DNA from: a virus
Length of the DNA stretch: 64,000 bases
Virus record (IMG/VR): IMGVR_UViG_3300027917_001949
Span: 88,754 to 152,753 of that record
Strand: one strand, 5' to 3'
Below the pieces are notes generated by a model, which searched no databases, was not told the DNA's origin, and saw nothing but the letters and a program-made list of their open reading frames with translations. This document shows positions 1 to 64,000 of the stretch, in pieces (positions within the stretch are counted from its first letter, which is position 1; every line of letters starts with the position of its first letter). The translations under genes and the position numbers were made by a program.

Positions 1-450
1 AACATCACCTGAGCAACCCTCACCATAGTCACCGATACGGAAGCAATAAACGACTTTCCCAGGAAAATTTACCAGGAGTCTTTCGGCTCTCTCGATACAC
101 TTTTCCATGTATTCGCTATCCCATTCCCACTCATAATCCCACTTGTAGGCATCTGCTTCGGTTTCGTCATCGTAACGCCAACCACCTGTACGTATCAGTC
201 TGGCTAATTCACTCCTTTTTCCATTGCCGGTGAAGCACTTAAACCTTTCTTTGCACGAGTCGCACTCTGGTTGCGGTGGGTTGCAAAGTAATATTCCTTT
301 CTGTCGTTTCATCCACGTAAGTAATAACTCAGCTTCTTCAAGACTTGCACCTTTGGACATAAGTTCAATAGGCAGAGTCGGTCTCTTATCCAATACGATA
401 AGAAAACTAGCCGAACTGCTATTACTTACGAAACCACTACGAATTTTCAT
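1..450 (-). CDS. Cys-motif protein with SNSSS N-terminus (3' end outside window)
   Basis: The reading frame starts at ATG 448-450 and is open to the left edge, so the protein is truncated by the window. The N-terminus (residues 4-16) reads RSGFVSNSSSASF, a signature I know from many small phage proteins of unknown function. Residues 56-74 carry the recurrent cysteine motif of this genome: C56, C63, C66, then RF and C72 followed by FT. The remainder is acidic and aromatic-rich. The start overlaps the end of the upstream gene by 14 bases. Function unknown; the motif suggests metal or Fe-S binding (inference). Confidence 0.75.
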   Translation of the reverse strand, partial: MKIRSGFVSNSSSASFLIVLDKRPTLPIELMSKGASLEEAELLLTWMKRQKGILLCNPPQPECDSCKERFKCFTGNGKRSELARLIRTGGWRYDDETEADAYKWDYEWEWDSEYMEKCIERAERLLVNFPGKVVYCFRIGDYGEGCSGDV

Positions 451-652
451 GCTTTATCCATTGACTTGTCCAGCATGTGAATCTAAACTCACACCCACCA
501 CAAGCTTCGTTCTTCTCCATCCACGTTGCACTATTTTCACTTGCTTTAAATGTCACCGCTCGACATCTGTCCATGTATGACTGCATTGTATATGAATTTT
601 CAGTGCCGAACGGTGACAATAATACATTGATATATCTAGTCTTACGTGTCAT
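437..652 (-). CDS. small Cys-motif protein
   Basis: A 71-residue protein. Near its C-terminus it carries C51-GG-C54-EFRFT-C60-WT, the C-x2-C-x5-C motif shared by many proteins in this window. A possible fourth Cys is C30. No other domain is recognised. The start ATG overlaps the TGA of the upstream 619-residue gene (ATGA), so translation is probably coupled. Function unknown. Confidence 0.7.
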   Translation of the reverse strand: MTRKTRYINVLLSPFGTENSYTMQSYMDRCRAVTFKASENSATWMEKNEACGGCEFRFTCWTSQWIKHENS

Positions 653-2508
653 CGCAATAGACTTATAAACGTATCCTTTTCAATGGTCTCAGGAGACAGG
701 TCAATGTCGGCATCATCTGGTGAATCAACCATTTCCGCACCTGCATCAGATAGAACCTCAGCTAGGTCAATCGGATTCTTGTAGTAGTTGATTAACCACT
801 GCCTGCTATGCTCTGAATAGTCATTTGAGCGTGACGTTATTGACCTACCAAGATTTGTCTCGGCAAAGTAGAATCTCGTCATCTCAGAACCAGTAACCAA
901 TAACCCCAACATTTTTTGTTTGTCGGTTTGCGTAGAGTTTGTGATAACCTCGACGTTATTAGGGTCAACGGTACGCTTGTTCCATAATCTTTCCTTGTTT
1001 GATGCTACTAATATCTTGAATGGTACAGGAACGCTCGCATTGTAATTGAAGTAGTTCAAGTACATTAGATACGCTTTTTCCTCTTTCTGCTTCTTCACGT
1101 AGTACAACTCTGTCGCACCATTACGTGCATCAGTAAGGTCACCTGAGAATAGAACCCTATCCTCGTAACGGTATGAGGCATCCCATCCAAATTTCGTGTT
1201 CAGTTCAACTAACGAAAGGTCAAGGTCGATTCTGTGACCATCGACATTCTTCCAGTAGACACCGGCAACCATGTTCGTTGGTAACTCTACATAACTTCCA
1301 GATGGTAAGTTACCAGTAAACTGCTTCTCTGTAGCAGGAAGAGCATAGTGTATGGTATCAGGTATGTATACTTTCTTACCCTCTACATTACCTGCTATAT
1401 CCTCAACGATTGAATACATCACATCATCAAGAACTGATGTAACTTCGTCCTGCTTAATAAAGCTGAATGACTTCGCATAACCACGCCCATTACGTATCCT
1501 ATAAAGGATTGATGGTGACTCGCTCAACCTGAACTTAAGAGCATATGCAAGTCTAATCTTTCTGAATACATTTACGTCATTAATTGCATTAGCAAATGTT
1601 TCGTGGTCAAATGTACCCTGAGCTATCTTTGCTGTAACAAGATTAAGGTAGTCCTCCGGTAGTGGTGTGTGATGTTTAGGGGCAAGACGACGTACCTTGT
1701 TAACCAATGTCTTTAGTCTCTGATTAGTTCTGAATGCTAAGAACAGCGGTTTGAACCTGTAGAATATCTTTGCCAATTCCTGTAATCCATACTGCTTCTC
1801 GTAATCGGTGAATATTTTGGTTACATGAAGATTGTCTGTTGATTTGATTTCCTGTATTACAGCACGGCTCTTGATTAGAAGAGTCTTACCGGTTGCCTTG
1901 TAGATGGCATAACGTAATAGCTCAGTCGGATTCTTTGGAATTAGACCGGCATATTCATATAGCATTATTTTGACTTCTTTATTCTTCACCTTTTCGAAGT
2001 CAGTGAAGTCAACAAACAGAGCAACCTCTACCACCGCTTTGATGGTGTCGGTATGTAATGCAATACCAGATTCAAGCATTGCTATCAGCTTCTCAGTTAG
2101 TTCCTCTTTCGTATACCCCTTGATGACAGTCAGCTTTATTTTATCCAACTTCACCTTGGGAACGTTTAGAGCTTCATCCGGTATATACACATAGTCGCTG
2201 TCAATACCAAAAGCTTCGAAACCATAGGTAGTAAAGTAGTGCATGATTTGCTCAATAACAAGTTGCTCGATACTGGCATCACGAACTTTTGCCCAGGATT
2301 TGTGGAAGGTGCTGTTCATTTGCTCGCCAGAAAGACCAACGGTCTTGGTGACCAGTTCGACTAACTCGTTATAGTTGGTATAATTAGCAATAACCTCCGG
2401 TGCAAAAACGAATCCGAGTGGTATCGTTCGTTTCATCAATGCTTCATCGGTCTTTGTCTCCCTCTTGTTTATAGGTAATGCTCTGAATAATTTAATTGTT
2501 GCTTCCAT
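649..2508 (-). CDS. large hypothetical phage protein
   Basis: About 619 residues. I prefer the ATG at 2508, which follows a GAGGGAGAAG ribosome site, over an in-frame ATG 36 bases upstream. The N-terminal two-thirds is helical and Lys/Leu-rich. The last third has a beta-rich stretch with DLDLSL, GWDASYR and FSGD segments, which is faintly reminiscent of TerD-like beta-sandwich proteins, a weak resemblance I would not call. No signal peptide, no transmembrane segment, no catalytic motif seen. It is the longest gene of the left block and has a structured leader (2522-2593). Function unknown. Confidence 0.75.
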   Translation of the reverse strand: MEATIKLFRALPINKRETKTDEALMKRTIPLGFVFAPEVIANYTNYNELVELVTKTVGLSGEQMNSTFHKSWAKVRDASIEQLVIEQIMHYFTTYGFEAFGIDSDYVYIPDEALNVPKVKLDKIKLTVIKGYTKEELTEKLIAMLESGIALHTDTIKAVVEVALFVDFTDFEKVKNKEVKIMLYEYAGLIPKNPTELLRYAIYKATGKTLLIKSRAVIQEIKSTDNLHVTKIFTDYEKQYGLQELAKIFYRFKPLFLAFRTNQRLKTLVNKVRRLAPKHHTPLPEDYLNLVTAKIAQGTFDHETFANAINDVNVFRKIRLAYALKFRLSESPSILYRIRNGRGYAKSFSFIKQDEVTSVLDDVMYSIVEDIAGNVEGKKVYIPDTIHYALPATEKQFTGNLPSGSYVELPTNMVAGVYWKNVDGHRIDLDLSLVELNTKFGWDASYRYEDRVLFSGDLTDARNGATELYYVKKQKEEKAYLMYLNYFNYNASVPVPFKILVASNKERLWNKRTVDPNNVEVITNSTQTDKQKMLGLLVTGSEMTRFYFAETNLGRSITSRSNDYSEHSRQWLINYYKNPIDLAEVLSDAGAEMVDSPDDADIDLSPETIEKDTFISLLR

Positions 2509-2521
2509 TCTTCTCCCTCTG

Positions 2522-2593
2522 CCGGAAAGGGTGGTCATATTCACGGTATTTCCGATTGTGGAACTAATCCACTCAGCCTGACCACCCTTCCGA
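2522..2593 (-). promoter_or_regulatory. long inverted repeat in leader of 619-residue gene
   Basis: GGAAAGGGTGGTCA at about 2525-2538 is complementary to TGACCACCCTTCCG at 2580-2593, with one bulged base and a loop of about 41 bases. On the minus-strand transcript this 13-bp stem ends about 15 bases before the start codon at 2508, next to the GAGGGAG ribosome site. It may control translation or stop upstream transcription. No T-run follows, so it is not a typical terminator. Confidence 0.5.
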
Positions 2594-2730
2594 ACTAATG
2601 CGGCGAGCAGTATAAAAATGCAAAGTTTATTTTATAGGAACTGCTTCTGCCGTTATTTACCTGAGCGAGTAGTAAATATCGCACAGCCATCCCACCCGTA
2701 GGTAGGTAGGCTGTAAGTCAGAAATAGGAA
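2594..2730. other. leader region without a gene
   Basis: I see no plausible ORF. It holds a GTAGGTAGGTAGG microrepeat near 2697 and two near-copies of ATAGGAACT(G/A)CTT at 2634 and 2726, the second overlapping the radical SAM stop codon. No convincing sigma-70 promoter with both boxes was found. Confidence 0.4.
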
Positions 2731-3744
2731 CTACTTATGCTCATATTCCAAACTGAGATTATACACTGGACAACTTCTACAATTACTTAATACTCGTGTA
2801 CGGAACATCTTTGTTTCCTCAGCATTCCACACATCTCGTACAAAATCCTCACATCCCAGTACATCCACACCGGAGAACTCGGGTTCACCCTCAGAAAAAC
2901 TGCATGGGTATCCTATTCCATCGACATTAATGTAGTAGGAAAACAGTGTACTCTCACACGGTTCGGACATTGTTTTGTATAGTTCGTAATTCTTATCGTC
3001 CTTAACAGCTTCCAAGAAATTGTTAGCCGTACAACTATCGAATCCGAACTTACCACCGACCTTGACCGCAAGGTCTATCAACTCTTTGAATTTCTCCATA
3101 GAGTCCAGTTGTTTTAGAGTATTCCTTTCCCCTTTCGGTTTTAACCACAAGAACACTACAGCGTTTAATTTCGCTAGACGGGGGTCTGCAATCCGGTCAC
3201 GCAGCACGTTGCAGCATTTTTCATAGGTTAGTTTTGAAAGGAGACAGTGTATGTTAACCTGTTCCATGCCTTTGTCTGTTAAATTCTTAACAGCATTGTA
3301 ACAGGTATCCTTGTCGTAGAGACTGACGGCGACTGCACCGCAGGTTTTCACCAGTCGGTCATACCGCTCGTCAGTCATCCGTTCACCGTTTATGGTGACA
3401 TTGGGGATAACGTTGTTATCACGACAGTAATCCATTATCTTCCACATATCGGGATTGCCGTCAATGTCCCCGATTCCGAAAGCAATTTGTGTGAGGTGTT
3501 TGGGGAATTTATCGAACATTGTCTTAAATGTTTCAAATTCCATGTAGTCACCGTACTTAATGTTAGATTTGTAACACCATAGACATTGTCTACTACATAC
3601 AGTGCTAATTTCTATGTCCATTATCTCCGGTCCAAATGGCGACCAATCAGGGTCATCATCTTCAGTCTTACCCCAACGAGCAAAGAACCCGTTAGTTGTG
3701 TTGAATACAAAATTATAATCCGGTGATTTGAATTCTTTAAACAA
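2731..3744 (-). CDS. radical SAM protein
   Basis: 337 residues from a TTG start with a GGAGAAAG ribosome site. The radical SAM cluster ligands are CSRQCLWCY (C-x3-C-x2-C, about residues 50-58), expected to bind a 4Fe-4S cluster that cleaves S-adenosylmethionine. The GIGDIDGNPD segment follows where the family has its GGEP-like SAM loop. The C-terminal part has spaced cysteines (CESTLF, GYPCSF, CRSCPV) like a SPASM-type auxiliary cluster region. Substrate unknown; no precursor peptide is obvious next door. The preceding 88-residue gene overlaps its start by 8 bases. Confidence 0.85.
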   Translation of the reverse strand: MFKEFKSPDYNFVFNTTNGFFARWGKTEDDDPDWSPFGPEIMDIEISTVCSRQCLWCYKSNIKYGDYMEFETFKTMFDKFPKHLTQIAFGIGDIDGNPDMWKIMDYCRDNNVIPNVTINGERMTDERYDRLVKTCGAVAVSLYDKDTCYNAVKNLTDKGMEQVNIHCLLSKLTYEKCCNVLRDRIADPRLAKLNAVVFLWLKPKGERNTLKQLDSMEKFKELIDLAVKVGGKFGFDSCTANNFLEAVKDDKNYELYKTMSEPCESTLFSYYINVDGIGYPCSFSEGEPEFSGVDVLGCEDFVRDVWNAEETKMFRTRVLSNCRSCPVYNLSLEYEHK

Positions 3745-4003
3745 CTGCTTTCTCCAATATCGACATTAAGTGGTCGATATTATCTTTAATTTTGTCTGGT
3801 TCGATGTAGAAATATTTACCGTTAGTATAATCACCCCTGACAGCTAATACCGACCGCCATAATTCCTCATCATCTCGGTCTGTGTCCAAGTTTAAGTGGA
3901 AAAAACAGCTACCACACGTCCAACCATTATGTTGGATACCACAGCCTGTTTTGTCCAACAGTAACCTCTTAAGTTTACCAAGTTTATAATTGCTGATAAT
4001 CAT
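3737..4003 (-). CDS. small Cys-containing hypothetical protein
   Basis: 88 residues, ATG preceded by TTGGAGTATAA. It has TGCGIQHNGWTCGSC, giving C-x8-C-x2-C, not the genome's common motif. It lies directly upstream of, and overlaps, the radical SAM gene, so a role as its partner is possible but is only inferred from position. Confidence 0.6.
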   Translation of the reverse strand: MIISNYKLGKLKRLLLDKTGCGIQHNGWTCGSCFFHLNLDTDRDDEELWRSVLAVRGDYTNGKYFYIEPDKIKDNIDHLMSILEKAVV

Positions 4004-4303
4004 TTATACTCCAATTTTCTCTGCAAAGTTTGCTACGTTGAGCATCTCGTCGATTAAATTATGTAGTCCGTTCGATAATTCTATGTAAACTTCTAATGGT
4101 ATTGTTGGTTTCTCAATACGATTATCCCTAGTAAATGTCCTACTCCAATTATCTGCCGCTGACCATCGTGACTTTTTCTGCTTTCTGGTTTGTCGTTGGT
4201 AATGGTCAAGATATAGTCGTGATTGCGACATGTCCACACTCATGTAGAACGTATATACTTCTCGCTCTAGGTCATTGACGTTATGTGTTATTTCGAATCT
4301 CAT
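4004..4303 (-). CDS. hypothetical protein
   Basis: 99 residues, polar and Arg/Gln-rich in the middle (RQTRKQKKSRW). Starts one base after the upstream stop, with GGGTACGG as a weak ribosome site. No domain recognised; co-transcribed with its neighbours. Confidence 0.6.
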   Translation of the reverse strand: MRFEITHNVNDLEREVYTFYMSVDMSQSRLYLDHYQRQTRKQKKSRWSAADNWSRTFTRDNRIEKPTIPLEVYIELSNGLHNLIDEMLNVANFAEKIGV

Positions 4304-4534
4304 TTAATCCGTACCCATTTGTGCTTCTTCATATTCTCGAACAATATCCCATCTCAGAATCAGTAGGAAGTATAATTCCTCAGCCGCTTCTTTGAGACGT
4401 AAACTTACGTCGAGTAGTTCGTCCATCGCTTTGGCTCGTTTCTTTGCTGCCCATCGTATCATTAACCAAGAGCAAACTCCGACGAACGCTGGAAGAGCAA
4501 TACCAACCACCACTGCACCAGTTGTATTAATCAT
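4304..4534 (-). CDS. small single-pass membrane protein
   Basis: 76 residues with one N-terminal hydrophobic helix (about residues 6-29), followed by a basic stretch WAAKKRAK and a helical cytoplasmic tail. The positive-inside rule predicts the tail in the cytoplasm. The ATG overlaps the end of the upstream gene by 8 bases. Function unknown; could be a spanin- or holin-like accessory but there is no evidence for lysis. Confidence 0.6.
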   Translation of the reverse strand: MINTTGAVVVGIALPAFVGVCSWLMIRWAAKKRAKAMDELLDVSLRLKEAAEELYFLLILRWDIVREYEEAQMGTD

Positions 4535-4805
4535 AGTGAAATGCTCTCTTTTCTGCCAGTTGTTTTTCGATGTCCATGCTTAATGAGTAAACTTCCATGA
4601 TTCTCTGCATGTTTACATCATCATATTCAGCTTCGACTTCACGAACATCTTGGTCTCTCGTCACAAATACCGGATAATCTTCCCAACTAAAGGTGTCGCA
4701 CACAACAATCATATGCGTTAAGTCATCCGGTGAGTAACCATGCATACGACAATAAAACTCTCGGTATTCGTTGCTTAACCACTCTTTTATTTCAGCAGTT
4801 GTCAT
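4527..4805 (-). CDS. hypothetical protein, first gene of a leftward operon
   Basis: 92 residues, acidic. The ATG follows GGAGAAGAT. It is the first gene after the strong promoter at 4824-4852, leaving a short leader. No recognised domain. Confidence 0.65.
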   Translation of the reverse strand: MTTAEIKEWLSNEYREFYCRMHGYSPDDLTHMIVVCDTFSWEDYPVFVTRDQDVREVEAEYDDVNMQRIMEVYSLSMDIEKQLAEKRAFHYD

Positions 4806-4823
4806 ATCTTCTCCAGTATCTTT

Positions 4824-4852
4824 ATTATAACATGTGCCAGGAGATTTGTCAA
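4824..4852 (-). promoter_or_regulatory. sigma-70 type promoter
   Basis: On the minus strand TTGACA (4852-4847), 17-bp spacer, TATAAT (4829-4824): a consensus match in both boxes. It sits in the 60-bp gap upstream of the gene at 4527-4805. Confidence 0.85.
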
Positions 4853-4865
4853 GACTGGGTAACGG

Positions 4866-5435
4866 CTATTCATAATCCTTTGATTGGAGTAACTTAATTG
4901 CATTAAGGAATTCATCAGCGTCCGGTAAGTCATCTAAGGCAAACACCGCCACAGGTTTAACGGTGTCGTAATCACCATCAGTATCGTAGTCATCAAACCT
5001 ACCAATAATAGTAATATCTTCCCTATCGTTCTTATCTCGGTCTATTTTCATACCACCTTCAAACACTTCAAACGTGTTCTCGTCAAGGTCAATCACATAT
5101 GCCCACTCGCAAAATAAACTGTCACCGGCGAAATCAATGTTGTTGACCAGCTTCAATTTTCTCTTGCTGTTTTGAATCATTGGCAATAGCTTGGCACTGG
5201 TATCACGGCTAAATTCTGCACGGTCTGCCAGTGTCTTCTGTGGTATTTTATCGTATTCTGCACCGGTTATCCATGTTAATTTGTCTACCTGTTTCTCAAA
5301 CTTCGGTCTGTCCCACGTATGCAAGAACTGTAAAATGTCAATCCCCTGACCGCTAGGATAACCATCCCATTGTCCGTATTGAGCAACCTTGTACTCACCA
5401 CCTTTATACACACAAATTAAATGTCTCGTTCCCAC
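4866..5435 (-). CDS. conserved phage protein of the GTR-H/N-L AQYGQWDGYP type
   Basis: 189 residues. The start is GTG at 5435, which has GGGAGGACTATA just upstream and gives the N-terminus VGTRHLICV; an upstream in-frame ATG would add an unlikely tail. The segment KVAQYGQWDGYPSGQG (about residues 17-32) is a signature I know from a widespread phage/prophage family with unknown function. The start overlaps the preceding TAG by one base. Most of the C-terminal part is acidic (DLDENTFEV, DDLPDADEF). Biochemical role unknown. Confidence 0.8.
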   Translation of the reverse strand: MGTRHLICVYKGGEYKVAQYGQWDGYPSGQGIDILQFLHTWDRPKFEKQVDKLTWITGAEYDKIPQKTLADRAEFSRDTSAKLLPMIQNSKRKLKLVNNIDFAGDSLFCEWAYVIDLDENTFEVFEGGMKIDRDKNDREDITIIGRFDDYDTDGDYDTVKPVAVFALDDLPDADEFLNAIKLLQSKDYE

Positions 5436-5830
5436 TATAGTCCTCCCGTATGACGAAATTCTTTTTCGGTATAACAACGAAACCTATCGTAACAGTCATC
5501 ACATGACTTCACTGTAAAGGTTTCTTTAAGAAACTCCATACTATCGGTGTCACCATCCTCTGCCTTTTTCCTGATAAACTCAATCATCTTTGGTGATGCA
5601 CAGATTATGTCAGCATTGGCTTTGTCTTCTACCTCACAATTCAAACCATGCGTGAACCCTATGCTTCTTCCTTCTTGATGGAGTGTGGCAATTTCCATGA
5701 CCGCTTCTCCGGTAAGCTCTCGCAAGCATTTCGAAGCTTTTTTACGGACACAAATATCCTTGCATCCGTTGTCATCAGACGGATACCACTCGCCTTGTGT
5801 ATAGTTAGGTAACTTAATTCTAACTGCCAT
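5435..5830 (-). CDS. Cys-motif protein
   Basis: 131 residues using the ATG at 5830 (MAVRIKLPNY), which overlaps the stop of the kinase gene by 11 bases; a longer frame would run deep into the kinase gene. The C-terminus holds C110-DD-C113-YDRFR-C119-YT. Three further Cys lie at 23, 27 and 35. No other domain recognised. Confidence 0.65.
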   Translation of the reverse strand: MAVRIKLPNYTQGEWYPSDDNGCKDICVRKKASKCLRELTGEAVMEIATLHQEGRSIGFTHGLNCEVEDKANADIICASPKMIEFIRKKAEDGDTDSMEFLKETFTVKSCDDCYDRFRCYTEKEFRHTGGL

Positions 5831-6530
5831 AACTGCTACGTGTTCCTTCGATGTATGTCCTACCCTCAATAATGAAGTCATCCAGTTCTTCTTCGTTGAG
5901 CCATTCCTTAATCTTGATGACTCGACCATTCCTAGTCGTCTCTCGTATGACCTTTATTTGATTTGGCATCTCTTTTGCAAGCATTTCAAAGTTGTTGCGA
6001 ACCACTCCAAGATAGTTAAAGTTTCTTTCGCACCACTTCACAGTACCTTCTTCCTGCCAACGTTCCTCAATTCGCTCAATGTTCCACTCTAATGGGGGAA
6101 GGAGAACGATGAACTTCTCCGGTTTTGGTGTGTTTGATATTTCATATTGAAAATCAGCATTAATAAGAATCTTCTCAGCGTAATGAGCCGGTAACCACCC
6201 CATCTCCACACATGTACGCACATATGCGGTGTCATCAAGAAAACACCTGTCGCCAATCACAACTGACTTAGGTGGTTGTGTCATCGCATAGTTAAGGTTC
6301 TCCCTATGTTCAATACAGTGTAGTGCGTTTCTCCAAAGTTGGCGGCTGACATTATCTGTCAATCCCTCCATATGAGCTATTTGCTCTTTAACCCGACCAG
6401 TATCAAATTGTTTTAAGTCATCTATCAGCGTTGATTTGCCGACCCCATGTGGACCACACAGATACACGATTTGTCTGTTGACCCTCGTATCAAACTCGAA
6501 TACTGGTGGTGGTGTTATTTCACAAGTCAT
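5820..6530 (-). CDS. P-loop (deoxy)nucleoside/nucleotide kinase-like protein
   Basis: 236 residues. A Walker A motif GPHGVGKST lies at about residues 27-35; a GDRCFLDDTAYVR segment near residue 92 resembles the DRS/DR(S/Y) substrate region of deoxynucleoside and thymidylate kinases; a basic RIEERW segment resembles a lid. Probably phosphorylates nucleosides or nucleotides in the cytoplasm, in line with the nucleotide genes at 51-55 kb. Could instead be a general AAA_28-type NTPase. ATGA overlap with the upstream gene. Confidence 0.65.
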   Translation of the reverse strand: MTCEITPPPVFEFDTRVNRQIVYLCGPHGVGKSTLIDDLKQFDTGRVKEQIAHMEGLTDNVSRQLWRNALHCIEHRENLNYAMTQPPKSVVIGDRCFLDDTAYVRTCVEMGWLPAHYAEKILINADFQYEISNTPKPEKFIVLLPPLEWNIERIEERWQEEGTVKWCERNFNYLGVVRNNFEMLAKEMPNQIKVIRETTRNGRVIKIKEWLNEEELDDFIIEGRTYIEGTRSSYGS

Positions 6531-6883
6531 TCTTCGTCCTCCACAGTTACTTGAATGTGCCCAAATTCCGCAGGTACTTTAACGTGCCGTAACTCATCAG
6601 TATAAACCACGTCATTCTTTAATTCTGGTGTGGCTATTTTCTTAACTAAGTCACGGGCGGTCACATCTCGTAGTGACTTAACTCCCTTAAATGATGACAA
6701 TGGTATCTCAATAGGTTCATTACGGTCTGTAAAACACTGAAATCGCAGACTACATTGCCCGCACAACGTATCAATGCTTCGCTCTCGCCCGTAACAATGA
6801 TACTCCTTATATCTCTCGTTATCATAATTATGATTCTTGTCATCAAATACTATTCGTATTACCTGACCATGGTCTCTACTCAT
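6527..6883 (-). CDS. Cys-motif protein
   Basis: 118 residues from ATG 6883 (ribosome site AGAGG); this start overlaps the glycosylase stop by 8 bases. Motif residues: C30, C41, C44, R47-F48, C50, then FT. The C-terminal half is beta-strand-like with KVPAEFGHIQVTVEDEE. Function unknown. Confidence 0.65.
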   Translation of the reverse strand: MSRDHGQVIRIVFDDKNHNYDNERYKEYHCYGRERSIDTLCGQCSLRFQCFTDRNEPIEIPLSSFKGVKSLRDVTARDLVKKIATPELKNDVVYTDELRHVKVPAEFGHIQVTVEDEE

Positions 6884-7604
6884 AACAGTAAAACCTCTGT
6901 TTACATGATTTACATTTATTATCTCCCGTCCACCACTTCTCACACGTGTCTCGGAATGCGTTCATTTCGGCAATAATAGGTTTTGCATTAATGTCCTTGC
7001 TGAGTGGTGAATCAACTAGACGGAATTGCTTATCGACATGCTGATGTTGCATAGCATATTCGACAGCCTCTTTTATCTTAGTCCTTATATCTCTACCACG
7101 TTCGCTATTCTTTCCCCCACTATGAGCTATTGCCGCAGGATGGTATGACACGATTACATCATAATTTCTCCAATCAAAGGTAGTGCAGACAATCTCTTTC
7201 ATTGGTATCTTACCATTCCCACCAAGAGCTACGTACGGTACTTTACCCATACAAACAATGACTTCTGGTAATAGATTATCTATCTCCGCTATCATCCGTT
7301 CGTTGCACCACGTAATTTCTGCGTCGTTGGGGGTGCGATTATAGATTCGTCCGTCATTTACCTTTGTAGGTCTACATGTGACAGCGTTAACATAACTCGC
7401 ATCTTCACGCCTGCCACCACACTCCTCTATAATATCCATCAAGTCTCTGCCAGCAATCCCCACTAGAGGACGACCTTCTTGTGTCTCATTGAATCCTGGA
7501 GCTTCGGCAAGATAAAGTATCTTAGTGTCGTTTATCTCTGACGGCACAAGAACTGCTTGTTTTAGCGTACATTCGTCGCACTTACCCTTTGGTGCTTTTT
7601 CCAT
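6876..7604 (-). CDS. uracil-DNA glycosylase, family 4-like, with C-terminal Cys motif
   Basis: 242 residues. N-terminal C9-DE-C12 matches the Fe-S ligand pair of family 4 UDGs; AEAPGFNETQEGRPLVG (about 33-49) corresponds to the family active-site loop GEAPGxxExxxGxPFVG, and SYHPAA (about 150) to the second motif. It should remove uracil from DNA as the first step of base excision. Beyond the normal domain there is an extra tail ending C231-KS-C234-KQRFY-C240-YE, the module shared by about 27 proteins here. The tail is not a usual part of this family. Confidence 0.85.
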   Translation of the reverse strand: MEKAPKGKCDECTLKQAVLVPSEINDTKILYLAEAPGFNETQEGRPLVGIAGRDLMDIIEECGGRREDASYVNAVTCRPTKVNDGRIYNRTPNDAEITWCNERMIAEIDNLLPEVIVCMGKVPYVALGGNGKIPMKEIVCTTFDWRNYDVIVSYHPAAIAHSGGKNSERGRDIRTKIKEAVEYAMQHQHVDKQFRLVDSPLSKDINAKPIIAEMNAFRDTCEKWWTGDNKCKSCKQRFYCYE

Positions 7605-7761
7605 TTATCCTTGTCGTTCTCCCATTTATAACTGCCCATGCACTTCCGCCTTGGTCAACTGCCAGTCCACAATTAGGACATGCAACAATAGTCATCGCTA
7701 TCTCAGGTTCATTCTCCCATACAAATTCATGCCCACAGCTACTACACGTTATCTTGTCCAT
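7582..7761 (-). CDS. small zinc-ribbon protein
   Basis: About 59 residues. Two CxxC pairs (CSSC, CPNC) about 25 residues apart make a zinc ribbon. Start uncertain: ATG 7761 or one of two ATGs 3-12 bases upstream. Overlaps the glycosylase start by 23 bases, so probably co-translated. Function unknown. Confidence 0.6.
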   Translation of the reverse strand: MDKITCSSCGHEFVWENEPEIAMTIVACPNCGLAVDQGGSAWAVINGRTTRINGKSTKG

Positions 7762-8050
7762 CATCCCATCCATTAAAAGGTTTGAAACATCTACCAGTTT
7801 TTAGGAAGTCATCTTCGGTCTCCATTATTGCTGGTTCTCTGTCAGGACAATAATGAAACCCTCTTTTAAGCATTTCTGCCTCGACAGTTTTTACCAACCT
7901 ATCTAGAAATTGCTTATAAGTTTCAGATGATTCTCTAAGATAGATAAACTCATGGTCACATACACCGGACATTGGCAATATATGTCTACCCTTAAACTTT
8001 TGGTCTTGCCAACCGTCTACGAATATCCAACCGTCTTTATATCGTGTCAT
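7742..8050 (-). CDS. hypothetical protein
   Basis: 102 residues; ATG overlaps the end of the upstream gene (ATGA). Mixed alpha/beta composition with YKDGWIFVDGW at the N-terminus. No domain recognised. Confidence 0.6.
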   Translation of the reverse strand: MTRYKDGWIFVDGWQDQKFKGRHILPMSGVCDHEFIYLRESSETYKQFLDRLVKTVEAEMLKRGFHYCPDREPAIMETEDDFLKTGRCFKPFNGWDDGQDNV

Positions 8051-8379
8051 TCTAAATTCTCTGGATAGTTTTTATCGCTCTTATCGACCTTTACCACATC
8101 TTTACCGGTTGCCACATAAGAGTCATGTTTGCTCATCGTATAGTTTATTCTTCCCTCACCAAACATATACTCCGCCAACCCCTTTAAGTCCTTTATTCCG
8201 TGTTCAAGTGCCATCTCCTGAGAAATGAACACCTCATTCCGTTCCGATAGACATTTGAATCTCAATCGACAACCCACACACAGATATTTCTCTCTGCCAC
8301 GACAATCAAATCTCTCTGTTGTCGTTATTATATCATGGTTGTGAGTTACCTTTGGTAATTCAAGCTTAATTGTTACCAT
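8047..8379 (-). CDS. Cys-motif protein
   Basis: 110 residues. Motif: C26-x7-C34-VG-C37-RLRFK-C43-LSERN. The N-terminal 20 residues form a beta-strand-rich start. It directly follows the RuvB-like gene with a 7-base overlap. Function unknown. Confidence 0.65.
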   Translation of the reverse strand: MVTIKLELPKVTHNHDIITTTERFDCRGREKYLCVGCRLRFKCLSERNEVFISQEMALEHGIKDLKGLAEYMFGEGRINYTMSKHDSYVATGKDVVKVDKSDKNYPENLE

Positions 8380-9359
8380 ATTTCCACTGGTTGTCTGTCT
8401 CCCAAGATTCTTCCTCTTGATGTGCGTTGCACAAATCCATGTGTAAGGAGATAAGGCTCAACCGTCTCTTCCAATGTTGCTCGGTCAAGTCCGGTCATTG
8501 CCGATAAATTCTGAAGACCTATTGGTTTATCGGACAAACACTTCAGATATGCTCGGTCAGCGTTGTCCAACCCATCTGGGTCAATCTCCATGTCATCAAA
8601 CCATTGCTTCAGTAACTCTGGGGTTACTTGTTTGTCATTAAGGATTATCCGGTCATAGATTCGTTTGAAGAGGAAGAGTGCAATTCTCGCAACCGTCTTA
8701 CCTCGACGAGCTACCTCGTAGCTCACATAGTCTGGACAATCATACTTCAAGTTACGTGCCGCACCTGTTACCATCTTCTGTAATTCACCTACTGAGTAGG
8801 GTTGTAACACCAACGATACGAAACGAGAACGAAGAGGACCACTCAGACTACCTGCCGTAGTTGTTGCAGCGAGTACTGTTTGTGTCCCCTTATCCATGAC
8901 AGTCAATAACCATTCCTCGTCTCGAATTGTGTGTACCTCATCTACGACCACAACTTGAGAGGTCGGAAAGTCATCAATGTCACGTAAGTTGACAGCAGTA
9001 ACATAATCATTACGACCTATCATGTCAGCAAATATCCTTGCCAAGGTGGTTTTACCGAGACCGAAACTGCCGCTAAATAATACGTGCTGTACCGGAATTC
9101 CATGCACCTTTGTTGCTTTAAGTATTGTGTCAAGTTCATCCTTAATGACCTCTTGACCTATAAAACTCTTAAAATCAGTTGGTGTAATCAGGTCATTCCA
9201 GGCACGTTTAGAACCCTTACTCCTTCGTCTTGGCTTATCCTGTTTCTTTATACATTCCTTACATATATATCGACCATCATCAAGCGGAGTTAATTTACTA
9301 TTATTTCTACCGCAGATATAACATTTATCATATATATCAAAGAATTTAAAGATGTTCAA
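8373..9359 (-). CDS. RuvB-like AAA+ ATPase with N-terminal zinc ribbon
   Basis: 328 residues from a TTG start (GAGGAAAAT upstream). An N-terminal zinc ribbon has CYIC and CKEC (about 15-37). The AAA+ core has Walker A GSFGLGKTT, Walker B VVVDEVH and an arginine-bearing PLRSRFV segment. The C-terminal ~70 residues match the RuvB winged helix (PIGLQNLSAMTG, EPYLLTHGFVQRTSRGR). RuvB drives Holliday-junction branch migration; no RuvA or RuvC gene is visible here, so it may act in phage recombination or as a loader. The zinc ribbon is not standard for RuvB. Confidence 0.85.
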   Translation of the reverse strand: MNIFKFFDIYDKCYICGRNNSKLTPLDDGRYICKECIKKQDKPRRRSKGSKRAWNDLITPTDFKSFIGQEVIKDELDTILKATKVHGIPVQHVLFSGSFGLGKTTLARIFADMIGRNDYVTAVNLRDIDDFPTSQVVVVDEVHTIRDEEWLLTVMDKGTQTVLAATTTAGSLSGPLRSRFVSLVLQPYSVGELQKMVTGAARNLKYDCPDYVSYEVARRGKTVARIALFLFKRIYDRIILNDKQVTPELLKQWFDDMEIDPDGLDNADRAYLKCLSDKPIGLQNLSAMTGLDRATLEETVEPYLLTHGFVQRTSRGRILGDRQPVEIW

Positions 9360-9382
9360 ATTTTCCTCACCCGTTTATTTGT

Positions 9383-9418
9383 TGGGGGATACCAGTTTAG
9401 TAGGGTTAGTATCCCCCA
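9383..9418 (-). promoter_or_regulatory. 10-bp perfect hairpin upstream of RuvB-like gene
   Basis: TGGGGGATAC (9383-9392) and GTATCCCCCA (9409-9418) form a perfect 10-bp stem with a 16-base loop, 24 bases before the TTG start. It lacks a T-run on either strand, so a leader structure or operator is more likely than an intrinsic terminator. Confidence 0.5.
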
Positions 9419-9477
9419 CCACCTAAATCAACTTTCTTTTCATCCTCATTTACTCAAGTTAAGTATTATAACAAATC

Positions 9478-9600
9478 CTACAAAATTTCTGGTGACTGAC
9501 ACCAGTCCTCAAAATAACCTCTCATCGTATTGGCGACTCGTTCACCAAGGTCAGTTAAATCTTTACATGCCAATTTATCAGACCAAAACTTGAAACTCAC
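9478..9600 (-). CDS. possible 40-residue protein
   Basis: A GTG-initiated frame (start 9600) gives a balanced 40-residue peptide ending DWCQSPEIL. It is the first frame after the promoter at 9638-9666. The ribosome site GGAGGTGAG overlaps the proposed start, which is unusual, and a competing 10-codon ATG frame lies just upstream. A 6-bp palindrome (CTGGTG/CACCAG, 9489-9505) is inside it. Weak call. Confidence 0.35.
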   Translation of the reverse strand: MSFKFWSDKLACKDLTDLGERVANTMRGYFEDWCQSPEIL

Positions 9601-9637
9601 CTCCGAACATATTTGGGTTCTATTACCCCACATATCT

Positions 9638-9666
9638 ATTATACCACACAACTGTTCTCATGTCAA
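9638..9666 (-). promoter_or_regulatory. sigma-70 type promoter
   Basis: Minus strand TTGACA (9666-9661), 17-bp spacer, TATAAT (9643-9638). It lies just after the stop of the gene at 9670 and should drive the short frame at 9478 and the RuvB-like operon. Confidence 0.8.
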
Positions 9667-9669
9667 CCC

Positions 9670-10233
9670 CTAGTAATGGGCATCTGCTGGTACTGCATAT
9701 ATATTGAGGTCGGCATATTCTTTTCTTGGTGACCCGTCATTGAGTACACTCCACTTCGATAAAACATTTTTTAGATGTTCCTCGTTACGAATACCCTCAC
9801 CGTCTTGGTCGTATAGTTTTATAGTATAACCAGCATACCTGCCACAATTATAACACCAATGTCTGAATTGACCATCATCCATTAATTCATCATCCGTTTT
9901 AATGTTTATGTCATTTCTGATGTACCTGATGTTCTCTATAAAATGTTCCTTCGTATACCCCATCGCCTCGTCAAGAATACTATTAATTTTTCCGGTGAAG
10001 CAACGAAATCTTTCACTACAAAAATCACACTTAACAGACCCAAATTCACCACATATCTTCGTAGCCACGGGAAGCTCACCCCACCGTGCAGTGGCATATG
10101 TTTCTTTAAAGGTACTGTAGTAATCGAATGGGAAATGTGATTCACCACAAAGGTCATCAAAGATACTCTCTGCCTGTGCTAGAGCATCTTCCTCATCCTC
10201 AGCGTAGACTAACGCATATATAACTGTGTGCAT
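9670..10233 (-). CDS. Cys-motif protein
   Basis: 187 residues. The N-terminus (YALVYAEDEEDALAQAESIF, then FPFDYYSTF) resembles a family of phage proteins with an Ala/Glu-rich helix and an FDYY segment, function unknown to me. Motif: C61-x7-C69-DF-C72-SERFR-C78-FT. A further CYNC pair follows at about 126. Starts one base into the upstream stop (TAATG). Confidence 0.7.
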   Translation of the reverse strand: MHTVIYALVYAEDEEDALAQAESIFDDLCGESHFPFDYYSTFKETYATARWGELPVATKICGEFGSVKCDFCSERFRCFTGKINSILDEAMGYTKEHFIENIRYIRNDINIKTDDELMDDGQFRHWCYNCGRYAGYTIKLYDQDGEGIRNEEHLKNVLSKWSVLNDGSPRKEYADLNIYAVPADAHY

Positions 10234-10682
10234 TATTCTTCACCCCATCCAAGTTTGTCTAAACCAAATTCTCGTACAATCTTATTCGCAGTTTTCTCAC
10301 CCCACCCCGATGCTACCGACCTCAATGAAAGGGTGATTATGTTGTGAGAGTATTCTTTCACATCAACGTATGGTAGCTCATTCAGAATCAAGTTCTTCCA
10401 CTGTAGTAACGTCCTACCTGTTCCGTTCGTTGTATCAACTTGCTTCCACTCCTCTGCCGTCAGGATAAGGTCATCACGATGCGTCCAGCACTTGAAACGA
10501 GCAGGGCATCGATTACATGTCATACGTGGACATTTCTCCGTAACAATTTCATTCCATCCGTTTTCTGGGTTCAAGTATTCAACACGAATCTGACGAACTT
10601 TCCTACGTACTCGTCGCTTCTTTGGTTCTTGTGATGCCAGTACTCGGTAGCGTTTATTCCACGCTTCTTCTACCTTGTTCAT
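10233..10682 (-). CDS. Cys-motif protein with basic N-terminal region
   Basis: 149 residues from ATG 10682 (GGAGA ribosome site). Residues 20-30 are very basic (PKKRRVRRKVR), typical of nucleic-acid contact. Motif with four cysteines: C51-x4-C56-NR-C59-PARFK-C65-WT. The C-terminal TANKIVREFGLDKLGW looks like a small helix-hairpin-helix-type tail, which is tentative. Confidence 0.65.
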   Translation of the reverse strand: MNKVEEAWNKRYRVLASQEPKKRRVRRKVRQIRVEYLNPENGWNEIVTEKCPRMTCNRCPARFKCWTHRDDLILTAEEWKQVDTTNGTGRTLLQWKNLILNELPYVDVKEYSHNIITLSLRSVASGWGEKTANKIVREFGLDKLGWGEE

Positions 10683-10687
10683 ACCGG

Positions 10688-11149
10688 TTATCTCTCCGTA
10701 AAACATTTGAATCGATGTAAACAAGTATTGCAATTGTTACCTAACTCCATGTTTACCTGTGACCCCGCATCGTTTAATAACGAAGCAAGCTGGATGAGTT
10801 GCCCTTTTGTAAAGTCATTGGCAGTAAAGATACGTGGTACGGTCTCTTGAACAGCTTCGACCCAATCTTTACTTTCCTTTAACCCCCAATATGTGACTTC
10901 ACGTACCGCACGAATTACCGCAATCTTATTCATCCCAATATCGGTAATCTTCATGGTACACATGTTAGGTTGATACGCTGTTCTACGATACTCGGTATCA
11001 CATGTTAGGCATTTGATTATCATTTCAGCTTCGTTAGTGTCGGTGTTGACTAACCGGATATAAAATGCTTCTTGCCCACAGCGTTCGCATGTAGCGTGTT
11101 CGAGTACGGTGTCTCCTATCAGCATTTTATTGGGTGGTGGTGGTTTCAT
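10688..11149 (-). CDS. L7/L12-like C-terminal domain protein with zinc ribbon and Cys motif
   Basis: 153 residues in three parts. A zinc ribbon (C21, C24, C47, C50); a segment at about 72-101 with KIAVIRAVREVTYWGLKESK, which matches the conserved core of the ribosomal L7/L12 C-terminal domain (K-V-I-K-x-VRE-x-T-x-LGL-KEAK); and a C-terminal C140-NT-C143-LHRFK-C149-FTER. In ribosomes that domain binds GTPase translation factors. The fold match is by sequence pattern only. Confidence 0.7.
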   Translation of the reverse strand: MKPPPPNKMLIGDTVLEHATCERCGQEAFYIRLVNTDTNEAEMIIKCLTCDTEYRRTAYQPNMCTMKITDIGMNKIAVIRAVREVTYWGLKESKDWVEAVQETVPRIFTANDFTKGQLIQLASLLNDAGSQVNMELGNNCNTCLHRFKCFTER

Positions 11150-11432
11150 GTAAGTACTCGTCCTTAATCTCTATAGTCAAATCAAACACGTTAGGCATCT
11201 CCATACCTATATAGTCACCAAAGGTCTCTATCAGATTCCACATCTGCCACTCACTCCATCCGTCCTCATCCTCTTGGATTAATGGTCGGTTATACCATAG
11301 TGAATCAGGAGTACGTGAAGTTAGCGGAGTATGTGGCAATTGGCACATTAGTTCGTCACGTTTTTGTTGCAACACCTTTCGTCCATGTTCTGTTAATCTG
11401 ACTCTTACATTGTCGTTAATGTTGAACATCAT
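11127..11432 (-). CDS. hypothetical phage protein
   Basis: 101 residues from the ATG at 11432, which overlaps the upstream TGA; an earlier TTG is possible. The N-terminus NVRVRLTEHGRKVL resembles a recurrent phage protein opening whose function is not known to me. Overlaps the next gene by 23 bases. Confidence 0.6.
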   Translation of the reverse strand: MMFNINDNVRVRLTEHGRKVLQQKRDELMCQLPHTPLTSRTPDSLWYNRPLIQEDEDGWSEWQMWNLIETFGDYIGMEMPNVFDLTIEIKDEYLHETTTTQ

Positions 11433-11962
11433 ACGATAATCACCCAATCATCGTTTTTACCGACAAGGATAACACCAGTTCCGTTGCCCTCTTTTACTTC
11501 TTCGTCACCGGTAGGAATTTCTACACCATATTTCTCAAACTCGTACCAACTGGCAAGACCGTACGAAATATAACTACCCTGCATTAGCTCATATATCTCG
11601 TCCCCACTATACTCACTGGTATCAGGGTCTCGTAATACTAATAATGTTATTGCCGATTCCTCATTACTCCACCCACGTAATTCCATACCATGTTCACGAG
11701 CGTAGTCTCGAATGATATTGACTTTACCCACCGTCCAACTGTATTTGTTGTTACCGAACGCATGGTACGCATACTGTGCCGGAGGATACCCTCTCATTTT
11801 TCTCATTTCCTCAAGGTATCCATCAATATCGTCACTGGTAAACCTAGCTTCTAACTCTGCCAGACCCGTCTTTTCAATCTTAATATCCAGAGTCGGTGGT
11901 ATAGGAGACTCTGCAAGCACAATATTATCATTGTGTAGTAGTTTTATTTTATCGACTGCCAT
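11429..11962 (-). CDS. hypothetical protein
   Basis: 177 residues. AAGGAAGC ribosome site. Contains a YPPAQYAYHAFGNN segment and acidic loops. No cysteine motif, no membrane segment. Function unknown. Confidence 0.6.
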   Translation of the reverse strand: MAVDKIKLLHNDNIVLAESPIPPTLDIKIEKTGLAELEARFTSDDIDGYLEEMRKMRGYPPAQYAYHAFGNNKYSWTVGKVNIIRDYAREHGMELRGWSNEESAITLLVLRDPDTSEYSGDEIYELMQGSYISYGLASWYEFEKYGVEIPTGDEEVKEGNGTGVILVGKNDDWVIIV

Positions 11963-12469
11963 CTATATTGCTTCCTTCATATCTTTTAACTCATTATATG
12001 AGTCCACAACAATATCTGTATCGTTCGCCCACTGCCAATTACCGGTGGTACATTTCACACCGTATGGGTATCCATTACACTCAAGGTTGCTTATCAGGAT
12101 ACCATACTCACGCTCATTATTCAATGCCTTCAACTGGTCAACAGTCCATCTCTCACCGAACAGTATCTCTGGTGACTCATTCTTTTTCTTACCCCTAATT
12201 TCCTCTGTCTTGTGAGATGTAGCACACTTAAATCTCTGACCACAGTCTTGGCACACATCTTCCAACCCCAACCGGTCAGCTTTGAACTCAATATCCTCGT
12301 CACATAGGACGTTTTGTGCTGAAATTACTTCTTGGTCGTAGAAGTACAAACCATATGTACCTCTTGGTATGTCGTCTAAGTTGGCAGGTATGCGAGTAGT
12401 CACCTCTCGTGTTTCGCTCTCTGCCACAAAAGCTCCTGGTTGATAAAAAGTTACGTAATGTTTTAACAT
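11963..12469 (-). CDS. Cys-motif protein
   Basis: 168 residues. Motif: C73-QD-C76-GQRFK-C82-ATS, with C56 as the nearest upstream Cys. N-terminal 50 residues are strand-rich (TYGLYFYDQEV), then a helix and a C-terminal alpha/beta portion. Overlaps the upstream gene by 7 bases. Function unknown. Confidence 0.65.
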   Translation of the reverse strand: MLKHYVTFYQPGAFVAESETREVTTRIPANLDDIPRGTYGLYFYDQEVISAQNVLCDEDIEFKADRLGLEDVCQDCGQRFKCATSHKTEEIRGKKKNESPEILFGERWTVDQLKALNNEREYGILISNLECNGYPYGVKCTTGNWQWANDTDIVVDSYNELKDMKEAI

Positions 12470-12723
12470 CGAATCACTCTCTCCACTAATTTCACTTGGT
12501 ACGTCCCACCATATTCTTCCCTTACGACTCTGCCGCTTCGTACCAAGCTTTTAATTACTGACTCTGGTAGTGCTTTATATTTATGCTTCTCGTCAAACCT
12601 TGTCGCAAAACACGGAAATCTTGCCGGACAATCATCACACTGGTCATCACAGGTAAGAATGCACATATCGTCAAGTAGACACTCTTCCTGACACTCGCTT
12701 CCACAATCAATTGATATTTTCAT
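12463..12723 (-). CDS. cysteine-rich Cys-motif protein
   Basis: 86 residues with eight Cys in the first 38: C7, C11, C15, C21, then C25-x3-C29-DD-C32-PARFP-C38-FA. The first four might bind a second metal. The C-terminal half is basic. Overlaps both neighbours by 4-7 bases. Confidence 0.65.
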   Translation of the reverse strand: MKISIDCGSECQEECLLDDMCILTCDDQCDDCPARFPCFATRFDEKHKYKALPESVIKSLVRSGRVVREEYGGTYQVKLVERVIRC

Positions 12724-13010
12724 TCTATTGGTGTACCAACTCCCTCTCTATCTACTGCAAAGCAGTCCTCGAAACCACGTCGTTTTTTGTACTCAGTCAA
12801 CTCGGTTTCATCGTCGTATGCAACCACTTCGAGAAGAGTGTTGCTGTCTAGGAGTGCCAAGTTTTCATGTTCAGGGTATACATTATACATAACTTTCGTA
12901 AGATGTAACCCTAAAAACAATGACTCAGTGAACACAGGACGAATCCCGTATTGCTGACACACAAATATAAGTTCCGGTAAGTTGGTCGCTGCCTTGATTG
13001 TTCGTATCAT
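12720..13010 (-). CDS. hypothetical protein
   Basis: 96 residues using the ATG at 13010, which gives the ATGA coupling seen in most genes here; the longer frame would overlap the neighbour by 82 bases. Alpha/beta with LPELIFVCQQYGIRP. Function unknown. Confidence 0.6.
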   Translation of the reverse strand: MIRTIKAATNLPELIFVCQQYGIRPVFTESLFLGLHLTKVMYNVYPEHENLALLDSNTLLEVVAYDDETELTEYKKRRGFEDCFAVDREGVGTPIE

Positions 13011-13306
13011 CCTGTCCTCATAAAAGTTATTTCTAGTTGCTGTTCTCCCCGCACATTCAACACTTGTTGCACGTTCATGATAGTCCATTGACCATGTGAT
13101 ACGTTGTGATTATAATCATATTTTAACATACCTTGACACGATATGTCAAATCTTGTCGGAACAATTGCCTTAGTCTTTAATATTGACGACACGGGATGAC
13201 TATACACCACATGCCTTGCTCGTGTCATGCACTTGAACCTGTTCTCACAATCGTCACAATAGTCACCGATTATGTCTTTGGTAGATAATGATAAAGCCAT
13301 TTTCAT
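13007..13306 (-). CDS. Cys-motif protein
   Basis: 99 residues. Motif near the N-terminus: C17-DD-C20-ENRFK-C26-MT. The rest is strand-rich with no recognised domain. A possible internal promoter (minus strand TTGACA, 18 bp, TAAAAT at 13149-13120) lies in it. ATGA overlaps on both sides. Confidence 0.65.
   Translation of the reverse strand: MKMALSLSTKDIIGDYCDDCENRFKCMTRARHVVYSHPVSSILKTKAIVPTRFDISCQGMLKYDYNHNVSHGQWTIMNVQQVLNVRGEQQLEITFMRTG
13120..13149 (-). promoter_or_regulatory. possible internal promoter
   Basis: Minus strand TTGACA (13149-13144), 18-bp spacer, TAAAAT (13125-13120), inside the coding sequence of the 99-residue gene and about 110 bases before the next start. The spacer overlaps a TGACA-CGATA-TGTCA palindrome. 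Could be chance. Confidence 0.35.
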
Positions 13307-13575
13307 TGTATTGCTCGGTTACGGATGTAGTACATGACGTACCCCAAATCAGGGGAACGAAATGTATATCCCATATCTTCCTCAGTATCATTCTCGTCCT
13401 CGTAGTCATACCGCAACCACTCAATCTCGTGTTCGTAGTCACTCTCTGCCACTCGCTTTGCTTCATCAATATCATGATAAAGACCCATCGAATGTTCGGT
13501 AGTATACTCTGTTCCCATCGGTCCGCCAAGATGAGTTAAGTCCTCGTAGATGAGTTCGTACACACTATCGGTCAC
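13303..13575 (-). CDS. hypothetical acidic protein
   Basis: 90 residues from GTG 13575 (GGGGGTGTATC upstream). Acidic and Tyr-rich; the stretch TEHSMGLYHDIDEAKRVAES is helix-forming. No domain recognised. Confidence 0.6.
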   Translation of the reverse strand: MTDSVYELIYEDLTHLGGPMGTEYTTEHSMGLYHDIDEAKRVAESDYEHEIEWLRYDYEDENDTEEDMGYTFRSPDLGYVMYYIRNRAIQ

Positions 13576-13924
13576 GATACACCCCCGCTTGCCGGAGCTT
13601 GTTCAAGTCAAACTCGGCTTCTCTGTTCGTCCAGCAGATGAATCTCATGTTACATTCGGTACACTGGTCGGGGTAGTTCTTACATAGTATTGGTACTTTC
13701 TGACCCCAATGTGATGCGTCCACACCCATGATTAATCTGCCCTGACCGTCCACAGTCAATCCGTCACGACGTAACGCATCGATGTGTTTACATGTACGGT
13801 TACCACGCTGGTTGTATATCCAGCTTGGGCAGTTACAGGAGAATAAGCCATTTTGGTCTACCTTGATGGTGTAGTTTCGTCTGCCACTAGACGATGGTAC
13901 TTCTGCAAAAAAGTTATATTTCAT
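13565..13924 (-). CDS. SWIM-like zinc finger protein with Cys motif
   Basis: 119 residues, start ATG 13924 (TAATG with upstream stop). Residues 30-47 read C30-N-C32 ... C45-K-H47, the CxC...CxH pattern of SWIM zinc fingers, which bind DNA or proteins. The C-terminal part carries C81-x6-C88-TE-C91-NMRFI-C97-WT. Thus two metal sites in one small protein. Role unknown; SWIM context suggests recombination or transcription. Confidence 0.7.
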   Translation of the reverse strand: MKYNFFAEVPSSSGRRNYTIKVDQNGLFSCNCPSWIYNQRGNRTCKHIDALRRDGLTVDGQGRLIMGVDASHWGQKVPILCKNYPDQCTECNMRFICWTNREAEFDLNKLRQAGVYRDR

Positions 13925-14157
13925 TAATCCCACTCCAGATTAATAGTATCACATTCTTCCATAATTGGACACAGTGTGCCCTGTTTCTGAGAAATCGAAC
14001 ATCCTTTACACTTACTGAAGTCAACGATTCTCGTTTCTTCTTCAGTATAGTCGTAATCGTTGAGGGATGTCATCATCGCAGCTTGTGATGCCTCATCGAT
14101 GTCACTAACATCAATATCATAAAATCCCTTGAGCTTCTTGTATATTCTTATTTCCAT
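13924..14157 (-). CDS. Cys-cluster protein, variant motif
   Basis: 77 residues from ATG 14157 (GGAAGTGC upstream). It has CKGCSISQKQGTLCPIMEEC (C-x2-C-x9-C-x5-C), a related but not identical cysteine cluster without the RF pair. Function unknown. Confidence 0.6.
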   Translation of the reverse strand: MEIRIYKKLKGFYDIDVSDIDEASQAAMMTSLNDYDYTEEETRIVDFSKCKGCSISQKQGTLCPIMEECDTINLEWD

Positions 14158-14501
14158 ACTGCACTTCCTACCCAACTCGGATTGCCAATTAATACTCCCC
14201 GTTCATCTATTTGGCGTGAACCATGATTAAATTTACGACAATAATGACACATGAATTTCAAGTTATAGTTGTACTGATGTTCGTTTATCGCAAATATACG
14301 GTTACAATACGGACATTGCATAAGATAGTAACCCTGTAGTTCTGCCCCGATTACGATGGTTTTCGTTGGTTCAATATTCTCCAACACCAACCACCGGTCT
14401 GTTCTCGTAGTGTAACATTTAAACCGCCACGGACACTCGTCGCAGTTTCCCTCACATTCACCCCAAATTGCAGTATTACCAAAGTGTGTTATTATCTTCA
14501 T
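14148..14501 (-). CDS. Cys-motif plus zinc-ribbon protein
   Basis: 117 residues. N-terminal motif C16-x3-C20-DE-C23-PWRFK-C29-YT; later CPYC ... CHYC (about 69-91) makes a zinc ribbon. Two metal sites. No catalytic features. Confidence 0.65.
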   Translation of the reverse strand: MKIITHFGNTAIWGECEGNCDECPWRFKCYTTRTDRWLVLENIEPTKTIVIGAELQGYYLMQCPYCNRIFAINEHQYNYNLKFMCHYCRKFNHGSRQIDERGVLIGNPSWVGSAVWK

Positions 14502-14522
14502 CTAATCATCTGCCACGATATT

Positions 14523-15512
14523 TCACCCACCCAAACTCTGGTACAACACGTATGTACCTAAGTCTTTCTCTTTGACGGCTATCATACATTCTTCGGAAGG
14601 GTTACCGTATGGTATTATCTCGGTATCGTACATACAATCTCGTCTAAACTCATTTACCTGTGATGTAAAAGATACTATTTTATCTCGTCTGTTCTTAGGT
14701 TTAGCCAGAGTGACAACTATCAATGAATTAGGGAATTGCTCTTTCAGTCTGTTAATATATGCTGCCTTCTGGAATATTCCATACCCATCAACAATAATGA
14801 CAGTTCGTTCCTGACTTCTCGTGAGCAAGTCTGCCGCATCTTTGCAGATAGCTCTGACTTCTATTCCTTTTAGCTCTCCATATCGCACGACCTGATTTAG
14901 CTGGTGCAAGTCTATTGAGTTGGCTAAAACATAATTAATCTTCACGTCCGAACAGTAGTCGATAAATTTTGCAGTATTCAGATACGCTCTTTTATATTTA
15001 CCCTTGATGAATCCCTCAATTGCACCACAGCAAACAAAGATTCCATTCTTAGCTTTATATTTCGATGTGTGTAAATATTGGTACAACTTTTTAGCCTTAT
15101 CAACCTCTCCCTCTCCGGTTAAAAAAGGGTGACTCAGTATATTTTTAGATGTTTGTAAGAAGTTAACAAGGTAGAAGTCACTTATTTTGCTCATGACCGT
15201 ATTAAAGTCATCGATTGCTGGTAACATAGTTACTGTTTCTTCTAGGTCTTTTGCCGGATTTAATACTAACTTAGAAACAGCCCCATTAAATTTTGACTTC
15301 CCTTTCTTACCATACATTCCAGAACCTTTACGAATAGTATTCATTCCTTTAGTAAATACATCTATGGTTACTAACCAAGATTCTGGATATTTGTATACTA
15401 TCTGCTCTGCCATGGCTACTTTGTCCATGTCTTTATCCAACATAGAAAGTCCGGTATTTGGTATGCACTTTCGATTAAAAGCGTCCGTTATAATCTCAGT
15501 AAAGTTTATCAT
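14523..15512 (-). CDS. hypothetical protein paired with ParB-like gene
   Basis: 329 residues. The C-terminal half is alpha/beta with hydrophobic strands (ERTVIIVDGYGIF, NSLIVVTLAKP), the look of a nucleotide- or nucleic-acid-processing fold, but no Walker motif is present. Basic N-terminal stretch GMYGKKGKSKF. Its start overlaps the stop of the ParB-like gene (ATGA), so the two are likely partners. Function unknown. Confidence 0.65.
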   Translation of the reverse strand: MINFTEIITDAFNRKCIPNTGLSMLDKDMDKVAMAEQIVYKYPESWLVTIDVFTKGMNTIRKGSGMYGKKGKSKFNGAVSKLVLNPAKDLEETVTMLPAIDDFNTVMSKISDFYLVNFLQTSKNILSHPFLTGEGEVDKAKKLYQYLHTSKYKAKNGIFVCCGAIEGFIKGKYKRAYLNTAKFIDYCSDVKINYVLANSIDLHQLNQVVRYGELKGIEVRAICKDAADLLTRSQERTVIIVDGYGIFQKAAYINRLKEQFPNSLIVVTLAKPKNRRDKIVSFTSQVNEFRRDCMYDTEIIPYGNPSEECMIAVKEKDLGTYVLYQSLGG

Positions 15513-16381
15513 AGTCCAATCTCACTTAGGAATATCGTTGCTAATCTATCAATGTTTTGTTTATAGGCATCGTCTACGACGTATTCCGTCAGATTTGCAT
15601 TATTCTTATCCAACACATAGTGAAGCTGTGCCCCTAACCACGTCCTATTGCTAGGAGTTACCATAGTTGTCTGTGTGGCAATTTTTGATGTATACATGTC
15701 ATCCATAAACTTCTGAACAATGGGTGAAGTTATACTTGGTGTCATTGAAGGATTACTCGCATAATTACACATGATGTTAAATTGCTCGACGATGTATTCC
15801 TCGTTGGTGGGATTCTCCCATAGTTGAAGCACCACCGCTTTTAATGAATGAGCTTGCCGATAAACTGGTGCGTTACTGTCACAAAGCTTTGACAGGTAAT
15901 GCTTCATCTTATCATGAGCTTTTATTAGTTCATCTACAGATGCTTTAGCCCTCGTATGACCGCTACTTAAAAGTGCGTTAAGTGTACTCTGTTCATTTTT
16001 AACCAACCTGTCATTAACATAGCTGTTAAAAATAGCCGTAGTTGTTCGTGGAAGTCCCCTATCCATGTGGATTATCAGTTCTTTCGGTACATGACGAGCA
16101 ATAAAGAATGTTATACTTGCATCAGGAAATTTTGTAGTGTATTTCTTAGTCGCTTCCATACGATGTTGCCCATTCATCATTTCTTCTGTTCCATCATCGG
16201 CATCACAGAATACGATTGGGTCAAGTATTCCAGAAGTCCAGTTACCGTTCTCCATGTCTCTGGCATAGGAGTCCGCTGTAGCCTGATTTATATTTCTAAT
16301 ATTGTTTCCCTTAGCCAAATATTCAACTGCTATTGCGTGGGTAACTTCAACCATTTCCAGTGTATATGGAAGTCCTTTCAT
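15509..16381 (-). CDS. ParB/DGQHR-like protein
   Basis: 290 residues. EEMMNGQHRMEATKK (about 67-81) is the NGQHR core of ParB/sulfiredoxin-like domains; WTSGILDPIVF just before it fits the same fold. The C-terminal 200 residues are helical. In phages such proteins are usually annotated as ParB-like nucleases; whether this binds CTP or DNA is unknown. Confidence 0.7.
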   Translation of the reverse strand: MKGLPYTLEMVEVTHAIAVEYLAKGNNIRNINQATADSYARDMENGNWTSGILDPIVFCDADDGTEEMMNGQHRMEATKKYTTKFPDASITFFIARHVPKELIIHMDRGLPRTTTAIFNSYVNDRLVKNEQSTLNALLSSGHTRAKASVDELIKAHDKMKHYLSKLCDSNAPVYRQAHSLKAVVLQLWENPTNEEYIVEQFNIMCNYASNPSMTPSITSPIVQKFMDDMYTSKIATQTTMVTPSNRTWLGAQLHYVLDKNNANLTEYVVDDAYKQNIDRLATIFLSEIGL

Positions 16382-16386
16382 TATTT

Positions 16387-16587
16387 TTATCCTCCTTTAT
16401 CTGCCACAATTCTCCAGGTGTCGATGCCAGGAATTAGCGATAATGTCCTACCATTATCCCAGTGCATCAGTAAGTGTCCCAGTCCGTCTACATCGTAGCA
16501 TGTACCAACAGTACCGGCAGGCACTGGGTTGGGGTCGTACGGCATGGAGATTAGTTCTATTCGTTTGCCGATGTACTCGTTACTCAT
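16387..16587 (-). CDS. DUF4314-like protein
   Basis: 66 residues from ATG 16587. IGKRIELISMPYDPNPVPAG and the later HWDNGRTLSLIPG match the DUF4314 family found in phages and mobile elements, a small beta-barrel of unknown function. Overlaps the membrane-protein gene by 8 bases. Confidence 0.7.
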   Translation of the reverse strand: MSNEYIGKRIELISMPYDPNPVPAGTVGTCYDVDGLGHLLMHWDNGRTLSLIPGIDTWRIVADKGG

Positions 16588-16813
16588 CTCCCTCACCCCT
16601 AAGTTCGTTAAGTATCGCTCCCAAGAATGCCACCGCTACCATCGGGAACAATGTTCCGACAAACCAGAGAATCAACCACATCTGCCAATATCCGATGTGT
16701 GGTACATTAAATATCTCAGTAATCGGACCATTCCATACCAACATGGCGATAAGTGCTTCTACAAATGAACCAACAAATAACGAACCAAACCATAGTCTGG
16801 TTGATAATTTCAA
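16580..16813 (-). CDS. small two-pass membrane protein
   Basis: 77 residues with two hydrophobic helices (about 8-28 and 42-66), and a short charged C-terminal tail. Holin-sized, but there is no lysis gene nearby, so function is unknown. Confidence 0.6.
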   Translation of the reverse strand: MKLSTRLWFGSLFVGSFVEALIAMLVWNGPITEIFNVPHIGYWQMWLILWFVGTLFPMVAVAFLGAILNELRGEGDE

Positions 16814-16814
16814 A

Positions 16815-16961
16815 TTAAAGTACCTCTAGTTTAGCTTCAAGTTCTGCCAACCGTTCTCTATCCGCAGCAGACATGCCTATTGTCCCAATCTGCTCTGCTA
16901 CAGTCAAGTATTTCTTGTATATTGTTACCATTTCCTGTAATATTGTTTCTCGTTCTGTCAT
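16815..16961 (-). CDS. small helical protein
   Basis: 48 residues, start ATG 16961 overlapping the upstream TGA (ATGA). Two amphipathic helices (ETILQEMVTIYKKYL and DRERLAELEAKLEVL); looks like a coiled-coil peptide. Function unknown. Confidence 0.55.
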   Translation of the reverse strand: MTERETILQEMVTIYKKYLTVAEQIGTIGMSAADRERLAELEAKLEVL

Positions 16962-17419
16962 CGCCAAAACCTCTTTGTTGTTCTCGTGTTCCGTTGCATT
17001 TTTTGTGGGTCTTGTGAGAATACCTTACTATCACGAGGTTCTTCGTGTTGTGTTGTATAACATTTGAACCTATCCTGACAAGTGGTGCATATCTCACGTA
17101 TCTCCTTATTTAATAACTGCCGAATCTCGGAGTGTGGTCTGTTCTTACACTCTCGACATAGCGGTATGACAAAGTTACATGTGCTGTTCGTGTTAAATTG
17201 TAGCCGTTCAACTGTGGTGGGGAACAGGTTTTCACCTTTTACCAATCCACACAACGTGCAATACACCATGCGACTACGCTGACGTTCTTCCTTCCGGCAC
17301 TTATCACAGATAGGTTTAATGACGGTAACTCCGTCCTCTACCATCGTGTATGCCCGTACATTTTCATGTACGAAACCACAATTAACACACCAACCTATAC
17401 GATGTTTTGTGTTACTCAT
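16958..17419 (-). CDS. multi-zinc-ribbon protein with Cys motif
   Basis: 153 residues from ATG 17419. Four CxxC pairs (C11/C14, C38/C41, C54/C57, C88/C91) form two zinc ribbons, followed by C111-TT-C114-QDRFK-C120-YTT. The C-terminus is basic (RNTRTTKRFWR). Likely nucleic-acid binding (inference). Confidence 0.7.
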   Translation of the reverse strand: MSNTKHRIGWCVNCGFVHENVRAYTMVEDGVTVIKPICDKCRKEERQRSRMVYCTLCGLVKGENLFPTTVERLQFNTNSTCNFVIPLCRECKNRPHSEIRQLLNKEIREICTTCQDRFKCYTTQHEEPRDSKVFSQDPQKMQRNTRTTKRFWR

Positions 17420-17639
17420 AATTTTTTCTGTGCTGAACAATTGCGGATAATCTATCTTCTCTGCTGAACAATTGCGGATAATCTAGTCGTACCTGCTTAA
17501 GCCGTTGCCAAACTTCCTCCGTAGGAGTGTCCAATTTCAGCATATCGATTCCGCTGTCTGCCATCCGTACCACAGCTTCCGCAAATTGCGTGTCTGACAT
17601 GTTAAGTAAATCTTGTGCCGTACAGTTTGAATAGTCCAT
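17412..17639 (-). CDS. hypothetical protein ending in a tandem duplication
   Basis: 75 residues, GAGGTAAAAGA ribosome site. The last ~20 codons are built from a 24-bp sequence repeated with a 31-bp period (17431-17485). Because 31 is not a multiple of three, the two copies are read in different frames (DYPQLFSR and LSAIVQHR). The duplication therefore changed the C-terminus. Confidence 0.6.
   Translation of the reverse strand: MDYSNCTAQDLLNMSDTQFAEAVVRMADSGIDMLKLDTPTEEVWQRLKQVRLDYPQLFSREDRLSAIVQHRKNYE
17431..17485. repeat. 24-bp tandem direct repeat, 31-bp period
   Basis: Identical 24-base copies at 17431-17454 and 17462-17485, each starting TGCTGAACAATTG, separated by TCTTCTC. The repeat contains CTGAACA, the complement of the TGTTCAG word that fills the intergenic islands at 41.8-45.5 kb. 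Confidence 0.85.
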
Positions 17640-17643
17640 TCTT

Positions 17644-18126
17644 TTACCTCATCGTTGTGAGACACTTAAATCTATCTGGACAAGTGCCACAATTCTCACC
17701 TTCTCCTAGTGGTAACTCCTCGATAGTTATTCGTAAAAATTTATTGAGATTCTTCGTGAGTATATCAGTCACGTCTTTCAATGCTGAATATCGAACCGGA
17801 CGGTGATTATAGTGCCATGCCCTTTTGGTTGCGGTGTTATCTCTGAAATCTGGACAACCTAGATAGTGATAGATTAGATAACGAGTACCGTCCTCAAGTC
17901 GTTCCACCGCATCCTCTTCCTCTTTGAGAAAGCCTTCCATCACCGCAGGTTGTCTTGCCGCTTTAGATTCTCTTACCAGAAGTTCCTTTCGAGCATCCTG
18001 AACTTTGTCAATCAGATTATCAGCTTCGAAATGAAACTCTTGTGGTATAACTGACAAACGTTTCATTAGGGCAGCAAGTTGTTCACGTATCTCATCGAAT
18101 TCTTTAGCCGCTTCCGTTCTGTTCAA
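17644..18126 (-). CDS. Cys-motif protein
   Basis: 160 residues from TTG 18126 (GGAAG upstream). N-terminal 60 residues form a long helix (coiled-coil-like). Motif at the extreme C-terminus: C146-GT-C149-PDRFK-C155-LT. A middle segment has RYLIYHYLGCPDFRDN. Function unknown. Confidence 0.65.
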   Translation of the reverse strand: MNRTEAAKEFDEIREQLAALMKRLSVIPQEFHFEADNLIDKVQDARKELLVRESKAARQPAVMEGFLKEEEDAVERLEDGTRYLIYHYLGCPDFRDNTATKRAWHYNHRPVRYSALKDVTDILTKNLNKFLRITIEELPLGEGENCGTCPDRFKCLTTMR

Positions 18127-18244
18127 CAGTCACTTCCGACACTTTCTTTATACACTGTGGGCACTCGCTTCGACGTGGGGTATGTTCCCACATTCTGCCA
18201 CACTCTTTGCATACCTGCATCAATACTTTAATACATGCTACCAT
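18104..18244 (-). CDS. small zinc-ribbon protein
   Basis: 46 residues from ATG 18244. CKEC ... CPQC, 15 residues apart, form a short zinc finger (VCKECGRMWEHTPRRSECPQ). Overlaps the next gene by 23 bases. Too short for automatic calling but composition is typical of the neighbouring zinc proteins. Confidence 0.55.
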   Translation of the reverse strand: MVACIKVLMQVCKECGRMWEHTPRRSECPQCIKKVSEVTVEQNGSG

Positions 18245-18337
18245 TTTATTTTCCAAACTTTCTCATAATATCAAAACCGCTTAACCCGATTTTTGGCTAA
18301 GAAAATTTTTCAAACTTCGCCCTGTTCTGCTGGTGGT
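18245..18337. other. intergenic gap without a supported gene
   Basis: 93 bases, AT-rich, only a six-codon ATG frame. No promoter with two good boxes seen. Confidence 0.4.
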
Positions 18338-18466
18338 TCATTTCTTTTTCACCACTATCAATATTAGAAAGAGTAACCAAATAATACCCATAACAACAAT
18401 TGCCCACCCTGCATAGGTTGGGTTATGCCAAAGGTTGATGTACCAGTTACCAATTGTCTCAATCAT
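18338..18466 (-). CDS. single-pass membrane peptide downstream of VWA gene
   Basis: 42 residues. The ATG at 18466 overlaps the TGA of the VWA gene and is preceded by GATGGAAG. A hydrophobic helix (about 16-38, WAIVVMGIIWLLFLILIVV) is followed by KKK, so the C-terminus is cytoplasmic. Its coupling to the MoxR/VWA pair suggests it is part of that unit (inference). Confidence 0.6.
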   Translation of the reverse strand: MIETIGNWYINLWHNPTYAGWAIVVMGIIWLLFLILIVVKKK

Positions 18467-20207
18467 CTTCCATCACAATTATCTTGCCCAAACTTGGATT
18501 CCATCCGTTTGTATAGTTATTGGGAGTCATTACCCATATTGTAGGACAAGTTATTTTGCTAGGATAAGAACCTGCCCCATCAGTACAGTAGATAACACCA
18601 TCGACCTTCTTCTTGAGATGGAATGTTTCGCCATTATTATTGGTGTATACCCTTTTTTCGACCAGTTCAAATACCGGTCTAAAATCAGTACCACCATAAC
18701 CATATCTTTTTATGCCCTCACCCTTCGGTGGTTTGCGTTTATAATCCTGAACGTGAGTTATATCCGCATCACATTCGACATGGGTAATACCAATCCCTGC
18801 CTTAAACATAGCTCCTATTTCTTTCCAGAACATAGCAAATTCTTTGTCATCTACACTGCCGGAGCTATCTGTTGCTACCACGAAGTGAGCTTTACGTTTC
18901 ACTCGATAGCCTGGAAATGTTATCGGGAAACGTCGATTCAGCCGTTTACGAGTCGATACCCAACTAGCAAATTCTCTGAATCCATAGAATCTCTTTAACT
19001 CTGATTTCCAAGTGATAGTCTTGTGGTACAGACATTCATCGATTAAACCCTTTAACCAAGCAGGCATCGTACCCTGAGACTTGTTCGCTGATTTATGTAC
19101 CGCTTTCTTGACCATCTCTTTAATTTTCTCGTGAGCTAATTCACGGTTATCGCTACCCGCTGCCCATGCTGAATGATTATCCATCGGCATCGGTATCTTT
19201 GTACCGTTTACATCAACGTTACAACCACTTCCAGTATGCGGAACGCTGCCGTCACCCTGATTTCCACTGCCGTTTCCGCTGTCCTGTTTCTGTTGATATT
19301 CACCTTTTCCTTGTCCTTGACCATTGCCGGTTTGCTGATTCTGGTCTTGACCTTGACTCTGTCCATCCTTACCACCACCTTGTCCACTGCCTTGTTGTCC
19401 CTGACCTTGACCATCACCACCCTGACCCTGACCTTGACCACTGTCTTGTTCCTGCCCCTCACCCTGACCAGCACCTTGCTGTTGCTGTTGACCGTCACCC
19501 TGCTGACCTTGCCCCTGTCCTTCACCCATTTGCTGACGAGCCGCAGACTCTTGTTGAGAAGTAACAGATGTACCAATTTCTACATACTGCTTCGGCATCT
19601 TATTCCAGATTATGTCGTAGTATATCTCAGATGCCTTATTTTCTTCAAGCGGTATTTTCTCGTCACCGATAAAGAACGATTTCAAATTCAAGGTTTCAAA
19701 TTTGTGCGTATCTGGGTTAAGTGGCATGTCACATACTGGACATTCCTTACGATTTGCACCGGACGAGGTTTTACGAACAAAGATGTTACACTCTGGACAC
19801 ATCAGTCCGCTTGGTAGCCCTTTGATGAACTGGTTTATTGCAACATCATTTGCCAAATTCCACACATAGTGATTTCTATTCTCTGCTCTGATAAGATGTT
19901 TGTTGAGTATGTGCAAAATTTCATGCTCAAGACAAGCTATTTTTTCTTCTTGAGTCAACCCCCAAGATTGGGCACTTGGATTGCTTTTATTATAGTCACC
20001 ACTGTTGTAAAAATCGGTATTAATAAACAGATGAGGCTGTAACTCACTACTAATCATTACTGCCATAGTAGTGATTACCCGACCACCGATGTTCAAAGGA
20101 GAGTTTTTGTTTACAGTGTGTCTACGAAACTGCTGTAACAAATGCCCATAGAAGTGCTTTTGCTCAAGTAGTAATTCAATTACTTCCGGTTCGATTAATT
20201 CTTTCAT
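18459..20207 (-). CDS. VWA-like protein with N-terminal metallopeptidase domain (DUF2201-like)
   Basis: 582 residues. Near residue 92, CLEHEILHILNKH contains a zincin HExxH, followed by a zinc ribbon (CPEC...CPVC). Residues ~225-320 are a low-complexity Gly/Gln linker. The C-terminal ~200 residues are a VWA-like domain with a MIDAS DSSGS and GGTDFRP. This layout matches the metallopeptidase/VWA proteins that pair with MoxR ATPases. The MoxR gene lies 2 bases upstream, so the two likely act as one chaperone-like unit remodelling an unknown target. Confidence 0.8.
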   Translation of the reverse strand: MKELIEPEVIELLLEQKHFYGHLLQQFRRHTVNKNSPLNIGGRVITTMAVMISSELQPHLFINTDFYNSGDYNKSNPSAQSWGLTQEEKIACLEHEILHILNKHLIRAENRNHYVWNLANDVAINQFIKGLPSGLMCPECNIFVRKTSSGANRKECPVCDMPLNPDTHKFETLNLKSFFIGDEKIPLEENKASEIYYDIIWNKMPKQYVEIGTSVTSQQESAARQQMGEGQGQGQQGDGQQQQQGAGQGEGQEQDSGQGQGQGGDGQGQGQQGSGQGGGKDGQSQGQDQNQQTGNGQGQGKGEYQQKQDSGNGSGNQGDGSVPHTGSGCNVDVNGTKIPMPMDNHSAWAAGSDNRELAHEKIKEMVKKAVHKSANKSQGTMPAWLKGLIDECLYHKTITWKSELKRFYGFREFASWVSTRKRLNRRFPITFPGYRVKRKAHFVVATDSSGSVDDKEFAMFWKEIGAMFKAGIGITHVECDADITHVQDYKRKPPKGEGIKRYGYGGTDFRPVFELVEKRVYTNNNGETFHLKKKVDGVIYCTDGAGSYPSKITCPTIWVMTPNNYTNGWNPSLGKIIVMEDD

Positions 20208-20209
20208 AT

Positions 20210-21400
20210 TTACCCAATGTCATTCTTTCTGGCGTCTCTTAGGATAGCAAACAAGTCGTCACGTGCGAGAAGGAGACGTTCGTTTATGTCGTTATTATTT
20301 GACAGTTCCTTGAGAACATCAAATGCCAAGTCTTGAGGTAACATGACAAAGAAGTCCGCAGCATTGTTAAGCTGTTTATCATTATAGTCATGTGATGTTT
20401 CTTCGCTTAAGCATTGCCCGATTTCATCAAGAGTAATACGAAGTAGGTCAAACCTAGTTGTACCATCACCTGCCTCGACCTGCTCAAGTATCCGGTCTTT
20501 AACTTTATCGAAACCATCAAATATCTCACGAGCTTTAATTGGTTTATCGATTTCAGTCTTAAGCGACTGCCAGAAGCTTGTCGCTGCCGCAGAACCTATG
20601 ACCATTTCTGCAACGTCCAACCAGTGTTTGCGTGGGATAGGTGTGCCTTTCTTAACCTTGTCGCTTATTAACAAGCTAAGAAATTCATAACCACGTGGAG
20701 TAGGAAGAATTTCAATCGGAATGTCGATTGACTCATTGCCGAGGAATGATTCCTCTATCGCAATAAAGTCTACAATATTCTGGTCAATCCCATGTTTACG
20801 TGCCCACTTCAACCAGTTATCTGTTGATGTTACGTACTTAATATGTACGAATCTGTTCATTAATGCAGGGTCAAGTTCTGTAACATTGTAATCCTGACCA
20901 GTGCCCGCATCACTTGACGGTGGATTACCGGCACATATTATCGGACAATCATCCGGTATTTCATGGGTATGGATACGTCGGTCAAGTACAATCTGAAACG
21001 CTGCCTGTTGAACGTCCTCTCGACCACGATTGAACTCATCGAAGAAGAGAGCAACTTTTTCACCTGGCTGAGGAAACCAACTGGGTGGTAACCAAACCAT
21101 TTTGCCAGCAATCGGTATGGTTGCACCGTCCTGTTCGCACATCGGACAATTGGTGAACCGTGCCGCAAACCCATATTCCGTACCACATTTTGGACAATAA
21201 TACAGTGAAGCAGGATGCCCAATAAGGTCACCAACTTCCATCTGACCGAGACGCAAGTCTCGTACTTTGTAGCCAAGAGCTTCATATACTGCTCTGGTAA
21301 TCTGACTTTTACCGATTCCATGTTTGCCCCACAGGAACGGTGTCAGACCGACTTCGCCACACCTTTTAAGAACCAATTCGATAAGTGCTATATCCTGCAT
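20210..21400 (-). CDS. MoxR-type AAA+ ATPase with zinc-ribbon insert
   Basis: 396 residues. Walker A GKHGIGKS (about 23-30), Walker B LFFDEFNRG, and a sensor region CAGNPPSSDAG with DPALMNRF. Between Walker A and B a zinc ribbon (CPKC...CPMC, about 69-94) is inserted, unusual for MoxR. First gene after the promoter at 21421-21450 and directly before the VWA gene. Confidence 0.85.
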   Translation of the reverse strand: MQDIALIELVLKRCGEVGLTPFLWGKHGIGKSQITRAVYEALGYKVRDLRLGQMEVGDLIGHPASLYYCPKCGTEYGFAARFTNCPMCEQDGATIPIAGKMVWLPPSWFPQPGEKVALFFDEFNRGREDVQQAAFQIVLDRRIHTHEIPDDCPIICAGNPPSSDAGTGQDYNVTELDPALMNRFVHIKYVTSTDNWLKWARKHGIDQNIVDFIAIEESFLGNESIDIPIEILPTPRGYEFLSLLISDKVKKGTPIPRKHWLDVAEMVIGSAAATSFWQSLKTEIDKPIKAREIFDGFDKVKDRILEQVEAGDGTTRFDLLRITLDEIGQCLSEETSHDYNDKQLNNAADFFVMLPQDLAFDVLKELSNNNDINERLLLARDDLFAILRDARKNDIG

Positions 21401-21420
21401 ATATATCCCCCACTGTAATT

Positions 21421-21450
21421 ATTATACCATAAAGCCCTAGTCACTGTCAA
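21421..21450 (-). promoter_or_regulatory. sigma-70 type promoter for MoxR/VWA genes
   Basis: Minus strand TTGACA (21450-21445), 18-bp spacer, TATAAT (21426-21421), overlapping the last codons of the upstream gene. The MoxR start is 21 bases downstream of the -10 box. Confidence 0.8.
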
Positions 21451-21997
21451 CATCCTCTTTAGGCACGATTTGAAACCAACCGTCGAACGTCTCGTCGGTT
21501 AGCTTCGGTACTTGCGCCAATTTGTTGACCTGCCGTTTTGCGATGTTTCGCATTGCTCTCATCTGCCCAAATGAAAGTGGTCTACTGCTACTTTTGAACA
21601 TTACATCATTTACAAACGTAAACGCATTGCCGAGATTAAGTTCAAGCAACCGGTATCCGAGTTTGCGTGCTTCTTGTTGTTCCTCTATCTTATCATCTGA
21701 GGTCATACAGGCATCAAGATAGAGTTTAGTAGCAAGACTCCTTTGTTTATCGGATAGTTCACCCTTAACAATTATCTGACTTTGGAGACTGTCAACCAAA
21801 GAACGTAGCCACGGTAATCTAGCCCTCGTCTCTTCTAGTCTGTCCCACAAAGTGGCATTACCAGGAAGTTTTGCCCTGAACTCTTCCAGAGCTTTCTCCC
21901 TGTCAGCCATGGTAAAGCTGTCTTGGGGTATCTCCCTCCAATCGAGCTTATGACTAGTCACTGATTGAAATATGTTACGCTTTCTTCGATTCGCCAT
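21437..21997 (-). CDS. hypothetical protein
   Basis: 186 residues (ATG 21997; two start codons 3-6 bases upstream are possible). Helical, basic N-terminus (ANRRKRN). SDKQRSLATKLYLDA and RAMRNIAKRQVNKLA look like amphipathic helices. No domain recognised. Confidence 0.6.
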   Translation of the reverse strand: MANRRKRNIFQSVTSHKLDWREIPQDSFTMADREKALEEFRAKLPGNATLWDRLEETRARLPWLRSLVDSLQSQIIVKGELSDKQRSLATKLYLDACMTSDDKIEEQQEARKLGYRLLELNLGNAFTFVNDVMFKSSSRPLSFGQMRAMRNIAKRQVNKLAQVPKLTDETFDGWFQIVPKEDVDSD

Positions 21998-22352
21998 CAT
22001 CAAGCTTATCCAGTCCTTTCAATCCGTCCGTACCAAACCATTTTGACATTGTGTCTGAAAATTCACTATCTGTCACACTACTGCCAATTCCGAGGTTAAT
22101 CACACCAAGAATAAGCATATACTCCAATGCTATCGACACAGCAATAGATTGTGGGTCACTTACAGCCAGTGCTCCCATCGCAAACTTATTTGCCCTGTCC
22201 GTGAGGAACTTGTACAAAGTAGGGTTCGTGGTCTGTAATGCTGTAAGCTGTTCGTCCAGCCACTGTTGAACCTGCCCCTGTGTTATGCTTTGGTTCAACG
22301 CTTTGAACTGCTCTCTTATATGTTTATCTGTGATTACTGGCAGATTTTCCAT
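21975..22352 (-). CDS. hypothetical protein
   Basis: 125 residues, strong GGGAGAAAAT ribosome site. A moderately hydrophobic helix near 70-90 (SIALEYMLILGVINLGIG) could be membrane-associated. Function unknown. The 96 bases upstream (22353-22448) hold no ORF and no good promoter. Confidence 0.6.
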   Translation of the reverse strand: MENLPVITDKHIREQFKALNQSITQGQVQQWLDEQLTALQTTNPTLYKFLTDRANKFAMGALAVSDPQSIAVSIALEYMLILGVINLGIGSSVTDSEFSDTMSKWFGTDGLKGLDKLDDGESKKA

Positions 22353-22448
22353 ATTTTCTCCCTACATTTCGATGAGTATAATAACACCGAGTCGGGCAGG
22401 TGACGAATTAACTCCTCTGGTCAACTCGCCCCCTGCACCGCAACTCCC

Positions 22449-22793
22449 TTACTGAAAGTGTCTGCGGTAACCGAAGTTAACTGGTTCGCCACCGGTCTTT
22501 GGTTTCCTTCGTGATGTTATTACAGTTGACCATAGCATTGTCCATACCTTGCCAACACGCAGTACAATAACTATCGCATATACCAATAAGACGCTCTGTA
22601 ACGCAGTAAGCCAATCGATAGATGCAACGGTTGGTAGTAGCGATGGTACAACATAATTCCACAACACCATGACAAGCAATGCCACCGCACATGCGGTAGC
22701 CCCTGCTGTAATTGCAAGGACTAACGCACTAGCGATTATGCCGATGAGAAAACCAACACCGACAGCAAACAATGATAGCGGATTTAATTTCAT
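22449..22793 (-). CDS. multi-pass membrane protein
   Basis: 114 residues with three hydrophobic helices (about 8-32, 32-56 and 64-84) and a basic C-terminal tail. Starts in TAATG with the Ku stop, with GGAGAGTGAATA as ribosome site. Function unknown; co-transcribed with ku. Confidence 0.65.
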   Translation of the reverse strand: MKLNPLSLFAVGVGFLIGIIASALVLAITAGATACAVALLVMVLWNYVVPSLLPTVASIDWLTALQSVLLVYAIVIVLRVGKVWTMLWSTVITSRRKPKTGGEPVNFGYRRHFQ

Positions 22794-23551
22794 TATTCAC
22801 TCTCCGCCAACGCTTTGAGTGCGTCCTCAATATTCTGCTGTGGTACTTCCGGTTGACTGGTAATCACAATGTCCTTACCAGCAAGTTTATCTTCCGCCAT
22901 CTTGTTGAGTGCATCCATGTAGTTATCTGAGTAATCATCATGACGGAATGGTTTTGAAAACTTGCCGATAACCTGAGTTATCAGGTCAACCTGAACATCT
23001 GATACCTCTGATGCAGGTACTGCCGGTGATTCCTTCATCTCACCTGACCAATAAAGGGTTGACAACACCAGACTCTTACCGGTGGGGCGAATAACACAGA
23101 GGTTTTCCCTCCGACTTATTGCCACCTTACCCACAGCAACCTTACCAGTTTTCTTCAATCCTTCAAACAGAAGGTTGAAGGCTGTGACCCCGACTTCGTC
23201 CGGTGAAATATGGTATGTCTTATCGGTCAGTAAAGGATTAACATCACCTGCCTGAACGAACCGGTCAATCTCGATGTTCTTTGTGGTACTTAATGGTAGG
23301 CTATCGAGTTCCTCTTTCGTAAAGGTAACCACCTGCCCTTTACTTATCTCGATACCTTTGATAATGTCAGCCTCAGTCAAATCCGCATTACATTTCTTAC
23401 AGATTTTCTTTCTGCCACCATTACCCATATCATCTTTGTGGTACTCGTGCAGGTTGCTCTTAGCTTCCGTTGCTACCCCGCCAAGTCGTACTGGTATGAG
23501 GAATGTACCACCAATGGAAATTGTCATTTTCCATCCTCTACTTTGTGCCAT
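22793..23551 (-). CDS. ku: Ku-like DNA end-binding protein
   Basis: 252 residues, close to bacterial Ku length. The order of family signatures is intact: N-terminal ISIGGTFLIPVRL, HKDDMG, ICKKC, DIIKGIEISKGQVV, STKNIEIDRFV, KTYHISPDEVG, GLKKTGKVAVGKV and ICVIRPTG-like (CVIRPTGKSLVLSTLYW). Bacterial Ku forms a ring homodimer on double-strand ends and recruits ligase. A DNA ligase gene lies 2 kb downstream on the transcript's upstream side (25556-26476), so a phage-encoded end-joining pair is likely. Start ATG has GAGGTGAAAA. Confidence 0.88.
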   Translation of the reverse strand: MAQSRGWKMTISIGGTFLIPVRLGGVATEAKSNLHEYHKDDMGNGGRKKICKKCNADLTEADIIKGIEISKGQVVTFTKEELDSLPLSTTKNIEIDRFVQAGDVNPLLTDKTYHISPDEVGVTAFNLLFEGLKKTGKVAVGKVAISRRENLCVIRPTGKSLVLSTLYWSGEMKESPAVPASEVSDVQVDLITQVIGKFSKPFRHDDYSDNYMDALNKMAEDKLAGKDIVITSQPEVPQQNIEDALKALAESE

Positions 23552-23559
23552 TTTTCACC

Positions 23560-23739
23560 TCAATCCTGAAAATGTCTTATATTTCCGGTATCTGTAAATG
23601 CCGGTCTTACGCAGTCTCGTAGATGTTTCAATCCAGAGGTAGGTTTGTTACTGTATTCGGCATCTTGTATTTCCGCATCAATAACGTCGGCTATCCTCTG
23701 ACGTGCTTTTTCATCTGATATTTCTTCTTTAAAACCCAT
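23560..23739 (-). CDS. small hypothetical protein before ku
   Basis: 59 residues, ATG 23739 with GGGGGAAGTGC. Helical acidic N-terminus (EKARQRIADVIDAEI). First gene after the promoter at 23757-23785, ending 8 bases before ku, so in the ku operon. Function unknown. Confidence 0.6.
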   Translation of the reverse strand: MGFKEEISDEKARQRIADVIDAEIQDAEYSNKPTSGLKHLRDCVRPAFTDTGNIRHFQD

Positions 23740-23756
23740 GCACTTCCCCCATTATA

Positions 23757-23785
23757 ATTATAGCAGATGCCAACGATAATGTCAA
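23757..23785 (-). promoter_or_regulatory. sigma-70 type promoter of the ku operon
   Basis: Minus strand TTGACA (23785-23780), 17-bp spacer, TATAAT (23762-23757); overlaps the last codon of the gene at 23782. Confidence 0.82.
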
Positions 23786-24456
23786 CTGTTAGACTTATTC
23801 GCCAGGATTTCCGAGTTGAGCAATATCATTGCCACTTTTGGATTAATTTTCCGTTTTTCAAGCGTATTACGTATCATCATAGTTTTATCGGTATCCCACA
23901 GTAATTTAAGTATTGATAGTAAATCATCTTTAGTTAGTTTCCACTTTGTGCCACCAAACTGAGCATACCATAAACCATTTTCGCACCGGAAACTCAGACC
24001 TATGTTGCCACACTCCTTCCGTAGTTTGTTAAGATTCACAACTCTATCAAGCTCTTTCTTCTTTTCAACATGTGCCTTCGCTTTCTCTACCCTCTCTTCA
24101 TATGTCGGCTCTACCGGTACATTGTATGTACCATCATCAACATTGCCCGTCCAACAGTTGAAGAAGCTCTTACAAGTTTTGTCACACTCACACGACAATC
24201 CTTTAGCACTTGTCACACTACCCCACACATGAGGTCGGCATTGTGGGTGAAGTATTATTGGTGGGATATTGACATCTGTAACCTCTTGGCTAAACGGATT
24301 CCACCTACCACCACTCTTATATCCTGCGTTGGTAGCGTGACAGTGTGGGCATTCCATTTTGTTTAATTGGACACCATGAATGGCACGCTTCTTCGCCTTA
24401 TCTCTAATCGATAATGTAGTGAAATCGTTACCACATATATTACAGTGAAACTTCAT
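23782..24456 (-). CDS. zinc-binding protein with variant Cys motif
   Basis: 224 residues. N-terminal zinc ribbon C5-NI-C8 ... CPHC. Near 91-103 there is CECDKTCKSFFNCWT, which aligns with the common motif if one residue is inserted (C-x3-C, SFF for xRF). The C-terminal part is a helical, Lys-rich region. Function unknown. Confidence 0.65.
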   Translation of the reverse strand: MKFHCNICGNDFTTLSIRDKAKKRAIHGVQLNKMECPHCHATNAGYKSGGRWNPFSQEVTDVNIPPIILHPQCRPHVWGSVTSAKGLSCECDKTCKSFFNCWTGNVDDGTYNVPVEPTYEERVEKAKAHVEKKKELDRVVNLNKLRKECGNIGLSFRCENGLWYAQFGGTKWKLTKDDLLSILKLLWDTDKTMMIRNTLEKRKINPKVAMILLNSEILANKSNS

Positions 24457-24570
24457 TTATACAGTGCCAAAGCATAGTCCATATACTGCTAACGCTACCA
24501 CCAAACCAACGACTATGATGTATATAGCCTTGAGTGCGTTTTCAGTTATGTCAATTTTGATGATTTTCAT
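24457..24570 (-). CDS. single-pass membrane peptide
   Basis: 37 residues from ATG 24570 (GGGGAAG upstream). Hydrophobic helix about 15-35 (YIIVVGLVVALAVYGL). Overlaps the upstream gene by 20 bases. Function unknown. Confidence 0.55.
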   Translation of the reverse strand: MKIIKIDITENALKAIYIIVVGLVVALAVYGLCFGTV

Positions 24571-24916
24571 CTACTTCCCCATCCTCTATTATTTTAGCAC
24601 GAGCCGCAATTTTTTGCAAGTCCACTCCATTCATTGCCAAGAACCTATCTATCAACTCATGAATGGTTGGCTCTTGCATACCATTGAACGGTACTTTGGT
24701 CAAGTCTTTATCGACATTAATATTCAAGGCATCACCGGAGTAGCATTTGAATTTTAATTTGCAATCCTTACATATATGGTCGTAATCGAGCTTGCCAAGA
24801 CACCGCTTGTCGGTGAGTAGTTTGTATTTCTTGTTATCAAAGGTAAGGTAAATCGGTTTGCCAGGAGCTTCCTTTAGCTCCTTAATTTCAGCCGTAAATA
24901 CAACAGTATCATCCAT
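24551..24916 (-). CDS. Cys-motif protein
   Basis: 121 residues. Motif C39-x9-C49-KD-C52-KLKFK-C58-YS (Lys replaces the usual Arg). Strand-rich N-terminus, helical acidic C-terminus. Function unknown. Confidence 0.65.
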   Translation of the reverse strand: MDDTVVFTAEIKELKEAPGKPIYLTFDNKKYKLLTDKRCLGKLDYDHICKDCKLKFKCYSGDALNINVDKDLTKVPFNGMQEPTIHELIDRFLAMNGVDLQKIAARAKIIEDGEVDENHQN

Positions 24917-25256
24917 TATTAACCTCTTTCTTTTTTAGATATGCTACCCAATAATCGGCAGCGTCCACTCTAACATCCCTACGACCACGACCTGCACCAC
25001 GACCACGCCACCGTATACCCCACCGTTGATGAACAAGAAATTTACTACACAAACGTCTGAACTCCTGCCCCTCTTTATCATTAGGTACTTCGAATGTGTA
25101 ATTTACGTCAATAGATACAGAATTTAATTGTCTACTTGTGACACAAGCAAACTTGTCATGACAACTAAGACATGGTTCATCATCATAATTAGGAGTGCCA
25201 ATCTCTTGTCTACACCTTGCTATTCTTCTATCTACCGGTTTCATCGACTGGTACAT
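24909..25256 (-). CDS. Cys-motif protein with Arg/Gly-rich patch
   Basis: 115 residues; ATG 25256 has GAGGGATTAG. Motif C15-x13-C29-LS-C32-HDKFA-C38-VTS. Residues ~78-92 are WGIRWRGRGAGRGRRD, an RGG-like basic patch typical of RNA or DNA contact. Function unknown. Confidence 0.65.
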   Translation of the reverse strand: MYQSMKPVDRRIARCRQEIGTPNYDDEPCLSCHDKFACVTSRQLNSVSIDVNYTFEVPNDKEGQEFRRLCSKFLVHQRWGIRWRGRGAGRGRRDVRVDAADYWVAYLKKKEVNNG

Positions 25257-25563
25257 CTAATCCCTCTTTCTTTAGGGTATAACATTTGAATCTATCCTCA
25301 CATACCCCACAAGCATCCAGTGCCCTGAACGTATGACAATCTCTAACGTCTACGAAGTCTTTCATTTGAGATGTATTTAGTATCCAAGAATTACCGTCCT
25401 CGAACGCTAGCCAGAAGCTGTCTTTACCTACCTTATGCCCGATGTATCTAATCCAACCAAACTTTCCGAGAAACGTCTCTTCTCCGATTCTGCCGGTTTC
25501 CTTGACATAGACTCTATCACCGACATGGTATGTATTAGTCTCTAACCGTAATGATTTACTCAA
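25228..25563 (-). CDS. Cys-motif protein with SH3-like N-terminus
   Basis: 111 residues from TTG 25563. Residues 12-60 (VGDRVYVKETGRIGEE, GKFGWIRYIGH) look like a small KOW/SH3-type barrel. Motif C76-x8-C85-GV-C88-EDRFK-C94-YT. Immediately follows the ligase gene, overlapping by 8 bases. Confidence 0.65.
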   Translation of the reverse strand: MSKSLRLETNTYHVGDRVYVKETGRIGEETFLGKFGWIRYIGHKVGKDSFWLAFEDGNSWILNTSQMKDFVDVRDCHTFRALDACGVCEDRFKCYTLKKEGLDVPVDETGR

Positions 25564-26476
25564 TGGTATCTATCTGCTCAACAGTTTTATCAAGTCTGAT
25601 ACCCCTGAACTGAGGATGCCGTATCGAACTAACACTACCATCAATATTGCGTATAATACCATAATGTTTGACCGTAACAACAATCTCCGGTATCACTGTA
25701 TACACGTCACCTTGCTTGCCGGTAGTAATTAGCTGTAGTTTCTTGAGCATATCCTCTTTCGTCATGGTCTTTGAGCCAAATCCACCACCAACTCTTGTGA
25801 GTCTTTCTACCTTACCATCAACCATATGCCCTACGACCACCGTCAAATTTTTTGCCCTCTTTGTACCGGTCTCGTATCCCATAATCACAAGGTCAGCATC
25901 TGCCACATACTTACGCTTTGCCCATCTCCCTGTCATACCATCGATGTATCTGGATAGGGGGTCTTTCACTACTACACCCTCAAACCCCGCACTAACCACC
26001 TTATTAAAGAAGGCATCAAGCTCTGCCTGGTTGTTGCATATTGCCATCGGTACGAGTCCAACCTTCTTGTTGTAGAACGTTTGACGTTGTAGTAATTTCC
26101 TGATTTCTATATGGTTAGATGTTTTCCACACTTCCTCGCCATCATACTTCAAACAACCGAACACTCCCAAGTTTAGGTCATCATCCAACTTGTGACGTGC
26201 GAAGTCATAGAAGTTATTCCCGCCACCATATACCAACTCAGCTAAGAACACGCTATCATCTGGTATATCTATTTGAGTCACCGGCATGTCAGTGCGTATC
26301 CTACCATGCTCTGGTTTGTTTGCGAGATAAATGTCTCCCTGTTTCTTTATCAGATATTGAAACTCACCGTCCAGTTTAACCTCGGCAATGTTAGGAAATG
26401 AAATGTAATCACCCTCTATTTCCATGAAAGGTAATCCCTGATAAAGTGGGCTATTCTTATCTTGATATGTTTTCAT
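25556..26476 (-). CDS. ATP-dependent DNA ligase
   Basis: 306 residues from ATG 26476 (ATGA with the upstream stop). The adenylation motif EVKLDGEF places the catalytic Lys at about residue 34. Further nucleotidyltransferase motifs: FLAELVYG, FGCLKYDGEE, FEGVVVKDP and WAKRKYVADAD, then an OB-fold segment (TRVGGGFGSKT). This two-domain size fits minimal phage/bacterial ATP ligases, including those used with Ku. It seals nicks by AMP transfer. Nearby ku suggests end joining; ordinary replication or repair sealing is equally possible. Confidence 0.85.
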   Translation of the reverse strand: MKTYQDKNSPLYQGLPFMEIEGDYISFPNIAEVKLDGEFQYLIKKQGDIYLANKPEHGRIRTDMPVTQIDIPDDSVFLAELVYGGGNNFYDFARHKLDDDLNLGVFGCLKYDGEEVWKTSNHIEIRKLLQRQTFYNKKVGLVPMAICNNQAELDAFFNKVVSAGFEGVVVKDPLSRYIDGMTGRWAKRKYVADADLVIMGYETGTKRAKNLTVVVGHMVDGKVERLTRVGGGFGSKTMTKEDMLKKLQLITTGKQGDVYTVIPEIVVTVKHYGIIRNIDGSVSSIRHPQFRGIRLDKTVEQIDTIE

Positions 26477-26673
26477 AATGTCCAACACCTGAATCTATAT
26501 TTGCAACCTCGACATGCCTTGTCTCGTGTTAGGTATTTAGGATTTCTTAGGCTACCAAGTCTGGTTATTCCTTGACACTCGCTGAGGTCATGGTCAAATA
26601 CGTTTCCGTCTGGATAATTCATACTATACTTTTTACGCATTGACTCACATACATCTATGTACCGCTTCCTCAC
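26473..26673 (-). CDS. Cys-motif protein
   Basis: 66 residues from GTG 26673, which overlaps the upstream TGA and follows GGAG at 6 bases. Motif at the C-terminus C54-RG-C57-KYRFR-C63-WTL; C33 is upstream. Directly precedes and is coupled to the ligase. Confidence 0.65.
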   Translation of the reverse strand: MRKRYIDVCESMRKKYSMNYPDGNVFDHDLSECQGITRLGSLRNPKYLTRDKACRGCKYRFRCWTL

Positions 26674-27002
26674 TTCGTACTCCAACACGCAAATCGTGCC
26701 TTGCACTCGCTACAATCATCTGGTGTAAGTGCCGTACGCCTACAAAAGGCAAAGATTGTAATATCGGATATACTCTCCCTTTCACGTGTTTCCACAACCA
26801 ACTCTGCTTTTAGTTTTCGCCATGCCTTGACAAATGCTTCTGTATACGCTACCGGTGTATTTGCTATTAACCTTGCGACTGCCGCAGCCGACTTCTCCAT
26901 CTCCTGTCTACCGGCTGCACGGGTGACAGGAACAGATGTTATGTCATATAAGTCACTATCAGCGTCACCTGCCAACATAATCTTTGGTTCGTTAGCTTCC
27001 AC
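26670..27002 (-). CDS. Cys-motif protein
   Basis: 110 residues from GTG 27002. Long helical middle (MEKSAAAVARLIANT, AFVKAWRKLKAELVV), then C87-x9-C97-SE-C100-KARFA-C106-WSTK at the very end. Function unknown. Confidence 0.65.
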   Translation of the reverse strand: MEANEPKIMLAGDADSDLYDITSVPVTRAAGRQEMEKSAAAVARLIANTPVAYTEAFVKAWRKLKAELVVETRERESISDITIFAFCRRTALTPDDCSECKARFACWSTK

Positions 27003-27234
27003 CTACTATTATCCTTTTATTCTTTGGGTCTGTTATCCAGTGCCATCCAATATGACATTCCTCGCAATATACAACCACATCTAACCAATATCGACTACAA
27101 TGATGAACTGTTAGATGTGTCACCACACCGCAATTCTCACAGTGACCTACCCACTCTCTGATGTGCCGTAATATTCTAGTTTTGAGTATACCGACACGAG
27201 CTTTTTCCTCGTCCCATACGATGAGTGCCGTCAT
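26992..27234 (-). CDS. HNH-like zinc protein
   Basis: 80 residues. CENCGVVTHLTVHHCSRYW ... YCEECH follows the HNH-endonuclease layout (CxxC, VHH, CxxCH with final His-Trp-His). It lacks the extra Asn spacing of well-defined HNH enzymes, so it may be a degenerate or minimal nuclease or a plain zinc finger. Confidence 0.55.
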   Translation of the reverse strand: MTALIVWDEEKARVGILKTRILRHIREWVGHCENCGVVTHLTVHHCSRYWLDVVVYCEECHIGWHWITDPKNKRIIVGGS

Positions 27235-27482
27235 TCGGTTAGTAAGTATCCTATTGCATTTTCAACCCGTAGTGCTTCCAGAAACCACTCACTCATACTC
27301 GTATTGTATGCCTCGTAACGGTCAACCAACTTCGGATTAAATTGACGTACCAAGTGCAACCCACAGTCATACTTATCTAATTCTTCCTCGCAATCACAGA
27401 AGTTTAAGTATGCCGCTTTCAAGTTTTTATTTGCGTGTTTAAGTAACTTTTCCAGTCCTTTTAGTTGTTTGTCCCGCCTCAT
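27231..27482 (-). CDS. helical hypothetical protein
   Basis: 83 residues from ATG 27482 (AAAGAGGACAAA). Two long helices, Lys/Leu-rich, with a CDCEEEL segment. Overlaps the HNH-like gene by 4 bases. Function unknown. Confidence 0.6.
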   Translation of the reverse strand: MRRDKQLKGLEKLLKHANKNLKAAYLNFCDCEEELDKYDCGLHLVRQFNPKLVDRYEAYNTSMSEWFLEALRVENAIGYLLTE

Positions 27483-27589
27483 TTTGTCCTCTTTAATAAT
27501 AGCGATAACCAACCCAGAACGCAACCCAAGAGAAATCCTCCGATGGCACAGAGACAGATGAGTCCTGTCCATTCAAAGATAGTATCCAT
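27479..27589 (-). CDS. single-pass membrane peptide
   Basis: 36 residues, ATG 27589 within the RtcB stop (TAATG). Hydrophobic helix about 9-32 followed by KRTK. Function unknown. Confidence 0.55.
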   Translation of the reverse strand: MDTIFEWTGLICLCAIGGFLLGCVLGWLSLLLKRTK

Positions 27590-28767
27590 TAGTCACCGCC
27601 TGCCTTAAAGTTGTATACTGGTTTCATCATAAACTCAATATCAACGGTCTCACCGATAGCATCGACTATCATGTCTTTATCCTTGTACGCCATCGGTGAC
27701 TCGTCGATTGTATCCAGTGTTGCGGTAGTAGTATAAATACCGTCCATCTGAGCCGTAAACTCATCCATTGATAGGGTTGCTTTTGCTTTCTTTCTCGATA
27801 GGATTCTTCCAGCCCCATGCGGTGCGGAGTAATTCCATTTCTGATTGCCCTTACCAATACATACCGCAACACCGTCACGCATATTGAATGGTATAACTAA
27901 CCGTTCACCATCATGTGCCGCAACTGCACCCTTACGGATGATTTTATCTTTGAAATTGATGTAATTGTGAACTGTATCGAAGGCATTGTCCGGTGATATA
28001 ATCTTACCACCTGTCTGAGAAGTCGCTACACCGAAATAATTGAGTATAATCTCAAGCATGATACCACGATTTAGTGTGGCGTAGTGTTGTGCTATTCGCA
28101 TTGCCTGTAGATATTGATAACCACCATGTTCCATTGGTAAATACTCAAGATTATGATAAGCTGATGCCCCTACGAACATTTCTTTCAATAATTCTTTAGC
28201 TTTATTTTGGTAGTAATTTGCAATCTTTAACCCGAAATTTCTGCTACCGGAATGAACCAGAAGCCAGTACGTACCATCCTCTGCTTCGTCAATCTCGATG
28301 AAATGGTTACCACCACCAAGAGTGCCAAGCGAACCTTTAACCCTGCTTGACTCTTGTTTTGTCTCATTTGCATAGTACATAATCTCACTATCATCCGGTA
28401 TGTATGAATCTGGTCGATAGCCGTTTATCATTCGCTGTGAATAATTTCTTATACTGAATCCACTTGGTATATTAGCCTTGATAAAGTTGTCAAGTTCCTC
28501 GAAATCGATTGAGTGAACTGGTAACGGACATGACAACACACCACAGCCAATATCTACTCCTACTACGTTCGGTATAACATAGTTATTCATCTTTGCTGTG
28601 AAACCAATGACCGCACCAGCACCAGCATGACAGTCTGGCATGATTGCTATGTACGTTTTAGCAAATGCCGGATGATTCAAGAATGAGTATATTTGTTTTA
28701 CCGTTTCCTCATCTATCTCATCAATCATGACATTTGCCGAGTTGTATTTACCCTTGTATGTTATCAT
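27589..28767 (-). CDS. rtcB: RtcB-type RNA ligase
   Basis: 392 residues, normal for short RtcB. PDCHAGAGAVIGFT, GVDIGCGV (metal-binding Asp/Cys), GTLGGGNHFIE, VHSGSRNFG and the C-terminal APHGAGRILSR guanylylation region are all present. RtcB joins 2',3'-cyclic phosphate or 3'-phosphate RNA ends to 5'-OH using GTP and Mn2+. In phages it probably repairs tRNAs cut by host defence nucleases. ATG overlaps the upstream gene by 20 bases. Confidence 0.93.
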   Translation of the reverse strand: MITYKGKYNSANVMIDEIDEETVKQIYSFLNHPAFAKTYIAIMPDCHAGAGAVIGFTAKMNNYVIPNVVGVDIGCGVLSCPLPVHSIDFEELDNFIKANIPSGFSIRNYSQRMINGYRPDSYIPDDSEIMYYANETKQESSRVKGSLGTLGGGNHFIEIDEAEDGTYWLLVHSGSRNFGLKIANYYQNKAKELLKEMFVGASAYHNLEYLPMEHGGYQYLQAMRIAQHYATLNRGIMLEIILNYFGVATSQTGGKIISPDNAFDTVHNYINFKDKIIRKGAVAAHDGERLVIPFNMRDGVAVCIGKGNQKWNYSAPHGAGRILSRKKAKATLSMDEFTAQMDGIYTTTATLDTIDESPMAYKDKDMIVDAIGETVDIEFMMKPVYNFKAGGD

Positions 28768-28987
28768 CCTCTACCTCTACTGTCACTGTCACTTTCTTGC
28801 CAATAAGTTTGTCAAAGTCAACGTGGTCTTTGTACTCGTCCCAACTCTGTAGCCGAACGAACATTCCCTCATCCTTATCATCGTTCGGTACGAACTGGTA
28901 CATCTTTGCCATTCCACCATCTTCCACCGCAATCCAATCCTCATCGACAATCTCTGTAACCTGAAAAACTATAGATTTTTTATCCAT
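28748..28987 (-). CDS. conserved small phage protein
   Basis: 79 residues. FVRLQSWDE followed by a GKKVTVTVEVEDD strand looks like a common small phage protein, an all-beta fold with unknown role. Leader (28988-29055) is AT-rich and has two copies of GGCAATAAAA. Confidence 0.6.
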   Translation of the reverse strand: MDKKSIVFQVTEIVDEDWIAVEDGGMAKMYQFVPNDDKDEGMFVRLQSWDEYKDHVDFDKLIGKKVTVTVEVEDDNIQG

Positions 28988-29055
28988 TTTTATTGCCTTT
29001 TATTAACTGTTTTAACATAAATTTCTGTTATTTTATGCTATTTTATTGCCGTTTT

Positions 29056-29298
29056 TTAACCGTTATTTTCGTCATTTTTTACTGATTTAGCTTCAGATTT
29101 TCCGGTTTCACTGGAGATTTCCGGCTTATTTCTAAAATTACGCACTTCTGAACCGCATAAAACACACTTTAGATAGTGCTGTTCCACACCTTTTACCCAA
29201 TCCTTTTCCCATGCCATCGTTCCGTTCGCACACCTAGTACATGGGTATGCCCAGAAGTCACCATCGAATGTCTTGACCACCTTAGTTCTTGGTTTCAT
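29056..29298 (-). CDS. zinc-ribbon protein
   Basis: 80 residues from ATG 29298 (GGAAGAGG ribosome site). CTRC and CVLC form a zinc ribbon; the C-terminus is a charged tail. Overlaps the upstream gene by 17 bases. Confidence 0.6.
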   Translation of the reverse strand: MKPRTKVVKTFDGDFWAYPCTRCANGTMAWEKDWVKGVEQHYLKCVLCGSEVRNFRNKPEISSETGKSEAKSVKNDENNG

Positions 29299-29590
29299 AC
29301 TCTGCCTCTTCCTTCCGGTGTCTACATGATGGACACAGGCTTTCAAGAATGTCGTTATCGCTCGTTGATATTATGTCTAGGTATGCCTCTACCATCGAAC
29401 CTTCGATAATTTCCTCAAACAATTCTCCACAGTTGATGCACTTAAACTTGAATGCTTGTCTCATACCCAACTGACTAAGAGCCTGATTATGAATCAGTTG
29501 CTTGATATTTCCAGGCAAATCGATAAAGTCCATCCCATATTCTTCTTTGGCTATCTTATCTTCCAATGTCTCTGTACTATGAACCATCAT
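29282..29590 (-). CDS. zinc-binding protein
   Basis: 102 residues. CINC at about 49 and CPSC at about 85 give a long-loop zinc ribbon. Two adjacent ATGs (29590/29587) follow AGGGAAGGG. Function unknown. Confidence 0.6.
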   Translation of the reverse strand: MMVHSTETLEDKIAKEEYGMDFIDLPGNIKQLIHNQALSQLGMRQAFKFKCINCGELFEEIIEGSMVEAYLDIISTSDNDILESLCPSCRHRKEEAEYETKN

Positions 29591-29744
29591 CCCCTTCCCT
29601 CAGAGCATCGAACTTTAGTGCCGCTTCGATGCTTAATTCTTCAAGTTTTCTCCTCGCTTCTTTCATTTCCTGCCAGACTTCCATTCCTCGTTCTGTTCTT
29701 ATCTCATCGATAAGCCTTTGCTGTTCTTCCTCATCAATGTTCAT
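29577..29744 (-). CDS. small helical protein
   Basis: 55 residues, one continuous charged helix (EEEQQRLIDEIRTERG, EARRKLEELS). Probably coiled coil. Function unknown. Confidence 0.55.
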   Translation of the reverse strand: MNIDEEEQQRLIDEIRTERGMEVWQEMKEARRKLEELSIEAALKFDALREGDDGS

Positions 29745-29994
29745 TTGCCTGCCCCTCATATTGCTCTCGTTCTCTATTAAGAGCCACTTTTACTTGGTTG
29801 CGTAATATATATGCTGTTAGGTTAGTATCCAAAGTGAGATAGTACGTTAATGCCCTCAGTTCAAGAACGGATAACCCGTCAAGCATTGGTTCAATTTTTC
29901 GCCAATACTCTCTATTAGCTTCCCAGAATCCTTCTGGGGCTACGAGATTACCATGTTCATTGAAATGAATTTTAGTTGGGTCGCTGTTCTGCAT
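29734..29994 (-). CDS. hypothetical protein
   Basis: About 86 residues from ATG 29994 (GGAG 11 bases upstream); ATG 30030 with GGTGG would give 98. HGNLVAPEGFWEANREYW and a helical C-terminus. No domain recognised. Confidence 0.55.
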   Translation of the reverse strand: MQNSDPTKIHFNEHGNLVAPEGFWEANREYWRKIEPMLDGLSVLELRALTYYLTLDTNLTAYILRNQVKVALNREREQYEGQANEH

Positions 29995-30098
29995 TATTAA
30001 TGTTTCTCCATAACCACTTGTGCAGGGCATTACTATATCCACCACTACAAAATTTCTTATGGATACAAGTGATGCAAACTCCTGCCGAACACGCTGTT

Positions 30099-30269
30099 CT
30101 AATCTTTATCATTTAATTTCTCTATTATCTTATCTAGTGCCGCTTTTAGTTCTGGTGACATGATTGACTCCTCTGTTGGTTCAGGTGGCTGTCTATATGG
30201 GTTTGTTTCCCACAGCCGTGACCAGTCAATGATAAATGGATACTCTGTATACTTGTCGCTATCCATACA
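30099..30269 (-). CDS. small hypothetical protein
   Basis: 56 residues from ATG 30269 (GGGAGAGTGT). First gene after promoter 30283-30312. Pro-rich middle (NPYRQPPEPTEES), helical C-terminus. Confidence 0.6.
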   Translation of the reverse strand, partial: CMDSDKYTEYPFIIDWSRLWETNPYRQPPEPTEESIMSPELKAALDKIIEKLNDKD

Positions 30270-30282
30270 CTCTCCCATCATT

Positions 30283-30312
30283 ATTATACCATATAGCCAC
30301 GCTATCAGTCAA
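30283..30312 (-). promoter_or_regulatory. sigma-70 type promoter
   Basis: Minus strand TTGACT (30312-30307), 18-bp spacer, TATAAT (30288-30283), overlapping the end of the gene at 30305. Confidence 0.75.
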
Positions 30313-30766
30313 CCGGATGAAAGATGCCGTCCACCATCTCCTCCACGAAATATTCGTCCTCTGTATCATCACCATGCTCACCTTCGAACAGGCTAGTCCA
30401 GTCACCTAACGTATCTTTCGCTTCATCGTCCGTCTCTCCATATACAAAATAGGTTGTATAACTGGTATATGTCTGAGTAATACGGAATTTTCTAGCTTTG
30501 ATACTTAAACATTTGAAACGGTAACCACACTTGTCACACATGTCACTGCCACCATGTACAACCTGGCATGCAAGCATTTTCTGCCGATACTCAACTTTCT
30601 TCCCTCGACATTCCCTACATTCACCCTCATGTGATTGATTCTTACCACAGTGAGGACACCTATACCATGTCAGTTTCCTGCCGGTGCGTACGTAATGACA
30701 GTCCTTGCAGTAACCATGATATGTTGGTACACCTTTCTTACCACAGCCGACACATGTGTTAATCAT
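30305..30766 (-). CDS. multi-zinc-finger protein with Cys motif
   Basis: 153 residues. Four CxxC pairs (C5/C8, C20/C23, C37/C40, C50/C53) then C67-x9-C77-DK-C80-GYRFK-C86-LS. The C-terminal 60 residues (YTTYFVYGETDDEAKDTL ... YFVEEM) resemble the end of the protein at 30973-31350, so the two are paralogues. Confidence 0.7.
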   Translation of the reverse strand: MINTCVGCGKKGVPTYHGYCKDCHYVRTGRKLTWYRCPHCGKNQSHEGECRECRGKKVEYRQKMLACQVVHGGSDMCDKCGYRFKCLSIKARKFRITQTYTSYTTYFVYGETDDEAKDTLGDWTSLFEGEHGDDTEDEYFVEEMVDGIFHPVD

Positions 30767-30989
30767 CGTCGTTCCAATAATCCAGTGTTAGTGTGTCTCC
30801 ATCTGGGCAATGTAAGTAAATACCATATCCATGTTCTATCCAGTATCCATCAGCTTCGAGTTCTGCCAATAGAGCTTCGTATCCCTTACGATAGTGTGCC
30901 ACAGCAGACTTATTTGCCCATCTCTCTCGATGGACATAGTAGTATAGTTCTACTAATGTATATCTACGAAAATCATTTTGGTCTGACAT
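30759..30989 (-). CDS. hypothetical protein
   Basis: 76 residues, aromatic-rich (LVELYYYVHRERW). Lies between two paralogous Cys-motif genes, overlapping both. No domain recognised. Confidence 0.6.
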   Translation of the reverse strand: MSDQNDFRRYTLVELYYYVHRERWANKSAVAHYRKGYEALLAELEADGYWIEHGYGIYLHCPDGDTLTLDYWNDDD

Positions 30990-31350
30990 AATAATTCTGG
31001 TCTAATTCCTCAACGTCTGTATCGTCGCCCCACGAGTTACTATTACCTTCCTCGTATACGTCTCTACCATTATCCCACACCAGTTCCCGTGCCTCATCCT
31101 TGTTCGTTGCATAGACGATACAACTATCGTAGCCGGAATAATACTCCATCACATGGTATCGTTTCATTTTAACAGTATGACACTTGAATCGAAAGTCACA
31201 ACACTGACACGCATCGATAGGTGTGCCAATAATATATCCACATTTAAGTATTTCCTGCCGGAGTTTTTCACCACGCATTTCACAATACCAACATGAATCA
31301 TATTGGTTATGTATTCGCCCACATTCAGGACATTTCCAAGTATTAGCCAT
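30973..31350 (-). CDS. zinc-ribbon protein with Cys motif (paralogue of 30305)
   Basis: 125 residues. Zinc ribbon C7/C10 and C20/C23, then C37-x10-C48-QC-C51-DFRFK-C57-HT. The tail (GYDSCIVYATNKDEARELV ... VEELDQNYYV) parallels the tail of the 30305 gene. Confidence 0.7.
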   Translation of the reverse strand: MANTWKCPECGRIHNQYDSCWYCEMRGEKLRQEILKCGYIIGTPIDACQCCDFRFKCHTVKMKRYHVMEYYSGYDSCIVYATNKDEARELVWDNGRDVYEEGNSNSWGDDTDVEELDQNYYVRPK

Positions 31351-31837
31351 CGCTCACCGAGGATTCCTTTGCCGGACACCCATCAAGTTTTTTCGTGGTT
31401 CGTTCTCCGGTGTATTCAATTTCCGCATTAAGATAATTACAGTACAGGTCATATTCGTAGCCAGCACCATTATCAAACAGTGGGCATTCTTCGCAGTACT
31501 CACCTTTCGGTATCCTGACCTTAACCTCGACGTATTTATCTGCCTCGATTAATGTCTCAAAAAATTCAATGGTAGACCTGACGAAATATGCTGCCGTGGA
31601 TAACCGTTCCGCTGATTTGGCATGAGTATGCATCGCACACCCATCAACCCGCCACTCATTACCGTTGCTGTCCGGTGGGTTTAGTGGTATTAAACTCACA
31701 CTGAGTTTATCTCTCTTGCCGTTAGAAAATTTAACCCAACAGTGAAATGTCTCACTACCGTCACGATGAGTGACAACCGCCACCTCCACCGGATATACAC
31801 CGCAATCGGTTTTTAATTCTATTTTATGCTTTTTCAT
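31343..31837 (-). CDS. hypothetical protein with Cys cluster
   Basis: 164 residues. Strand-rich N-terminal half; near the end CEECPLFDNG...YCNYLNAEI and a later C, a cluster unlike the common motif. WCVK/CWVKFSNGKRDKLS-like strands. Function unknown. Confidence 0.6.
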   Translation of the reverse strand: MKKHKIELKTDCGVYPVEVAVVTHRDGSETFHCWVKFSNGKRDKLSVSLIPLNPPDSNGNEWRVDGCAMHTHAKSAERLSTAAYFVRSTIEFFETLIEADKYVEVKVRIPKGEYCEECPLFDNGAGYEYDLYCNYLNAEIEYTGERTTKKLDGCPAKESSVSDG

Positions 31838-32118
31838 TTTGCCAACTTCTTTGGTACTCTCCCTGTACCGTTACACTTGAGACAAGTCCAGTTAGTAGTC
31901 GGTGAGCGATGCCCTGACGAACATACACCTGTACCCTTACACTCAGGGCACTGCTCGTAGAACTTAACTTCCATAGCTATCAAGTTAAGTTTCAGGTCGG
32001 TGTATGCAAATGCCAGTTCTTTGAAGCGAGGGTTCAAATAGAACCAGTCCTCATCAACCCCCGCTTCTCTGGCAAGTTCGTGAGTACAATCCATTAGGTA
32101 TTCTTTCATAGCACCCAT
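31834..32118 (-). CDS. DnaJ-like zinc finger protein
   Basis: 94 residues. CPECKGTGVC ... CLKCNGTGRV are two CxxCxGxG-type repeats like the DnaJ cysteine-rich domain (only one zinc site). No J domain. ATG follows GGGGTGAATTATA. Confidence 0.65.
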   Translation of the reverse strand: MGAMKEYLMDCTHELAREAGVDEDWFYLNPRFKELAFAYTDLKLNLIAMEVKFYEQCPECKGTGVCSSGHRSPTTNWTCLKCNGTGRVPKKLAK

Positions 32119-32906
32119 TATAATTCACCCCAAATATTTTCGTAATGCGATATTACCGTGCCAACCATAAGTTCGGTCTTGGTTCGTATGGTTGACTCGA
32201 AGTCACGTCCTTTACCGGTTGCCCATGATTCACCACCAATCGTAACTTCATAGCTCGGTAGTTCAATGCTTTCCCTGATGCGTGCCCTTATCTTTCCTTC
32301 CTTTGTGATAAAGACTTCAACCTTTGGGAAGTGCTTCTGTGTATTTTCTGCCTCTATCACTCGGTCAATTATCGGTTTACACTCATGGTCAAGCATGTAG
32401 TGAGGACTGTCATAAAAGCCCCAACAACTGTCCACGTGTTCACCATCAGCGTCCTCGATAACGTAGCCGTACACCTGACCGGTGAGGTATTTATCATATG
32501 TTTCTACTTCACCCTCTAGTAACTTGATAGCCTTCTGCTCAACTGCTTTGCTAATCCGTTGCTTGCCGTACTCTTTTCTTAACGTGTCCTTTTCTACGTA
32601 GATGAATCCTACCTGCCCCCAATCCCATCCTTGTGGGTCGCAGTGCCTGAATCCACCGGTGTTCATGCTGATACCGGAATGGTCAATCAGAAATAGCGGT
32701 AATGCCACAACATCATCCTGCTCTACGAATTCAATCAAGTCGTGAGCATCACCGAAGTCGTGACTATCACCCAAGTCATAGCGTCTGTGAAAACATGCCA
32801 TTGTCCCGAGATTATCCCAATCTCTAGGACTGCCAGGGTCTATGTCCTGATAGATTTTAATTTTGTAACCCCTGTATTCCTCGTCCAGTGCCAAATATTC
32901 GTCCAT
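32118..32906 (-). CDS. conserved phage protein (RDWDNLGTM family)
   Basis: 262 residues with AGAAGGAAG ribosome site. PRDWDNLGTMACFHRRYDLG, LPLFLIDHSGISM, WDWGQVGFIYV and YLTGQVYGYVIED are recurrent segments of a protein found in many phages, function unknown. No signal or membrane segment. Confidence 0.75.
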   Translation of the reverse strand: MDEYLALDEEYRGYKIKIYQDIDPGSPRDWDNLGTMACFHRRYDLGDSHDFGDAHDLIEFVEQDDVVALPLFLIDHSGISMNTGGFRHCDPQGWDWGQVGFIYVEKDTLRKEYGKQRISKAVEQKAIKLLEGEVETYDKYLTGQVYGYVIEDADGEHVDSCWGFYDSPHYMLDHECKPIIDRVIEAENTQKHFPKVEVFITKEGKIRARIRESIELPSYEVTIGGESWATGKGRDFESTIRTKTELMVGTVISHYENIWGEL

Positions 32907-32942
32907 TTTTCTTCCTTCTGAGGCTTAGCCCCATACTTTATT

Positions 32943-33224
32943 TTACCAACAGACTGTGATTAGATAATCTCCCGCTTCAATGATGCCCTTCCAGACAAGG
33001 TAACATAAGATGCCACCTGCTCGGTACATCAACTTACCTGATTCTATATCACTCACATCAAAGTCTGTCATGTAATCAACCTTTGCCACGTATGTTTTCG
33101 CTATATCGTTCGGTAATTCTTCGTACGCAACAAACTCATATGTGCCGTTTGCTGATGGTATATTGTCGTTTACGAGCCGGTCAAATTCCTGATAGTCCAT
33201 AACATTATAAGTCAATTTTTTCAT
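32943..33224 (-). CDS. hypothetical protein
   Basis: 93 residues from ATG 33224. Acidic, with YEFVAYEELPNDIAKTYVAK. Overlaps the 41-residue gene by 20 bases. Function unknown. Confidence 0.55.
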   Translation of the reverse strand: MKKLTYNVMDYQEFDRLVNDNIPSANGTYEFVAYEELPNDIAKTYVAKVDYMTDFDVSDIESGKLMYRAGGILCYLVWKGIIEAGDYLITVCW

Positions 33225-33330
33225 GCCATCCACACCTATAACAGAAAAAGAATCGATATTTCCAACCCTTTACATTACGGTCAACGTAATGAGTCTCATG
33301 TCTTTGTAGGAAGTGCCGTAGATTTATCAT
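33205..33330 (-). CDS. small CxxC protein
   Basis: 41 residues, ATG 33330 overlapping the upstream TGA and preceded by AAAGGACTT. Basic, ends FFFCYRCGWHEKIDL, a half zinc finger that may dimerise around a metal. Function unknown. Confidence 0.55.
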   Translation of the reverse strand: MINLRHFLQRHETHYVDRNVKGWKYRFFFCYRCGWHEKIDL

Positions 33331-33746
33331 AAGTCCTTTTTCCTTTTCACATCGAAGCAACGAACCAGATATTTCTGCCGGTTTTCCATCTGGTCATGTC
33401 TGAACTTACCTCTGGCATCCCACCTGTTTCGTGATTCAAGCGTGGTTTGATATTCATTTGGTTGACCGGCATTAACAGTGATAAGTTCATCGGTTTTTTC
33501 ATACGGAAACATACCCCATTCAGCAAGTATGTCAAAAGCCGTCTCGATATACTGTTCACCGTAACCGTAAGTAAATGGTACTCTACCTATCAACTCATTA
33601 TTTACATAAACATTTACGCTATGGTACGTGTTGCCATTTGTTCGTTCAAACCATCTCTTTGCTTCAATCATCACGATACAATTGCCAGCACGATTTCCGG
33701 TCAAACATTTGAATCGATTATTGCATTGTTCACATACATTATCCAT
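33327..33746 (-). CDS. Cys-motif protein (N-terminal motif)
   Basis: 139 residues from ATG 33746 (GGAGACGGCA). The motif opens the protein: C5-EQ-C8-NNRFK-C14-LTG, with no upstream Cys. The rest is alpha/beta (YHSVNVYVNNELIGRVPF). Function unknown. Confidence 0.65.
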   Translation of the reverse strand: MDNVCEQCNNRFKCLTGNRAGNCIVMIEAKRWFERTNGNTYHSVNVYVNNELIGRVPFTYGYGEQYIETAFDILAEWGMFPYEKTDELITVNAGQPNEYQTTLESRNRWDARGKFRHDQMENRQKYLVRCFDVKRKKDL

Positions 33747-33951
33747 TGCCGTCTCCTTCATCCGGTATGACATTATCGAATGCCGTACTTCGTTTCTCAA
33801 GGTTTATTTCGTATACCGTACACGTACAATCGATTGTTGTCATTGTAACATCATATACGTCACCCAATGTATGTAGTAGCCAAGTTAATTCGTTCAGGTC
33901 AAGTTCCATGTTTTGTGGTGTGTGTAGGTGTAGTTTAATTTTAGTGCCCAT
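33739..33951 (-). CDS. hypothetical protein
   Basis: 70 residues, ATG 33951 in TAATG with the upstream stop, GGTGGGATTA ribosome site. Beta-alpha pattern (KIKLHLHTPQNMELDLNE). Function unknown. Confidence 0.55.
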   Translation of the reverse strand: MGTKIKLHLHTPQNMELDLNELTWLLHTLGDVYDVTMTTIDCTCTVYEINLEKRSTAFDNVIPDEGDGNG

Positions 33952-34154
33952 TAATCCCACCTTACCGAATTGAACAGGAAGTATTTATACTCGCCACCAG
34001 ACTTCGGAAACTGCTTGTTGAAATCCTGTGCCAGTTTGTTCACCGCTTCCTTCATCCAGTCGAACTTAGCTTTCCTATCGTCAAGCCGTTGCTGTTCTTC
34101 CTGTTCTGTCATTGGTTTCGCATGTCTCATGTTGCTACCCCACTCTGGCGCCAT
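33951..34154 (-). CDS. small hypothetical protein
   Basis: 67 residues, strong GAGGTGAACA site. Helical, charged (EQEEQQRLDDRKAKFDW), aromatic C-terminus. Function unknown. Confidence 0.55.
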   Translation of the reverse strand: MAPEWGSNMRHAKPMTEQEEQQRLDDRKAKFDWMKEAVNKLAQDFNKQFPKSGGEYKYFLFNSVRWD

Positions 34155-34157
34155 TGT

Positions 34158-34526
34158 TCACCTCGCTGTTCTATGCCCTACGACCACCTTATAGTCTCGC
34201 AAGTTCACTATGATTATCTCGTTGTGCATCAGTTCCCGTGCCGTATCTATCGGTATACCCAACTCTGCCAGGATTTTCGCTGTTCCATTCGGACCTTCGC
34301 CACCATAACCACAGGTACAACCAGACAGCAGAATATCATCTTGTGTGCCAATAATCATGACGTTCCACTCAAGAGGATATGACATACCATCATCCTCTAC
34401 CATTTCATGATAAACGCCATCCTTACGAGCGTACACTGATAGAGGTTCACCGAGTCTACTTTTGTTCTCTTGCCAGAACTCAAGACTCCTTCGTGTAATT
34501 CCGTGCCCTTCGTCTTTAAGAATCAT
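34158..34526 (-). CDS. hypothetical protein
   Basis: 122 residues, GGGGGTGTCAG site. Contains ILLSGCTCGYGGEGPNGTAK, then an alpha/beta C-terminus. The Gly-rich loop is suggestive but not a P-loop. Function unknown. Confidence 0.6.
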   Translation of the reverse strand: MILKDEGHGITRRSLEFWQENKSRLGEPLSVYARKDGVYHEMVEDDGMSYPLEWNVMIIGTQDDILLSGCTCGYGGEGPNGTAKILAELGIPIDTARELMHNEIIIVNLRDYKVVVGHRTAR

Positions 34527-34708
34527 CTGACACCCCCAATTACTTTTAGCTTCTTGAATCGTTCCGCCACACGAGTCTGTGGTACGGTTATATGACCGGA
34601 TTTAACGCCATCCATAAAAGCAAATAATGTTTCGACATATTTATCTCTACGGTGGTCACAAACAATCCGATACTTATCTTTCTTATTAACTCCCTTTGCC
34701 AGTGACAT
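34523..34708 (-). CDS. small basic protein
   Basis: 61 residues, basic (pI high by composition), with TRVAERFKKLKVIGG at the end. Possibly nucleic-acid binding. Coupled by overlap to both neighbours. Confidence 0.55.
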   Translation of the reverse strand: MSLAKGVNKKDKYRIVCDHRRDKYVETLFAFMDGVKSGHITVPQTRVAERFKKLKVIGGVR

Positions 34709-35010
34709 TATCTTACCCCCAACTTTCGCTGTGCAACAACGAGCGATGCTTGTATGTTCTGCCTTTGCGATAGCTTTGTGATAACCTCACGTTCGACCTT
34801 GCCATCTTTTATCTGCTTTATCAGTTCTACCAGAACATCAGCAACTCGATTGATGCCACTGTGGACACCATCACCCGACTGGTATCGTTCAGCATCCCTG
34901 ACCTTCTGTAGCCAATAATTGACTACTCCATTCTCATCAGAATTACTTGCTCGATTTTCTGTTGACCGGTGTGTGCCAAGTTCTCGCTTACGTTCTTTCT
35001 GTTTACTCAT
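34708..35010 (-). CDS. hypothetical protein
   Basis: 100 residues from ATG 35010 (ATGA). Very basic N-terminus (SKQKERKRELGTHR), then helical (INRVADVLVELIKQIKDG). Function unknown. Confidence 0.55.
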   Translation of the reverse strand: MSKQKERKRELGTHRSTENRASNSDENGVVNYWLQKVRDAERYQSGDGVHSGINRVADVLVELIKQIKDGKVEREVITKLSQRQNIQASLVVAQRKLGVR

Positions 35011-35225
35011 GGATGCAACTCCCAACTAAAATTATGCCAGTACCCGCACTTCATGCACTCGAATGCGGCGTATACATTATCCGGTTCAATGTGTCCATTT
35101 TCATCGTAACTATGCCACGTATCCAAACTAAGTTGTATGTTCCTATGTGCCACTGTGTTCTTAACCGGACACACGTAACTCAGTTTGAGTTCAAAGCCAT
35201 TAATAGTCATACTATTATGTATCAT
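35007..35225 (-). CDS. CxxC-containing hypothetical protein
   Basis: 72 residues. YVCPVKNTVAH and CMKCGYWHNF supply Cys/His for one possible zinc site. First gene after promoter 35264-35292. Function unknown. Confidence 0.6.
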   Translation of the reverse strand: MIHNSMTINGFELKLSYVCPVKNTVAHRNIQLSLDTWHSYDENGHIEPDNVYAAFECMKCGYWHNFSWELHP

Positions 35226-35263
35226 TTTGCCGTGAAATAGATTGCATCTATCCTCTCATTATT

Positions 35264-35292
35264 ATTATACACCCTGCCGCTTAATTAATCAA
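35264..35292 (-). promoter_or_regulatory. sigma-70 type promoter
   Basis: Minus strand TTGATT (35292-35287), 17-bp spacer, TATAAT (35269-35264). Confidence 0.7.
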
Positions 35293-35611
35293 GTCTCGGT
35301 GTGATGTGTCTCGGAGTTATCTGACAGCGTATGCCAAATATCACCTGTTCAACATCTCTCACGTCATTTAAAAAGCCGTCCGCTTCCTCTACCGTATCAA
35401 ATTCGTGGGTATGTATCTCTTCTCGGTAGTCCTCATACATTTGCCCGTTGTTTGACTTGACGAGTAATAAATACTTTGAGTGTTCTAGCAGTTTCAATGC
35501 ATCTTCTGCCACCGCTAGTGCTTCGTTGAAACTGTTCGCTTCCTCTAAACCAGTATCGTCTGCCATTCCTACTCCCCTGTGTAGTATTTCTCGTGCCGTT
35601 TTGTAGTTCAT
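35285..35611 (-). CDS. hypothetical protein
   Basis: 108 residues. Helical N-terminal half (NSFNEALAVAEDALKLLEH) and a basic, strand-like end. TAATG overlap with the upstream gene. Function unknown. Confidence 0.6.
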   Translation of the reverse strand: MNYKTAREILHRGVGMADDTGLEEANSFNEALAVAEDALKLLEHSKYLLLVKSNNGQMYEDYREEIHTHEFDTVEEADGFLNDVRDVEQVIFGIRCQITPRHITPRLD

Positions 35612-35850
35612 TATTTCACTATCTCCAATGCTAGATAATGGTAGTCAAATTGCCGACAGTAGTCAAACCACTGTTTACGTGTCATAAATATCGGATGCTC
35701 ACAACCATTGGCATCAATCTCTATTGCGTGGGTAAATGTTACGCTACCACATTTAGGGCATGACCATCGAACCAACTCTTGCATTGTAGTTATACTATAA
35801 CAATGACTTGATTCAATGACGCCAGACCCACATTCACAAAATTCACTCAT
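35611..35850 (-). CDS. zinc-ribbon protein
   Basis: 79 residues from ATG 35850 (ATGA). CECGSG at the N-terminus and CPKCGS at about 33 form a zinc ribbon. Function unknown. Confidence 0.6.
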   Translation of the reverse strand: MSEFCECGSGVIESSHCYSITTMQELVRWSCPKCGSVTFTHAIEIDANGCEHPIFMTRKQWFDYCRQFDYHYLALEIVK

Positions 35851-36017
35851 AGCCATACATACCTATTAAACCGTAATTCACCGAATAACCCACCGGACGC
35901 ATACAGACGATAGCCAACTGTTCTACCATCATGAGTCACCGGTTCTCGGTAATGTGTGAATATCCAGTTCAAGCCGTACTCCTTTCGTTGTTCCTCTGTT
36001 AATTGTTCTTTAGCCAT
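35847..36017 (-). CDS. small hypothetical protein
   Basis: 56 residues with an excellent AAAAGGAGAACAAC site before ATG 36017. Aromatic, strand-rich (YGLNWIFTHYREPVTHDG, GYRLYASGGLFGELRF). Function unknown. Confidence 0.6.
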   Translation of the reverse strand: MAKEQLTEEQRKEYGLNWIFTHYREPVTHDGRTVGYRLYASGGLFGELRFNRYVWL

Positions 36018-36029
36018 GTTGTTCTCCTT

Positions 36030-36236
36030 TTATTCTAATGGATATAACTCTGACCATGTTCTAAACCTGTCGCCATCTTTCAACGGTTGCTTGAATTTAA
36101 CTCCAAGCCAATCCTCATATATTCCGTATGTATCACCTTTCATAACATAGTCTATGTCGGCTTCATATCTGTTCAATAACTCTTTGAGTTCTTTCTTAAA
36201 TTCTACTAACTTCTGCTTGTCGTCCATTTTAGCCAT
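36030..36236 (-). CDS. small hypothetical protein
   Basis: 68 residues, GGAGTGTC site. Helical N-terminus (KLVEFKKELKELLNRYE). Function unknown. Confidence 0.6.
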   Translation of the reverse strand: MAKMDDKQKLVEFKKELKELLNRYEADIDYVMKGDTYGIYEDWLGVKFKQPLKDGDRFRTWSELYPLE

Positions 36237-36252
36237 GACACTCCTCTCTGTT

Positions 36253-36564
36253 CTATACCACCAATAGAAATGTATTCCATGCCACCACCATTACCATCAT
36301 TAGATTGAACACTCCAAACGATACCAGACCAATTCGCTTGTGGCGTTTGCACACAATGACCATCATCATCGCTGCCAGGATTGTACCGACTATCTTTAAT
36401 AGCCAGAAGTCAACTGAACTACCGGATAACAACCCATCCACGAATACGTTCCCTTCCATGCCATACTCGTGTGTGAGTAGATACTGGGTCAGCAGAGCGT
36501 CAGCCACACCAAGCATGACTAACGCTCCTGCCATTCCCCGCACCGAGAACATTTCTGCCCTCAT
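36253..36564 (-). CDS. multi-pass membrane protein (DUF5658-like)
   Basis: 103 residues with three hydrophobic helices. GVADALLTQYLLTHEYGMEGN followed by FWLLKIVG resembles DUF5658-type membrane proteins. Function unknown. Confidence 0.65.
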   Translation of the reverse strand: MRAEMFSVRGMAGALVMLGVADALLTQYLLTHEYGMEGNVFVDGLLSGSSVDFWLLKIVGTILAAMMMVIVCKRHKRIGLVSFGVFNLMMVMVVAWNTFLLVV

Positions 36565-37463
36565 TAGTCTACCCTTCCATCAGCCGACCACGAACCGATT
36601 GCTCGATTCTCATATGCCTTGAAGATGAGTGGGTGGTCACTGTTGGATAATTTCAGCATCGGATGTTCCTGACGACTGTGCCGAATGTGTCCTGATACAT
36701 ACGTGTCACCGTTTAACATGATACCCCTTGTGGCGATGTGCGAACTTCCACCGGTATCACGATTCGGCAAGACAAACTTGTTTTCCATTGTTTTGTACAT
36801 AAGTTTATTCAACTTATCTACTGGTATCGGATTGCCGTCCTTCAATACTTCCATCGGTGCTTCTGTCTGGACGAAGAACCATTCACCCTGCCGGAGAAAG
36901 TCGTTGGTGGTCACTTCTTTCGGTTTCAGAAGTTCAAACGCATCCTCTACCGTTTCAGCCGGTTCAGGTAGTTCACAGATAAAATACTGTTGACCATCCA
37001 TAGAAGATAGGAAGTATCTGCCATCCTGCTCTATCACTGCCGATTCTGGTCTACGTTCCTCGTTAGGAAACCAGCCATCCTGAGCTAGTCCACTCAATGC
37101 CTCATACTCTGCAACCGTAATGTGGATGGTTTTATCCATCGAATCCCTTTTCGAATAGCCAACCAAATCCCACCGCTGTTGTTCATGGTCAACTAAGTTA
37201 AACAGCATGTAGTCTATCTTTGCCTGTCTCAAAGTAGTGAATGGTAACTGGATGGTGGCGTGTCGGAAACACTTCGACTGGTGTGCCGACGTTGAACTGG
37301 AGTATTTGTCTGCGTTTAGTACGAAGCCCCAGTCTCTCCGTACCAGTAGAGGGAAGTGTCTGCCGTAGGAGTACAACACGTCACCCCCGATAAACATGTG
37401 ACTTGCTTCTCCGTAGACTGCCCCCTCTACAAACTCATCGATAAGTACACTATGCCTTTTCAT
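36564..37463 (-). CDS. conserved phage protein (SYGRHFPL family)
   Basis: 299 residues. GGDVLYSYGRHFPLLVRRD, LNADKYSSSTSAHQS at the N-terminus and ENRAIGSWSADGRVD at the C-terminus are recurrent segments in a family I know from phages and plasmids, function unknown. TAATG with the upstream gene. Confidence 0.7.
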   Translation of the reverse strand: MKRHSVLIDEFVEGAVYGEASHMFIGGDVLYSYGRHFPLLVRRDWGFVLNADKYSSSTSAHQSKCFRHATIQLPFTTLRQAKIDYMLFNLVDHEQQRWDLVGYSKRDSMDKTIHITVAEYEALSGLAQDGWFPNEERRPESAVIEQDGRYFLSSMDGQQYFICELPEPAETVEDAFELLKPKEVTTNDFLRQGEWFFVQTEAPMEVLKDGNPIPVDKLNKLMYKTMENKFVLPNRDTGGSSHIATRGIMLNGDTYVSGHIRHSRQEHPMLKLSNSDHPLIFKAYENRAIGSWSADGRVD

Positions 37464-38857
37464 TAACTGTCCCTCTCTTTCAATAGATTCATATTTAACC
37501 CACCGTATGGGATTCGTGCCTTTTCTTTATTCAGGACTATCGTTAGCCCTAAGTCAGCGATAATATCAGTCAAGTCATTCTCAAATGCACGAGTGTTATC
37601 GGTGTGCCTGCCGTTCATATGTGCGTACTCATGTATCGCTGTGCCTATGAAACGTCGATAGTCTTGTTCCTGAATTATGCTGTATGATACAGCTATGATA
37701 CCTGCCGCATGGTCAGCGTAACCCTCATCTTCAAATATTTTTATACCATCAATAGGTGGGTTGCTGAATATCTTTATTGGGTAAGTGTTAAGACAGGCTT
37801 CCGAAGCAATCATGGTTGCGAGACTAGATGCTCTTTCAAAGAACCTCTTCTCTCCTGCCTTTAACTTTGACAGTGGTATCGGTTTCTTAATATCTTTATT
37901 GATTACATCGGTTGAGTACTCGATGAATCTGCCAAGTGACCTGAGTAATCCCCAAGGCAACATCAGTACCACCCAGTTCCTTTCTAACGCTGCCAAATCA
38001 ACGCTTGGGTCACCGCAAGATAAACATACACGTTTGCCATATAGCTTGTGTATCACCGTTCTCCACTCTTGGCTTGGACTGAACATTACATCGTATTCTA
38101 TCGGTATTTTACCACCACCACTTTGCTCAAACTCGATGCCCTCTGTCAACAGAGTTTCCATGATTTCCTTTGTCTTTGTGCAGGTCAAAGCGGTAGCAAT
38201 TGCCTCTCGTATCGATGATTGGTTGATTGCCGACCTGTCTCGGTTTACCAAGTCTTTATCAAAGAAATTGTAACCATAGACTGAGTCAACTTCAGTTACT
38301 TTCAGACCATTCACCCAGACAGTGCCAGGAGCATCCATTATCTGGTATCGGTAATATTCGCCATCACGTATCCTACTTTCAATGATGGTAGCAGGTGAGA
38401 ACTTCAAGAATAGATTGCGTGCCTCTTCCAGTTCCTCATCCGAACATTGTAGATAAATCTGAGTACCACTACGTGTTTCGCCGCTGTCGGTTATATCGAT
38501 GGTCAGTAGCTCTGATTGCCACCTCTCATCGAACTGTAGCGAAAATACGTAATTCTTACCGAGAGATTGAATATGGACTTGCCGTCCCTCACGTGCAAAT
38601 ACAAGGCATCCAATCTTCATCCCCTCACCGAACTGCCCGATTGCGTCAGTATCACGTTTTGATGTTTTACCGAGAATAAAATCAGATAGGTGGACACCGA
38701 TGCCATTGTCGCATATAACCTGAAAGTCACCGCTTTCCTCGAATGTCAGGTCAGTGCCGGTATCGATAGCGTTCTGGATTATCTCTCGGATGGCGTCTCT
38801 GACCGTCCAATTCTCACAATAATTACGTTCAATGGTTAGTACTTGTTTATTTGCCAC
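37463..38857 (-). CDS. GHKL ATPase fused to a zincin-like domain
   Basis: 464 residues. N-terminal GHKL fold: IREIIQNAID (N box, about 20-29), DNGIGVHL (G1) and GQFGEGMKIG (G2). The C-terminal region contains TAIHEYAHMNGRH, an HExxH metallopeptidase motif, with FENDLTDI downstream as a possible third ligand. The two halves together suggest an ATP-driven switch controlling a protease, or a degenerate scaffold; target unknown. Confidence 0.75.
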   Translation of the reverse strand: MANKQVLTIERNYCENWTVRDAIREIIQNAIDTGTDLTFEESGDFQVICDNGIGVHLSDFILGKTSKRDTDAIGQFGEGMKIGCLVFAREGRQVHIQSLGKNYVFSLQFDERWQSELLTIDITDSGETRSGTQIYLQCSDEELEEARNLFLKFSPATIIESRIRDGEYYRYQIMDAPGTVWVNGLKVTEVDSVYGYNFFDKDLVNRDRSAINQSSIREAIATALTCTKTKEIMETLLTEGIEFEQSGGGKIPIEYDVMFSPSQEWRTVIHKLYGKRVCLSCGDPSVDLAALERNWVVLMLPWGLLRSLGRFIEYSTDVINKDIKKPIPLSKLKAGEKRFFERASSLATMIASEACLNTYPIKIFSNPPIDGIKIFEDEGYADHAAGIIAVSYSIIQEQDYRRFIGTAIHEYAHMNGRHTDNTRAFENDLTDIIADLGLTIVLNKEKARIPYGGLNMNLLKERDS

Positions 38858-39065
38858 TGTCTGTCTCCTTTGTTTTTTCGCCTTTGACTGTTCGTATCTG
38901 GTTAGTCAGAATGCCTCGTGACCGTTTCAACCTTGTCTGCTCTGCCACCAGATTCTTTATATCAGACTTGTTTTTTATAATCTGATACTTGACATGGTTA
39001 AGCTCATGTTCGAGGATACCAGCTACCATGTCAAATGCCTCTTGTCTAGCTTTGGTCATTTTCAT
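38847..39065 (-). CDS. coiled-coil protein
   Basis: 72 residues from ATG 39065 (AAAGGAGTGGCA). Long helix with heptads (NHVKYQIIKNKSDIKNLVAE), basic C-terminus. Precedes the GHKL-zincin gene and overlaps it by 11 bases. Confidence 0.6.
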   Translation of the reverse strand: MKMTKARQEAFDMVAGILEHELNHVKYQIIKNKSDIKNLVAEQTRLKRSRGILTNQIRTVKGEKTKETDSGK

Positions 39066-39098
39066 TGCCACTCCTTTCAAAATATTTCCCACTAACCT

Positions 39099-39128
39099 AT
39101 TGTACCACATAGCCTGAATTTTGGTCAA
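39099..39128 (-). promoter_or_regulatory. probable promoter of the GHKL-zincin operon
   Basis: Minus strand TTGACC (39128-39123), 18-bp spacer, TACAAT (39104-39099), one mismatch per box. Confidence 0.6.
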
Positions 39129-39583
39129 GTGTCTGTTCTTCCTGCCAGTCTATCAATCACCTGTCCTATGTCATACTCTAACCATGCGAGTGCCGCTTCC
39201 TTTTTGTCACCACCATGAGATTTACAACCTGCGCCGTTCTCACTAGGTTCAAGTAACCTACAACCTGCCGGTCTCTGTTCTGGTGGTAGTTCGCATCCGT
39301 TCTCTGCCTGGAAGGTACATCCAATACTGCCCCATGTTGGGTCGGTCAATATTCCTTCCATGCCTTTACCTACCGGTCTGATGAAATAGGCTCTGCTCAA
39401 GATGAATTTATCTTCACGTGGGTCGCCTTCCCACCAATCTACGCAGAATCTGCCGAGCCGAAGTGCTTCTTCTACCAAGTCAATGTCGTTGCCGAAGTCT
39501 TCCGGTAGACAGCAACCTGCCACTTTGCTACAGCAGTATCCACCGCAATTTTTACATATCTCTGGATTTAGGTAATTTGCCAT
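39125..39583 (-). CDS. YkgJ-like cysteine cluster protein
   Basis: 152 residues. ICKNCGGYCC at about 9-18 and further spaced Cys (SIGCTF, NGCEL, AGCRLL) match the YkgJ/UPF0153 zinc- or iron-chelating family. Biochemical role unclear in the family. Confidence 0.75.
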   Translation of the reverse strand: MANYLNPEICKNCGGYCCSKVAGCCLPEDFGNDIDLVEEALRLGRFCVDWWEGDPREDKFILSRAYFIRPVGKGMEGILTDPTWGSIGCTFQAENGCELPPEQRPAGCRLLEPSENGAGCKSHGGDKKEAALAWLEYDIGQVIDRLAGRTDT

Positions 39584-39728
39584 CTTTCTCCTCGTTCCAT
39601 CTCACTTGAATTATAGCAGATGGAGTATCTTCGGTTAGCCAATCATATCTGGAGTGGGTATCTTTCTCTGCCTCAACCCTCTCCCTATTCTCTTTTGCCT
39701 TCTGATAATCATCGCACATCAAATCCAT
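39552..39728 (-). CDS. small charged protein
   Basis: 58 residues from ATG 39728, abutting the upstream TAA. Acidic/basic helix (QKAKENRERVEAEKDTHS). Overlaps the YkgJ-like start by 32 bases. Found by hand translation; coding support is its fit into the gene chain. Confidence 0.5.
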   Translation of the reverse strand: MDLMCDDYQKAKENRERVEAEKDTHSRYDWLTEDTPSAIIQVRWNEEKDGKLPKSRDM

Positions 39729-40022
39729 TTATCGCACCCCACCATACCTTTCTGCCAGTTTGTCCAGTCCCTGTTGAAATTTAATTCTACCGACACCGGA
39801 CTTGTGTTGAAACGCCTTACCACGTTCCTTCTCAGCAATGTAGCCGATTCCATCACAACCCCAGATATTTCCAGGCTTTGACATGTGAAAGAATGATAGA
39901 ATTACAGAAGTTTTGCTGAGTGCATCGTCAAAGTCGCCATCATCATCTTGACGTACGGTGACGACTGACTGCCCATCATAACTGATGGAGAATTTTCTAT
40001 CGTGTGCTGTTACTTTATTCAT
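39729..40022 (-). CDS. hypothetical protein
   Basis: 97 residues, strand-rich N-terminus (FSISYDGQSVVTVRQDDDG), basic C-terminus. Function unknown. Confidence 0.6.
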   Translation of the reverse strand: MNKVTAHDRKFSISYDGQSVVTVRQDDDGDFDDALSKTSVILSFFHMSKPGNIWGCDGIGYIAEKERGKAFQHKSGVGRIKFQQGLDKLAERYGGVR

Positions 40023-40034
40023 TTGTGCCCTTCC

Positions 40035-40667
40035 TTAATTATAAGTTTCTCTTGCTGCCTCTTTAGCAGCTTCAGGATGAGCTTCTGCCCATTCCTTACA
40101 ATAGTTACCAGCGAAGTGAAAGTATCCGAACTCTGACCTTGGTTCGGCTGTCTGGTGACCGGAACAGAAGAACCAGCCATCTTCAAGTGCTTGACTTGCT
40201 TGTAAATCCCATCGTTCAAGTGTTTTATGAAAGTATGGCGATAACACGTCGATGTTACCGATAGCTTCCGAATCCCTACCGTCACGCTTTATCCAGACGT
40301 GGGCTTTGGTGTTTTCTCTGTCTGGATAGATACTAATGTATAATGACTGATAGATACTCATTAGCTGTCGGCTCATGCTCTTACGTAGATGGTCTCTATC
40401 CAAGTGCATCGACGACTCATGGTCTAACCTGCCATGTTTTATAGTGAAGTGATAACTGGAGTTATTCGACATGACTGCCGTAACATGCTCACCGTCTCTA
40501 AAGAAGTCAAACAGTGGATATAGCATTTGAAGCCTGTTATATTCCTCTTCCACCCTCTGCTCTGCCCGATAACATGCTTTGCATATCGTATCGCCATCGA
40601 TATTCCACTTGTGCAAGTCATAAGTATCTTTTATGTTACCACAATGGTTACATTTATATCCTGCCAT
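40035..40667 (-). CDS. zinc-finger hypothetical protein
   Basis: 210 residues. N-terminal CNHCG ... CKAC (about 6-36) zinc ribbon; middle strands and a C-terminus rich in Ala/Glu. An overlapping minus-strand frame (40019-40285) is a shadow. Function unknown. Confidence 0.65.
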   Translation of the reverse strand: MAGYKCNHCGNIKDTYDLHKWNIDGDTICKACYRAEQRVEEEYNRLQMLYPLFDFFRDGEHVTAVMSNNSSYHFTIKHGRLDHESSMHLDRDHLRKSMSRQLMSIYQSLYISIYPDRENTKAHVWIKRDGRDSEAIGNIDVLSPYFHKTLERWDLQASQALEDGWFFCSGHQTAEPRSEFGYFHFAGNYCKEWAEAHPEAAKEAARETYN

Positions 40668-40690
40668 TTTTGTACTCCTTATTTATTATT

Positions 40691-40876
40691 TTACCAGTCT
40701 ATTGGATTTGGTCTGTGTGCCAAGTAGTTTGCTACACCGTCCTTTGAGCAGCCAAAATCGACCAACACCCCATCGGATGCTTTGCCTACCCAAGACCTGG
40801 TTTTGGCATCATACCAGATAGTACCGTTTTGAATTAATTCGTTGAATTTCTCGAAGTCATGGGAACTACTTTTCAT
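40691..40876 (-). CDS. small hypothetical protein
   Basis: 61 residues, WYDAKTRSWVGKASDGVLVD pattern. Overlaps the upstream gene by 11 bases. Function unknown. Confidence 0.55.
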   Translation of the reverse strand: MKSSSHDFEKFNELIQNGTIWYDAKTRSWVGKASDGVLVDFGCSKDGVANYLAHRPNPIDW

Positions 40877-41291
40877 TGCCAGCTCCTACACGTTGCGTGC
40901 TTATTCGTTGACCTCTGGTTACCTTGATGCTACAGCCACGGTCATCCTCTGTTACGATGATATACTTTTTATTGCGTGACCGGTGGCGTTTGAAGTGTAT
41001 GTGAAACCTAGATACAACAGGGACACCATAACGACCAAATACCTCTAACCAGCCAAGTCTCTCATCGAGTATCTTGTCTACGTCATAGGCTTCAAGATAG
41101 AATATGTCGTTATCAGTGCCCTTACAGTCACATACATAGAATATACCGTTATGTTTATCACCAGTGAGAGTATCAACCTCTCTGGCGACACGGTACGACA
41201 TGTTACCCTTGTCTCTTTGTGCCTTTACTTCCTGCTGCTCGTGGCGCACGGAGTCAGCATTCCGCATAGCTTTTGCTTCGGCGTCTGTCAT
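40866..41291 (-). CDS. hypothetical protein
   Basis: 141 residues. Basic in the C-terminal half (FHIHFKRHRSRNKKYIIV) and around KVTRGQRISTQRVG. Possibly nucleic-acid binding. Function unknown. Confidence 0.6.
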   Translation of the reverse strand: MTDAEAKAMRNADSVRHEQQEVKAQRDKGNMSYRVAREVDTLTGDKHNGIFYVCDCKGTDNDIFYLEAYDVDKILDERLGWLEVFGRYGVPVVSRFHIHFKRHRSRNKKYIIVTEDDRGCSIKVTRGQRISTQRVGAGNEK

Positions 41292-41686
41292 TATACCCCC
41301 CAGTTAAATACTTCGCCAGTGATGACATTCATCGCTGTTAATTCAGGTTTATCGCTAACATACTTCATAAGGCTCTTTTTGGTCTTGTATGCTTTGGCGA
41401 CGGAGTAGTTTGGACGGATAGCTTTGAATGGCGTCACTTCTATCACCTTACCGGTGAGGACTCGACTCGGCTTACGGAACATGTGCTTCCATTCAGTGCA
41501 ATGCCCACAGAGGTTATAGTTAGTCAGTGGACAAAGCCCTTTGGTCTTGCAGATGAATCGTTTCTGCCGATTCCACCCACTACCTGATTTCCGTATGTCG
41601 GCTTCGTCTACTTCACCACGTGAAGGGCAGACATTCGGATGGTAGTAAGGTTCACAGTGGTATACCTTGTTATCCTGTTTAGCCAT
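41291..41686 (-). CDS. Cys-containing protein, first gene of the left block
   Basis: 131 residues from ATG 41686, 8 bases after AAAGGAG. It has ICKTKGLCPLTNYNLCGHC, a Cys cluster different from the common motif. Basic C-terminus. First gene driven by the divergent leftward promoter (41724-41752). Confidence 0.6.
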   Translation of the reverse strand: MAKQDNKVYHCEPYYHPNVCPSRGEVDEADIRKSGSGWNRQKRFICKTKGLCPLTNYNLCGHCTEWKHMFRKPSRVLTGKVIEVTPFKAIRPNYSVAKAYKTKKSLMKYVSDKPELTAMNVITGEVFNWGV

Positions 41687-41723
41687 TGCCATATCTCCTT
41701 TCATATTCTTTCCCACTATCTCT

Positions 41724-41752
41724 ATTATAAGCGGCTTATTTCGATTTGTCAA
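41724..41752 (-). promoter_or_regulatory. leftward divergent promoter
   Basis: Minus strand TTGACA (41752-41747), 17-bp spacer, TATAAT (41729-41724). Its upstream 17 bases GAAAATAATAGTTGACA are identical to those of the rightward promoter at 43148. Confidence 0.85.
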
Positions 41753-42452
41753 CTATTATTTTCTGGCGCCTGGAAGAGGGTTGCTGTTCAGTCAAATGTC
41801 ATAATTGCCAAACCTTGGTGGGGGGTTCTGGTTCTGGCGAGATGCTCATACCTACCATATATACAGGCATCATATAGATAGTATAGTATTGTTCAAGCCA
41901 AACGTAAGGTTCTGTTCAGCAGATGCCAGCCCGACGACATACCCAGGATTACTTGCCGTATGTTTCCCGTACTCTGCTCGACGTTTGCCAGACATAGCTA
42001 TGAGTTCAACGTTTGCCATATATAGGGCTGAACGGTAACGTCATGCCTTCGTTGTTCAGAAAATTTGAAAACGTTGCCGCTCCTACGTCCAGCATATGTC
42101 CCACTGCCGTTCAGCGTACATGCTCCACGTATATGTCATTATTGCCGTGTATGTATATATGGTAGATATTTTGCCTAACGGAGACTATACAAGAACCCAC
42201 AGCCACCCCACGTTCTGTTCTGCGTTCATGGCGTTTATGCCGCTGTTCACTCTGTTCTGCCGAAACGGCGATTATGCCATACGAGCCACTGTTCTGCCAC
42301 GTGGCGATTATGCCGTTCGGTACTCTGTATATATGGTGGCATTTCTGCCGTACGACCTCTAAAGGTACGCTAATCCAGGATTATGGCTGATAAAATAAAG
42401 TCTTGACATCTGGTAATTCGCCGCTTATAATGTATATAGAGAGGTGAGAAAT
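41753..42452. repeat. non-coding strand-switch region with dispersed repeats
   Basis: About 700 bases with no supported gene; coding strand changes here. It holds CTGTTCAG-type words (41784, 41912, 42052, 42107, several TGTTCTG variants) and GGCGATTATGCC (42268, 42304) with variants GGCGTTTATGCC (42230) and GGCATTTCTGCC (42339). Two promoters point outward. Candidate control region or replication origin; no DnaA-box cluster was recognised. Confidence 0.7.
42358..42431 (+). promoter_or_regulatory. rightward promoter with upstream box (copy 1)
   Basis: TCTAAAGGTACGC at 42358-42370, 32 bases, TTGACA 42403-42408, 17 bases, TATAAT 42426-42431. The same box and spacing recur upstream of the promoters at 43148 and 44548. 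Confidence 0.85.
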
Positions 42453-42626
42453 ATGAGTAAAATACTACTGACAGTCTACAAAGACAACACGCACGAGGAA
42501 ACGACTCAAGCTATACGGTTTCTTAATTCCTTTGGTCGTGAGGTCGAAATCGTGAATTCGCCAAAGAAGCACCCGAAACGTAAAGAGAACTTTGGCAGGT
42601 TCATAAAGGAGAGTGCTAATGGGTAG
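42453..42626 (+). CDS. small hypothetical protein
   Basis: 57 residues from ATG 42453 (GAGAGGTGAG). Begins SKILLTVYKDNTHEETTQAI, glutaredoxin-like in length and strand-helix pattern but lacking CxxC. First gene rightward of the strand switch. Confidence 0.6.
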   Translation: MSKILLTVYKDNTHEETTQAIRFLNSFGREVEIVNSPKKHPKRKENFGRFIKESANG

Positions 42627-42729
42627 TCAGTACCGGTGTCCGAAGTGTGGCGAGTTACATCACCCATTGAGGATGTGTCCCAAAGATTTAGGAAAGGAGA
42701 CGAATCATGGCGGAAGCACAAAAAGTTAA
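42619..42729 (+). CDS. zinc-finger micro-protein
   Basis: 36 residues, ATG 42619 overlapping the previous stop. YRCPKCGELHHPLRMC gives a C-x2-C...C cluster with His. Function unknown. Confidence 0.5.
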   Translation: MGSQYRCPKCGELHHPLRMCPKDLGKETNHGGSTKS

Positions 42730-43018
42730 TGCAGAAGATGTTATTGGCGAAATGTGTACCTGTGGTCACATCAAGGCATCTCACGCTGGACTGAATGGTC
42801 ACGGCTACTGCGAAGTTGACCTGTGTGACTGTGAACAGTACACATGGGACTTCTTCTTGGTTCAAAAGCCGAGATACTGTCCAGTATGTAGACAGCCGAT
42901 GCGACTCCTGGAGCTTTGTTATGTCGAAGACGTAACAGGCGAAGCCAAGACATGTTGGGCATGCGATTGCAACGAAGCATTCGTTTATATGGTTGAGCCG
43001 GTAGCCAGCCTTCAGTAA
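42707..43018 (+). CDS. cysteine-rich zinc protein
   Basis: 103 residues, AAAGGAGACG site. CTCGHIKASHAGLNGHGYCE, CDCEQY, CPVC and CWAC give two probable zinc sites; the first resembles CxCG..H...G.C motifs of small phage zinc proteins. Function unknown. Confidence 0.65.
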   Translation: MAEAQKVNAEDVIGEMCTCGHIKASHAGLNGHGYCEVDLCDCEQYTWDFFLVQKPRYCPVCRQPMRLLELCYVEDVTGEAKTCWACDCNEAFVYMVEPVASLQ

Positions 43019-43221
43019 TGGCGTAGCTGTTCTGAGTAGGTGGCACGGATATGGGTGGCTGTTCAGTCACCCTGCCTGAAGATGGCATTTATGCCATACA
43101 TATCTAAAGGTACGCACTCCCAGGAGCTTTCGCCACGAAAATAATAGTTGACATCCGGTAATTTGCCTGCTATAATATATATGTAAAGGTCGAGTCCAGA
43201 GAACAGAAAAGGAGATAACCG
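43019..43221. repeat. non-coding repeat island 2
   Basis: Holds CTGTTCAG (43059), GGCATTTATGCCATAC (43084) and the second copy of the promoter/upstream box. No ORF supported. Confidence 0.6.
43103..43176 (+). promoter_or_regulatory. rightward promoter with upstream box (copy 2)
   Basis: TCTAAAGGTACGC 43103-43115, 32 bases, TTGACA 43148-43153, 17 bases, TATAAT 43171-43176. Drives the gene at 43222 with a 45-base leader and AAAGGAGATAACC site. Confidence 0.88.
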
Positions 43222-43542
43222 ATGAGCCGAAGGAAAGATAGGGAACGAGCCAAGTCGGGATTAGTCTTTCGAAATTCTGCTGGTTTTTCTGGTTTAGTCA
43301 ATCGAGAGGAATGGGAAGCCGAACATCCTACCAAAACTCAACAGCGTGAGGCTCTTGACAAGTTCCTCAGAGAAGAGATGGCTAAAAAGAGAGCAGAACG
43401 TGAAGCACTCGATTTCAAAGACCAATCTGCTGTAGCAGCCGAAGCTATCCCGAACAGGTATTACTGCACAGCCTGTCGAAAGCATCACATCAAGACTTCG
43501 AAAATTGGCAGTGAACACTTGAATTTTTACTTGGAGGATTAA
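43222..43542 (+). CDS. basic CxxC protein
   Basis: 106 residues. Charged helix in the middle (EMAKKRAEREALDF); C-terminus YYCTACRKHHIKTSKIGSEH, a CxxC with His and SKIG..H pattern typical of small zinc proteins. Function unknown. Confidence 0.6.
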   Translation: MSRRKDRERAKSGLVFRNSAGFSGLVNREEWEAEHPTKTQQREALDKFLREEMAKKRAEREALDFKDQSAVAAEAIPNRYYCTACRKHHIKTSKIGSEHLNFYLED

Positions 43543-43543
43543 A

Positions 43544-43642
43544 ATGAGTCAAGGATGTAAACTATTACTGGATAAAAAACATTGTACAGCATTCCCGAAA
43601 TGCATATTTCGAAAGGAATGCAAGGAGGCAAAGAATGGGTAA
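43544..43642 (+). CDS. 32-residue cysteine peptide, variant of the Cys motif
   Basis: ATG 43544 with TTGGAGGATTAAA. Sequence contains HCTAFPKCIFRKECKEA: C-x5-C-x5-C with an FRK core, like the common motif with a longer first gap. Overlaps the next gene by 8 bases. Confidence 0.5.
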   Translation: MSQGCKLLLDKKHCTAFPKCIFRKECKEAKNG

Positions 43643-43808
43643 AGGTAATCCGGTAGTCGCAGCGGCGATAGACCAGGTGCATGAGCAAATCGATAAAGTT
43701 CAGCACCACATTGATGCGGGGGCTAGTTTACATATGCGAAATACCCAGATAGACAGGGCAATCGCTTCAGTAGACACTCTCAAGGCATCGCTCAAAGCAT
43801 TAAAGTAA
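43635..43808 (+). CDS. small helical protein
   Basis: 57 residues, ATG 43635 with AAGGAGGCAAAG. Two helices (AAAIDQVHEQIDKVQHHI and IDRAIASVDTLKASLKALK), coiled-coil-like. Function unknown. Confidence 0.55.
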   Translation: MGKGNPVVAAAIDQVHEQIDKVQHHIDAGASLHMRNTQIDRAIASVDTLKASLKALK

Positions 43809-43819
43809 AGGAGATAATC

Positions 43820-44212
43820 GTGAGAGATTATATGACAATCGGTAGTAGCCCTTACGATGAGGACTGTGCTCAAGTTGGTACGCCAGACTACTACGAACGA
43901 ACCAAGATTGAGTTAAATGCCCTCAAAAACCAGATGCTACGGGTTCTTGGTGAACCGCCAGCACTTACCAGTCTATCAATCAAAGCGTTTCCTCATGACT
44001 TTGGTACATACCATGAATTGGTTTGTAACTATGACGATGATGATGACGCCAGCACGGAATATGCGTTCAGATGCGAAGCTGAACTACCCGCCAAATGGGA
44101 CGATGAAGCATTGGCAGAGATGAAGGGACACGAGAAACCTACTTACGGTATCGGCACGATAGGTGACCTGAAGGAAAGTGGGTTCGGCGCCTGGAAGAAA
44201 GGGGGTGATTAA
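43820..44212 (+). CDS. conserved phage protein (TIGSSP family)
   Basis: 130 residues from GTG 43820 (AAAGGAGATAATC). YMTIGSSPYDEDCAQVGTPD is the N-terminal signature of a family seen in many phages and prophages with unknown function. Confidence 0.75.
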   Translation: MRDYMTIGSSPYDEDCAQVGTPDYYERTKIELNALKNQMLRVLGEPPALTSLSIKAFPHDFGTYHELVCNYDDDDDASTEYAFRCEAELPAKWDDEALAEMKGHEKPTYGIGTIGDLKESGFGAWKKGGD

Positions 44213-44269
44213 ACCCTACAGCCAAATGTTCTAAGAGATAAGAATTAATATTGTAGCCAGGTCGAGATT

Positions 44270-44327
44270 GGGTAATCGTGATGACTAAGCCGTCTAAGAC
44301 GGAGTGCACTAGGGGCAGCGATTACCC
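44270..44327 (+). terminator. nested stem-loop after the TIGSSP gene
   Basis: GGGTAATCG (44270-44278) pairs perfectly with CGATTACCC (44319-44327), followed by TTTCTC; inside, CCGTC-TAA-GACGG (44290-44302) forms a second hairpin. It lies 58 bases after the stop, so a terminator is plausible, though the T-run is short; a structured RNA is the alternative. Confidence 0.5.
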
Positions 44328-44503
44328 TTTCTCATGTTCAGCCTGTTCTGCCATGTTCAGCCGAACCAGACATAGTTCATGGCTGTTCAGTTTTCCTCTT
44401 CAAACAGTCGGCGATTATGCCATGTTATGTAAAGTTCTGTTCAGTCTAATGGCGATTATGCCATGGAGCTAGTCCTGGTACTTGATGCCAAAGCCGCATC
44501 CGC

Positions 44504-44576
44504 TCTAAAGGTACGCAATCGATTTTTCCTGGCGGAGAAATTGGGGGTTGACATTTTATTATTCGCCGCTTATAAT
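44504..44576 (+). promoter_or_regulatory. rightward promoter with upstream box (copy 3)
   Basis: TCTAAAGGTACGC 44504-44516, 31 bases, TTGACA 44548-44553, 17 bases, TATAAT 44571-44576. The first downstream ATG is only 7 bases beyond the -10 box. Confidence 0.88.
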
Positions 44577-44582
44577 GGTATT

Positions 44583-44906
44583 ATGATGGATACGAAACAG
44601 GATACAGAGTACACAACAGGAGAAGTCTACATTCTACACTTTAACAGACCATACTGGACGAATTGTCGCCATTACGTAGGGTATACCAAAGTAGGTGTAG
44701 AAAATCGTATCGCAAAGCATCGTGACGGTAAAGGCTCACTTTTAGTCGATTATGCACATAATAAAAAAGATATTGACTTTAAAGTAGGTCTCATTATCGG
44801 CTGCGAAAGCTTGACTCAAGCTAGACGTATTGAGATTCAACTCAAGCGTGAAGGTCATTTGAGTCGCCATTGCGAAATATGCGGAAAGGAGAAGGCTAAT
44901 GGGTAG
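44583..44906 (+). CDS. GIY-YIG-like nuclease domain protein, possibly leaderless
   Basis: 107 residues from ATG 44583. GEVYILHF at about 12-19 and HYVGYT at about 28-33 are the two halves of the GIY-YIG motif, followed by RIAKHRDG (catalytic Arg region). A C-terminal CEICGKEK forms a CxxC. The start coincides with the expected +1 of the promoter, so the mRNA would have no leader. Role could be homing, repair or restriction. Confidence 0.7.
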   Translation: MMDTKQDTEYTTGEVYILHFNRPYWTNCRHYVGYTKVGVENRIAKHRDGKGSLLVDYAHNKKDIDFKVGLIIGCESLTQARRIEIQLKREGHLSRHCEICGKEKANG

Positions 44907-45063
44907 TCTGGTCGTGAAAATGCAAGAAGATAAAATCACCAAAAACAAGGTACGTCGTTTTACTGATAGCGATGGTCACAACATTTATCTTCAGCCAGAG
45001 GAATGGTCAGAACTCGGCAAACCGGTACACGTCAAGGTCACTGTAGAGAACGACGACGAATAA
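44899..45063 (+). CDS. small hypothetical protein
   Basis: 54 residues, ATG 44899 with AAAGGAGAAGG, overlapping the GIY-YIG stop. FTDSDGHNIYLQPEEWSELG then a C-terminal strand (PVHVKVTVEND) resembles a recurrent small phage protein. Function unknown. Confidence 0.55.
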   Translation: MGSLVVKMQEDKITKNKVRRFTDSDGHNIYLQPEEWSELGKPVHVKVTVENDDE

Positions 45064-45084
45064 TGAAAGAAAGGATTTCGGGCA

Positions 45085-45180
45085 TTGCAATGCTTAATAC
45101 AGACCCTGGGAATTTTGGCTTTTTTCGGATTGTTCATTGCAGTGGCGTACATGAAATACCACCAGAAAAGAAAGTGGTGA
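45085..45180 (+). CDS. possible single-pass membrane peptide
   Basis: 31 residues from TTG 45085 (AAAGGA 9 bases upstream). One hydrophobic helix (TLGILAFFGLFIAVAYM) then KYHQKRKW, cytoplasmic tail. An alternative ATG frame at 45063 in another phase has no ribosome site. Confidence 0.4.
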   Translation: MQCLIQTLGILAFFGLFIAVAYMKYHQKRKW

Positions 45181-45839
45181 GCCAATGAAGAGATAATCTG
45201 AAACCGGCAAAAAATTGAATAACCTGAGAGTAACAGCGTGGCATTGTTCACGCTGTTCAACTTTTATGGCGATTATGCCGCTACGGCAAGGCTGTTCAGC
45301 CAAAAAAGCCAGAAAGGCAGGCTGTTCAGCGAAAGCGGCGATTATGCCATTTTTTTTAGCTCCTATATGGCGATTATGCCCAGAGCCAGGAGTCACTTTC
45401 TGTTCAGCCAAAAAAGCCGACGGGGAGCTAACATTATGTAAACCTGGCTTTCCTGGCATTATGTCAACCTGGCTTATGTCAACCAATTTTTTCGTTACCG
45501 GAATTTTCGTTATTGGAGCTATCATTATGTAAAGTGGCATAATTGGTATCATCCTTTAGGAGTAGATAAAAGTAATACTTTAGTATCATAAAAAGTGATA
45601 CTTTTGATACTTGTATATTGGGCTTGAAAATTATAAAATTAGGTATACTAAAAAACAGGAGAAAACAAGAGAAAATAAAAAAAGTCCAGATACAAGACAA
45701 AAAGAAGTATCAAAAAGCTATCGGTAGACATACCGAATTCAGTTTGCTATTCTGATAATAAGTTAAGATTAACACTCTTAAGTGTAGACTAATAACAAGT
45801 TGAAAGTGTAAAATAAAATAAAAATTGGAGTCTTAACTC
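45181..45839. repeat. non-coding repeat island 4 and AT-rich spacer
   Basis: GGCGATTATGCC at 45268, 45337 and 45369; CTGTTCAGC at 45292, 45322 and 45400, two of them extended as CTGTTCAGCCAAAAAAGCC; ATTATGT(A/C)AA at 45434, 45459, 45475 and 45528, two inside GGAGCTA(A/T)CATTATGTAAA. From about 45540 the sequence becomes strongly AT-rich, with palindromes TCGGTA-GACA-TACCGA (45723) and AGTATCA...TGATACT near 45584. No gene supported. Confidence 0.65.
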
Positions 45840-46598
45840 ATGAGTAAAGAAATTGATAATTCAACTTTAGGTAGAATGCGGAAAGCGTATGAAACATTCT
45901 TAACACTTGACGGAAAAACTGAAAACGACGCAAAAAACAAACTCAAGGATGATATTGCAATATATAACTCTCAGCATTCAACCAAATACACGTTAGATGA
46001 TATACTTTCGAAATTCGAGAGTATGAATAAATCATCGTCCGGTAATGGTACACGCAAACAAGATAAAGAGACACGAGAGAAAATGATTACAGATACTCAA
46101 AATTTTCTCAGTGTACCTAATCTCGCAACACTTTACAATCGGGGCGAAGTGAAATTGAATGATACTCAGAAAATCGCTTTATTTGATAAACTCGCTATTG
46201 ATAGCGATAACTTAAGTCAATTATTGAGTGAATCATTCAATAACATCGGGGGCATGACTTTGATATGGTCGCCGTATGACAATGATAAGTTTCCTAATCC
46301 TGATAAACTCTTATCCTGTCACGTGGGCGGATGGTATGATAACTCTCCTAATCTCAGGTATCAAGACGCCCCCAGAAAAATTCCTTTACCTAACACAGAG
46401 GAAACCATCAACAAAGAAACCAATATCCTACCACAAAATTATTCGCCTCGAAAAGTAACATCCGGTAAACGCTCAGGCTACAGAGATGAATCATTTACTC
46501 CAGTAGTCGCTATCATACCGGATGATACAATACCGGATGAAAAACCGAAACAGGAAAAACCGAAACAGGAAAAACAAACATCCGGTAAAAAGAAGTAA
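45840..46598 (+). CDS. hypothetical protein in an AT-rich island
   Basis: 252 residues. N-terminal ~70 residues helical (GRMRKAYETFLTLDG), Ser/Gly linker, a central domain with MTLIWSPYDNDKFPNPDKLL, and a Lys/Pro tail with PDD and PKQEK repeats. Much more AT-rich and Asn/Lys-rich than its neighbours, suggesting separate origin. No family recognised. Confidence 0.65.
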   Translation: MSKEIDNSTLGRMRKAYETFLTLDGKTENDAKNKLKDDIAIYNSQHSTKYTLDDILSKFESMNKSSSGNGTRKQDKETREKMITDTQNFLSVPNLATLYNRGEVKLNDTQKIALFDKLAIDSDNLSQLLSESFNNIGGMTLIWSPYDNDKFPNPDKLLSCHVGGWYDNSPNLRYQDAPRKIPLPNTEETINKETNILPQNYSPRKVTSGKRSGYRDESFTPVVAIIPDDTIPDEKPKQEKPKQEKQTSGKKK

Positions 46599-46674
46599 TA
46601 AACTAGACTGATAGTCTGGTAGTCTTAACAGTATAAAATAAGACTACCAAAATAAAACCAAAGGATATAAAACA

Positions 46675-46839
46675 ATGATTAATGAAACAATCGCAATAAT
46701 AAAATTAACACTTGAAATTATAGAGAATGATATTAACTTACCCTATCATGAAATACCAGTCGCCAAAACTCACGCCTTAAATTTTTACTGTAAACAATAC
46801 AATATAAACATGTATGAATTAATTACGGTATTACAGTAA
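46675..46839 (+). CDS. small hypothetical protein
   Basis: 54 residues from ATG 46675 (AAAGGATATAAAAC). Ile/Asn-rich, helical (ETIAIIKLTLEIIENDINL). Same AT-rich island as the preceding gene. Function unknown. Confidence 0.5.
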   Translation: MINETIAIIKLTLEIIENDINLPYHEIPVAKTHALNFYCKQYNINMYELITVLQ

Positions 46840-46859
46840 TGAACTATCGCCATAACAAT

Positions 46860-46928
46860 GACTTGACATAATAGTAGCCGGTAACCCCGCCACCGCCTGA
46901 TAAAAAACCGACGCCGTTATGTCAAGTC
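46860..46928. repeat. 12-bp perfect inverted repeat at the end of the AT-rich island
   Basis: GACTTGACATAA (46860-46871) and TTATGTCAAGTC (46917-46928) are exact complements separated by 45 bases that are GC-richer than the surroundings. Could be a stem-loop, a binding-site pair or the remnant of a mobile element end. No T-run follows. Confidence 0.6.
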
Positions 46929-46987
46929 GCTTTGTTGTGTTCCCCTAAAATGGCTAGAAAAAATTTCAAAATCGAGCCTAAAAAGAC

Positions 46988-47016
46988 TTGACTTGAGCCT
47001 ACTTTTGTGGTATAAT
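46988..47016 (+). promoter_or_regulatory. sigma-70 type promoter
   Basis: TTGACT 46988-46993, 17-bp spacer, TATAAT 47011-47016; AGAGGGAGAAGG site and ATG follow at 47038. Lacks the TCTAAAGGTACGC box. Confidence 0.8.
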
Positions 47017-47037
47017 ATAATTAGAGGGAGAAGGACT

Positions 47038-47283
47038 ATGAATAAAGTTAAGATTGCGTGCGTGCTTCTTATCATTGGTGTCATCCTATCTATCCTGCTA
47101 ACGTCATGCGGACGTTCTGATACATCACGTACTGACCATTGGTATGTCGAACAGTCTCCCATAACGGGGAGGTATTACGAGATATACAAACACATGGATA
47201 ATTATGCAGCAGGATATTTCGGTATGTCTGAGATAACTGAAGAAGAGTATCTAGAAGGTGTGGAAGATGGATACGTCAGATAG
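47038..47283 (+). CDS. lipoprotein
   Basis: 81 residues. Basic start MNKVK, hydrophobic helix (ACVLLIIGVILSILL) and lipobox LLTSC with the lipid-bearing Cys at about residue 24. Short acidic exported domain. Phage lipoproteins often act in superinfection exclusion; that role is inferred only. Confidence 0.75.
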   Translation: MNKVKIACVLLIIGVILSILLTSCGRSDTSRTDHWYVEQSPITGRYYEIYKHMDNYAAGYFGMSEITEEEYLEGVEDGYVR

Positions 47284-47590
47284 TTATGCTCAGATGTGTG
47301 CAGCAGCGTACGATTTGTATCCTGAATTATACTCCGAGTTTGTGCGGTGCGTTTCGTTTCCATCCAGTATCTTTTATGGTGATAGAGAACATCAGACGTT
47401 ACTTCCTCATGTCTATCAGCTTAAAGCAGTGATTACTTCGGATGATAGCTTGTTGGTCGCTTTTATGGTTCAGTATGCTGGTAAGTTTAAATATGACTCA
47501 CTGGAAAAACTACTATTGCATATATTGATGTACGAGCATTATAACCGTCTATGGAACGGAGAGACGTGGCGACGTAAGAGAATCTTATAA
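47267..47590 (+). CDS. hypothetical protein
   Basis: 107 residues from ATG 47267, overlapping the lipoprotein gene by 17 bases. Helical, aromatic-rich (AAAYDLYPELYSEFVRC, LLLHILMYEHYNRLW). Function unknown. Confidence 0.6.
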   Translation: MDTSDSYAQMCAAAYDLYPELYSEFVRCVSFPSSIFYGDREHQTLLPHVYQLKAVITSDDSLLVAFMVQYAGKFKYDSLEKLLLHILMYEHYNRLWNGETWRRKRIL

Positions 47591-47600
47591 AGGGGTAGAG

Positions 47601-47714
47601 ATGAAAAGTAAATTACTTTGGTTAGGAGTCGGTATAATGTTAATCCTGATAACCATATACATAACAGCGTGTGGTTGTGAAGGTCAGGCATTTCCATTAC
47701 CGTATTTTAGATAA
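47601..47714 (+). CDS. small lipoprotein
   Basis: 37 residues, AAAGGGGTAGAG site. MKSKLLWLGVGIMLILITIY then ITACGCEG: a signal peptide with lipobox ITAC, leaving a mature peptide of about 17 residues. Second lipoprotein in the operon; function unknown. Confidence 0.6.
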   Translation: MKSKLLWLGVGIMLILITIYITACGCEGQAFPLPYFR

Positions 47715-47715
47715 T

Positions 47716-47868
47716 ATGAATATGATGTGTGATAATTGTGGACGTAGAGAGGACTTCAGTCCTTTACGTCTTGGTAAGAGATGCGGACTTTGTAAGTCTG
47801 GTAAGTGGATTCCGGTTAAAAATCCGGCTTTTTCAGTCGTGACCAGTTCAGAATCTGTTAAAACCTAG
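47716..47868 (+). CDS. zinc-ribbon protein
   Basis: 50 residues from ATG 47716. CDNCGRRED and CGLCKSGKW form a compact zinc ribbon. Function unknown. Confidence 0.6.
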   Translation: MNMMCDNCGRREDFSPLRLGKRCGLCKSGKWIPVKNPAFSVVTSSESVKT

Positions 47869-47920
47869 TTGGTGGGGTGTTGGGTCTTGTTTTTCCGTAG
47901 GATTTTAGAATTTTTTTAAA

Positions 47921-47945
47921 TTTGTTACCATTTTAGTGTAACAAA
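47921..47945. promoter_or_regulatory. 8-bp hairpin in a 114-base gap
   Basis: TTTGTTAC (47921-47928) and GTAACAAA (47938-47945) are perfect complements with a 9-base loop. An upstream T-run suggests a terminator for leftward reading, but no leftward gene is present; an operator is possible. Confidence 0.4.
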
Positions 47946-47982
47946 ACTTGCCTAACTTCGTAGTATATAAGTAGGGGAAGGT

Positions 47983-48201
47983 ATGCAGTATAGTATATGG
48001 TCAGAAGGATATAGAGCTACTGGTAACAGCAGCGGTGCTAATTTTGAAGGAGTAGGACATGGCGAAACGTTCAGAGAAGCGTGTGACGACCTCGCACGAC
48101 GTGACCAGGTTTTTGCTAAGTACTACAACCCAGAAAAGTTAACCTTGTGGGGTTGTAGGTTGTTCGATAATGAGAGCGATGCGAGAAAGAGCTTTGGATA
48201 A
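47983..48201 (+). CDS. small hypothetical phage protein
   Basis: 72 residues, AGGGGAAGGT site. YSIWSEGYRATGNSSGAN then GETFREACDDLARRD: a compact alpha/beta pattern seen in other small phage proteins. Function unknown. Confidence 0.6.
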   Translation: MQYSIWSEGYRATGNSSGANFEGVGHGETFREACDDLARRDQVFAKYYNPEKLTLWGCRLFDNESDARKSFG

Positions 48202-48412
48202 GTTAATAGATGATGTTATCATTAAGTTAATATCTTATGATGAAGAAGAGGACACAGAAACCGCACGATATTTCTGGAACATGTGGAAAGAAGGTATTAA
48301 TGAGGAACATTTCGGTGACTGCACGAATGAACCGAACACATGTACCCGTTGTTTAGCGGAACTTTATTATGAACGTGCAGAAGAACTCATTAATCTAATT
48401 ACGGGGATGTAA
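48170..48412 (+). CDS. hypothetical protein overlapping the tmRNA 5' end
   Basis: 80 residues, helical acidic, with CTNEPNTCTRC. Its last three codons and stop lie in the first 10 bases of the tmRNA. No domain recognised. Confidence 0.55.
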   Translation: MRAMRERALDKLIDDVIIKLISYDEEEDTETARYFWNMWKEGINEEHFGDCTNEPNTCTRCLAELYYERAEELINLITGM

Positions 48413-48733
48413 GGGTTCGACAGGGTATTGAGGTATACATAAGCAGGTAGTCCAGGGTAAGACTTAAAACACCCGAAAAAAATAATTGCTGAATGTAATT
48501 TATTTGTAGTCCTCGATGAAGGACTACTCTTCGTGAATGAGGAAGCTGATACTCTTCTCGAAGACCGTTTATCAGCAGACCCTACTGAGTCTTTAGCAGT
48601 AGTTTAAAACTAAAGATGCTCCACGTACAGTAAGACGTTCCGCTGGACGTGTGTAAGAGAGTGAACGTCTGAACCTGAAGAAAGTGTATATGTAGGTATT
48701 CTGGACGGGGAGTTCGACTCTCCCCCATCTCCA
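48403..48733 (+). ncRNA. ssrA: tmRNA
   Basis: The 5' end GGGGATGTAAGGGTTCGACAG and 3' end GGACGGGGAGTTCGACTCTC...CATCTCCA are classical tmRNA ends; GGGGAUG pairs with CAUCUCC as acceptor stem. CCA is not encoded. The resume codon GCT at 48488 follows AAAAATAATT, as in other tmRNAs. The tag reads AECNLFVV...ESLAVV, 39 codons, stop TAA at 48605, within the helix-5 stem TCTTTAG/CTAAAGA (48590-48614). Rescues stalled ribosomes and tags their products. Confidence 0.93.
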
Positions 48734-48740
48734 CAGTGGT

Positions 48741-48816
48741 GGTAGTAGCTAAATAGTAGCATGCCGATGACGGTAAACGTCATAATCTGGGATAGGGTTC
48801 TTACATGCTTACTACC
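48741..48816 (+). ncRNA. structured RNA candidate directly after tmRNA
   Basis: GGTAGTA (48741-48747) pairs with TACTACC (48810-48816), GCATG (48759-48763) with CATGC (48804-48808), and inside ATGACG-GTAAA-CGTCAT (48767-48783) is a perfect hairpin. Starts 8 bases after the tmRNA end. It is tRNA-sized but lacks a T arm, so I do not call it a tRNA. Confidence 0.45.
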
Positions 48817-48912
48817 GCTAGGGATAATATCTGTCGTCGATTTCCAAGGACCTTACATGCTTATGACGTTACGTCATAGATTTTATTTAGCAGGTATATA
48901 TGCTTACGACAC
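48804..48912. repeat. three ATGCTTA repeats and a palindrome
   Basis: ATGCTTA occurs at 48805, 48857 and 48900, each followed by (C/T)NAC-like bases. TATGACGT-T-ACGTCATA (48862-48878) is a perfect 8-bp palindrome that shares its ATGACG core with the preceding hairpin. No ORF or clear promoter here. Confidence 0.5.
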
Positions 48913-49155
48913 ATGAAGACAAGGTTAATAAACTGTCCAGCAGAAGGTAGTATATGGTGCGACGCTTTACACTGTGAGAAGTGTCCAGAGAGATTTCTAT
49001 GCTACTCAACAAAAGGTACGATAAAAATAGTTTCAAGAATACGTTTTAAACGCTTTCGTATTTTCCACTGGATGAACAAGTACGACGACGATAATTTAAA
49101 GGAAATAATTGAAAAGCAGACACATAATAGCGTCAGTAATCGACAGAGAAAATAG
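48913..49155 (+). CDS. Cys-motif protein with four clustered cysteines
   Basis: 80 residues. WCDALHCEKCPERFLCYS: C16-x4-C21-EK-C24-PERFL-C30, then a basic stretch (RIRFKRFRIF). The next gene has the same arrangement, so the two are paralogues. Confidence 0.65.
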   Translation: MKTRLINCPAEGSIWCDALHCEKCPERFLCYSTKGTIKIVSRIRFKRFRIFHWMNKYDDDNLKEIIEKQTHNSVSNRQRK

Positions 49156-49156
49156 T

Positions 49157-49399
49157 ATGACCACGGATATGTACTGTGATGCATATAACTGTATAGAATG
49201 TCCAATACGGTTTAAATGCTTCACTACTACTGGACATTTATACGTGTCATACGAAGAGTATCTGGAAATGCAACCGTTCCGCTGGAAGCTTCACGATGGT
49301 AGTAAAGGTAGAGAAATCCGTCGAGAGACGTGGTGTATCTCTGAAAGGTGTGACCAATGTCCAATTCGCAGTCACTGTACTATGATTCGAGACACTTAA
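49157..49399 (+). CDS. double Cys-motif protein, WhiB-like spacing
   Basis: 80 residues from ATG 49157 (a longer TTG frame overlaps the previous gene). YCDAYNCIECPIRFKCFT (C7, C12, C15, C21) and a second site ERCDQCPIRSHC near the end. The second lacks Phe and reads like a WhiB CxxCPVRxxC site. Confidence 0.65.
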   Translation: MTTDMYCDAYNCIECPIRFKCFTTTGHLYVSYEEYLEMQPFRWKLHDGSKGREIRRETWCISERCDQCPIRSHCTMIRDT

Positions 49400-49572
49400 A
49401 TGACCCTTCACTGTGCGTAGCATGTGATAAGAGATTTCAATGTTATACTTCTAGAAAAAGAAGTGAGGACGGATACTGTAATATCGATAGATTTCTGAAG
49501 TTACCTGATGGAGTAGTCAGAGAGGTGCAGATAAGGAAAGCAAAACGGCAAGGTCATTACTTCACAGAATGA
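49357..49572 (+). CDS. Cys-motif protein
   Basis: 71 residues, AAAGGTGTGACCA site. Motif C20-VA-C23-DKRFQ-C29-YTS; later basic stretch (QIRKAKRQGHYF). Third Cys-motif gene in a row. Confidence 0.65.
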   Translation: MSNSQSLYYDSRHLNDPSLCVACDKRFQCYTSRKRSEDGYCNIDRFLKLPDGVVREVQIRKAKRQGHYFTE

Positions 49573-49597
49573 AAAAATATGCAACGTGGACCGACCA

Positions 49598-49930
49598 ATG
49601 GTTAAAGAAACGAATATGGGGGAGAAGTTTAAGATTTACAAGAACTCTCCGGTATGTCCAGGATGTGGGGAGTATATGAGGTATCTTTACTCTCAGCTAT
49701 CATCTGGCAGGTCTGTATGGTCATGTAGGGACTGTGATGTACAGACAGTTACCCATGAATTACCGGAAGAGGATGACCCGAGTAAAATTGTGCCAGTCAT
49801 TACTGGCTTTTTGTATTATGGATATAGAGACTTTGGAGAAGGTTATCTCGGGTTTAAAGATAAGCAAACCGAAATACCGTGGGAAAAATGTGGAGGACGC
49901 TTCACTCCCATTTATGCTTTCAACGTTTAG
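49598..49930 (+). CDS. zinc-ribbon protein
   Basis: About 110 residues (ATG 49598; GTG 49586 or ATG 49616 are alternatives). VCPGCGEYM and CRDCDVQ form a zinc ribbon; the rest is acidic and aromatic. Overlaps the next gene. Confidence 0.55.
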   Translation: MVKETNMGEKFKIYKNSPVCPGCGEYMRYLYSQLSSGRSVWSCRDCDVQTVTHELPEEDDPSKIVPVITGFLYYGYRDFGEGYLGFKDKQTEIPWEKCGGRFTPIYAFNV

Positions 49931-50393
49931 AAAGCTAATAAAGAATGAAGTTCCCCCAACACAACAAGAATTCATTGATAAATTCAAAACTGAATTTCCA
50001 GATACGAAATCACATGGTTTAACATCAAGACTAAAAAGAGCTTACTTGTCATATGTTCGGGAGTACCATCTTGGGTATTTATTAAGGAAGTATTTTAAAA
50101 GGGTTATTTATGACGAGGAGATAGATATAGCTGGTGTTGACTACGTTATAAAATATCGAGGGAGAAAGTTTAATATACATGCATATGTTGATACGGCTGG
50201 TGGTAAGTATTGGAGAGAGATTAAAAACGGAAGACATAATTTTCGTGGTACTCACCTTGACTTACCTATGGATTTAACCACGGGAAAACGATGTGGTAAG
50301 CTTATACTTTACACCGATGACCAGATAATAAAACTAAAAGAGGAAATGGATAGGATTATAAAGGCAAAGCGGAAGGCTGAAGCTAGAAAATAG
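49914..50393 (+). CDS. hypothetical protein, possible nuclease-like fold
   Basis: 159 residues from ATG 49914; a longer frame starting at 49734 overlaps the zinc-ribbon gene. GVDYVIKYRGRKFNIHAYVDT followed by YWREIKNGRHNF has an alternating strand pattern with D and E residues reminiscent of PD-(D/E)xK-like folds, but the catalytic set is not clear. Lys-rich end. Confidence 0.5.
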   Translation: MLSTFRKLIKNEVPPTQQEFIDKFKTEFPDTKSHGLTSRLKRAYLSYVREYHLGYLLRKYFKRVIYDEEIDIAGVDYVIKYRGRKFNIHAYVDTAGGKYWREIKNGRHNFRGTHLDLPMDLTTGKRCGKLILYTDDQIIKLKEEMDRIIKAKRKAEARK

Positions 50394-50482
50394 TCCTCTG
50401 ACATTCGGCTGTGCGTGTACTGACATTTTTTTACGGCTCGTGCCGATATAAATAAAACTATATATATAATATATAAGGACCA

Positions 50483-50722
50483 TTGGACCTCTTGGACCGA
50501 CAGATGAGTGACAAAGAAGACATTATTCAAAATTTGATAACACTAAGCGAATATCTGGATACTATGATTGATGGTCTGGATAAATTAGACAAGACTGACG
50601 ATAAAGCTACTAATCGTAATCTTGTCAATGAGGTCACTTTTGCAATGTTCAATTTGGTAGACAGGTTAGTAAACACAGAAGCTGATATTTATAATTATTT
50701 TCACAGGAGGGATAGGGATTAA
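50483..50722 (+). CDS. helical acidic protein
   Basis: 79 residues from TTG 50483 (AAGGA 4 bases upstream) or 72 from ATG 50504. Almost entirely helical with heptad spacing (NLITLSEYLDTMIDGLDKL). The 89-base gap upstream is AT-rich, holds TATATAATATATAA but no matching -35 box. Confidence 0.55.
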   Translation: MDLLDRQMSDKEDIIQNLITLSEYLDTMIDGLDKLDKTDDKATNRNLVNEVTFAMFNLVDRLVNTEADIYNYFHRRDRD

Positions 50723-50986
50723 ATGGGATGCTCGTTAGAACCGATGTTAAAGAAAGCGCACGCTGAGATGCGTAACCCAAAACTTGGGAATATTATTTTA
50801 CATTGTCCAGTATTGAATAGACAAATATGTTTGTGGTGTTGTCTACATCTTGCGGATGCAGGTGACCCAAAGAAAAGAGAGCACATGCTCAATTTGTACC
50901 CTGAGTTGATGGATGTCCAAAAAGTTTCTAATCGTGATTTTGATTCAATGTTTGAAACATGTTCACGTTGTCGTGTAAGGTATTGA
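50723..50986 (+). CDS. Cys-rich protein ending in a truncated motif
   Basis: 87 residues. CPVLNRQICLWCCLH near residue 28, then the protein ends CSRCRVRY: C-x2-C-x2-R-Y-stop, i.e. the common motif cut before its third Cys. The stop codon lies inside the -35 box of the next promoter. Function unknown. Confidence 0.6.
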   Translation: MGCSLEPMLKKAHAEMRNPKLGNIILHCPVLNRQICLWCCLHLADAGDPKKREHMLNLYPELMDVQKVSNRDFDSMFETCSRCRVRY

Positions 50987-51011
50987 CTTGGGGCAATTTG
51001 TATGGTATAAT
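50983..51011 (+). promoter_or_regulatory. sigma-70 type promoter
   Basis: TTGACT 50983-50988, 17-bp spacer, TATAAT 51006-51011. Followed by the clpP and nucleotide-metabolism genes. Confidence 0.8.
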
Positions 51012-51210
51012 GGAAGTAGAGAAGGTAAAGAAGAGGACTAAAGAATTACAGGAACTGACCGCAAAGTTGGGAACTGGATTTTCTTACTCTGAACAAGAAC
51101 TTATACGACGTGTATTTAAAGCCGTAATTTCGCAGATGAAAAATAAAACTGATATAGGGGTCGCACAAGACATCCTAGAAAGGACAAAGTGGTTAGACAA
51201 TGGATTATGA
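51010..51210 (+). CDS. small hypothetical protein before clpP
   Basis: 66 residues from ATG 51010, which lies inside the -10 box; if the promoter is used, a downstream TTG near 51067 would be needed. Helical (EQELIRRVFKAVISQMKNK). Overlaps the ClpP-like start by 11 bases. Confidence 0.45.
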   Translation: MEVEKVKKRTKELQELTAKLGTGFSYSEQELIRRVFKAVISQMKNKTDIGVAQDILERTKWLDNGL

Positions 51211-51775
51211 ACCTATGATTGTTACTGAGTTTGAACGGAGAACACTCAGGGAAAAAAGGAAAATATTAGTTGCTGGTGAGATATGTGAAGGTGATGCTCA
51301 CGAATTCTTAGAGGACATGAATATATTGTTGTCCGAAGATTCGAACGAACCAATCAGACTTATTATAGCTTCTATCGGTGGTGAAGCATTCCCAGGATTT
51401 GCAATGATAAGAGCGATTAGAGCAGCACAGAGACGTGGTATTAGGGTAATCGGAGAGGTAAATGGTTGTGCTTGTTCTATGGCTTTTTTCATGCTTCAAA
51501 GTTGTGACGAGCGTCGCATGGGTACTCTTGACGTGTTGATGGCGCACGGTGTCACTACTGGTCTTATTGGTGATATGAAGAACATAGAGGCAGAAACTAA
51601 ATTACTAAACCACTGGCATACAGAGTGGTCGAGAATAGTTGCTGGTAGGTGCAAAGGTGATTACAACGAGGCTGGTTATTGGTTTGAAGTATTTAGAGAC
51701 AATACACCTTGCTGGTATACCGCAGATGAAGCACTAGAAATGGGATTGGTGGACACAGTAGATGACGCAAATTAA
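51200..51775 (+). CDS. clpP: ClpP-like serine protease
   Basis: 191 residues, usual ClpP length. SIGGEAFPGFAMIRAI forms the oxyanion strand; the nucleophile is Ser in GCACSMAFFML (about 95), the His in LMAHGV (about 117); the acid is less clear. ClpP degrades proteins fed by Clp ATPases; no phage ClpX/A is seen, so host ATPases or a structural role (prohead maturation protease) are alternatives. Followed by dUTPase with 14-base overlap. Confidence 0.85.
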   Translation: MDYEPMIVTEFERRTLREKRKILVAGEICEGDAHEFLEDMNILLSEDSNEPIRLIIASIGGEAFPGFAMIRAIRAAQRRGIRVIGEVNGCACSMAFFMLQSCDERRMGTLDVLMAHGVTTGLIGDMKNIEAETKLLNHWHTEWSRIVAGRCKGDYNEAGYWFEVFRDNTPCWYTADEALEMGLVDTVDDAN

Positions 51776-52193
51776 AATAAAGAAGATAGATAAAAAAGCC
51801 ATTGTACCAAAGATAGCGACAAAAGGGTCAGCTTGTTTTGACTTATACTCTTGTGAGGACTTTGTAATGTCGAACGGTCACTTCCAATCAGTGAGGACTG
51901 GTTTGATTTTTGAGATACCGAAAGGGTATCATGTAAAAATATACTCACGCAGCGGAATATCGAAACGTGGTATCATTATTCCTAACTCACCTGGGATAGT
52001 AGACTCTGATTACCGTGGAGAAATTACTGTGATGTTGTATGGACTATTCGTAAAAGGACACGAAATATTCCAAGTTGGTCACAGGATTGCTCAAGCAGAG
52101 CTTGTACAAGGAACTCCAGCGGAGTTTAAAGTGGTTTCGAGTCTATCTGATACGGAGCGTGGGACAAAAGGATTCGGTTCAACGGGAAAATAA
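51762..52193 (+). CDS. dut: dUTPase
   Basis: 143 residues, trimeric dUTPase type. ATKGSACFDLYS (motif 1), YSRSGISKRGIII (motif 2 region), PGIVDSDYRGEI (motif 3), GHRIAQAEL (motif 4) and TERGTKGFGSTG (motif 5) are all present. Converts dUTP to dUMP, which fits with the uracil glycosylase at 6876. Confidence 0.93.
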   Translation: MTQIKIKKIDKKAIVPKIATKGSACFDLYSCEDFVMSNGHFQSVRTGLIFEIPKGYHVKIYSRSGISKRGIIIPNSPGIVDSDYRGEITVMLYGLFVKGHEIFQVGHRIAQAELVQGTPAEFKVVSSLSDTERGTKGFGSTGK

Positions 52194-52240
52194 CAATATT
52201 ATAAGCTTGTGTCTTATAGTACAAGGTAAGGAGATTGTAA

Positions 52241-52717
52241 ATGGGAAAGAACTATGAAGTTTATTTAGCGGGTAGGATAGCTAATCTTAGCTATGATGAA
52301 GCAATAAAGGAACGAGACGAACTGACAGAAAAACTTAATGCAATTGGTATCAAATGCCGGACTCCAATGCGGGGTAAACAACACCTACAAAACACTAATA
52401 AAATTACTGCTGATGCATTTAAAAATGGACTGACAGTCCAAGAAGTTATCCAGCGAGACCTTAGTGACTTGGCTGAGGTTGACGCCATTGTCGTATTGAC
52501 AGGAGATGACCCAAGTTGGGGTACAGCGGGTGAGTTTTATTATTGTACATGGATTGCAAAAACACCAACGTTGGTTATTGCCAAAAATCATGTCGGTGGA
52601 TGGATGGAATACTATGCCACCAAGATAGTTCCCGACTTTGATTCAGCGGTGGAAGTACTAAAACATTGGAAGACGTATTGGAATCACAAAGGTTCGGGAA
52701 TATATGATTCGAGGTAG
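52241..52717 (+). CDS. nucleoside 2-deoxyribosyltransferase-like protein
   Basis: 158 residues. YEVYLAGRIANLSYDEA at the start and DLAEVDAIVVLTGDDPSWGTAGEF in the middle match the deoxyribosyltransferase/DUF4406-type fold, in which a Glu (here in AGEF) is catalytic. May exchange bases on deoxynucleosides or hydrolyse dNMPs. Lies 3 bases before nrdJ. Confidence 0.75.
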   Translation: MGKNYEVYLAGRIANLSYDEAIKERDELTEKLNAIGIKCRTPMRGKQHLQNTNKITADAFKNGLTVQEVIQRDLSDLAEVDAIVVLTGDDPSWGTAGEFYYCTWIAKTPTLVIAKNHVGGWMEYYATKIVPDFDSAVEVLKHWKTYWNHKGSGIYDSR

Positions 52718-52720
52718 TGA

Positions 52721-54754
52721 ATGAGAGTAATTAAGCGTGATGGAAGAATTGTTAAGTATAACCCAGATAAGATAGTTCTTGCTGTTACGAAAGCTATGAA
52801 GTCAATTGGTTTGTCTGATGATAAGATACCAAATGACATAGCCCAGAAAGTAACTGATAATATAAACGGTAGCAAAGAGATTTCGGTAGAGGATATACAG
52901 GATAAGGTTGAGAATGCCCTGATAGGGTTGGGCAATGCTAAACTTGCCAAAGAATATATTCTCTACAGAGCACGTCGAGCGCAGGTTCGTGGGTTCAGGG
53001 AAGCTATCGGTGTACAAGACGACGAATTGAAACTAGGTGTCAATGCTCTATCCTTACTTGACAAGCGTTATTTGAAGTCATTTGATGGGAAAAAGGAGAC
53101 ACCGTCACAGATGTTTAGGAGAGTTGCCAAACACGTTGCTTCAGTGGAGAAACAATACGGGTCAAATCCAGACTATTGGAGTAGGGTGTTTTACAATTTA
53201 ATGGCAAACCAGATATTTTTACCGAATACACCGTGTCTGGCAAATGCTGGCAACGTAGACCTAAACTTTTTGTTTGCCTGTTATGCGTTTGAAGTTGGTG
53301 ATTCGATGGAAGAAATTCTTCAGACTGCAAAAGATTGTGGAATGGTGCAGAAAACAGGTGGTGGAGTAGGTTTACATCTATCTAAATTAAGACCATCTGG
53401 TGACTTTGTAAAATCGACTGAGGGTATCGCTAGTGGACCTATTGACTTTATGAGGATATTTGATACCGTGAGCGACGTTATTAAACAGGGAGGTATTAGA
53501 CGTGGTGGTAACTTAGGCTTATTGCTTGTTAACCATCCAGATATTATCGAGTTTATCAAATGCAAAAACGATGAAACAAGGTTTAATAATTTTAATATAT
53601 CAGTTGCTTTTACTGATGAATTCATGCGGTGTGTTGAGAATGACGAGTTGTTTGAGTTGGTTAATCCAAAAGATAACTCAGTCGTCACGAAAATTAATCC
53701 GAGGCATCTTTTCAGGTTCATTGCAGAGTCTGCTTGGAGCAATGGAGAACCAGGATTCGTGTTCTGGGATAGAATGGAACTTGACAATCCAACCCCCGAC
53801 CAAGGTCATCTGATTAAGAACCTGTGTGGAGAGCAAGATTTACTTCCTTATGAAGCGTGTTGTCTTGGTTCAATTAATCTCGCTAAATTTGTTGAGGATG
53901 ACCAGATTGTGTACACCTCTCTCAGAAAAGTGGTAAATCATTCTGTGAGATTCTTGGATGACGTTATTGATGCTTCTAACTATCCGCTTGAAAGAATAGC
54001 AGATACAGTACATAATAATAGGAAGATAGGTTTAGGGGTCATGGGATTTGCTGATATGCTATTCCTGTTGGGTATACCTTATGACTCAGAAGAAGCTGAA
54101 GATGTGGCACACCATGTGATGTCATTTATAAATACAGAAGCTAGACGTGCGTCTGCAAAATTAGCGGAGGATAAGGGGTCGTTTCCAGCGTTGACGACAT
54201 CTGTAATTAATGAACCGAGAAGAAACGCAACCCTTACTACTATCGCACCAACTGGCAGTATTAGTATTATAGCAGAAACATCTAGCGGGATAGAACCAGC
54301 ATTTGCAATAGTATATCAGAAAACAAATATTCTTGAGAGTAACACCTTTTTTGAGATAAATCCTGTGTTTGAGGAAGTTGCCAAACGTGAGGGGTGGTAT
54401 TCTCAATCATTGATTAATAAGATAATAAAGAACGGTGGAATTGTTGCCGGTATACAAGACATTCCAGATAAGTGGCAACGTGTTTTCAGAACTGCTCTTG
54501 AGATAGCTCCTGAGTGGCACGTCAGGATGCAGGCAGCGTTCCAAAATAATATTGATAATTCAATCTCTAAGACAGTCAATTTACCATCATACGCAACGGT
54601 TGAAGACGTAGAACGAGTCATATTACAAGCGTACGCATCCGGCTTGAAGGGTCTTACAGTGTTTCGTGATAAGAGTCGAACTAAACAAGTATTAGAAACG
54701 TTGTGTATAGAGTGTGAGGACGACGTTTGTCCAATTACTCTTGACGACTCTTAA
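52721..54754 (+). CDS. nrdJ: class II (B12-dependent) ribonucleotide reductase
   Basis: 677 residues. N-terminal ATP-cone (VIKRDGRIVKYNPDKIV). Catalytic barrel: LPNTPCLANAG, GGGVGLHLS, CGEQDLLPYEACCLGSINL and APTGSISIIAETSSGIEP. C-terminal CIECEDDVCP is the redox shuttle. Makes dNTP precursors without oxygen, using adenosylcobalamin. The usual ACNLGSINL reads ACCLGSINL here. No small subunit gene, as expected for class II. Confidence 0.93.
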   Translation: MRVIKRDGRIVKYNPDKIVLAVTKAMKSIGLSDDKIPNDIAQKVTDNINGSKEISVEDIQDKVENALIGLGNAKLAKEYILYRARRAQVRGFREAIGVQDDELKLGVNALSLLDKRYLKSFDGKKETPSQMFRRVAKHVASVEKQYGSNPDYWSRVFYNLMANQIFLPNTPCLANAGNVDLNFLFACYAFEVGDSMEEILQTAKDCGMVQKTGGGVGLHLSKLRPSGDFVKSTEGIASGPIDFMRIFDTVSDVIKQGGIRRGGNLGLLLVNHPDIIEFIKCKNDETRFNNFNISVAFTDEFMRCVENDELFELVNPKDNSVVTKINPRHLFRFIAESAWSNGEPGFVFWDRMELDNPTPDQGHLIKNLCGEQDLLPYEACCLGSINLAKFVEDDQIVYTSLRKVVNHSVRFLDDVIDASNYPLERIADTVHNNRKIGLGVMGFADMLFLLGIPYDSEEAEDVAHHVMSFINTEARRASAKLAEDKGSFPALTTSVINEPRRNATLTTIAPTGSISIIAETSSGIEPAFAIVYQKTNILESNTFFEINPVFEEVAKREGWYSQSLINKIIKNGGIVAGIQDIPDKWQRVFRTALEIAPEWHVRMQAAFQNNIDNSISKTVNLPSYATVEDVERVILQAYASGLKGLTVFRDKSRTKQVLETLCIECEDDVCPITLDDS

Positions 54755-54780
54755 TACTAGGAGAGGAACGGAGAGTAAAA

Positions 54781-55092
54781 ATGTCTAGGAGAACGCAAGG
54801 TAATGTGGCAATAGAGCCGTTTGATTTCTATAGATACGAGAATGCGGAAAAGTGCTGCTCCATTTGCGGTCACGCTATTTACACAGCAAATCATAATACC
54901 TACTTTTGTAATAAGTGTTACCGGACGTGGAAGTACGAGATATTGGGGAAAGAACCTTGGGTTATCTATCTTCAACGATTGGAAAACAGGAGACGATATA
55001 GAAAAGAGAAGGTGGAGAGTAAAATAACGTTAATATATCTAGACAATAACCTAGACATAGACGATGAAGGTAACCTAGTTCAGAGGGATTAG
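54781..55092 (+). CDS. zinc-ribbon phage protein
   Basis: 103 residues. CSICG and CNKC form a zinc ribbon at about 23-46, followed by a basic helix (RLENRRRYRKEKVE). Located before the terminase genes. Function unknown. Confidence 0.6.
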   Translation: MSRRTQGNVAIEPFDFYRYENAEKCCSICGHAIYTANHNTYFCNKCYRTWKYEILGKEPWVIYLQRLENRRRYRKEKVESKITLIYLDNNLDIDDEGNLVQRD

Positions 55093-55094
55093 TG

Positions 55095-55694
55095 ATGGGT
55101 AGGAAAAAGAAGGGTAGCGATTTACAAGATAAAATAGATAAATATTTGACTGACTATGAACTGGACGATTTGAATCAGTCAAATGATATGCAAGCATTGA
55201 CTACGATGTGCCAACTTGAGTTGAATATAGAGAAGATTCAGGAAGCACTGAGCAGTCTTGAATATAAGAAAAGTACTAAAAAAGGTAAAGAGACATCTAT
55301 TGATACGAAGCAGATACGTGAGTTGCATAGTGCATTACGTGATGCTAATCAGAACTGGGTGCAGCTACAGACTGAGTTAGGTATTAACAGACGGCAGAGA
55401 CGTAGCGATGATGATGAGACACCGTTGCAGCACGTCATGAAGATTCAGGATTTGGCACGTAAGTTCGTAGATAGTCGTTATAATAAGGTTGTATGTTCTG
55501 ACTGTGGTCAGTATCTTGGTAAATATTTGCTGTATGTTACCGAGAAGGGTGAGGAAGGGTCTATTGAAAGTAAAACGGAGAAAGTAGAACCCTATAAACA
55601 TACTTTTAGGGTAGAGTGTTGGAAGTGCGGGAAGATGGTTGAAGACTCCAACGAAGACATTGTTTTAACTTATGAAGGAAAAGGTAACATTTAA
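55095..55694 (+). CDS. possible small terminase subunit
   Basis: 199 residues from ATG 55095. Helical (QLELNIEKIQEALSSLEYKK), with a C-terminal zinc ribbon CSDCG...CWKCG. Position immediately upstream of terL, with a 23-base overlap, and helical N-terminus fit a small terminase; no helix-turn-helix is clear. Tentative. Confidence 0.5.
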   Translation: MGRKKKGSDLQDKIDKYLTDYELDDLNQSNDMQALTTMCQLELNIEKIQEALSSLEYKKSTKKGKETSIDTKQIRELHSALRDANQNWVQLQTELGINRRQRRSDDDETPLQHVMKIQDLARKFVDSRYNKVVCSDCGQYLGKYLLYVTEKGEEGSIESKTEKVEPYKHTFRVECWKCGKMVEDSNEDIVLTYEGKGNI

Positions 55695-57264
55695 CGATGG
55701 TGAATTAGCTGTACTGGAATTACTGGAAGACCCAGTTCTTTTCGGTGAGTTTATTCGAAGTGCCGAAGATGAGATAGAAGAGGGTGAAGGGTGGCATTAT
55801 GACAATTATCAGCGCAAGATGCTAACTGATAGTAGTCACTACGTCAGTATTGCAACAGGTCGTACTACCGGTAAGACGGCTAGCATGGAGACTAAAATAA
55901 TCCAGTTAGCAATATCTAATATATATGCACGAGCAAGTGCTAATGAGATTTTACTGGTAGTTCAAAACAAATCACAGCTTGACCCAGTTTTTGCCAGGGT
56001 TGTTAAGTTCTTCAGGATGCACTGGTTCTTAAAGTACTTCATTGACAGAATGAGCGTTAATATGTCTAATCACGAAATAAAGTTGTTAAATGGTTGTGTG
56101 ATTAGGTGTAGAATTGTCGGTGCTACCGCTGATAGTAACGTTATCGGTCTTCACGTCCCATGCATCTTTGTTGATGAGGGTCAGGTGTTTGCATACTCAG
56201 CATGGAATTCACTTATGCAATGTCTTACCACGTGGGATGAAGACTTCTACTTGTGGGTAAGCGGTGTACCAAATGGTCTTCGTGAGAAGAATGTTCTTTA
56301 CGAATGTGACCAAATTGATGAGAAGTACTCACGACATAACGTATCACGTCTGAAAAGTACTAGATACACCGAGGAACAACATAATACTGACCTTAAGCAG
56401 TATGGTGGTGAGAACGGTGATGATTATGTTCATCTTGTTCTTGGTGAACACGGTTCTCCAGCATTCTCTGTCTTTGACAGAAAATTAATGTTGATTGAGG
56501 ATTATCCGGTTGACGTTCACTTGATGAACAATATTACATTAGAACAACATGCGGGTAACTTTAACGAAGTTCTTATGGTTAAGGACTTACCGCCAGATAT
56601 TGTTAAGAAATATGACCTTATCATAGCTGGTATTGATGCTGGTTTCTCTAATGACCCGACGATTATTACGATATTGTGGAGAAATGCTGATACATTGGTG
56701 TGGAGAGAGTTTACTAGAATAGAACTGAGAAGAATTAAATACCCAGACCAAGCTAAGATAATCGATTGGTTAGACAGTATTTACGGTTTCAACATGATTG
56801 CAATAGACGCTGGTAGTTCTGGATTAGCGTTGTGTCAAATACTGCAAGATGACAATGGTGAATTCAAACGTAAGGAATTCATTAAACGACTGATACCGGT
56901 TGATTTTCAAGCGAATGTTGTAACTGGGTACGACGATGAAGAGAAGGAAATAAAAAGCAGGGTAAGGAAGTTTACTATACAAACACTTCAAAAATGGTCA
57001 CAGAATGACCAGATTATTGCGTTTACAACTCAAGATGACGATGTCATTAATGAGCTTGAGCGAGTCGGGTTCACTAGGGATATGTTGGGAGAACCAAAAT
57101 TCTTTGTTTATTCTCCACAAGGTGGTCAAAGGGGCGAAGACCATATCTTAGCTTCTATCTTGACGTGGGTGTATGGTTATTATTATAAATATTATTCTCC
57201 AGAAAAACCAAAAACTAAAGGTAAGTTAAGCGACCTTGCTAAAGGTGGATGGTTTCAGAGGTAA
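55672..57264 (+). CDS. terL: large terminase
   Basis: 530 residues. ATPase: GRTTGKTAS (Walker A, about 65-73), CIFVDEG (Walker B) and VSGVP (coupling motif C). Nuclease: GIDAGFSNDP and AIDAGSSG are the acidic strands of the RNase H-like domain. Packages DNA into proheads and cuts it. Overlaps the small gene upstream. Confidence 0.9.
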   Translation: MKEKVTFNDGELAVLELLEDPVLFGEFIRSAEDEIEEGEGWHYDNYQRKMLTDSSHYVSIATGRTTGKTASMETKIIQLAISNIYARASANEILLVVQNKSQLDPVFARVVKFFRMHWFLKYFIDRMSVNMSNHEIKLLNGCVIRCRIVGATADSNVIGLHVPCIFVDEGQVFAYSAWNSLMQCLTTWDEDFYLWVSGVPNGLREKNVLYECDQIDEKYSRHNVSRLKSTRYTEEQHNTDLKQYGGENGDDYVHLVLGEHGSPAFSVFDRKLMLIEDYPVDVHLMNNITLEQHAGNFNEVLMVKDLPPDIVKKYDLIIAGIDAGFSNDPTIITILWRNADTLVWREFTRIELRRIKYPDQAKIIDWLDSIYGFNMIAIDAGSSGLALCQILQDDNGEFKRKEFIKRLIPVDFQANVVTGYDDEEKEIKSRVRKFTIQTLQKWSQNDQIIAFTTQDDDVINELERVGFTRDMLGEPKFFVYSPQGGQRGEDHILASILTWVYGYYYKYYSPEKPKTKGKLSDLAKGGWFQR

Positions 57265-57266
57265 TT

Positions 57267-58775
57267 ATGGCAGATGAAAAAGATAGTGTAGCTACAGGTG
57301 AAGCTACTGATAGTAAGAAATTAGTACAAGCGTCTGTTAATATTGTTAATACAGACCAAACACAGACAGGTTTATTGTTTACAAACACTGTTGATAAGAT
57401 GGAAGTGCCAACTGATTATCATAAACTGATAAAGATTTGTCGGTTCTTCTATAAGCATGACCCGATTGCGGGTACGGTACTAAACAAGATGGTAGATTGT
57501 GCGATTACTCCTATCAATAACCGTCGTGGTGAGTGCAGTGACGAGGAATATGAAACGTACGAGGCACTCGGAGACATGTTGCAGGAGTTCTTCAGAAACG
57601 CATGTCTTGAATATTTGTTATCTGGTATGGTCATTCCGCATTACGAATGGTCACGTGTCAAGGGTAGTGATTTGTCACCTGCACTTAACTCAAGACGTAG
57701 ACTTGAAGTACCTGATAACATATGGTTCAGAGACCCTGCTACTATAACCGTTAAGAACTCTCCTATTCCAAATAAAAAGTATTATTACGTTGAGGTTGAT
57801 GCCGACACTATTAGCTTTATCAAAAGTGGTGGTAAGTTGAAAGATGGTACGTATGATAAGGAAACGTATAACGAGTTGGAGAAGAATTATCCAGAGTTTG
57901 TGAAAGCTGTTAAAGAAATGAAGGGAACGAAGATGCAAGTTCGCTTGGATGGTATTAGACCGATTACGTCTAAGACATTACCCGAAGACGCATACCCTAT
58001 TCCTTACATGGAAAATGCTCTTGAGTCATTGATGCACAAGAGAAACTTGAAGAGAATGGATTATTCAGTTGCGTCACGTGTTATCGGTGCAATTCAATTG
58101 ATTAAATTGGGCAACGATGAATATCCGTGCACCGATGATTCAGACTTTGACGCTATCAAACATCAGATGAACTACAGGACTAGTAGCGGAGCACAGGAAA
58201 GGATATACCAGTTATTTGGTAATCATACCCTTGAAATATCTTGGGTGTTCCCAGATACTGAAGCAATGCTTAACCGTGAGAAGTATGGTGTTGTCGATGA
58301 TGATATTATTTCAGCTTTTGGATTTCCACGTACATTAATTACTGGTGAAACATTGCGTTCAAATGTGGCTGGTGGGTCTGATTTTGCTGCTTTCTCTCCT
58401 ATTGCCACCATGGAAACCATAAGGGATATTCTGATAGAATGGCTGAAGGTTTTATACAAAGAGATAAAAGAGACTAATAAATTTAAGAGCGCACCTATCC
58501 CTAGCTTCAAACCATTGAGATTATACAAGCTTGCTGACCTTAACTTGATTGGTCAGTCGCTTTACATGGAAGGTAACCTTTCTCGTACGACCAGACAAGA
58601 GTTGCTTGACATTGATTTTGATACTGAAGTTGAGCGTAAGGGATATGAGGAGAAGGTGATGGAAGAGAAGGGTATCCCACCAGCACCTCAGATTCCGTTC
58701 TCATCTCCTGAAATAGGTAACCCAAATAACAACCAAGTCGTGAAAAACCAAAATAAGGGGGATAATCAAGGTTAG
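57267..58775 (+). CDS. portal protein
   Basis: 502 residues from ATG 57267 (GAGGTAATT). Position after terL, length, and features such as YSVASRVIGAIQLIKLGND, a long central helix and DDDIISAFGFPRTLITGE fit phage portals. The C-terminus is a Pro/Asn-rich tail. Forms the dodecameric channel at the capsid vertex. Confidence 0.82.
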   Translation: MADEKDSVATGEATDSKKLVQASVNIVNTDQTQTGLLFTNTVDKMEVPTDYHKLIKICRFFYKHDPIAGTVLNKMVDCAITPINNRRGECSDEEYETYEALGDMLQEFFRNACLEYLLSGMVIPHYEWSRVKGSDLSPALNSRRRLEVPDNIWFRDPATITVKNSPIPNKKYYYVEVDADTISFIKSGGKLKDGTYDKETYNELEKNYPEFVKAVKEMKGTKMQVRLDGIRPITSKTLPEDAYPIPYMENALESLMHKRNLKRMDYSVASRVIGAIQLIKLGNDEYPCTDDSDFDAIKHQMNYRTSSGAQERIYQLFGNHTLEISWVFPDTEAMLNREKYGVVDDDIISAFGFPRTLITGETLRSNVAGGSDFAAFSPIATMETIRDILIEWLKVLYKEIKETNKFKSAPIPSFKPLRLYKLADLNLIGQSLYMEGNLSRTTRQELLDIDFDTEVERKGYEEKVMEEKGIPPAPQIPFSSPEIGNPNNNQVVKNQNKGDNQG

Positions 58776-58777
58776 GT

Positions 58778-59725
58778 ATGAAATTTGAAGTAATTCATGA
58801 CTTCGTCCAATATGATGGTGTATTATTACCGATAGAGGACGAGTTGGAGAGTCGTGGGTGGACTGTTGTTAAGACTAGGGTTGCCACCTACGGTAAGGAT
58901 AAATCAGTAAAAGGTACGTTGGGATGTCAGACTGGACCGTGGATACCGAAGAGACCACCGACTAACCCGTCATTTCTTATTTTTCACGGTGTGTCTTTCA
59001 TAAAAAATTGGGCACGAAGGTATTCAACATGGGATTATGTAATTGTTCCGAGCGAGTTTTGGAAAACGTCACTGACACATGATGGATTTGCTGTGCCATT
59101 AGGTCTTGGTTGGTCTAAGTCAGATATTCTGATAAATGAAAGCGAGAAACGTGAATTCTATCATAATTTAATAAAAACACGGCACAAACTGGATAATCGT
59201 CCAATTATTGCTTTTGCACCAACGTACACTAAAAATGCAAGTAAGCAGAAACCAGGTTCAGCTAGACACCTACTTAAATTGGCGAAAGTGCTGTCTGACT
59301 ATAATCTTGTCTTTATACCACATGTGATGTGTGACTTTAGAGGTAAGTATAACGACTATCAACCGAGAACAAGTCATGATTACCCAAAAAAGCATGAGTA
59401 TCTTCTTGGAGCAGATATGTTAATTAGCGATACGTCTAGTATGGTGTTCGAGTTCGCTTTACTAGATAGACCAATAATTACCTTGAATGACCCACGTGAC
59501 CCGAAGTATATGAATATACAAGGAATGGACGAGAAGGTAGACATTGGTCGTATAGTTGATTACAACGACTTTGATAAATTACCAAAGATTGTCGCAGACG
59601 AGTTAACGAATCCATCACAACATCATGCTCGTCGAAAATATTGGGTAGACAAGTGTTTGGGGTACTGTGATGGTAATTCAACAACACGTATTGTCGATAA
59701 GATAGAGGAGATTTGCGGTGGGTGA
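58778..59725 (+). CDS. CDP-glycerol glycerophosphotransferase-like (GT-B) protein
   Basis: 315 residues. ADMLISDTSSMVFEFALLDRP is the TagB/TagF signature; HGVSFIKNW and APTYTKNAS are further family positions. Such enzymes polymerise or prime glycerol-phosphate chains of teichoic acids. Here it begins a cluster of glycan-like genes right after the portal, so virion or host-surface decoration is likely (inference). Confidence 0.75.
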   Translation: MKFEVIHDFVQYDGVLLPIEDELESRGWTVVKTRVATYGKDKSVKGTLGCQTGPWIPKRPPTNPSFLIFHGVSFIKNWARRYSTWDYVIVPSEFWKTSLTHDGFAVPLGLGWSKSDILINESEKREFYHNLIKTRHKLDNRPIIAFAPTYTKNASKQKPGSARHLLKLAKVLSDYNLVFIPHVMCDFRGKYNDYQPRTSHDYPKKHEYLLGADMLISDTSSMVFEFALLDRPIITLNDPRDPKYMNIQGMDEKVDIGRIVDYNDFDKLPKIVADELTNPSQHHARRKYWVDKCLGYCDGNSTTRIVDKIEEICGG

Positions 59726-60407
59726 CTTATACGGGATTGACACGGAAAAATATCCGATGGTTGATAACCCAGACTACGCATATTGGGGTAAATTAGGGGT
59801 CGGTGGAGGTGGAGGAACATTTACCAAGAAATCTTATGCGACACGGTATCGACCATATAACCACAGTATCGTTGATACTATCATTAAATTTTACGGTAGA
59901 CCGGAACGAGTTATATCACTTGGATGCGGAGTAGGTTTTGACGTTGAGAGGTTTGCACAGCTTGGTATTGACGTAGTAGGATTGGAAATTGCGGAACATA
60001 TGATAGAAGCTTCTCCAGTCGGGGAGCGCATTGTTCGTGGTTCGATGACGGATTTATCGCAGTTTAGAGATAACGAGTTTGACTTGGTAGTCTGTTTAGA
60101 GGTGATGGAACATTTACCACCAGAGTTAACGGAGCAAGCTATCAGTGAGATGAGACGAGTGGGTACAAAACGAGGAGTACTCACGATAGGTAGAGGTAAG
60201 AGTGACCCTACACATATTAACCTCAGACCTAGAGAGGCATGGATTGAACTATTAGCACCGATGGATGACCAGCTTCTGGCTAAGATTAGTAATAGTCTTA
60301 AAGAGAAGAGGTTAGTCGATATGGTGTGGGATAGAGTCTATACTATGAGGTTAGATGATGAAAGCAATAATACTGGCAGCGGGGATGGGAACAAGATTAG
60401 GTCTTGA
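59718..60407 (+). CDS. SAM-dependent methyltransferase
   Basis: 229 residues from GTG 59718. Motif I ISLGCGVGFDVERFA, then EFDLVVCLEVMEHLPP, typical class I methyltransferase. Substrate probably in the surrounding decoration pathway. Confidence 0.8.
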   Translation: MGDLYGIDTEKYPMVDNPDYAYWGKLGVGGGGGTFTKKSYATRYRPYNHSIVDTIIKFYGRPERVISLGCGVGFDVERFAQLGIDVVGLEIAEHMIEASPVGERIVRGSMTDLSQFRDNEFDLVVCLEVMEHLPPELTEQAISEMRRVGTKRGVLTIGRGKSDPTHINLRPREAWIELLAPMDDQLLAKISNSLKEKRLVDMVWDRVYTMRLDDESNNTGSGDGNKIRS

Positions 60408-61458
60408 CTTCCCCAAAGCGTTAGTGGAGATAGACGGAAAAACATTACTTGAACATAAGATAATTGGTTTAAAAGATAATGGGATTGACGATATTTACGT
60501 CGTTGTTGGTAAGTGGCATGAAAAATTTCCAACAGATTTAGATGTTAAGTATGTGGTTAATGATGAGTATGCCACCACCGGTAACTCATACAGCTTCAAA
60601 CTTGCATTGGATACGTGCGGTACGGATGATTACATTGTAGTGATGGACGGAGACCTTATGTTGGATTATAGGATATACTTCATGATTCAACCTAAGTTTC
60701 AGTATTTTGTAGATAACCTTAATCATCACTGGATGCCTGGAGACATCGGTATCAAGACTGACTTTAACAATAGAATAATCGATTTGGGTCGTGAGTATGA
60801 GTATTGCTCTATGTTGGGCATGGCAGTGTATCCACCAGAGTTTGTGAGGAGACTATATGCTAAGTTAACCGGTAAGGGGTATGATAAGAAGGACGAGTTA
60901 ATAGTATATGTTCGCAAACTGTTAAGTAATTTCCACGCCATACCAGAATTTGTACCATATCCTTGGGTCGAACTCGATTATCAAGGTGATGTAACCAAAG
61001 CACTCAATGCGTTTGATAAACCGTCACTAGAGACGGATGATTCAATAACGTTGAAGGAACTTAATTCGCTATACCGTGGTATGGGTGAGTTTGGTGGGTT
61101 ACATGTAAGTATGAGAAATCTTGATAGAGATAGTACGATTATAAAGAACTCAACATTTGCGGTGGTAAGACGTAACGGGAGAGTTGTTGGTAGTGGTCGT
61201 TACTTTACGGACGGAGCATATGCGGTTGCTATATGGGATGTAATGGTACGACCAGAATACCAAGGTCAAGGTATCGGCACGTCTATTACAAGACGACTCA
61301 TTGAAAGTGCAGAGAAGCTTCATCCGATAAAGATTTTTCTGATTGCTGACCCTGGAAAAGAGAGTTTCTACGAACAGTTTGGTTTTAAAATAACACGTGC
61401 ACCAGCGATGGAGAAGAGGTATGACTATGATAGATTTTCACCTAATTGGAACGGATAA
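60358..61458 (+). CDS. nucleotidyltransferase fused to GNAT acetyltransferase
   Basis: 366 residues from ATG 60358. N-terminal KAIILAAGMGTRLG ... PKALVEIDG and VVMDGDLML are sugar- or cholinephosphate-nucleotidyltransferase motifs (LicC/MobA-like). The C-terminal ~120 residues are GNAT: VMVRPEYQGQGIGTSITRRL binds acetyl-CoA. The fusion suggests activation plus N-acetylation of one metabolite. Confidence 0.82.
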   Translation: MKAIILAAGMGTRLGLDFPKALVEIDGKTLLEHKIIGLKDNGIDDIYVVVGKWHEKFPTDLDVKYVVNDEYATTGNSYSFKLALDTCGTDDYIVVMDGDLMLDYRIYFMIQPKFQYFVDNLNHHWMPGDIGIKTDFNNRIIDLGREYEYCSMLGMAVYPPEFVRRLYAKLTGKGYDKKDELIVYVRKLLSNFHAIPEFVPYPWVELDYQGDVTKALNAFDKPSLETDDSITLKELNSLYRGMGEFGGLHVSMRNLDRDSTIIKNSTFAVVRRNGRVVGSGRYFTDGAYAVAIWDVMVRPEYQGQGIGTSITRRLIESAEKLHPIKIFLIADPGKESFYEQFGFKITRAPAMEKRYDYDRFSPNWNG

Positions 61459-62743
61459 AGACGCTGATTTAGAAGCTCTTCGAGAACCAAAACGTAGACT
61501 GGGCGTAGCGAGTGCAGGAGACCTAGATAGATTTTTTGTTATCAACCACGCATACAAAGAGTTTCTTTACGATGAGTGGGGTAATCAGTATATTGATTGC
61601 TGTTCACAGGGGTGGGTATCTACAATTGGACACAGTCATCCACGAGTCATTGATGCAGTAAAGGAAGTGATGGACTCTGGTTTGATTCACATTCGTCCAA
61701 GCTATTATACCATCCCAAAACTTGATTTAGCTTATAAATTAACAAATCTTGCACCAGAAGGTCTTAATAAGGTTAACTTTTGTCTCCATGGTTCGTTAGC
61801 AGTGGAGGGTGCGCTGAAGTTAGTGTTGATAAAACACCCAGATAAACCTATCGTCGTACTCGACACTGGATTTTGTGGTCGCAGTTTAGCCACCGGTTCG
61901 CTTAGTTGGGATTACGAGGAGAAACCAGAGTTTGATGTCCTGAAGACCGAGATTATACGAGCACCAAGTCCATATTGTTACAGGTGCAAGTTTGGTAAAA
62001 CTAAGGATAGCTGTAATTATGAATGTCTGAAAGAAACAGAGAGAATATTCGATGAGAAGAGACCTAGTGCTATTATTTATGAACCTATACAGGGTAATGG
62101 TGGTCAAATAACTTTTCCGTTCGAGTATCACGGGTTGCTTCGTGGTTTGTGTGATGCGTATGATGTTATCATGGTTGCTGATGAAATGCAAACCGCTTTC
62201 GGTAAATTACCAGAATTATTTGCGGCAGATTACTATGGCTTCAAGCCGGACATAATGGCAGTTGGTAAAGCTCTGGGTGGTGGGTTTCCTCTTGCAGCGA
62301 CATTGTACGGGGAAGGTCTTGATTTTAGGGGTGGAGACCAAACTTTTACCTTTGCTAGTTTCCCGTTGAGCATGGTAGCCAGTCTAGAAGCATTGCAGAT
62401 TATTCATGATGAGGAGATATGTGAGCAAGCTCGTGATAAAGGAAGTATTTTTGCCCTACGTTTAGCGGAATTACAGAGTCGGTATCCTATTATTGGTGAT
62501 GTTCGTCAGGAAGGGTTACTGATTGGTGTTGAGCTTGTCAAAGACCCAAATACAAAAGAACCTTATCCACAAAAAGTTCAGCAAATTATTGATTATGGTA
62601 TTTATGATGGTGGAGTAGTGTTCGGTTGCGACAAACACGCAGGTCTTGGCACAGTACTGAAAATAAAACCACCGTCTGTTATAAGTCATGAAAGTATAGA
62701 TAAAGTATTGTATGTATTGGAGTGCGGATTGAGTGAAAATTAA
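61421..62743 (+). CDS. class III aminotransferase
   Basis: 440 residues; ATG 61421 lies 7 bases after GGAG (ATG 61427 possible). ADEMQTAFGK supplies the PLP-ring Asp, GKALGGGFPL the Schiff-base Lys. An insertion CYRCKFGKTKDSCNYEC is a probable zinc site absent from most relatives. Makes an amino sugar or amino acid precursor (inference from cluster). Confidence 0.85.
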   Translation: MTMIDFHLIGTDKDADLEALREPKRRLGVASAGDLDRFFVINHAYKEFLYDEWGNQYIDCCSQGWVSTIGHSHPRVIDAVKEVMDSGLIHIRPSYYTIPKLDLAYKLTNLAPEGLNKVNFCLHGSLAVEGALKLVLIKHPDKPIVVLDTGFCGRSLATGSLSWDYEEKPEFDVLKTEIIRAPSPYCYRCKFGKTKDSCNYECLKETERIFDEKRPSAIIYEPIQGNGGQITFPFEYHGLLRGLCDAYDVIMVADEMQTAFGKLPELFAADYYGFKPDIMAVGKALGGGFPLAATLYGEGLDFRGGDQTFTFASFPLSMVASLEALQIIHDEEICEQARDKGSIFALRLAELQSRYPIIGDVRQEGLLIGVELVKDPNTKEPYPQKVQQIIDYGIYDGGVVFGCDKHAGLGTVLKIKPPSVISHESIDKVLYVLECGLSEN

Positions 62744-63458
62744 TAAAGTATTTGATTACGATGACTTTGACAGTGATGAACTCCAACCTTACCGAAATCT
62801 GTTTGGTGGACACACCCGAAAAACGTGGGAAAATCTTATGCTCTGCTATGGGGCAGATGCCTTACAGTGCGGTGGACGTGCTCTCGGTTTGGGGTGTTTA
62901 AAGGAAGCTCTGATGTTCGTATACGCTAACAAGTTTGAATCTGTTATAGCCACAGATAGAGCGTACTATCCTGGAAAGTATTGGGGTAAACAACATTATG
63001 ACGTAGACGAATTGTATCAGTACGCAAAAATATCGTATCCAGATAGCAGTATTACCTTTAAAGCCATGGACATGAAGGATATAGAGTTTGATGATGAGAC
63101 ATTTGACTATATTTGGAGTAGTTCGTCTGTTGAGCATGTTGGTTTACTACCAGATGTTGTCAAAGTATTCACTGAGATAGATAGAGTGCTAAAACCAAAT
63201 GGAATATGTGGTATTACTACGGAATGGAATCTTAAACCGACAGATACGATAATAAAATTTGCAAATGTATTGTGTTTTGACCAGAATGTATTGGATTCAA
63301 TAGATAAGGCGACGAGGTTAACATTGGTATCAGATTTAAGTGTCTGGCAAAGCGACAATCCGCATAATAGGGAGAAAGCATTTTATCGAGGTAAAACTAA
63401 CCACGGTACTAGACCGACAGATTATACGTCAGCGTCAATATTTTGGAGGAAGGAATGA
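62733..63458 (+). CDS. SAM-dependent methyltransferase
   Basis: 241 residues from GTG 62733. GGRALGLGCLKEALMF (motif I variant), TFDYIWSSSSVEHVG and DRVLKPNGICGITTEW are class I methyltransferase features. Coupled to the aminotransferase by an 11-base overlap. Confidence 0.78.
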   Translation: MKINKVFDYDDFDSDELQPYRNLFGGHTRKTWENLMLCYGADALQCGGRALGLGCLKEALMFVYANKFESVIATDRAYYPGKYWGKQHYDVDELYQYAKISYPDSSITFKAMDMKDIEFDDETFDYIWSSSSVEHVGLLPDVVKVFTEIDRVLKPNGICGITTEWNLKPTDTIIKFANVLCFDQNVLDSIDKATRLTLVSDLSVWQSDNPHNREKAFYRGKTNHGTRPTDYTSASIFWRKE

Positions 63459-64000
63459 AGTCACTGTTTATAGGAAGATGGTCACCTTTTCATGATGGTC
63501 ATAAGAAATTAATTCAGAAAGTTATCGACGAAGGAAATGAAGTAATAGTTGCGATTCGTGATACTAAAATAGATGATAGGAATCCGTACACGGTTGAAGA
63601 ACGTGAGAAAATGATTCGTGACAAGATGGGTGACTCAGTAGATATATGTGTTATCCCAGATTTAGATGAGGTTTGTTATGGTCGTGGTGTCGGTTGGGGT
63701 GTTCGTGAGATTAGTATTGATGAACAGACTCAGCAAATATCAGCCACATCAATACGCAAAGGTATGGACACACCGAAACGTGTTGGTGGATTTGTCGTGT
63801 GGTTGACTGGTCTCCCGTGTTCTGGGAAAACTACAATAGCGGATGCGTTAGCGGAGAAACTCAAGGAAAAACGTTCTAAAGTAGAGAGATTGGACGGTGA
63901 TGTCACTAGAGTACTGTGGAGGGAACTAGGGTTCTCGAAGGGAGATAGGGATGAAAACATTCATAGGGTTGGAGTCTTGTGCGAGATGCTGGTTCGTAAC
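63455..64000 (+). CDS. cytidylyltransferase-like / APS kinase-like fusion (3' end outside window)
   Basis: ATG 63455, overlapping the previous TGA; runs off the right edge after 182 codons. Residues 1-110: FIGRWSPFHDGHKKL and SATSIRKG, HxGH and ISSTxxR-type motifs of the nucleotidyltransferase superfamily (NMNAT/CCT). Residues 110-182: VVWLTGLPCSGKTTIADAL and RLDGDVTR, CysC-type APS kinase P-loop. Together they may make an activated sulfo- or phospho-compound for decoration; exact substrate unknown. Confidence 0.82.
   Translation, partial: MKSLFIGRWSPFHDGHKKLIQKVIDEGNEVIVAIRDTKIDDRNPYTVEEREKMIRDKMGDSVDICVIPDLDEVCYGRGVGWGVREISIDEQTQQISATSIRKGMDTPKRVGGFVVWLTGLPCSGKTTIADALAEKLKEKRSKVERLDGDVTRVLWRELGFSKGDRDENIHRVGVLCEMLVRN

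Follow-up and report, generated by a model that had tools for sequence, protein, structure and literature searches.

Why would dozens of otherwise dissimilar phage proteins carry the same short, cysteine-rich peptide? This question is raised by the DNA stretch analyzed here (the window), which comprises the terminal 64 kb of a 152,753-bp virus record in IMG/VR. Its genes repeatedly encode a 12-residue tag with the consensus C-[DEN]-x-C-x2-[RK]-F-x-C-[YFW]-T. All 27 sites listed in the original prediction match C-x2-C-x2-[RK]-F-x-C and fall within open frames whose starts coincide with, or are close to, the gene starts assigned to them. A 28th site, a degenerate copy, resides in a protein that already carries a regular tag (Table 1).

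Table 1. Tag-coding sites in the window, and the tagged glycosylase gene (positions counted from the first nucleotide of the window)
Feature	Position	Strand	Gene or remark
Tag CDSCKERFKCFT	229..264	-	gene starting 450, MKIRSGFVSNSSS family
Tag CGGCEFRFTCWT	467..502	-	gene 437-652
Tag CDDCYDRFRCYT	5468..5503	-	gene 5435-5929
Tag CGQCSLRFQCFT	6728..6763	-	gene 6527-6943
C-terminal tag CKSCKQRFYCYE	6879..6914	-	family-4 uracil-DNA glycosylase (UDG)
Family-4 UDG gene, C-terminal tag extension	6876..7604	-	extension absent from orthologs in three relatives
Tag CVGCRLRFKCLS	8245..8280	-	gene 8047-8379
Tag CDFCSERFRCFT	9994..10029	-	gene 9670-10233
Tag CNRCPARFKCWT	10482..10517	-	gene 10233-10733
C-terminal tag CNTCLHRFKCFT	10697..10732	-	gene 10688-11149, probably the L7/L12-like-domain carrier
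Tag CQDCGQRFKCAT	12218..12253	-	gene 11963-12469
Tag CDDCPARFPCFA	12604..12639	-	gene 12463-12723
Tag CDDCENRFKCMT	13223..13258	-	gene 13007-13306
Tag CTECNMRFICWT	13628..13663	-	SWIM-like gene 13565-13933
Tag CDECPWRFKCYT	14409..14444	-	gene 14148-14501
Tag CTTCQDRFKCYT	17054..17089	-	gene 16958-17440
Tag CGTCPDRFKCLT	17656..17691	-	gene 17644-18126
Tag CKDCKLKFKCYS	24737..24772	-	gene 24551-24916
Tag CLSCHDKFACVT	25137..25172	-	gene 24909-25256
Tag CGVCEDRFKCYT	25276..25311	-	gene 25228-25563
C-terminal tag CRGCKYRFRCWT	26479..26514	-	gene 26473-26706
C-terminal tag CSECKARFACWS	26679..26714	-	gene 26670-27002
Tag CDKCGYRFKCLS	30503..30538	-	gene 30305-30766
Tag CQCCDFRFKCHT	31174..31209	-	gene 30973-31350
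Tag CEQCNNRFKCLT	33699..33734	-	gene 33327-33746
Tag CEKCPERFLCYS	48973..49008	+	gene 48913-49155
Tag CIECPIRFKCFT	49190..49225	+	gene 49109-49399 (alternative start 49157)
Second, degenerate tag CDQCPIRSHCTM	49349..49384	+	same protein as CIECPIRFKCFT
Tag CVACDKRFQCYT	49414..49449	+	gene 49357-49572

The full record contains 50 DNA matches to C-x2-C-x3-F-x-C (R/K position left open), compared to one for the reversed-pattern control, and 48 of the 50 are open-frame sites with [RK]F. Tagged genes are found mostly at 55-123 kb of the record, on both strands and amid mainly small genes; none has its start within the initial 40 kb or beyond 140 kb.

Related records were collected by pattern scanning of IMG/VR and by terminase searches; a first IMG/VR scan with a narrower tag pattern returned no matches. 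Together with eight related IMG/VR records, the window's record yields 291 sites, counted in stop-to-stop frames and hence independently of our gene caller. The sites are distributed as 57 (G008), 49 (G012), 48 (G000), 36 (G007), 32 (G001), 28 (G009), 21 (G010), 16 (G013), and 4 (G002). Eight further terminases aligned to that of the window are 71-81% identical to it, and the same range holds for six of the eight related tag-bearing records. The other two, G007 and G013, are fragments with no terminase match that have gene families in common with other clade members. Among 50,697 INPHARED records the window terminase finds no match, and only a portal-like match of 20% identity to Bacillus phage G was obtained there. 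The clade is a little-known group of large phages with a common cysteine tag on dozens of small proteins.

Two candidate connections outside this clade were rejected. A radical SAM/SPASM protein encoded at window positions 2731-3744 was considered as a dedicated tag-modifying enzyme, but its homologs occur in phages of Enterobacteriaceae and Vibrio. Two records that carry such a homolog, those of Cronobacter phage GAP161 (178 kb) and Vibrio phage D479 (258 kb), were scanned as controls and have 0 tag sites; therefore, the protein is not specific to tagged phages, although it may still act on the tag. Regarding a bacterial origin of the tag, one strict pattern retrieved 33 stretches from genome contigs, each with a single match. 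When the translated open reading frames were read, only two (L150 and L153) seemed genuine, and both are short MAG contigs that are perhaps stray phage pieces.

Several observations establish that the tag is conserved as a peptide. Residue shuffling inside called genes gives 0.02 expected sites versus 248 observed in the same genes, which rules out a chance origin. Among all proteins, the spacing C-x2-C-x5-C occurs 339 times, compared to 14-39 times for neighboring C-x2-C-xn-C spacings, and 308 of these 339 occurrences have [RK][FY] at the R-F positions. Conservation extends to two residues outside the search pattern, namely an aromatic residue (Y, F, or W) after the third cysteine (239 of 291 sites) and the threonine next to it (259 of 291). 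Most sites have Asp, Glu, or Asn at position +1. Whether the tag is N-terminal, in the middle, or C-terminal, T/S is present in 95-99% and the aromatic residue in 78-87%. A hidden Markov model of the module retrieves 287 of the 291 sites as well as 22 additional proteins, in many of which RY replaces RF. Information content falls off on either side of the 12 residues, with nothing conserved beyond. Third codon positions are largely free (near background at most of the variable positions), and synonymous codons for the tag Cys, Arg, Phe, and Thr vary. Therefore, selection acts on the peptide rather than on a DNA element.

The proteins that carry the tag are diverse, as had been noted. When tags were masked, BLASTP divided the carriers of the 291 sites into 193 families, where "unrelated" means having no relationship by BLAST. 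The untagged genes used for these families, and for the size and charge comparisons below, come from a home-made gene caller that misses small genes. By size class, 18-29% of proteins of 60-200 aa are tagged, compared to 1 of 238 proteins above 300 aa. The carriers are mainly soluble proteins of this size: a transmembrane-like segment is predicted in 0 of 267 tagged proteins, compared to 32 of 845 untagged ones (60-200 aa; P = 2e-4). They are also more basic than untagged proteins, outside the tag as well. Three carriers have a recognizable domain: a family-4 UDG, an L7/L12-CTD-like protein, and a SWIM-like protein, for which the SWIM match is weak. Among 172 reciprocal-best ortholog pairs with a mean identity of about 58%, the tag is retained, strictly or loosely, in 155.

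The UDG offers the clearest view of a tag that is present in some orthologs and absent from others. The enzyme is tagged in G000, G001, and G007, whereas the orthologs in G008, G009, and G012 end about 45 residues sooner, in KQFRLL, RQLQLF, or KQLKLL, which we take to resemble sliding-clamp-binding motifs. The core is intact in the orthologs lacking the tag. In a structural model of the UDG, the core agrees with UDG structures and the tag end has very low AlphaFold confidence. The existence of orthologs with and without the tag indicates that the tag is separable from the carrier core. Together with the 193 families and the three placements, this bears out the proposal of a transferable mini-module.

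We consider the best explanation to be that the tag is a metal-held, protein-level docking device for a common partner, possibly at the phage replication or repair machinery, and assign this reading a probability of roughly 45%. This reading is favored because R, F, the aromatic residue, and T are fixed across unrelated carriers at any position in the protein. The three invariant cysteines and a floating fourth ligand would hold one metal center, either [4Fe-4S] or zinc, and the metal would fix a short knuckle that displays the Arg-Phe and aromatic-Thr residues as a docking face. Binding of this face to one partner could then gather carriers of differing folds at one place. The suggestion that this place is the replication or repair machinery is based on genomic context. 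One tag family is encoded immediately upstream of, and usually overlaps, the gene for the family-A polymerase in six of seven genomes examined, and a paralog of this family is directly upstream of the UDG gene in three of four genomes. These few neighboring genes provide hints of where the tag acts. The original suggestion that a docking tag marks a set of phage proteins is the best-supported reading, given the retention of these residues in unrelated contexts; the metal, the shared partner, and the site of action are inferred.

A single phage genome of the clade encodes as many as about 57 small soluble carriers. Somewhat more tentatively, we propose that these phages mark up to about a quarter of their 60-200-aa proteins for one hub by means of a metal-centered, position-independent tag, such that gaining the tag enrolls new small proteins. 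The majority of small phage proteins, to our knowledge, have yet to be assigned a function. If dozens of these are indeed marked by one tag for a single partner, knowing what it is would account for many of them together and would uncover an addressing system built on a metal-held knuckle.

Judging from the cysteine pattern, metal binding by the tag is likely, and the sequence is compatible with either an Fe-S cluster or zinc. An additional cysteine upstream had been noted for most sites at a distance of 3-17 residues. Its prevalence holds (228 of 291 sites, about 78%), but the distance ranges from 2 to 21 residues and 63 sites have none within 21, including entire families with only three cysteines in the module. 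Counted by family, 154 of 193 have an upstream cysteine, versus 72 expected, and 28 of 193 a downstream one. Sites that lack the upstream cysteine perhaps find their fourth ligand elsewhere, in an acidic residue, a water molecule, or a group supplied by the partner. AlphaFold models the module alone with modest confidence (pLDDT 68).

An unlikely alternative is that the tag is a purely structural metal knuckle without a common partner. It would then belong to one very prolific, fast-diverging gene family that has spread through duplication, fusion, and recombination. Duplication does occur, since G008 carries a tandem array of paralogs with C-terminal tags, and if an ancestral gene was duplicated repeatedly and its copies diverged fast, the resulting families could likewise look unrelated to BLAST. 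In addition, carriers are often small, and some contain other cysteine pairs resembling zinc ribbons. The tags of G008 prefer W as the aromatic residue and never have R/K two residues past the Thr, a pattern that either co-evolution with a partner or local duplication would produce. However, the tag is also attached to recognizable unrelated domains, among them a UDG whose core does without it, and it occurs at three placements with its R, F, aromatic residue, and T constant whatever the carrier. There is no obvious reason why a knuckle of purely structural function should require these same residues in unrelated hosts.

It is rather improbable that the tag is instead a nucleic acid-binding element by which carriers grip phage DNA or RNA. 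Such a role would accord with a mean tag charge of +1, with the basic character of the carriers outside the tag, and with the presence of UDG, SWIM-like, and polymerase-adjacent proteins among them. The tag also shares C-xn-C-x2-C-x5-C in a short stretch with the Fe-S loop of MutY-type glycosylases, which contacts the DNA backbone (PMC12000561). However, the exact x6 spacing is found in only 16 of 291 sites, most tags place Asp, Glu, or Asn at position +1, and the only glycosylase among the carriers is the UDG, which has its own conserved set of cysteines.

We regard two further functions as very improbable. Phage T4 internal proteins are packaged by their capsid-targeting sequence, a precedent for one short signal on several proteins, and small soluble carriers could likewise be packaged and delivered with the DNA; but up to 57 proteins per phage would have to be accommodated, the tag lies at any position, and the record has no tagged gene in its first 40 kb, the region in which tail-type genes were located. 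The sensor originally envisaged, as an Fe-S switch that responds to redox state, O2, or NO and sits on many regulators, draws on the WhiB-like cysteine spacing. We found no evidence for it, as the carriers have no regulator domain in common, and the WhiB G[IVL]WGG motif accompanies 0 of 291 sites. Finally, chance or a DNA-level repeat can be practically dismissed, despite the precedent of Rickettsia palindromic elements, whose in-frame insertions place the same peptide in unrelated genes, given the 0.02 sites expected, the varied codons, and the confinement of conservation to 12 residues.

How does the tag compare with known systems? In the libraries searched, at most 5 of 150 members match any one Pfam, NCBIfam, or PHROG family, and the matches they share are weak; a search of the PDB with the module gave a best E value of 0.35. 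The titles and abstracts returned by a literature search describe no similar phage motif. A tag shared this widely among unrelated phage proteins appears to be new.

The resemblances to WhiB and Cas4/AddB raised earlier, and those to SPASM and MutY-type loops, do not amount to membership, as the defining features are lacking. WhiB regulators have C-x2-C-x5-C with an upstream cysteine, as in the tag, but none of 150 carriers matches WhiB in Pfam (E<=0.003). In the EndoIII/MutY Fe-S cluster loop, n is 6 and the loop lies within the glycosylase domain; the first cysteine of the tag, in contrast, floats or is missing, and the complete Pfam list for the 150 carriers (E<=0.003) contains no HhH glycosylase domain. 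The Cas4/AddB "iron staple" consists of three C-terminal cysteines close together plus a distant one, and zinc is reported to be able to substitute for the cluster in a related four-cysteine nuclease site (PMC3466216). Unlike the tag, the staple as defined has no invariant R-F or aromatic-T. No RecB/PDDEXK nuclease domain was found among the 150 carriers (Pfam, E<=0.003), and the PDDEXK_1 protein that the phage itself encodes contains CDNCYFIEHC, which lacks R-F. The SPASM domain of radical SAM enzymes shares the CX2CX5C core (PMC5715301), but the CX3C continuation is present in 1 of 291 tags, there is no seven-cysteine domain, and TIGR04085 (SPASM) weakly matches only two members (best E 0.031).

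Closer in operation, although without any claimed sequence relation, are the poxvirus ankyrin/PRANC proteins and the capsid-targeting sequence of T4. In both, one short signal on several viral proteins addresses one machine, with the signal at a fixed end position and on far fewer proteins. The phage tag, for its part, is short, position-independent, and retained in unrelated proteins, as is characteristic of docking tags and linear motifs.

Several members of one multi-copy family begin with MKIRxGFVSNSSS, and members with and without the 12-residue tag occur within the same genomes. A separate gene encodes a single protein with two modules, the second of which lacks the Phe.

In two related phages, insertions in the SWIM-like protein (a tag carrier with a weak SWIM match) and in the family-4 uracil-DNA glycosylase (UDG) look like inteins.

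Coordinates and strands of the features (L010, L012 and L013, other stretches of sequence; G001 and G009, related phage records)
Feature	Location	Strand
Multi-copy family	L013:6000-10203, continuing into window 1-450	-
Two-module protein	window 49109-49399	+
Insertions in SWIM-like protein and UDG	G001:146192-147625 and G009:74971-76476	
Ku domain gene	window 22793-23551	-
ATP-dependent DNA ligase domain gene	window 25556-26488	-
Poly(A) polymerase head/HD protein	L012:13471-14826	-
Mtd_N domain protein	L010:12334-13953	+
Radical SAM protein, SPASM match	window 2731-3744	-

It is possible that the phage Ku and ATP-dependent DNA ligase domains constitute an end-joining pair. The poly(A) polymerase head/HD protein is apparently a CCA-adding enzyme, and the Mtd_N domain protein is perhaps a tropism determinant. 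The radical SAM/SPASM protein, present in four of the five near-complete clade members, shares approximately 43% identity with proteins encoded by phages of Klebsiella, Enterobacter, Cronobacter, and Vibrio.

Follow-up and report, generated by a model that had tools for sequence, protein, structure and literature searches.

An exact 13-base box at constant distance upstream of three consensus promoters in a tailed phage: a predicted regulator-binding site

Phage promoters with additional upstream elements

In phage phi29 the protein p4 recognizes specific sequences close to early and late promoters and makes contact with the RNA polymerase; it represses the early promoters and activates the late ones, as described in the promoter passages of PMC3100819. 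The T4 early promoters are characterized, in the promoter description of PMC2988021, as host-type and consensus-strong, with further upstream consensus regions. Operon junctions of T4-like phages carry PeSL, an early promoter with a stem-loop, which the pertinent passages of PMC4503421 tie to gene shuffling. For Kayvirus the early promoters are given as TTGACW, a spacer of 17, an extended -10 of TRTGN, and TATANT (promoter passage of PMC7698491).

We analyzed the virus record G000 (152,753 bp), the last 64 kb of which form the window, that is, the whole stretch of DNA to which our coordinates refer unless another locus is named. The record is that of a tailed phage, as seen from matches to portal (E 9.8e-11) and, weakly, to terminase, and from a tmRNA (48403-48736; Rfam RF00023, 115.9 bits), which ARAGORN missed. 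Three rightward promoters of this phage are preceded by one and the same 13-base box. phi29 p4 offers a precedent for a phage protein acting from specific promoter-near sites; however, p4 sites 1 and 3 overlap -35 elements, as far as the promoter passages of PMC3100819 describe them, whereas the box ends 31-32 nt before the -35. The T4 early promoters resemble the G000 set in being strong phage promoters with extra consensus regions, but the additions named in the promoter description of PMC2988021 are UP, TGn and unspecified regions, and that of G000 is a 13-bp box at about -74. When compared with PeSL, G000 adds a fixed box and GGCN6GCC arrays, and a stem-loop may not be present at each junction; gene order differs between G000 and its relative G009. 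Many of the remaining strong promoters of G000 end in TGnTATAAT and thus resemble the Kayvirus type, whereas the three boxed promoters are mostly without TGn, and the promoter passage of PMC7698491 describes no upstream box. The best reading by analogy would place the box with known phage regulator-binding sites upstream of promoters, of class I type.

The box and its promoters in G000

The first-pass annotation had described an exact box, TCTAAAGGTACGC, at three places, each time 31-32 nt upstream of a consensus promoter, and direct search bore this out in full. The boxes at 42358..42370, 43103..43115 and 44504..44516 (all + strand) lie 32, 32 and 31 nt, counted from the box end to TTGACA, before the promoters at 42403..42431, 43148..43176 and 44548..44576 (all +), each of which reads TTGACA-17-TATAAT and matches the -35/-10 consensus at 12/12 positions. 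The similar spacers GGTAATT(C/T)GCC, claimed for all three, were found in two, the third being TTATTATTCGCC. A fourth promoter with this type of sequence, divergent and without the box, is present at 41724..41752 (-), and all four promoters around 41.7-44.6 kb have GCCGCTTATAAT or a near variant in common. A-rich stretches adjoin the -35 in most of the promoters compared. No clear dyad symmetry is evident in the box, in contrast to many dimer sites, and its sequence is presumably unrelated to that of the phi29 p4 sites.

In the whole record the exact box occurred three times, always on the + strand and always in this promoter cluster, and tolerating up to two mismatches added a single site (two mismatches), and the 67 nt that follow this site contain no TTGACA. 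Random copies unlinked to promoters, which the first-pass annotation had named as the observation that would speak against it, were not found in the record. Three of the 24 near-perfect promoters of G000 (at most one mismatch) have the box and 21 are without it. Among the 21 13-mers that occur at least three times in the record, one is the box and five come from the neighboring GGCGATTATGCC dyad. When the three upstream regions of 80 nt were compared at equal offset (+/-1), the longest word in common was 13 bases long, and 2000 dinucleotide shuffles of these regions gave at most 5 bases for a phased common word and 7 for one at any offset; as the shuffles never approached a 13-base phased word, a chance origin of the triple was rejected. 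With three mismatches allowed, the window yielded 16 matches against a chance mean of 13.06 (sd 3.43), which is no excess, and since this loose pattern is at chance level the signal resides in the exact, phased triple. A reversed TACTAAAGTAT was noticed at 45583 (-), before gene 4 (45840), with no clear promoter adjoining it.

A recent duplication of the promoter units was likewise rejected, because intervals and flanks have diverged while the box has remained identical (13/13 among the three units). The interval from box to -35 is identical at 13/32 positions between units 1 and 2, 14/31 between 1 and 3 and 11/31 between 2 and 3 (about 25-45% overall); with the box as anchor the values are 13/31 for units 1 and 3 and 8/31 for units 2 and 3. 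The 60 nt upstream of the box agree at 15/60, 16/60 and 9/60 (15-27%), and the 20 nt downstream of the -10 at 10/20, 8/20 and 6/20. The box, as the -35 and the -10, is conspicuous against this diverged background. Common ancestry of the promoter units may be a partial source of the constant spacing.

The first boxed promoter precedes operon 1 (42453..43018, +), with small ORFs at 42453-42626 and 42707-43018 that have no family match. Operon 2 (43222..44212, +) comprises 43222-43542, 43635-43808 and 43820-44212, and operon 3 (44586..45063, +) comprises 44586-44906 and 44899-45063. The gene at 43222-43542 encodes an SRRKD... protein, of which there are orthologs in G003 and G009 and, by reading of the sequence, in G011; in G003 (L025 17038-17330) the gene ends early and the conserved C-terminal part runs on in another frame. 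The product of 44586-44906 reads as GIY-YIG-like; it gave no Pfam or PHROG match and has orthologs in G009 and G003. The start codon of this gene lies 6-9 nt past the -10 in three phages (window 44571-44588; L027 8160-8177; L025 15878-15896), so that its transcript probably has little or no leader. Neighboring small proteins, tested as regulator candidates, gave no informative family match, and structure prediction for the gene-4 protein gave a low-confidence model, with a mean pLDDT of 59.5.

Dyads of the form GGCN6GCC accompany the boxes. Dyad GGCATTTCTGCC (42338..42349, +) ends 8 nt before box 1 and GGCATTTATGCC (43084..43095, +) ends 7 nt before box 2, while box 3 has only a degenerate copy. 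Arrays of GGCN6GCC with TGTTC(A/T)G stand before box 1 (42210..42357, +) and before box 3 (44335..44462, +), and of 11 sites of GGCNWWWWNGCC on both strands of the record 9 fall within 42230-45380, amid TGTTC(A/T)G. Such arrays, with dyads like GGCGATTATGCC, mark the rightward operon junctions of four related phages, G000 (window 42210-45410) and, at the matching junctions, G003, G009 and G011 (L025 15700-17460, L027 7800-9600, L033 4190-5410). Across the phages, GGCN6GCC ends 7-8 nt upstream of 4/5 TCTAAAG boxes, namely boxes 1 and 2 of G000 and those of G009 and G011. The arrays could be protein sites or an origin. Iteron-like TTATGT(A/C)AA repeats on both strands were also seen before the gene-4 ortholog (window 45430-45535, L023 130-440, L033 5420-5670) and are dense in G002 and G011.

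The box in related phages

A terminase protein search of viral loci returned 10 loci, one identical to the window protein and nine at 75-83%, several of which are fragments that do not extend to the box region. Other records that reach the region at least in part are G003, G009 and G002, together with G011, which was found via the gene-4 protein. G009 has orthologs of promoter 3 and of the 44586 gene behind it; there TCTAAAGTACCGC stands at a distance of 32 nt from TTGACA, and the promoter that follows in the rightward direction shows ACTAAAGTACC (also given as ACTAAAGTACCAT), again at 32 nt. Both rightward strong promoters of G009 in this region thus carry a box variant, and these are the only matches to CTAAAG(G)TA(C/T) in 20 kb of G009. 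Of the three rightward promoters in G003, one is preceded by a degenerate version of the box, CTAAAGTAT, with a spacing of 33 nt, and the box is absent at the other two, including the ortholog of promoter 3 (44548). In G011 TCTAAAGATACGC is present with the nearest TTGACA 122 nt off, and G002 has no box before its single promoter in the region. None of the leftward promoters compared (n=3; G000, G009, G003) has the box. Phasing is thus good in two phages (G000, G009), partial in one (G003) and lacking in two (G011, G002). The box keeps its helical phase relative to the -35, as expected of a class I type site, at 31-32 nt upstream in G000 (3/3), 32 nt in G009 (2/2) and 33 nt in G003 (1/3), and the relatives indicate that the position of the box relative to the promoter matters.

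The first-pass annotation had seen in the constant phasing within G000 a regulator serving a regulon of at least three operons. The phased box before three operons, with its position kept in G009, agrees in part with that proposal; the operons are clustered as a single module in a single phage and do not make up a dispersed regulon of the cellular kind, and the proposal accords poorly with a box away from any promoter in G011 and with the unboxed promoters of G003.

Wider searches added no further phage. Ten related records, searched with up to two mismatches, gave matches in two, neither in the box region; the G009 variant differs at three positions and was hence missed, and G011 was outside the ten. 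A wobble search of viral_contigs for box, spacing and promoter found G009 only. Locus L009, the sole match in viral_contigs to the exact box with TTGACA, was set aside as coincidence, as no TATAAT follows the TTGACA and the site reads as intragenic. A scan for the dyad with TCTAAAG returned 83 stretches, and among the 80 loci examined (L034-L113) a box with fewer than two mismatches was found only in the family phages L099 (= G009) and L111 (the G011 record); other low-mismatch loci, which had no exact TTGACA at the required distance, were taken as chance. The divergent leftward gene as query alone found no relatives, and its alignment only the known ones. No relatives of the 44586 protein were found in genome_contigs, and the annotated phage collection yielded no relative by terminase protein or by DNA of the box region.

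Candidate roles of the box

We consider it probable that the box is a DNA site for a predicted phage or host regulator, about 74 bp upstream of the predicted starts of three rightward operons. The exact triple, its phasing, its restriction to one promoter set and its position in G009 were observed directly; that a protein binds, that it contacts alpha, that the operons are early and in which direction they are regulated are inferences. If the start is about 7 nt past the -10, the box would lie at about -80 to -68, with its center near -74, and regulators that contact the alpha subunit of polymerase commonly bind at such upstream places. A bound protein would sit on a fixed helix face relative to a host sigma-70-type RNA polymerase and touch it. 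The alpha C-terminal domain would be the most likely point of contact and could plausibly settle on the A-rich stretch that adjoins the -35 on its upstream side. At the GGCN6GCC dyads, dimers of this protein or of a partner may bind and reinforce the complex. The three boxed operons, consecutive and rightward behind host-type promoters of a tailed phage, would probably be early. Since these promoters match the consensus perfectly as they stand, tuning or a timed shut-off seems somewhat likelier than simple activation. A DNA-bound regulator is favored because of the phi29 p4 and T4 early promoter precedents, and is further supported by the phased triple with its diverged intervals, by the presence of all record copies at promoters and by the 32 nt of G009; against it, promoters with perfect -35 and -10 elements need no activator, G003, G011 and G002 are exceptions, the neighboring small proteins tested yielded no regulator gene, and the box is not clearly dyad-symmetric.

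The main rival, unlikely in our judgment, is that the box is the edge of a repeated, PeSL-like promoter cassette copied or shuffled between operon junctions and kept identical via recombination homology or gene conversion, with no regulator bound. It would fit with this that promoter cores are more alike within each phage than between phages, that the 44586 and 43222 genes, which in G009 share one promoter unit with the GIY-YIG-like gene first, lie in G000 in separate units and in the opposite order, each unit with box and promoter, that the array in G009 is preceded by a strong hairpin (folding z at some G000 junctions being -2.63 to -0.19), and that G011 retains the box without a nearby promoter. 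However, the interval from box to -35 has diverged and yet is constant in length within 1 nt, G009 included, whereas a pure homology tract should preserve sequence rather than distance, and the cassette edge would need to be exactly 13 bases.

Rather doubtful is a nucleoprotein switch, in which one candidate protein would cover the GGCN6GCC/TGTTCAG arrays of the rightward operon junctions and a second, or the same, would read the box, jointly turning several consensus-perfect promoters on or off at once; this would be specific to the phage family, with box and reader co-evolving (TCTAAAGGTACGC versus TCTAAAGTACCGC).

It is improbable that the box acts in RNA, whether as part of the 3' end of the transcript from upstream or as a signal for its processing or antitermination. 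The 129-nt junction that precedes box 2 does fold better than shuffles (z -2.63), and a terminator-like hairpin closes the preceding unit in G009 (z -6.33), but box 1 lies in a divergent intergenic region, and the box with the next 31-32 nt gave folding z of 1.10, 0.00 and -1.41 for boxes 1, 2 and 3, no better than shuffles for the first two and not clearly so for the third. As no strong rightward promoter that would transcribe box 1 was recognized upstream within the region, and no clear folding excess was found, action in RNA is less likely. Least of all do we expect RNA polymerase itself to recognize the box as a promoter extension, in the manner of an UP element with an unusual sequence, for although the distance from box to promoter is fixed and most of these promoters have A-rich stretches next to the -35, UP elements are A/T-rich DNA at about -40 to -60, whereas the box, farther upstream by the predicted start and with 6/13 G or C, is not A/T-rich, and 21/24 strong G000 promoters do without it.

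If the box is a regulator-binding site, as we favor, it would define a group of host-type promoters under coordinated control, in a phage lineage without a detected relative, by terminase protein or by DNA of the box region, in the annotated phage collection, and would provide a sequence bait for isolating the phage or host transcription regulator.
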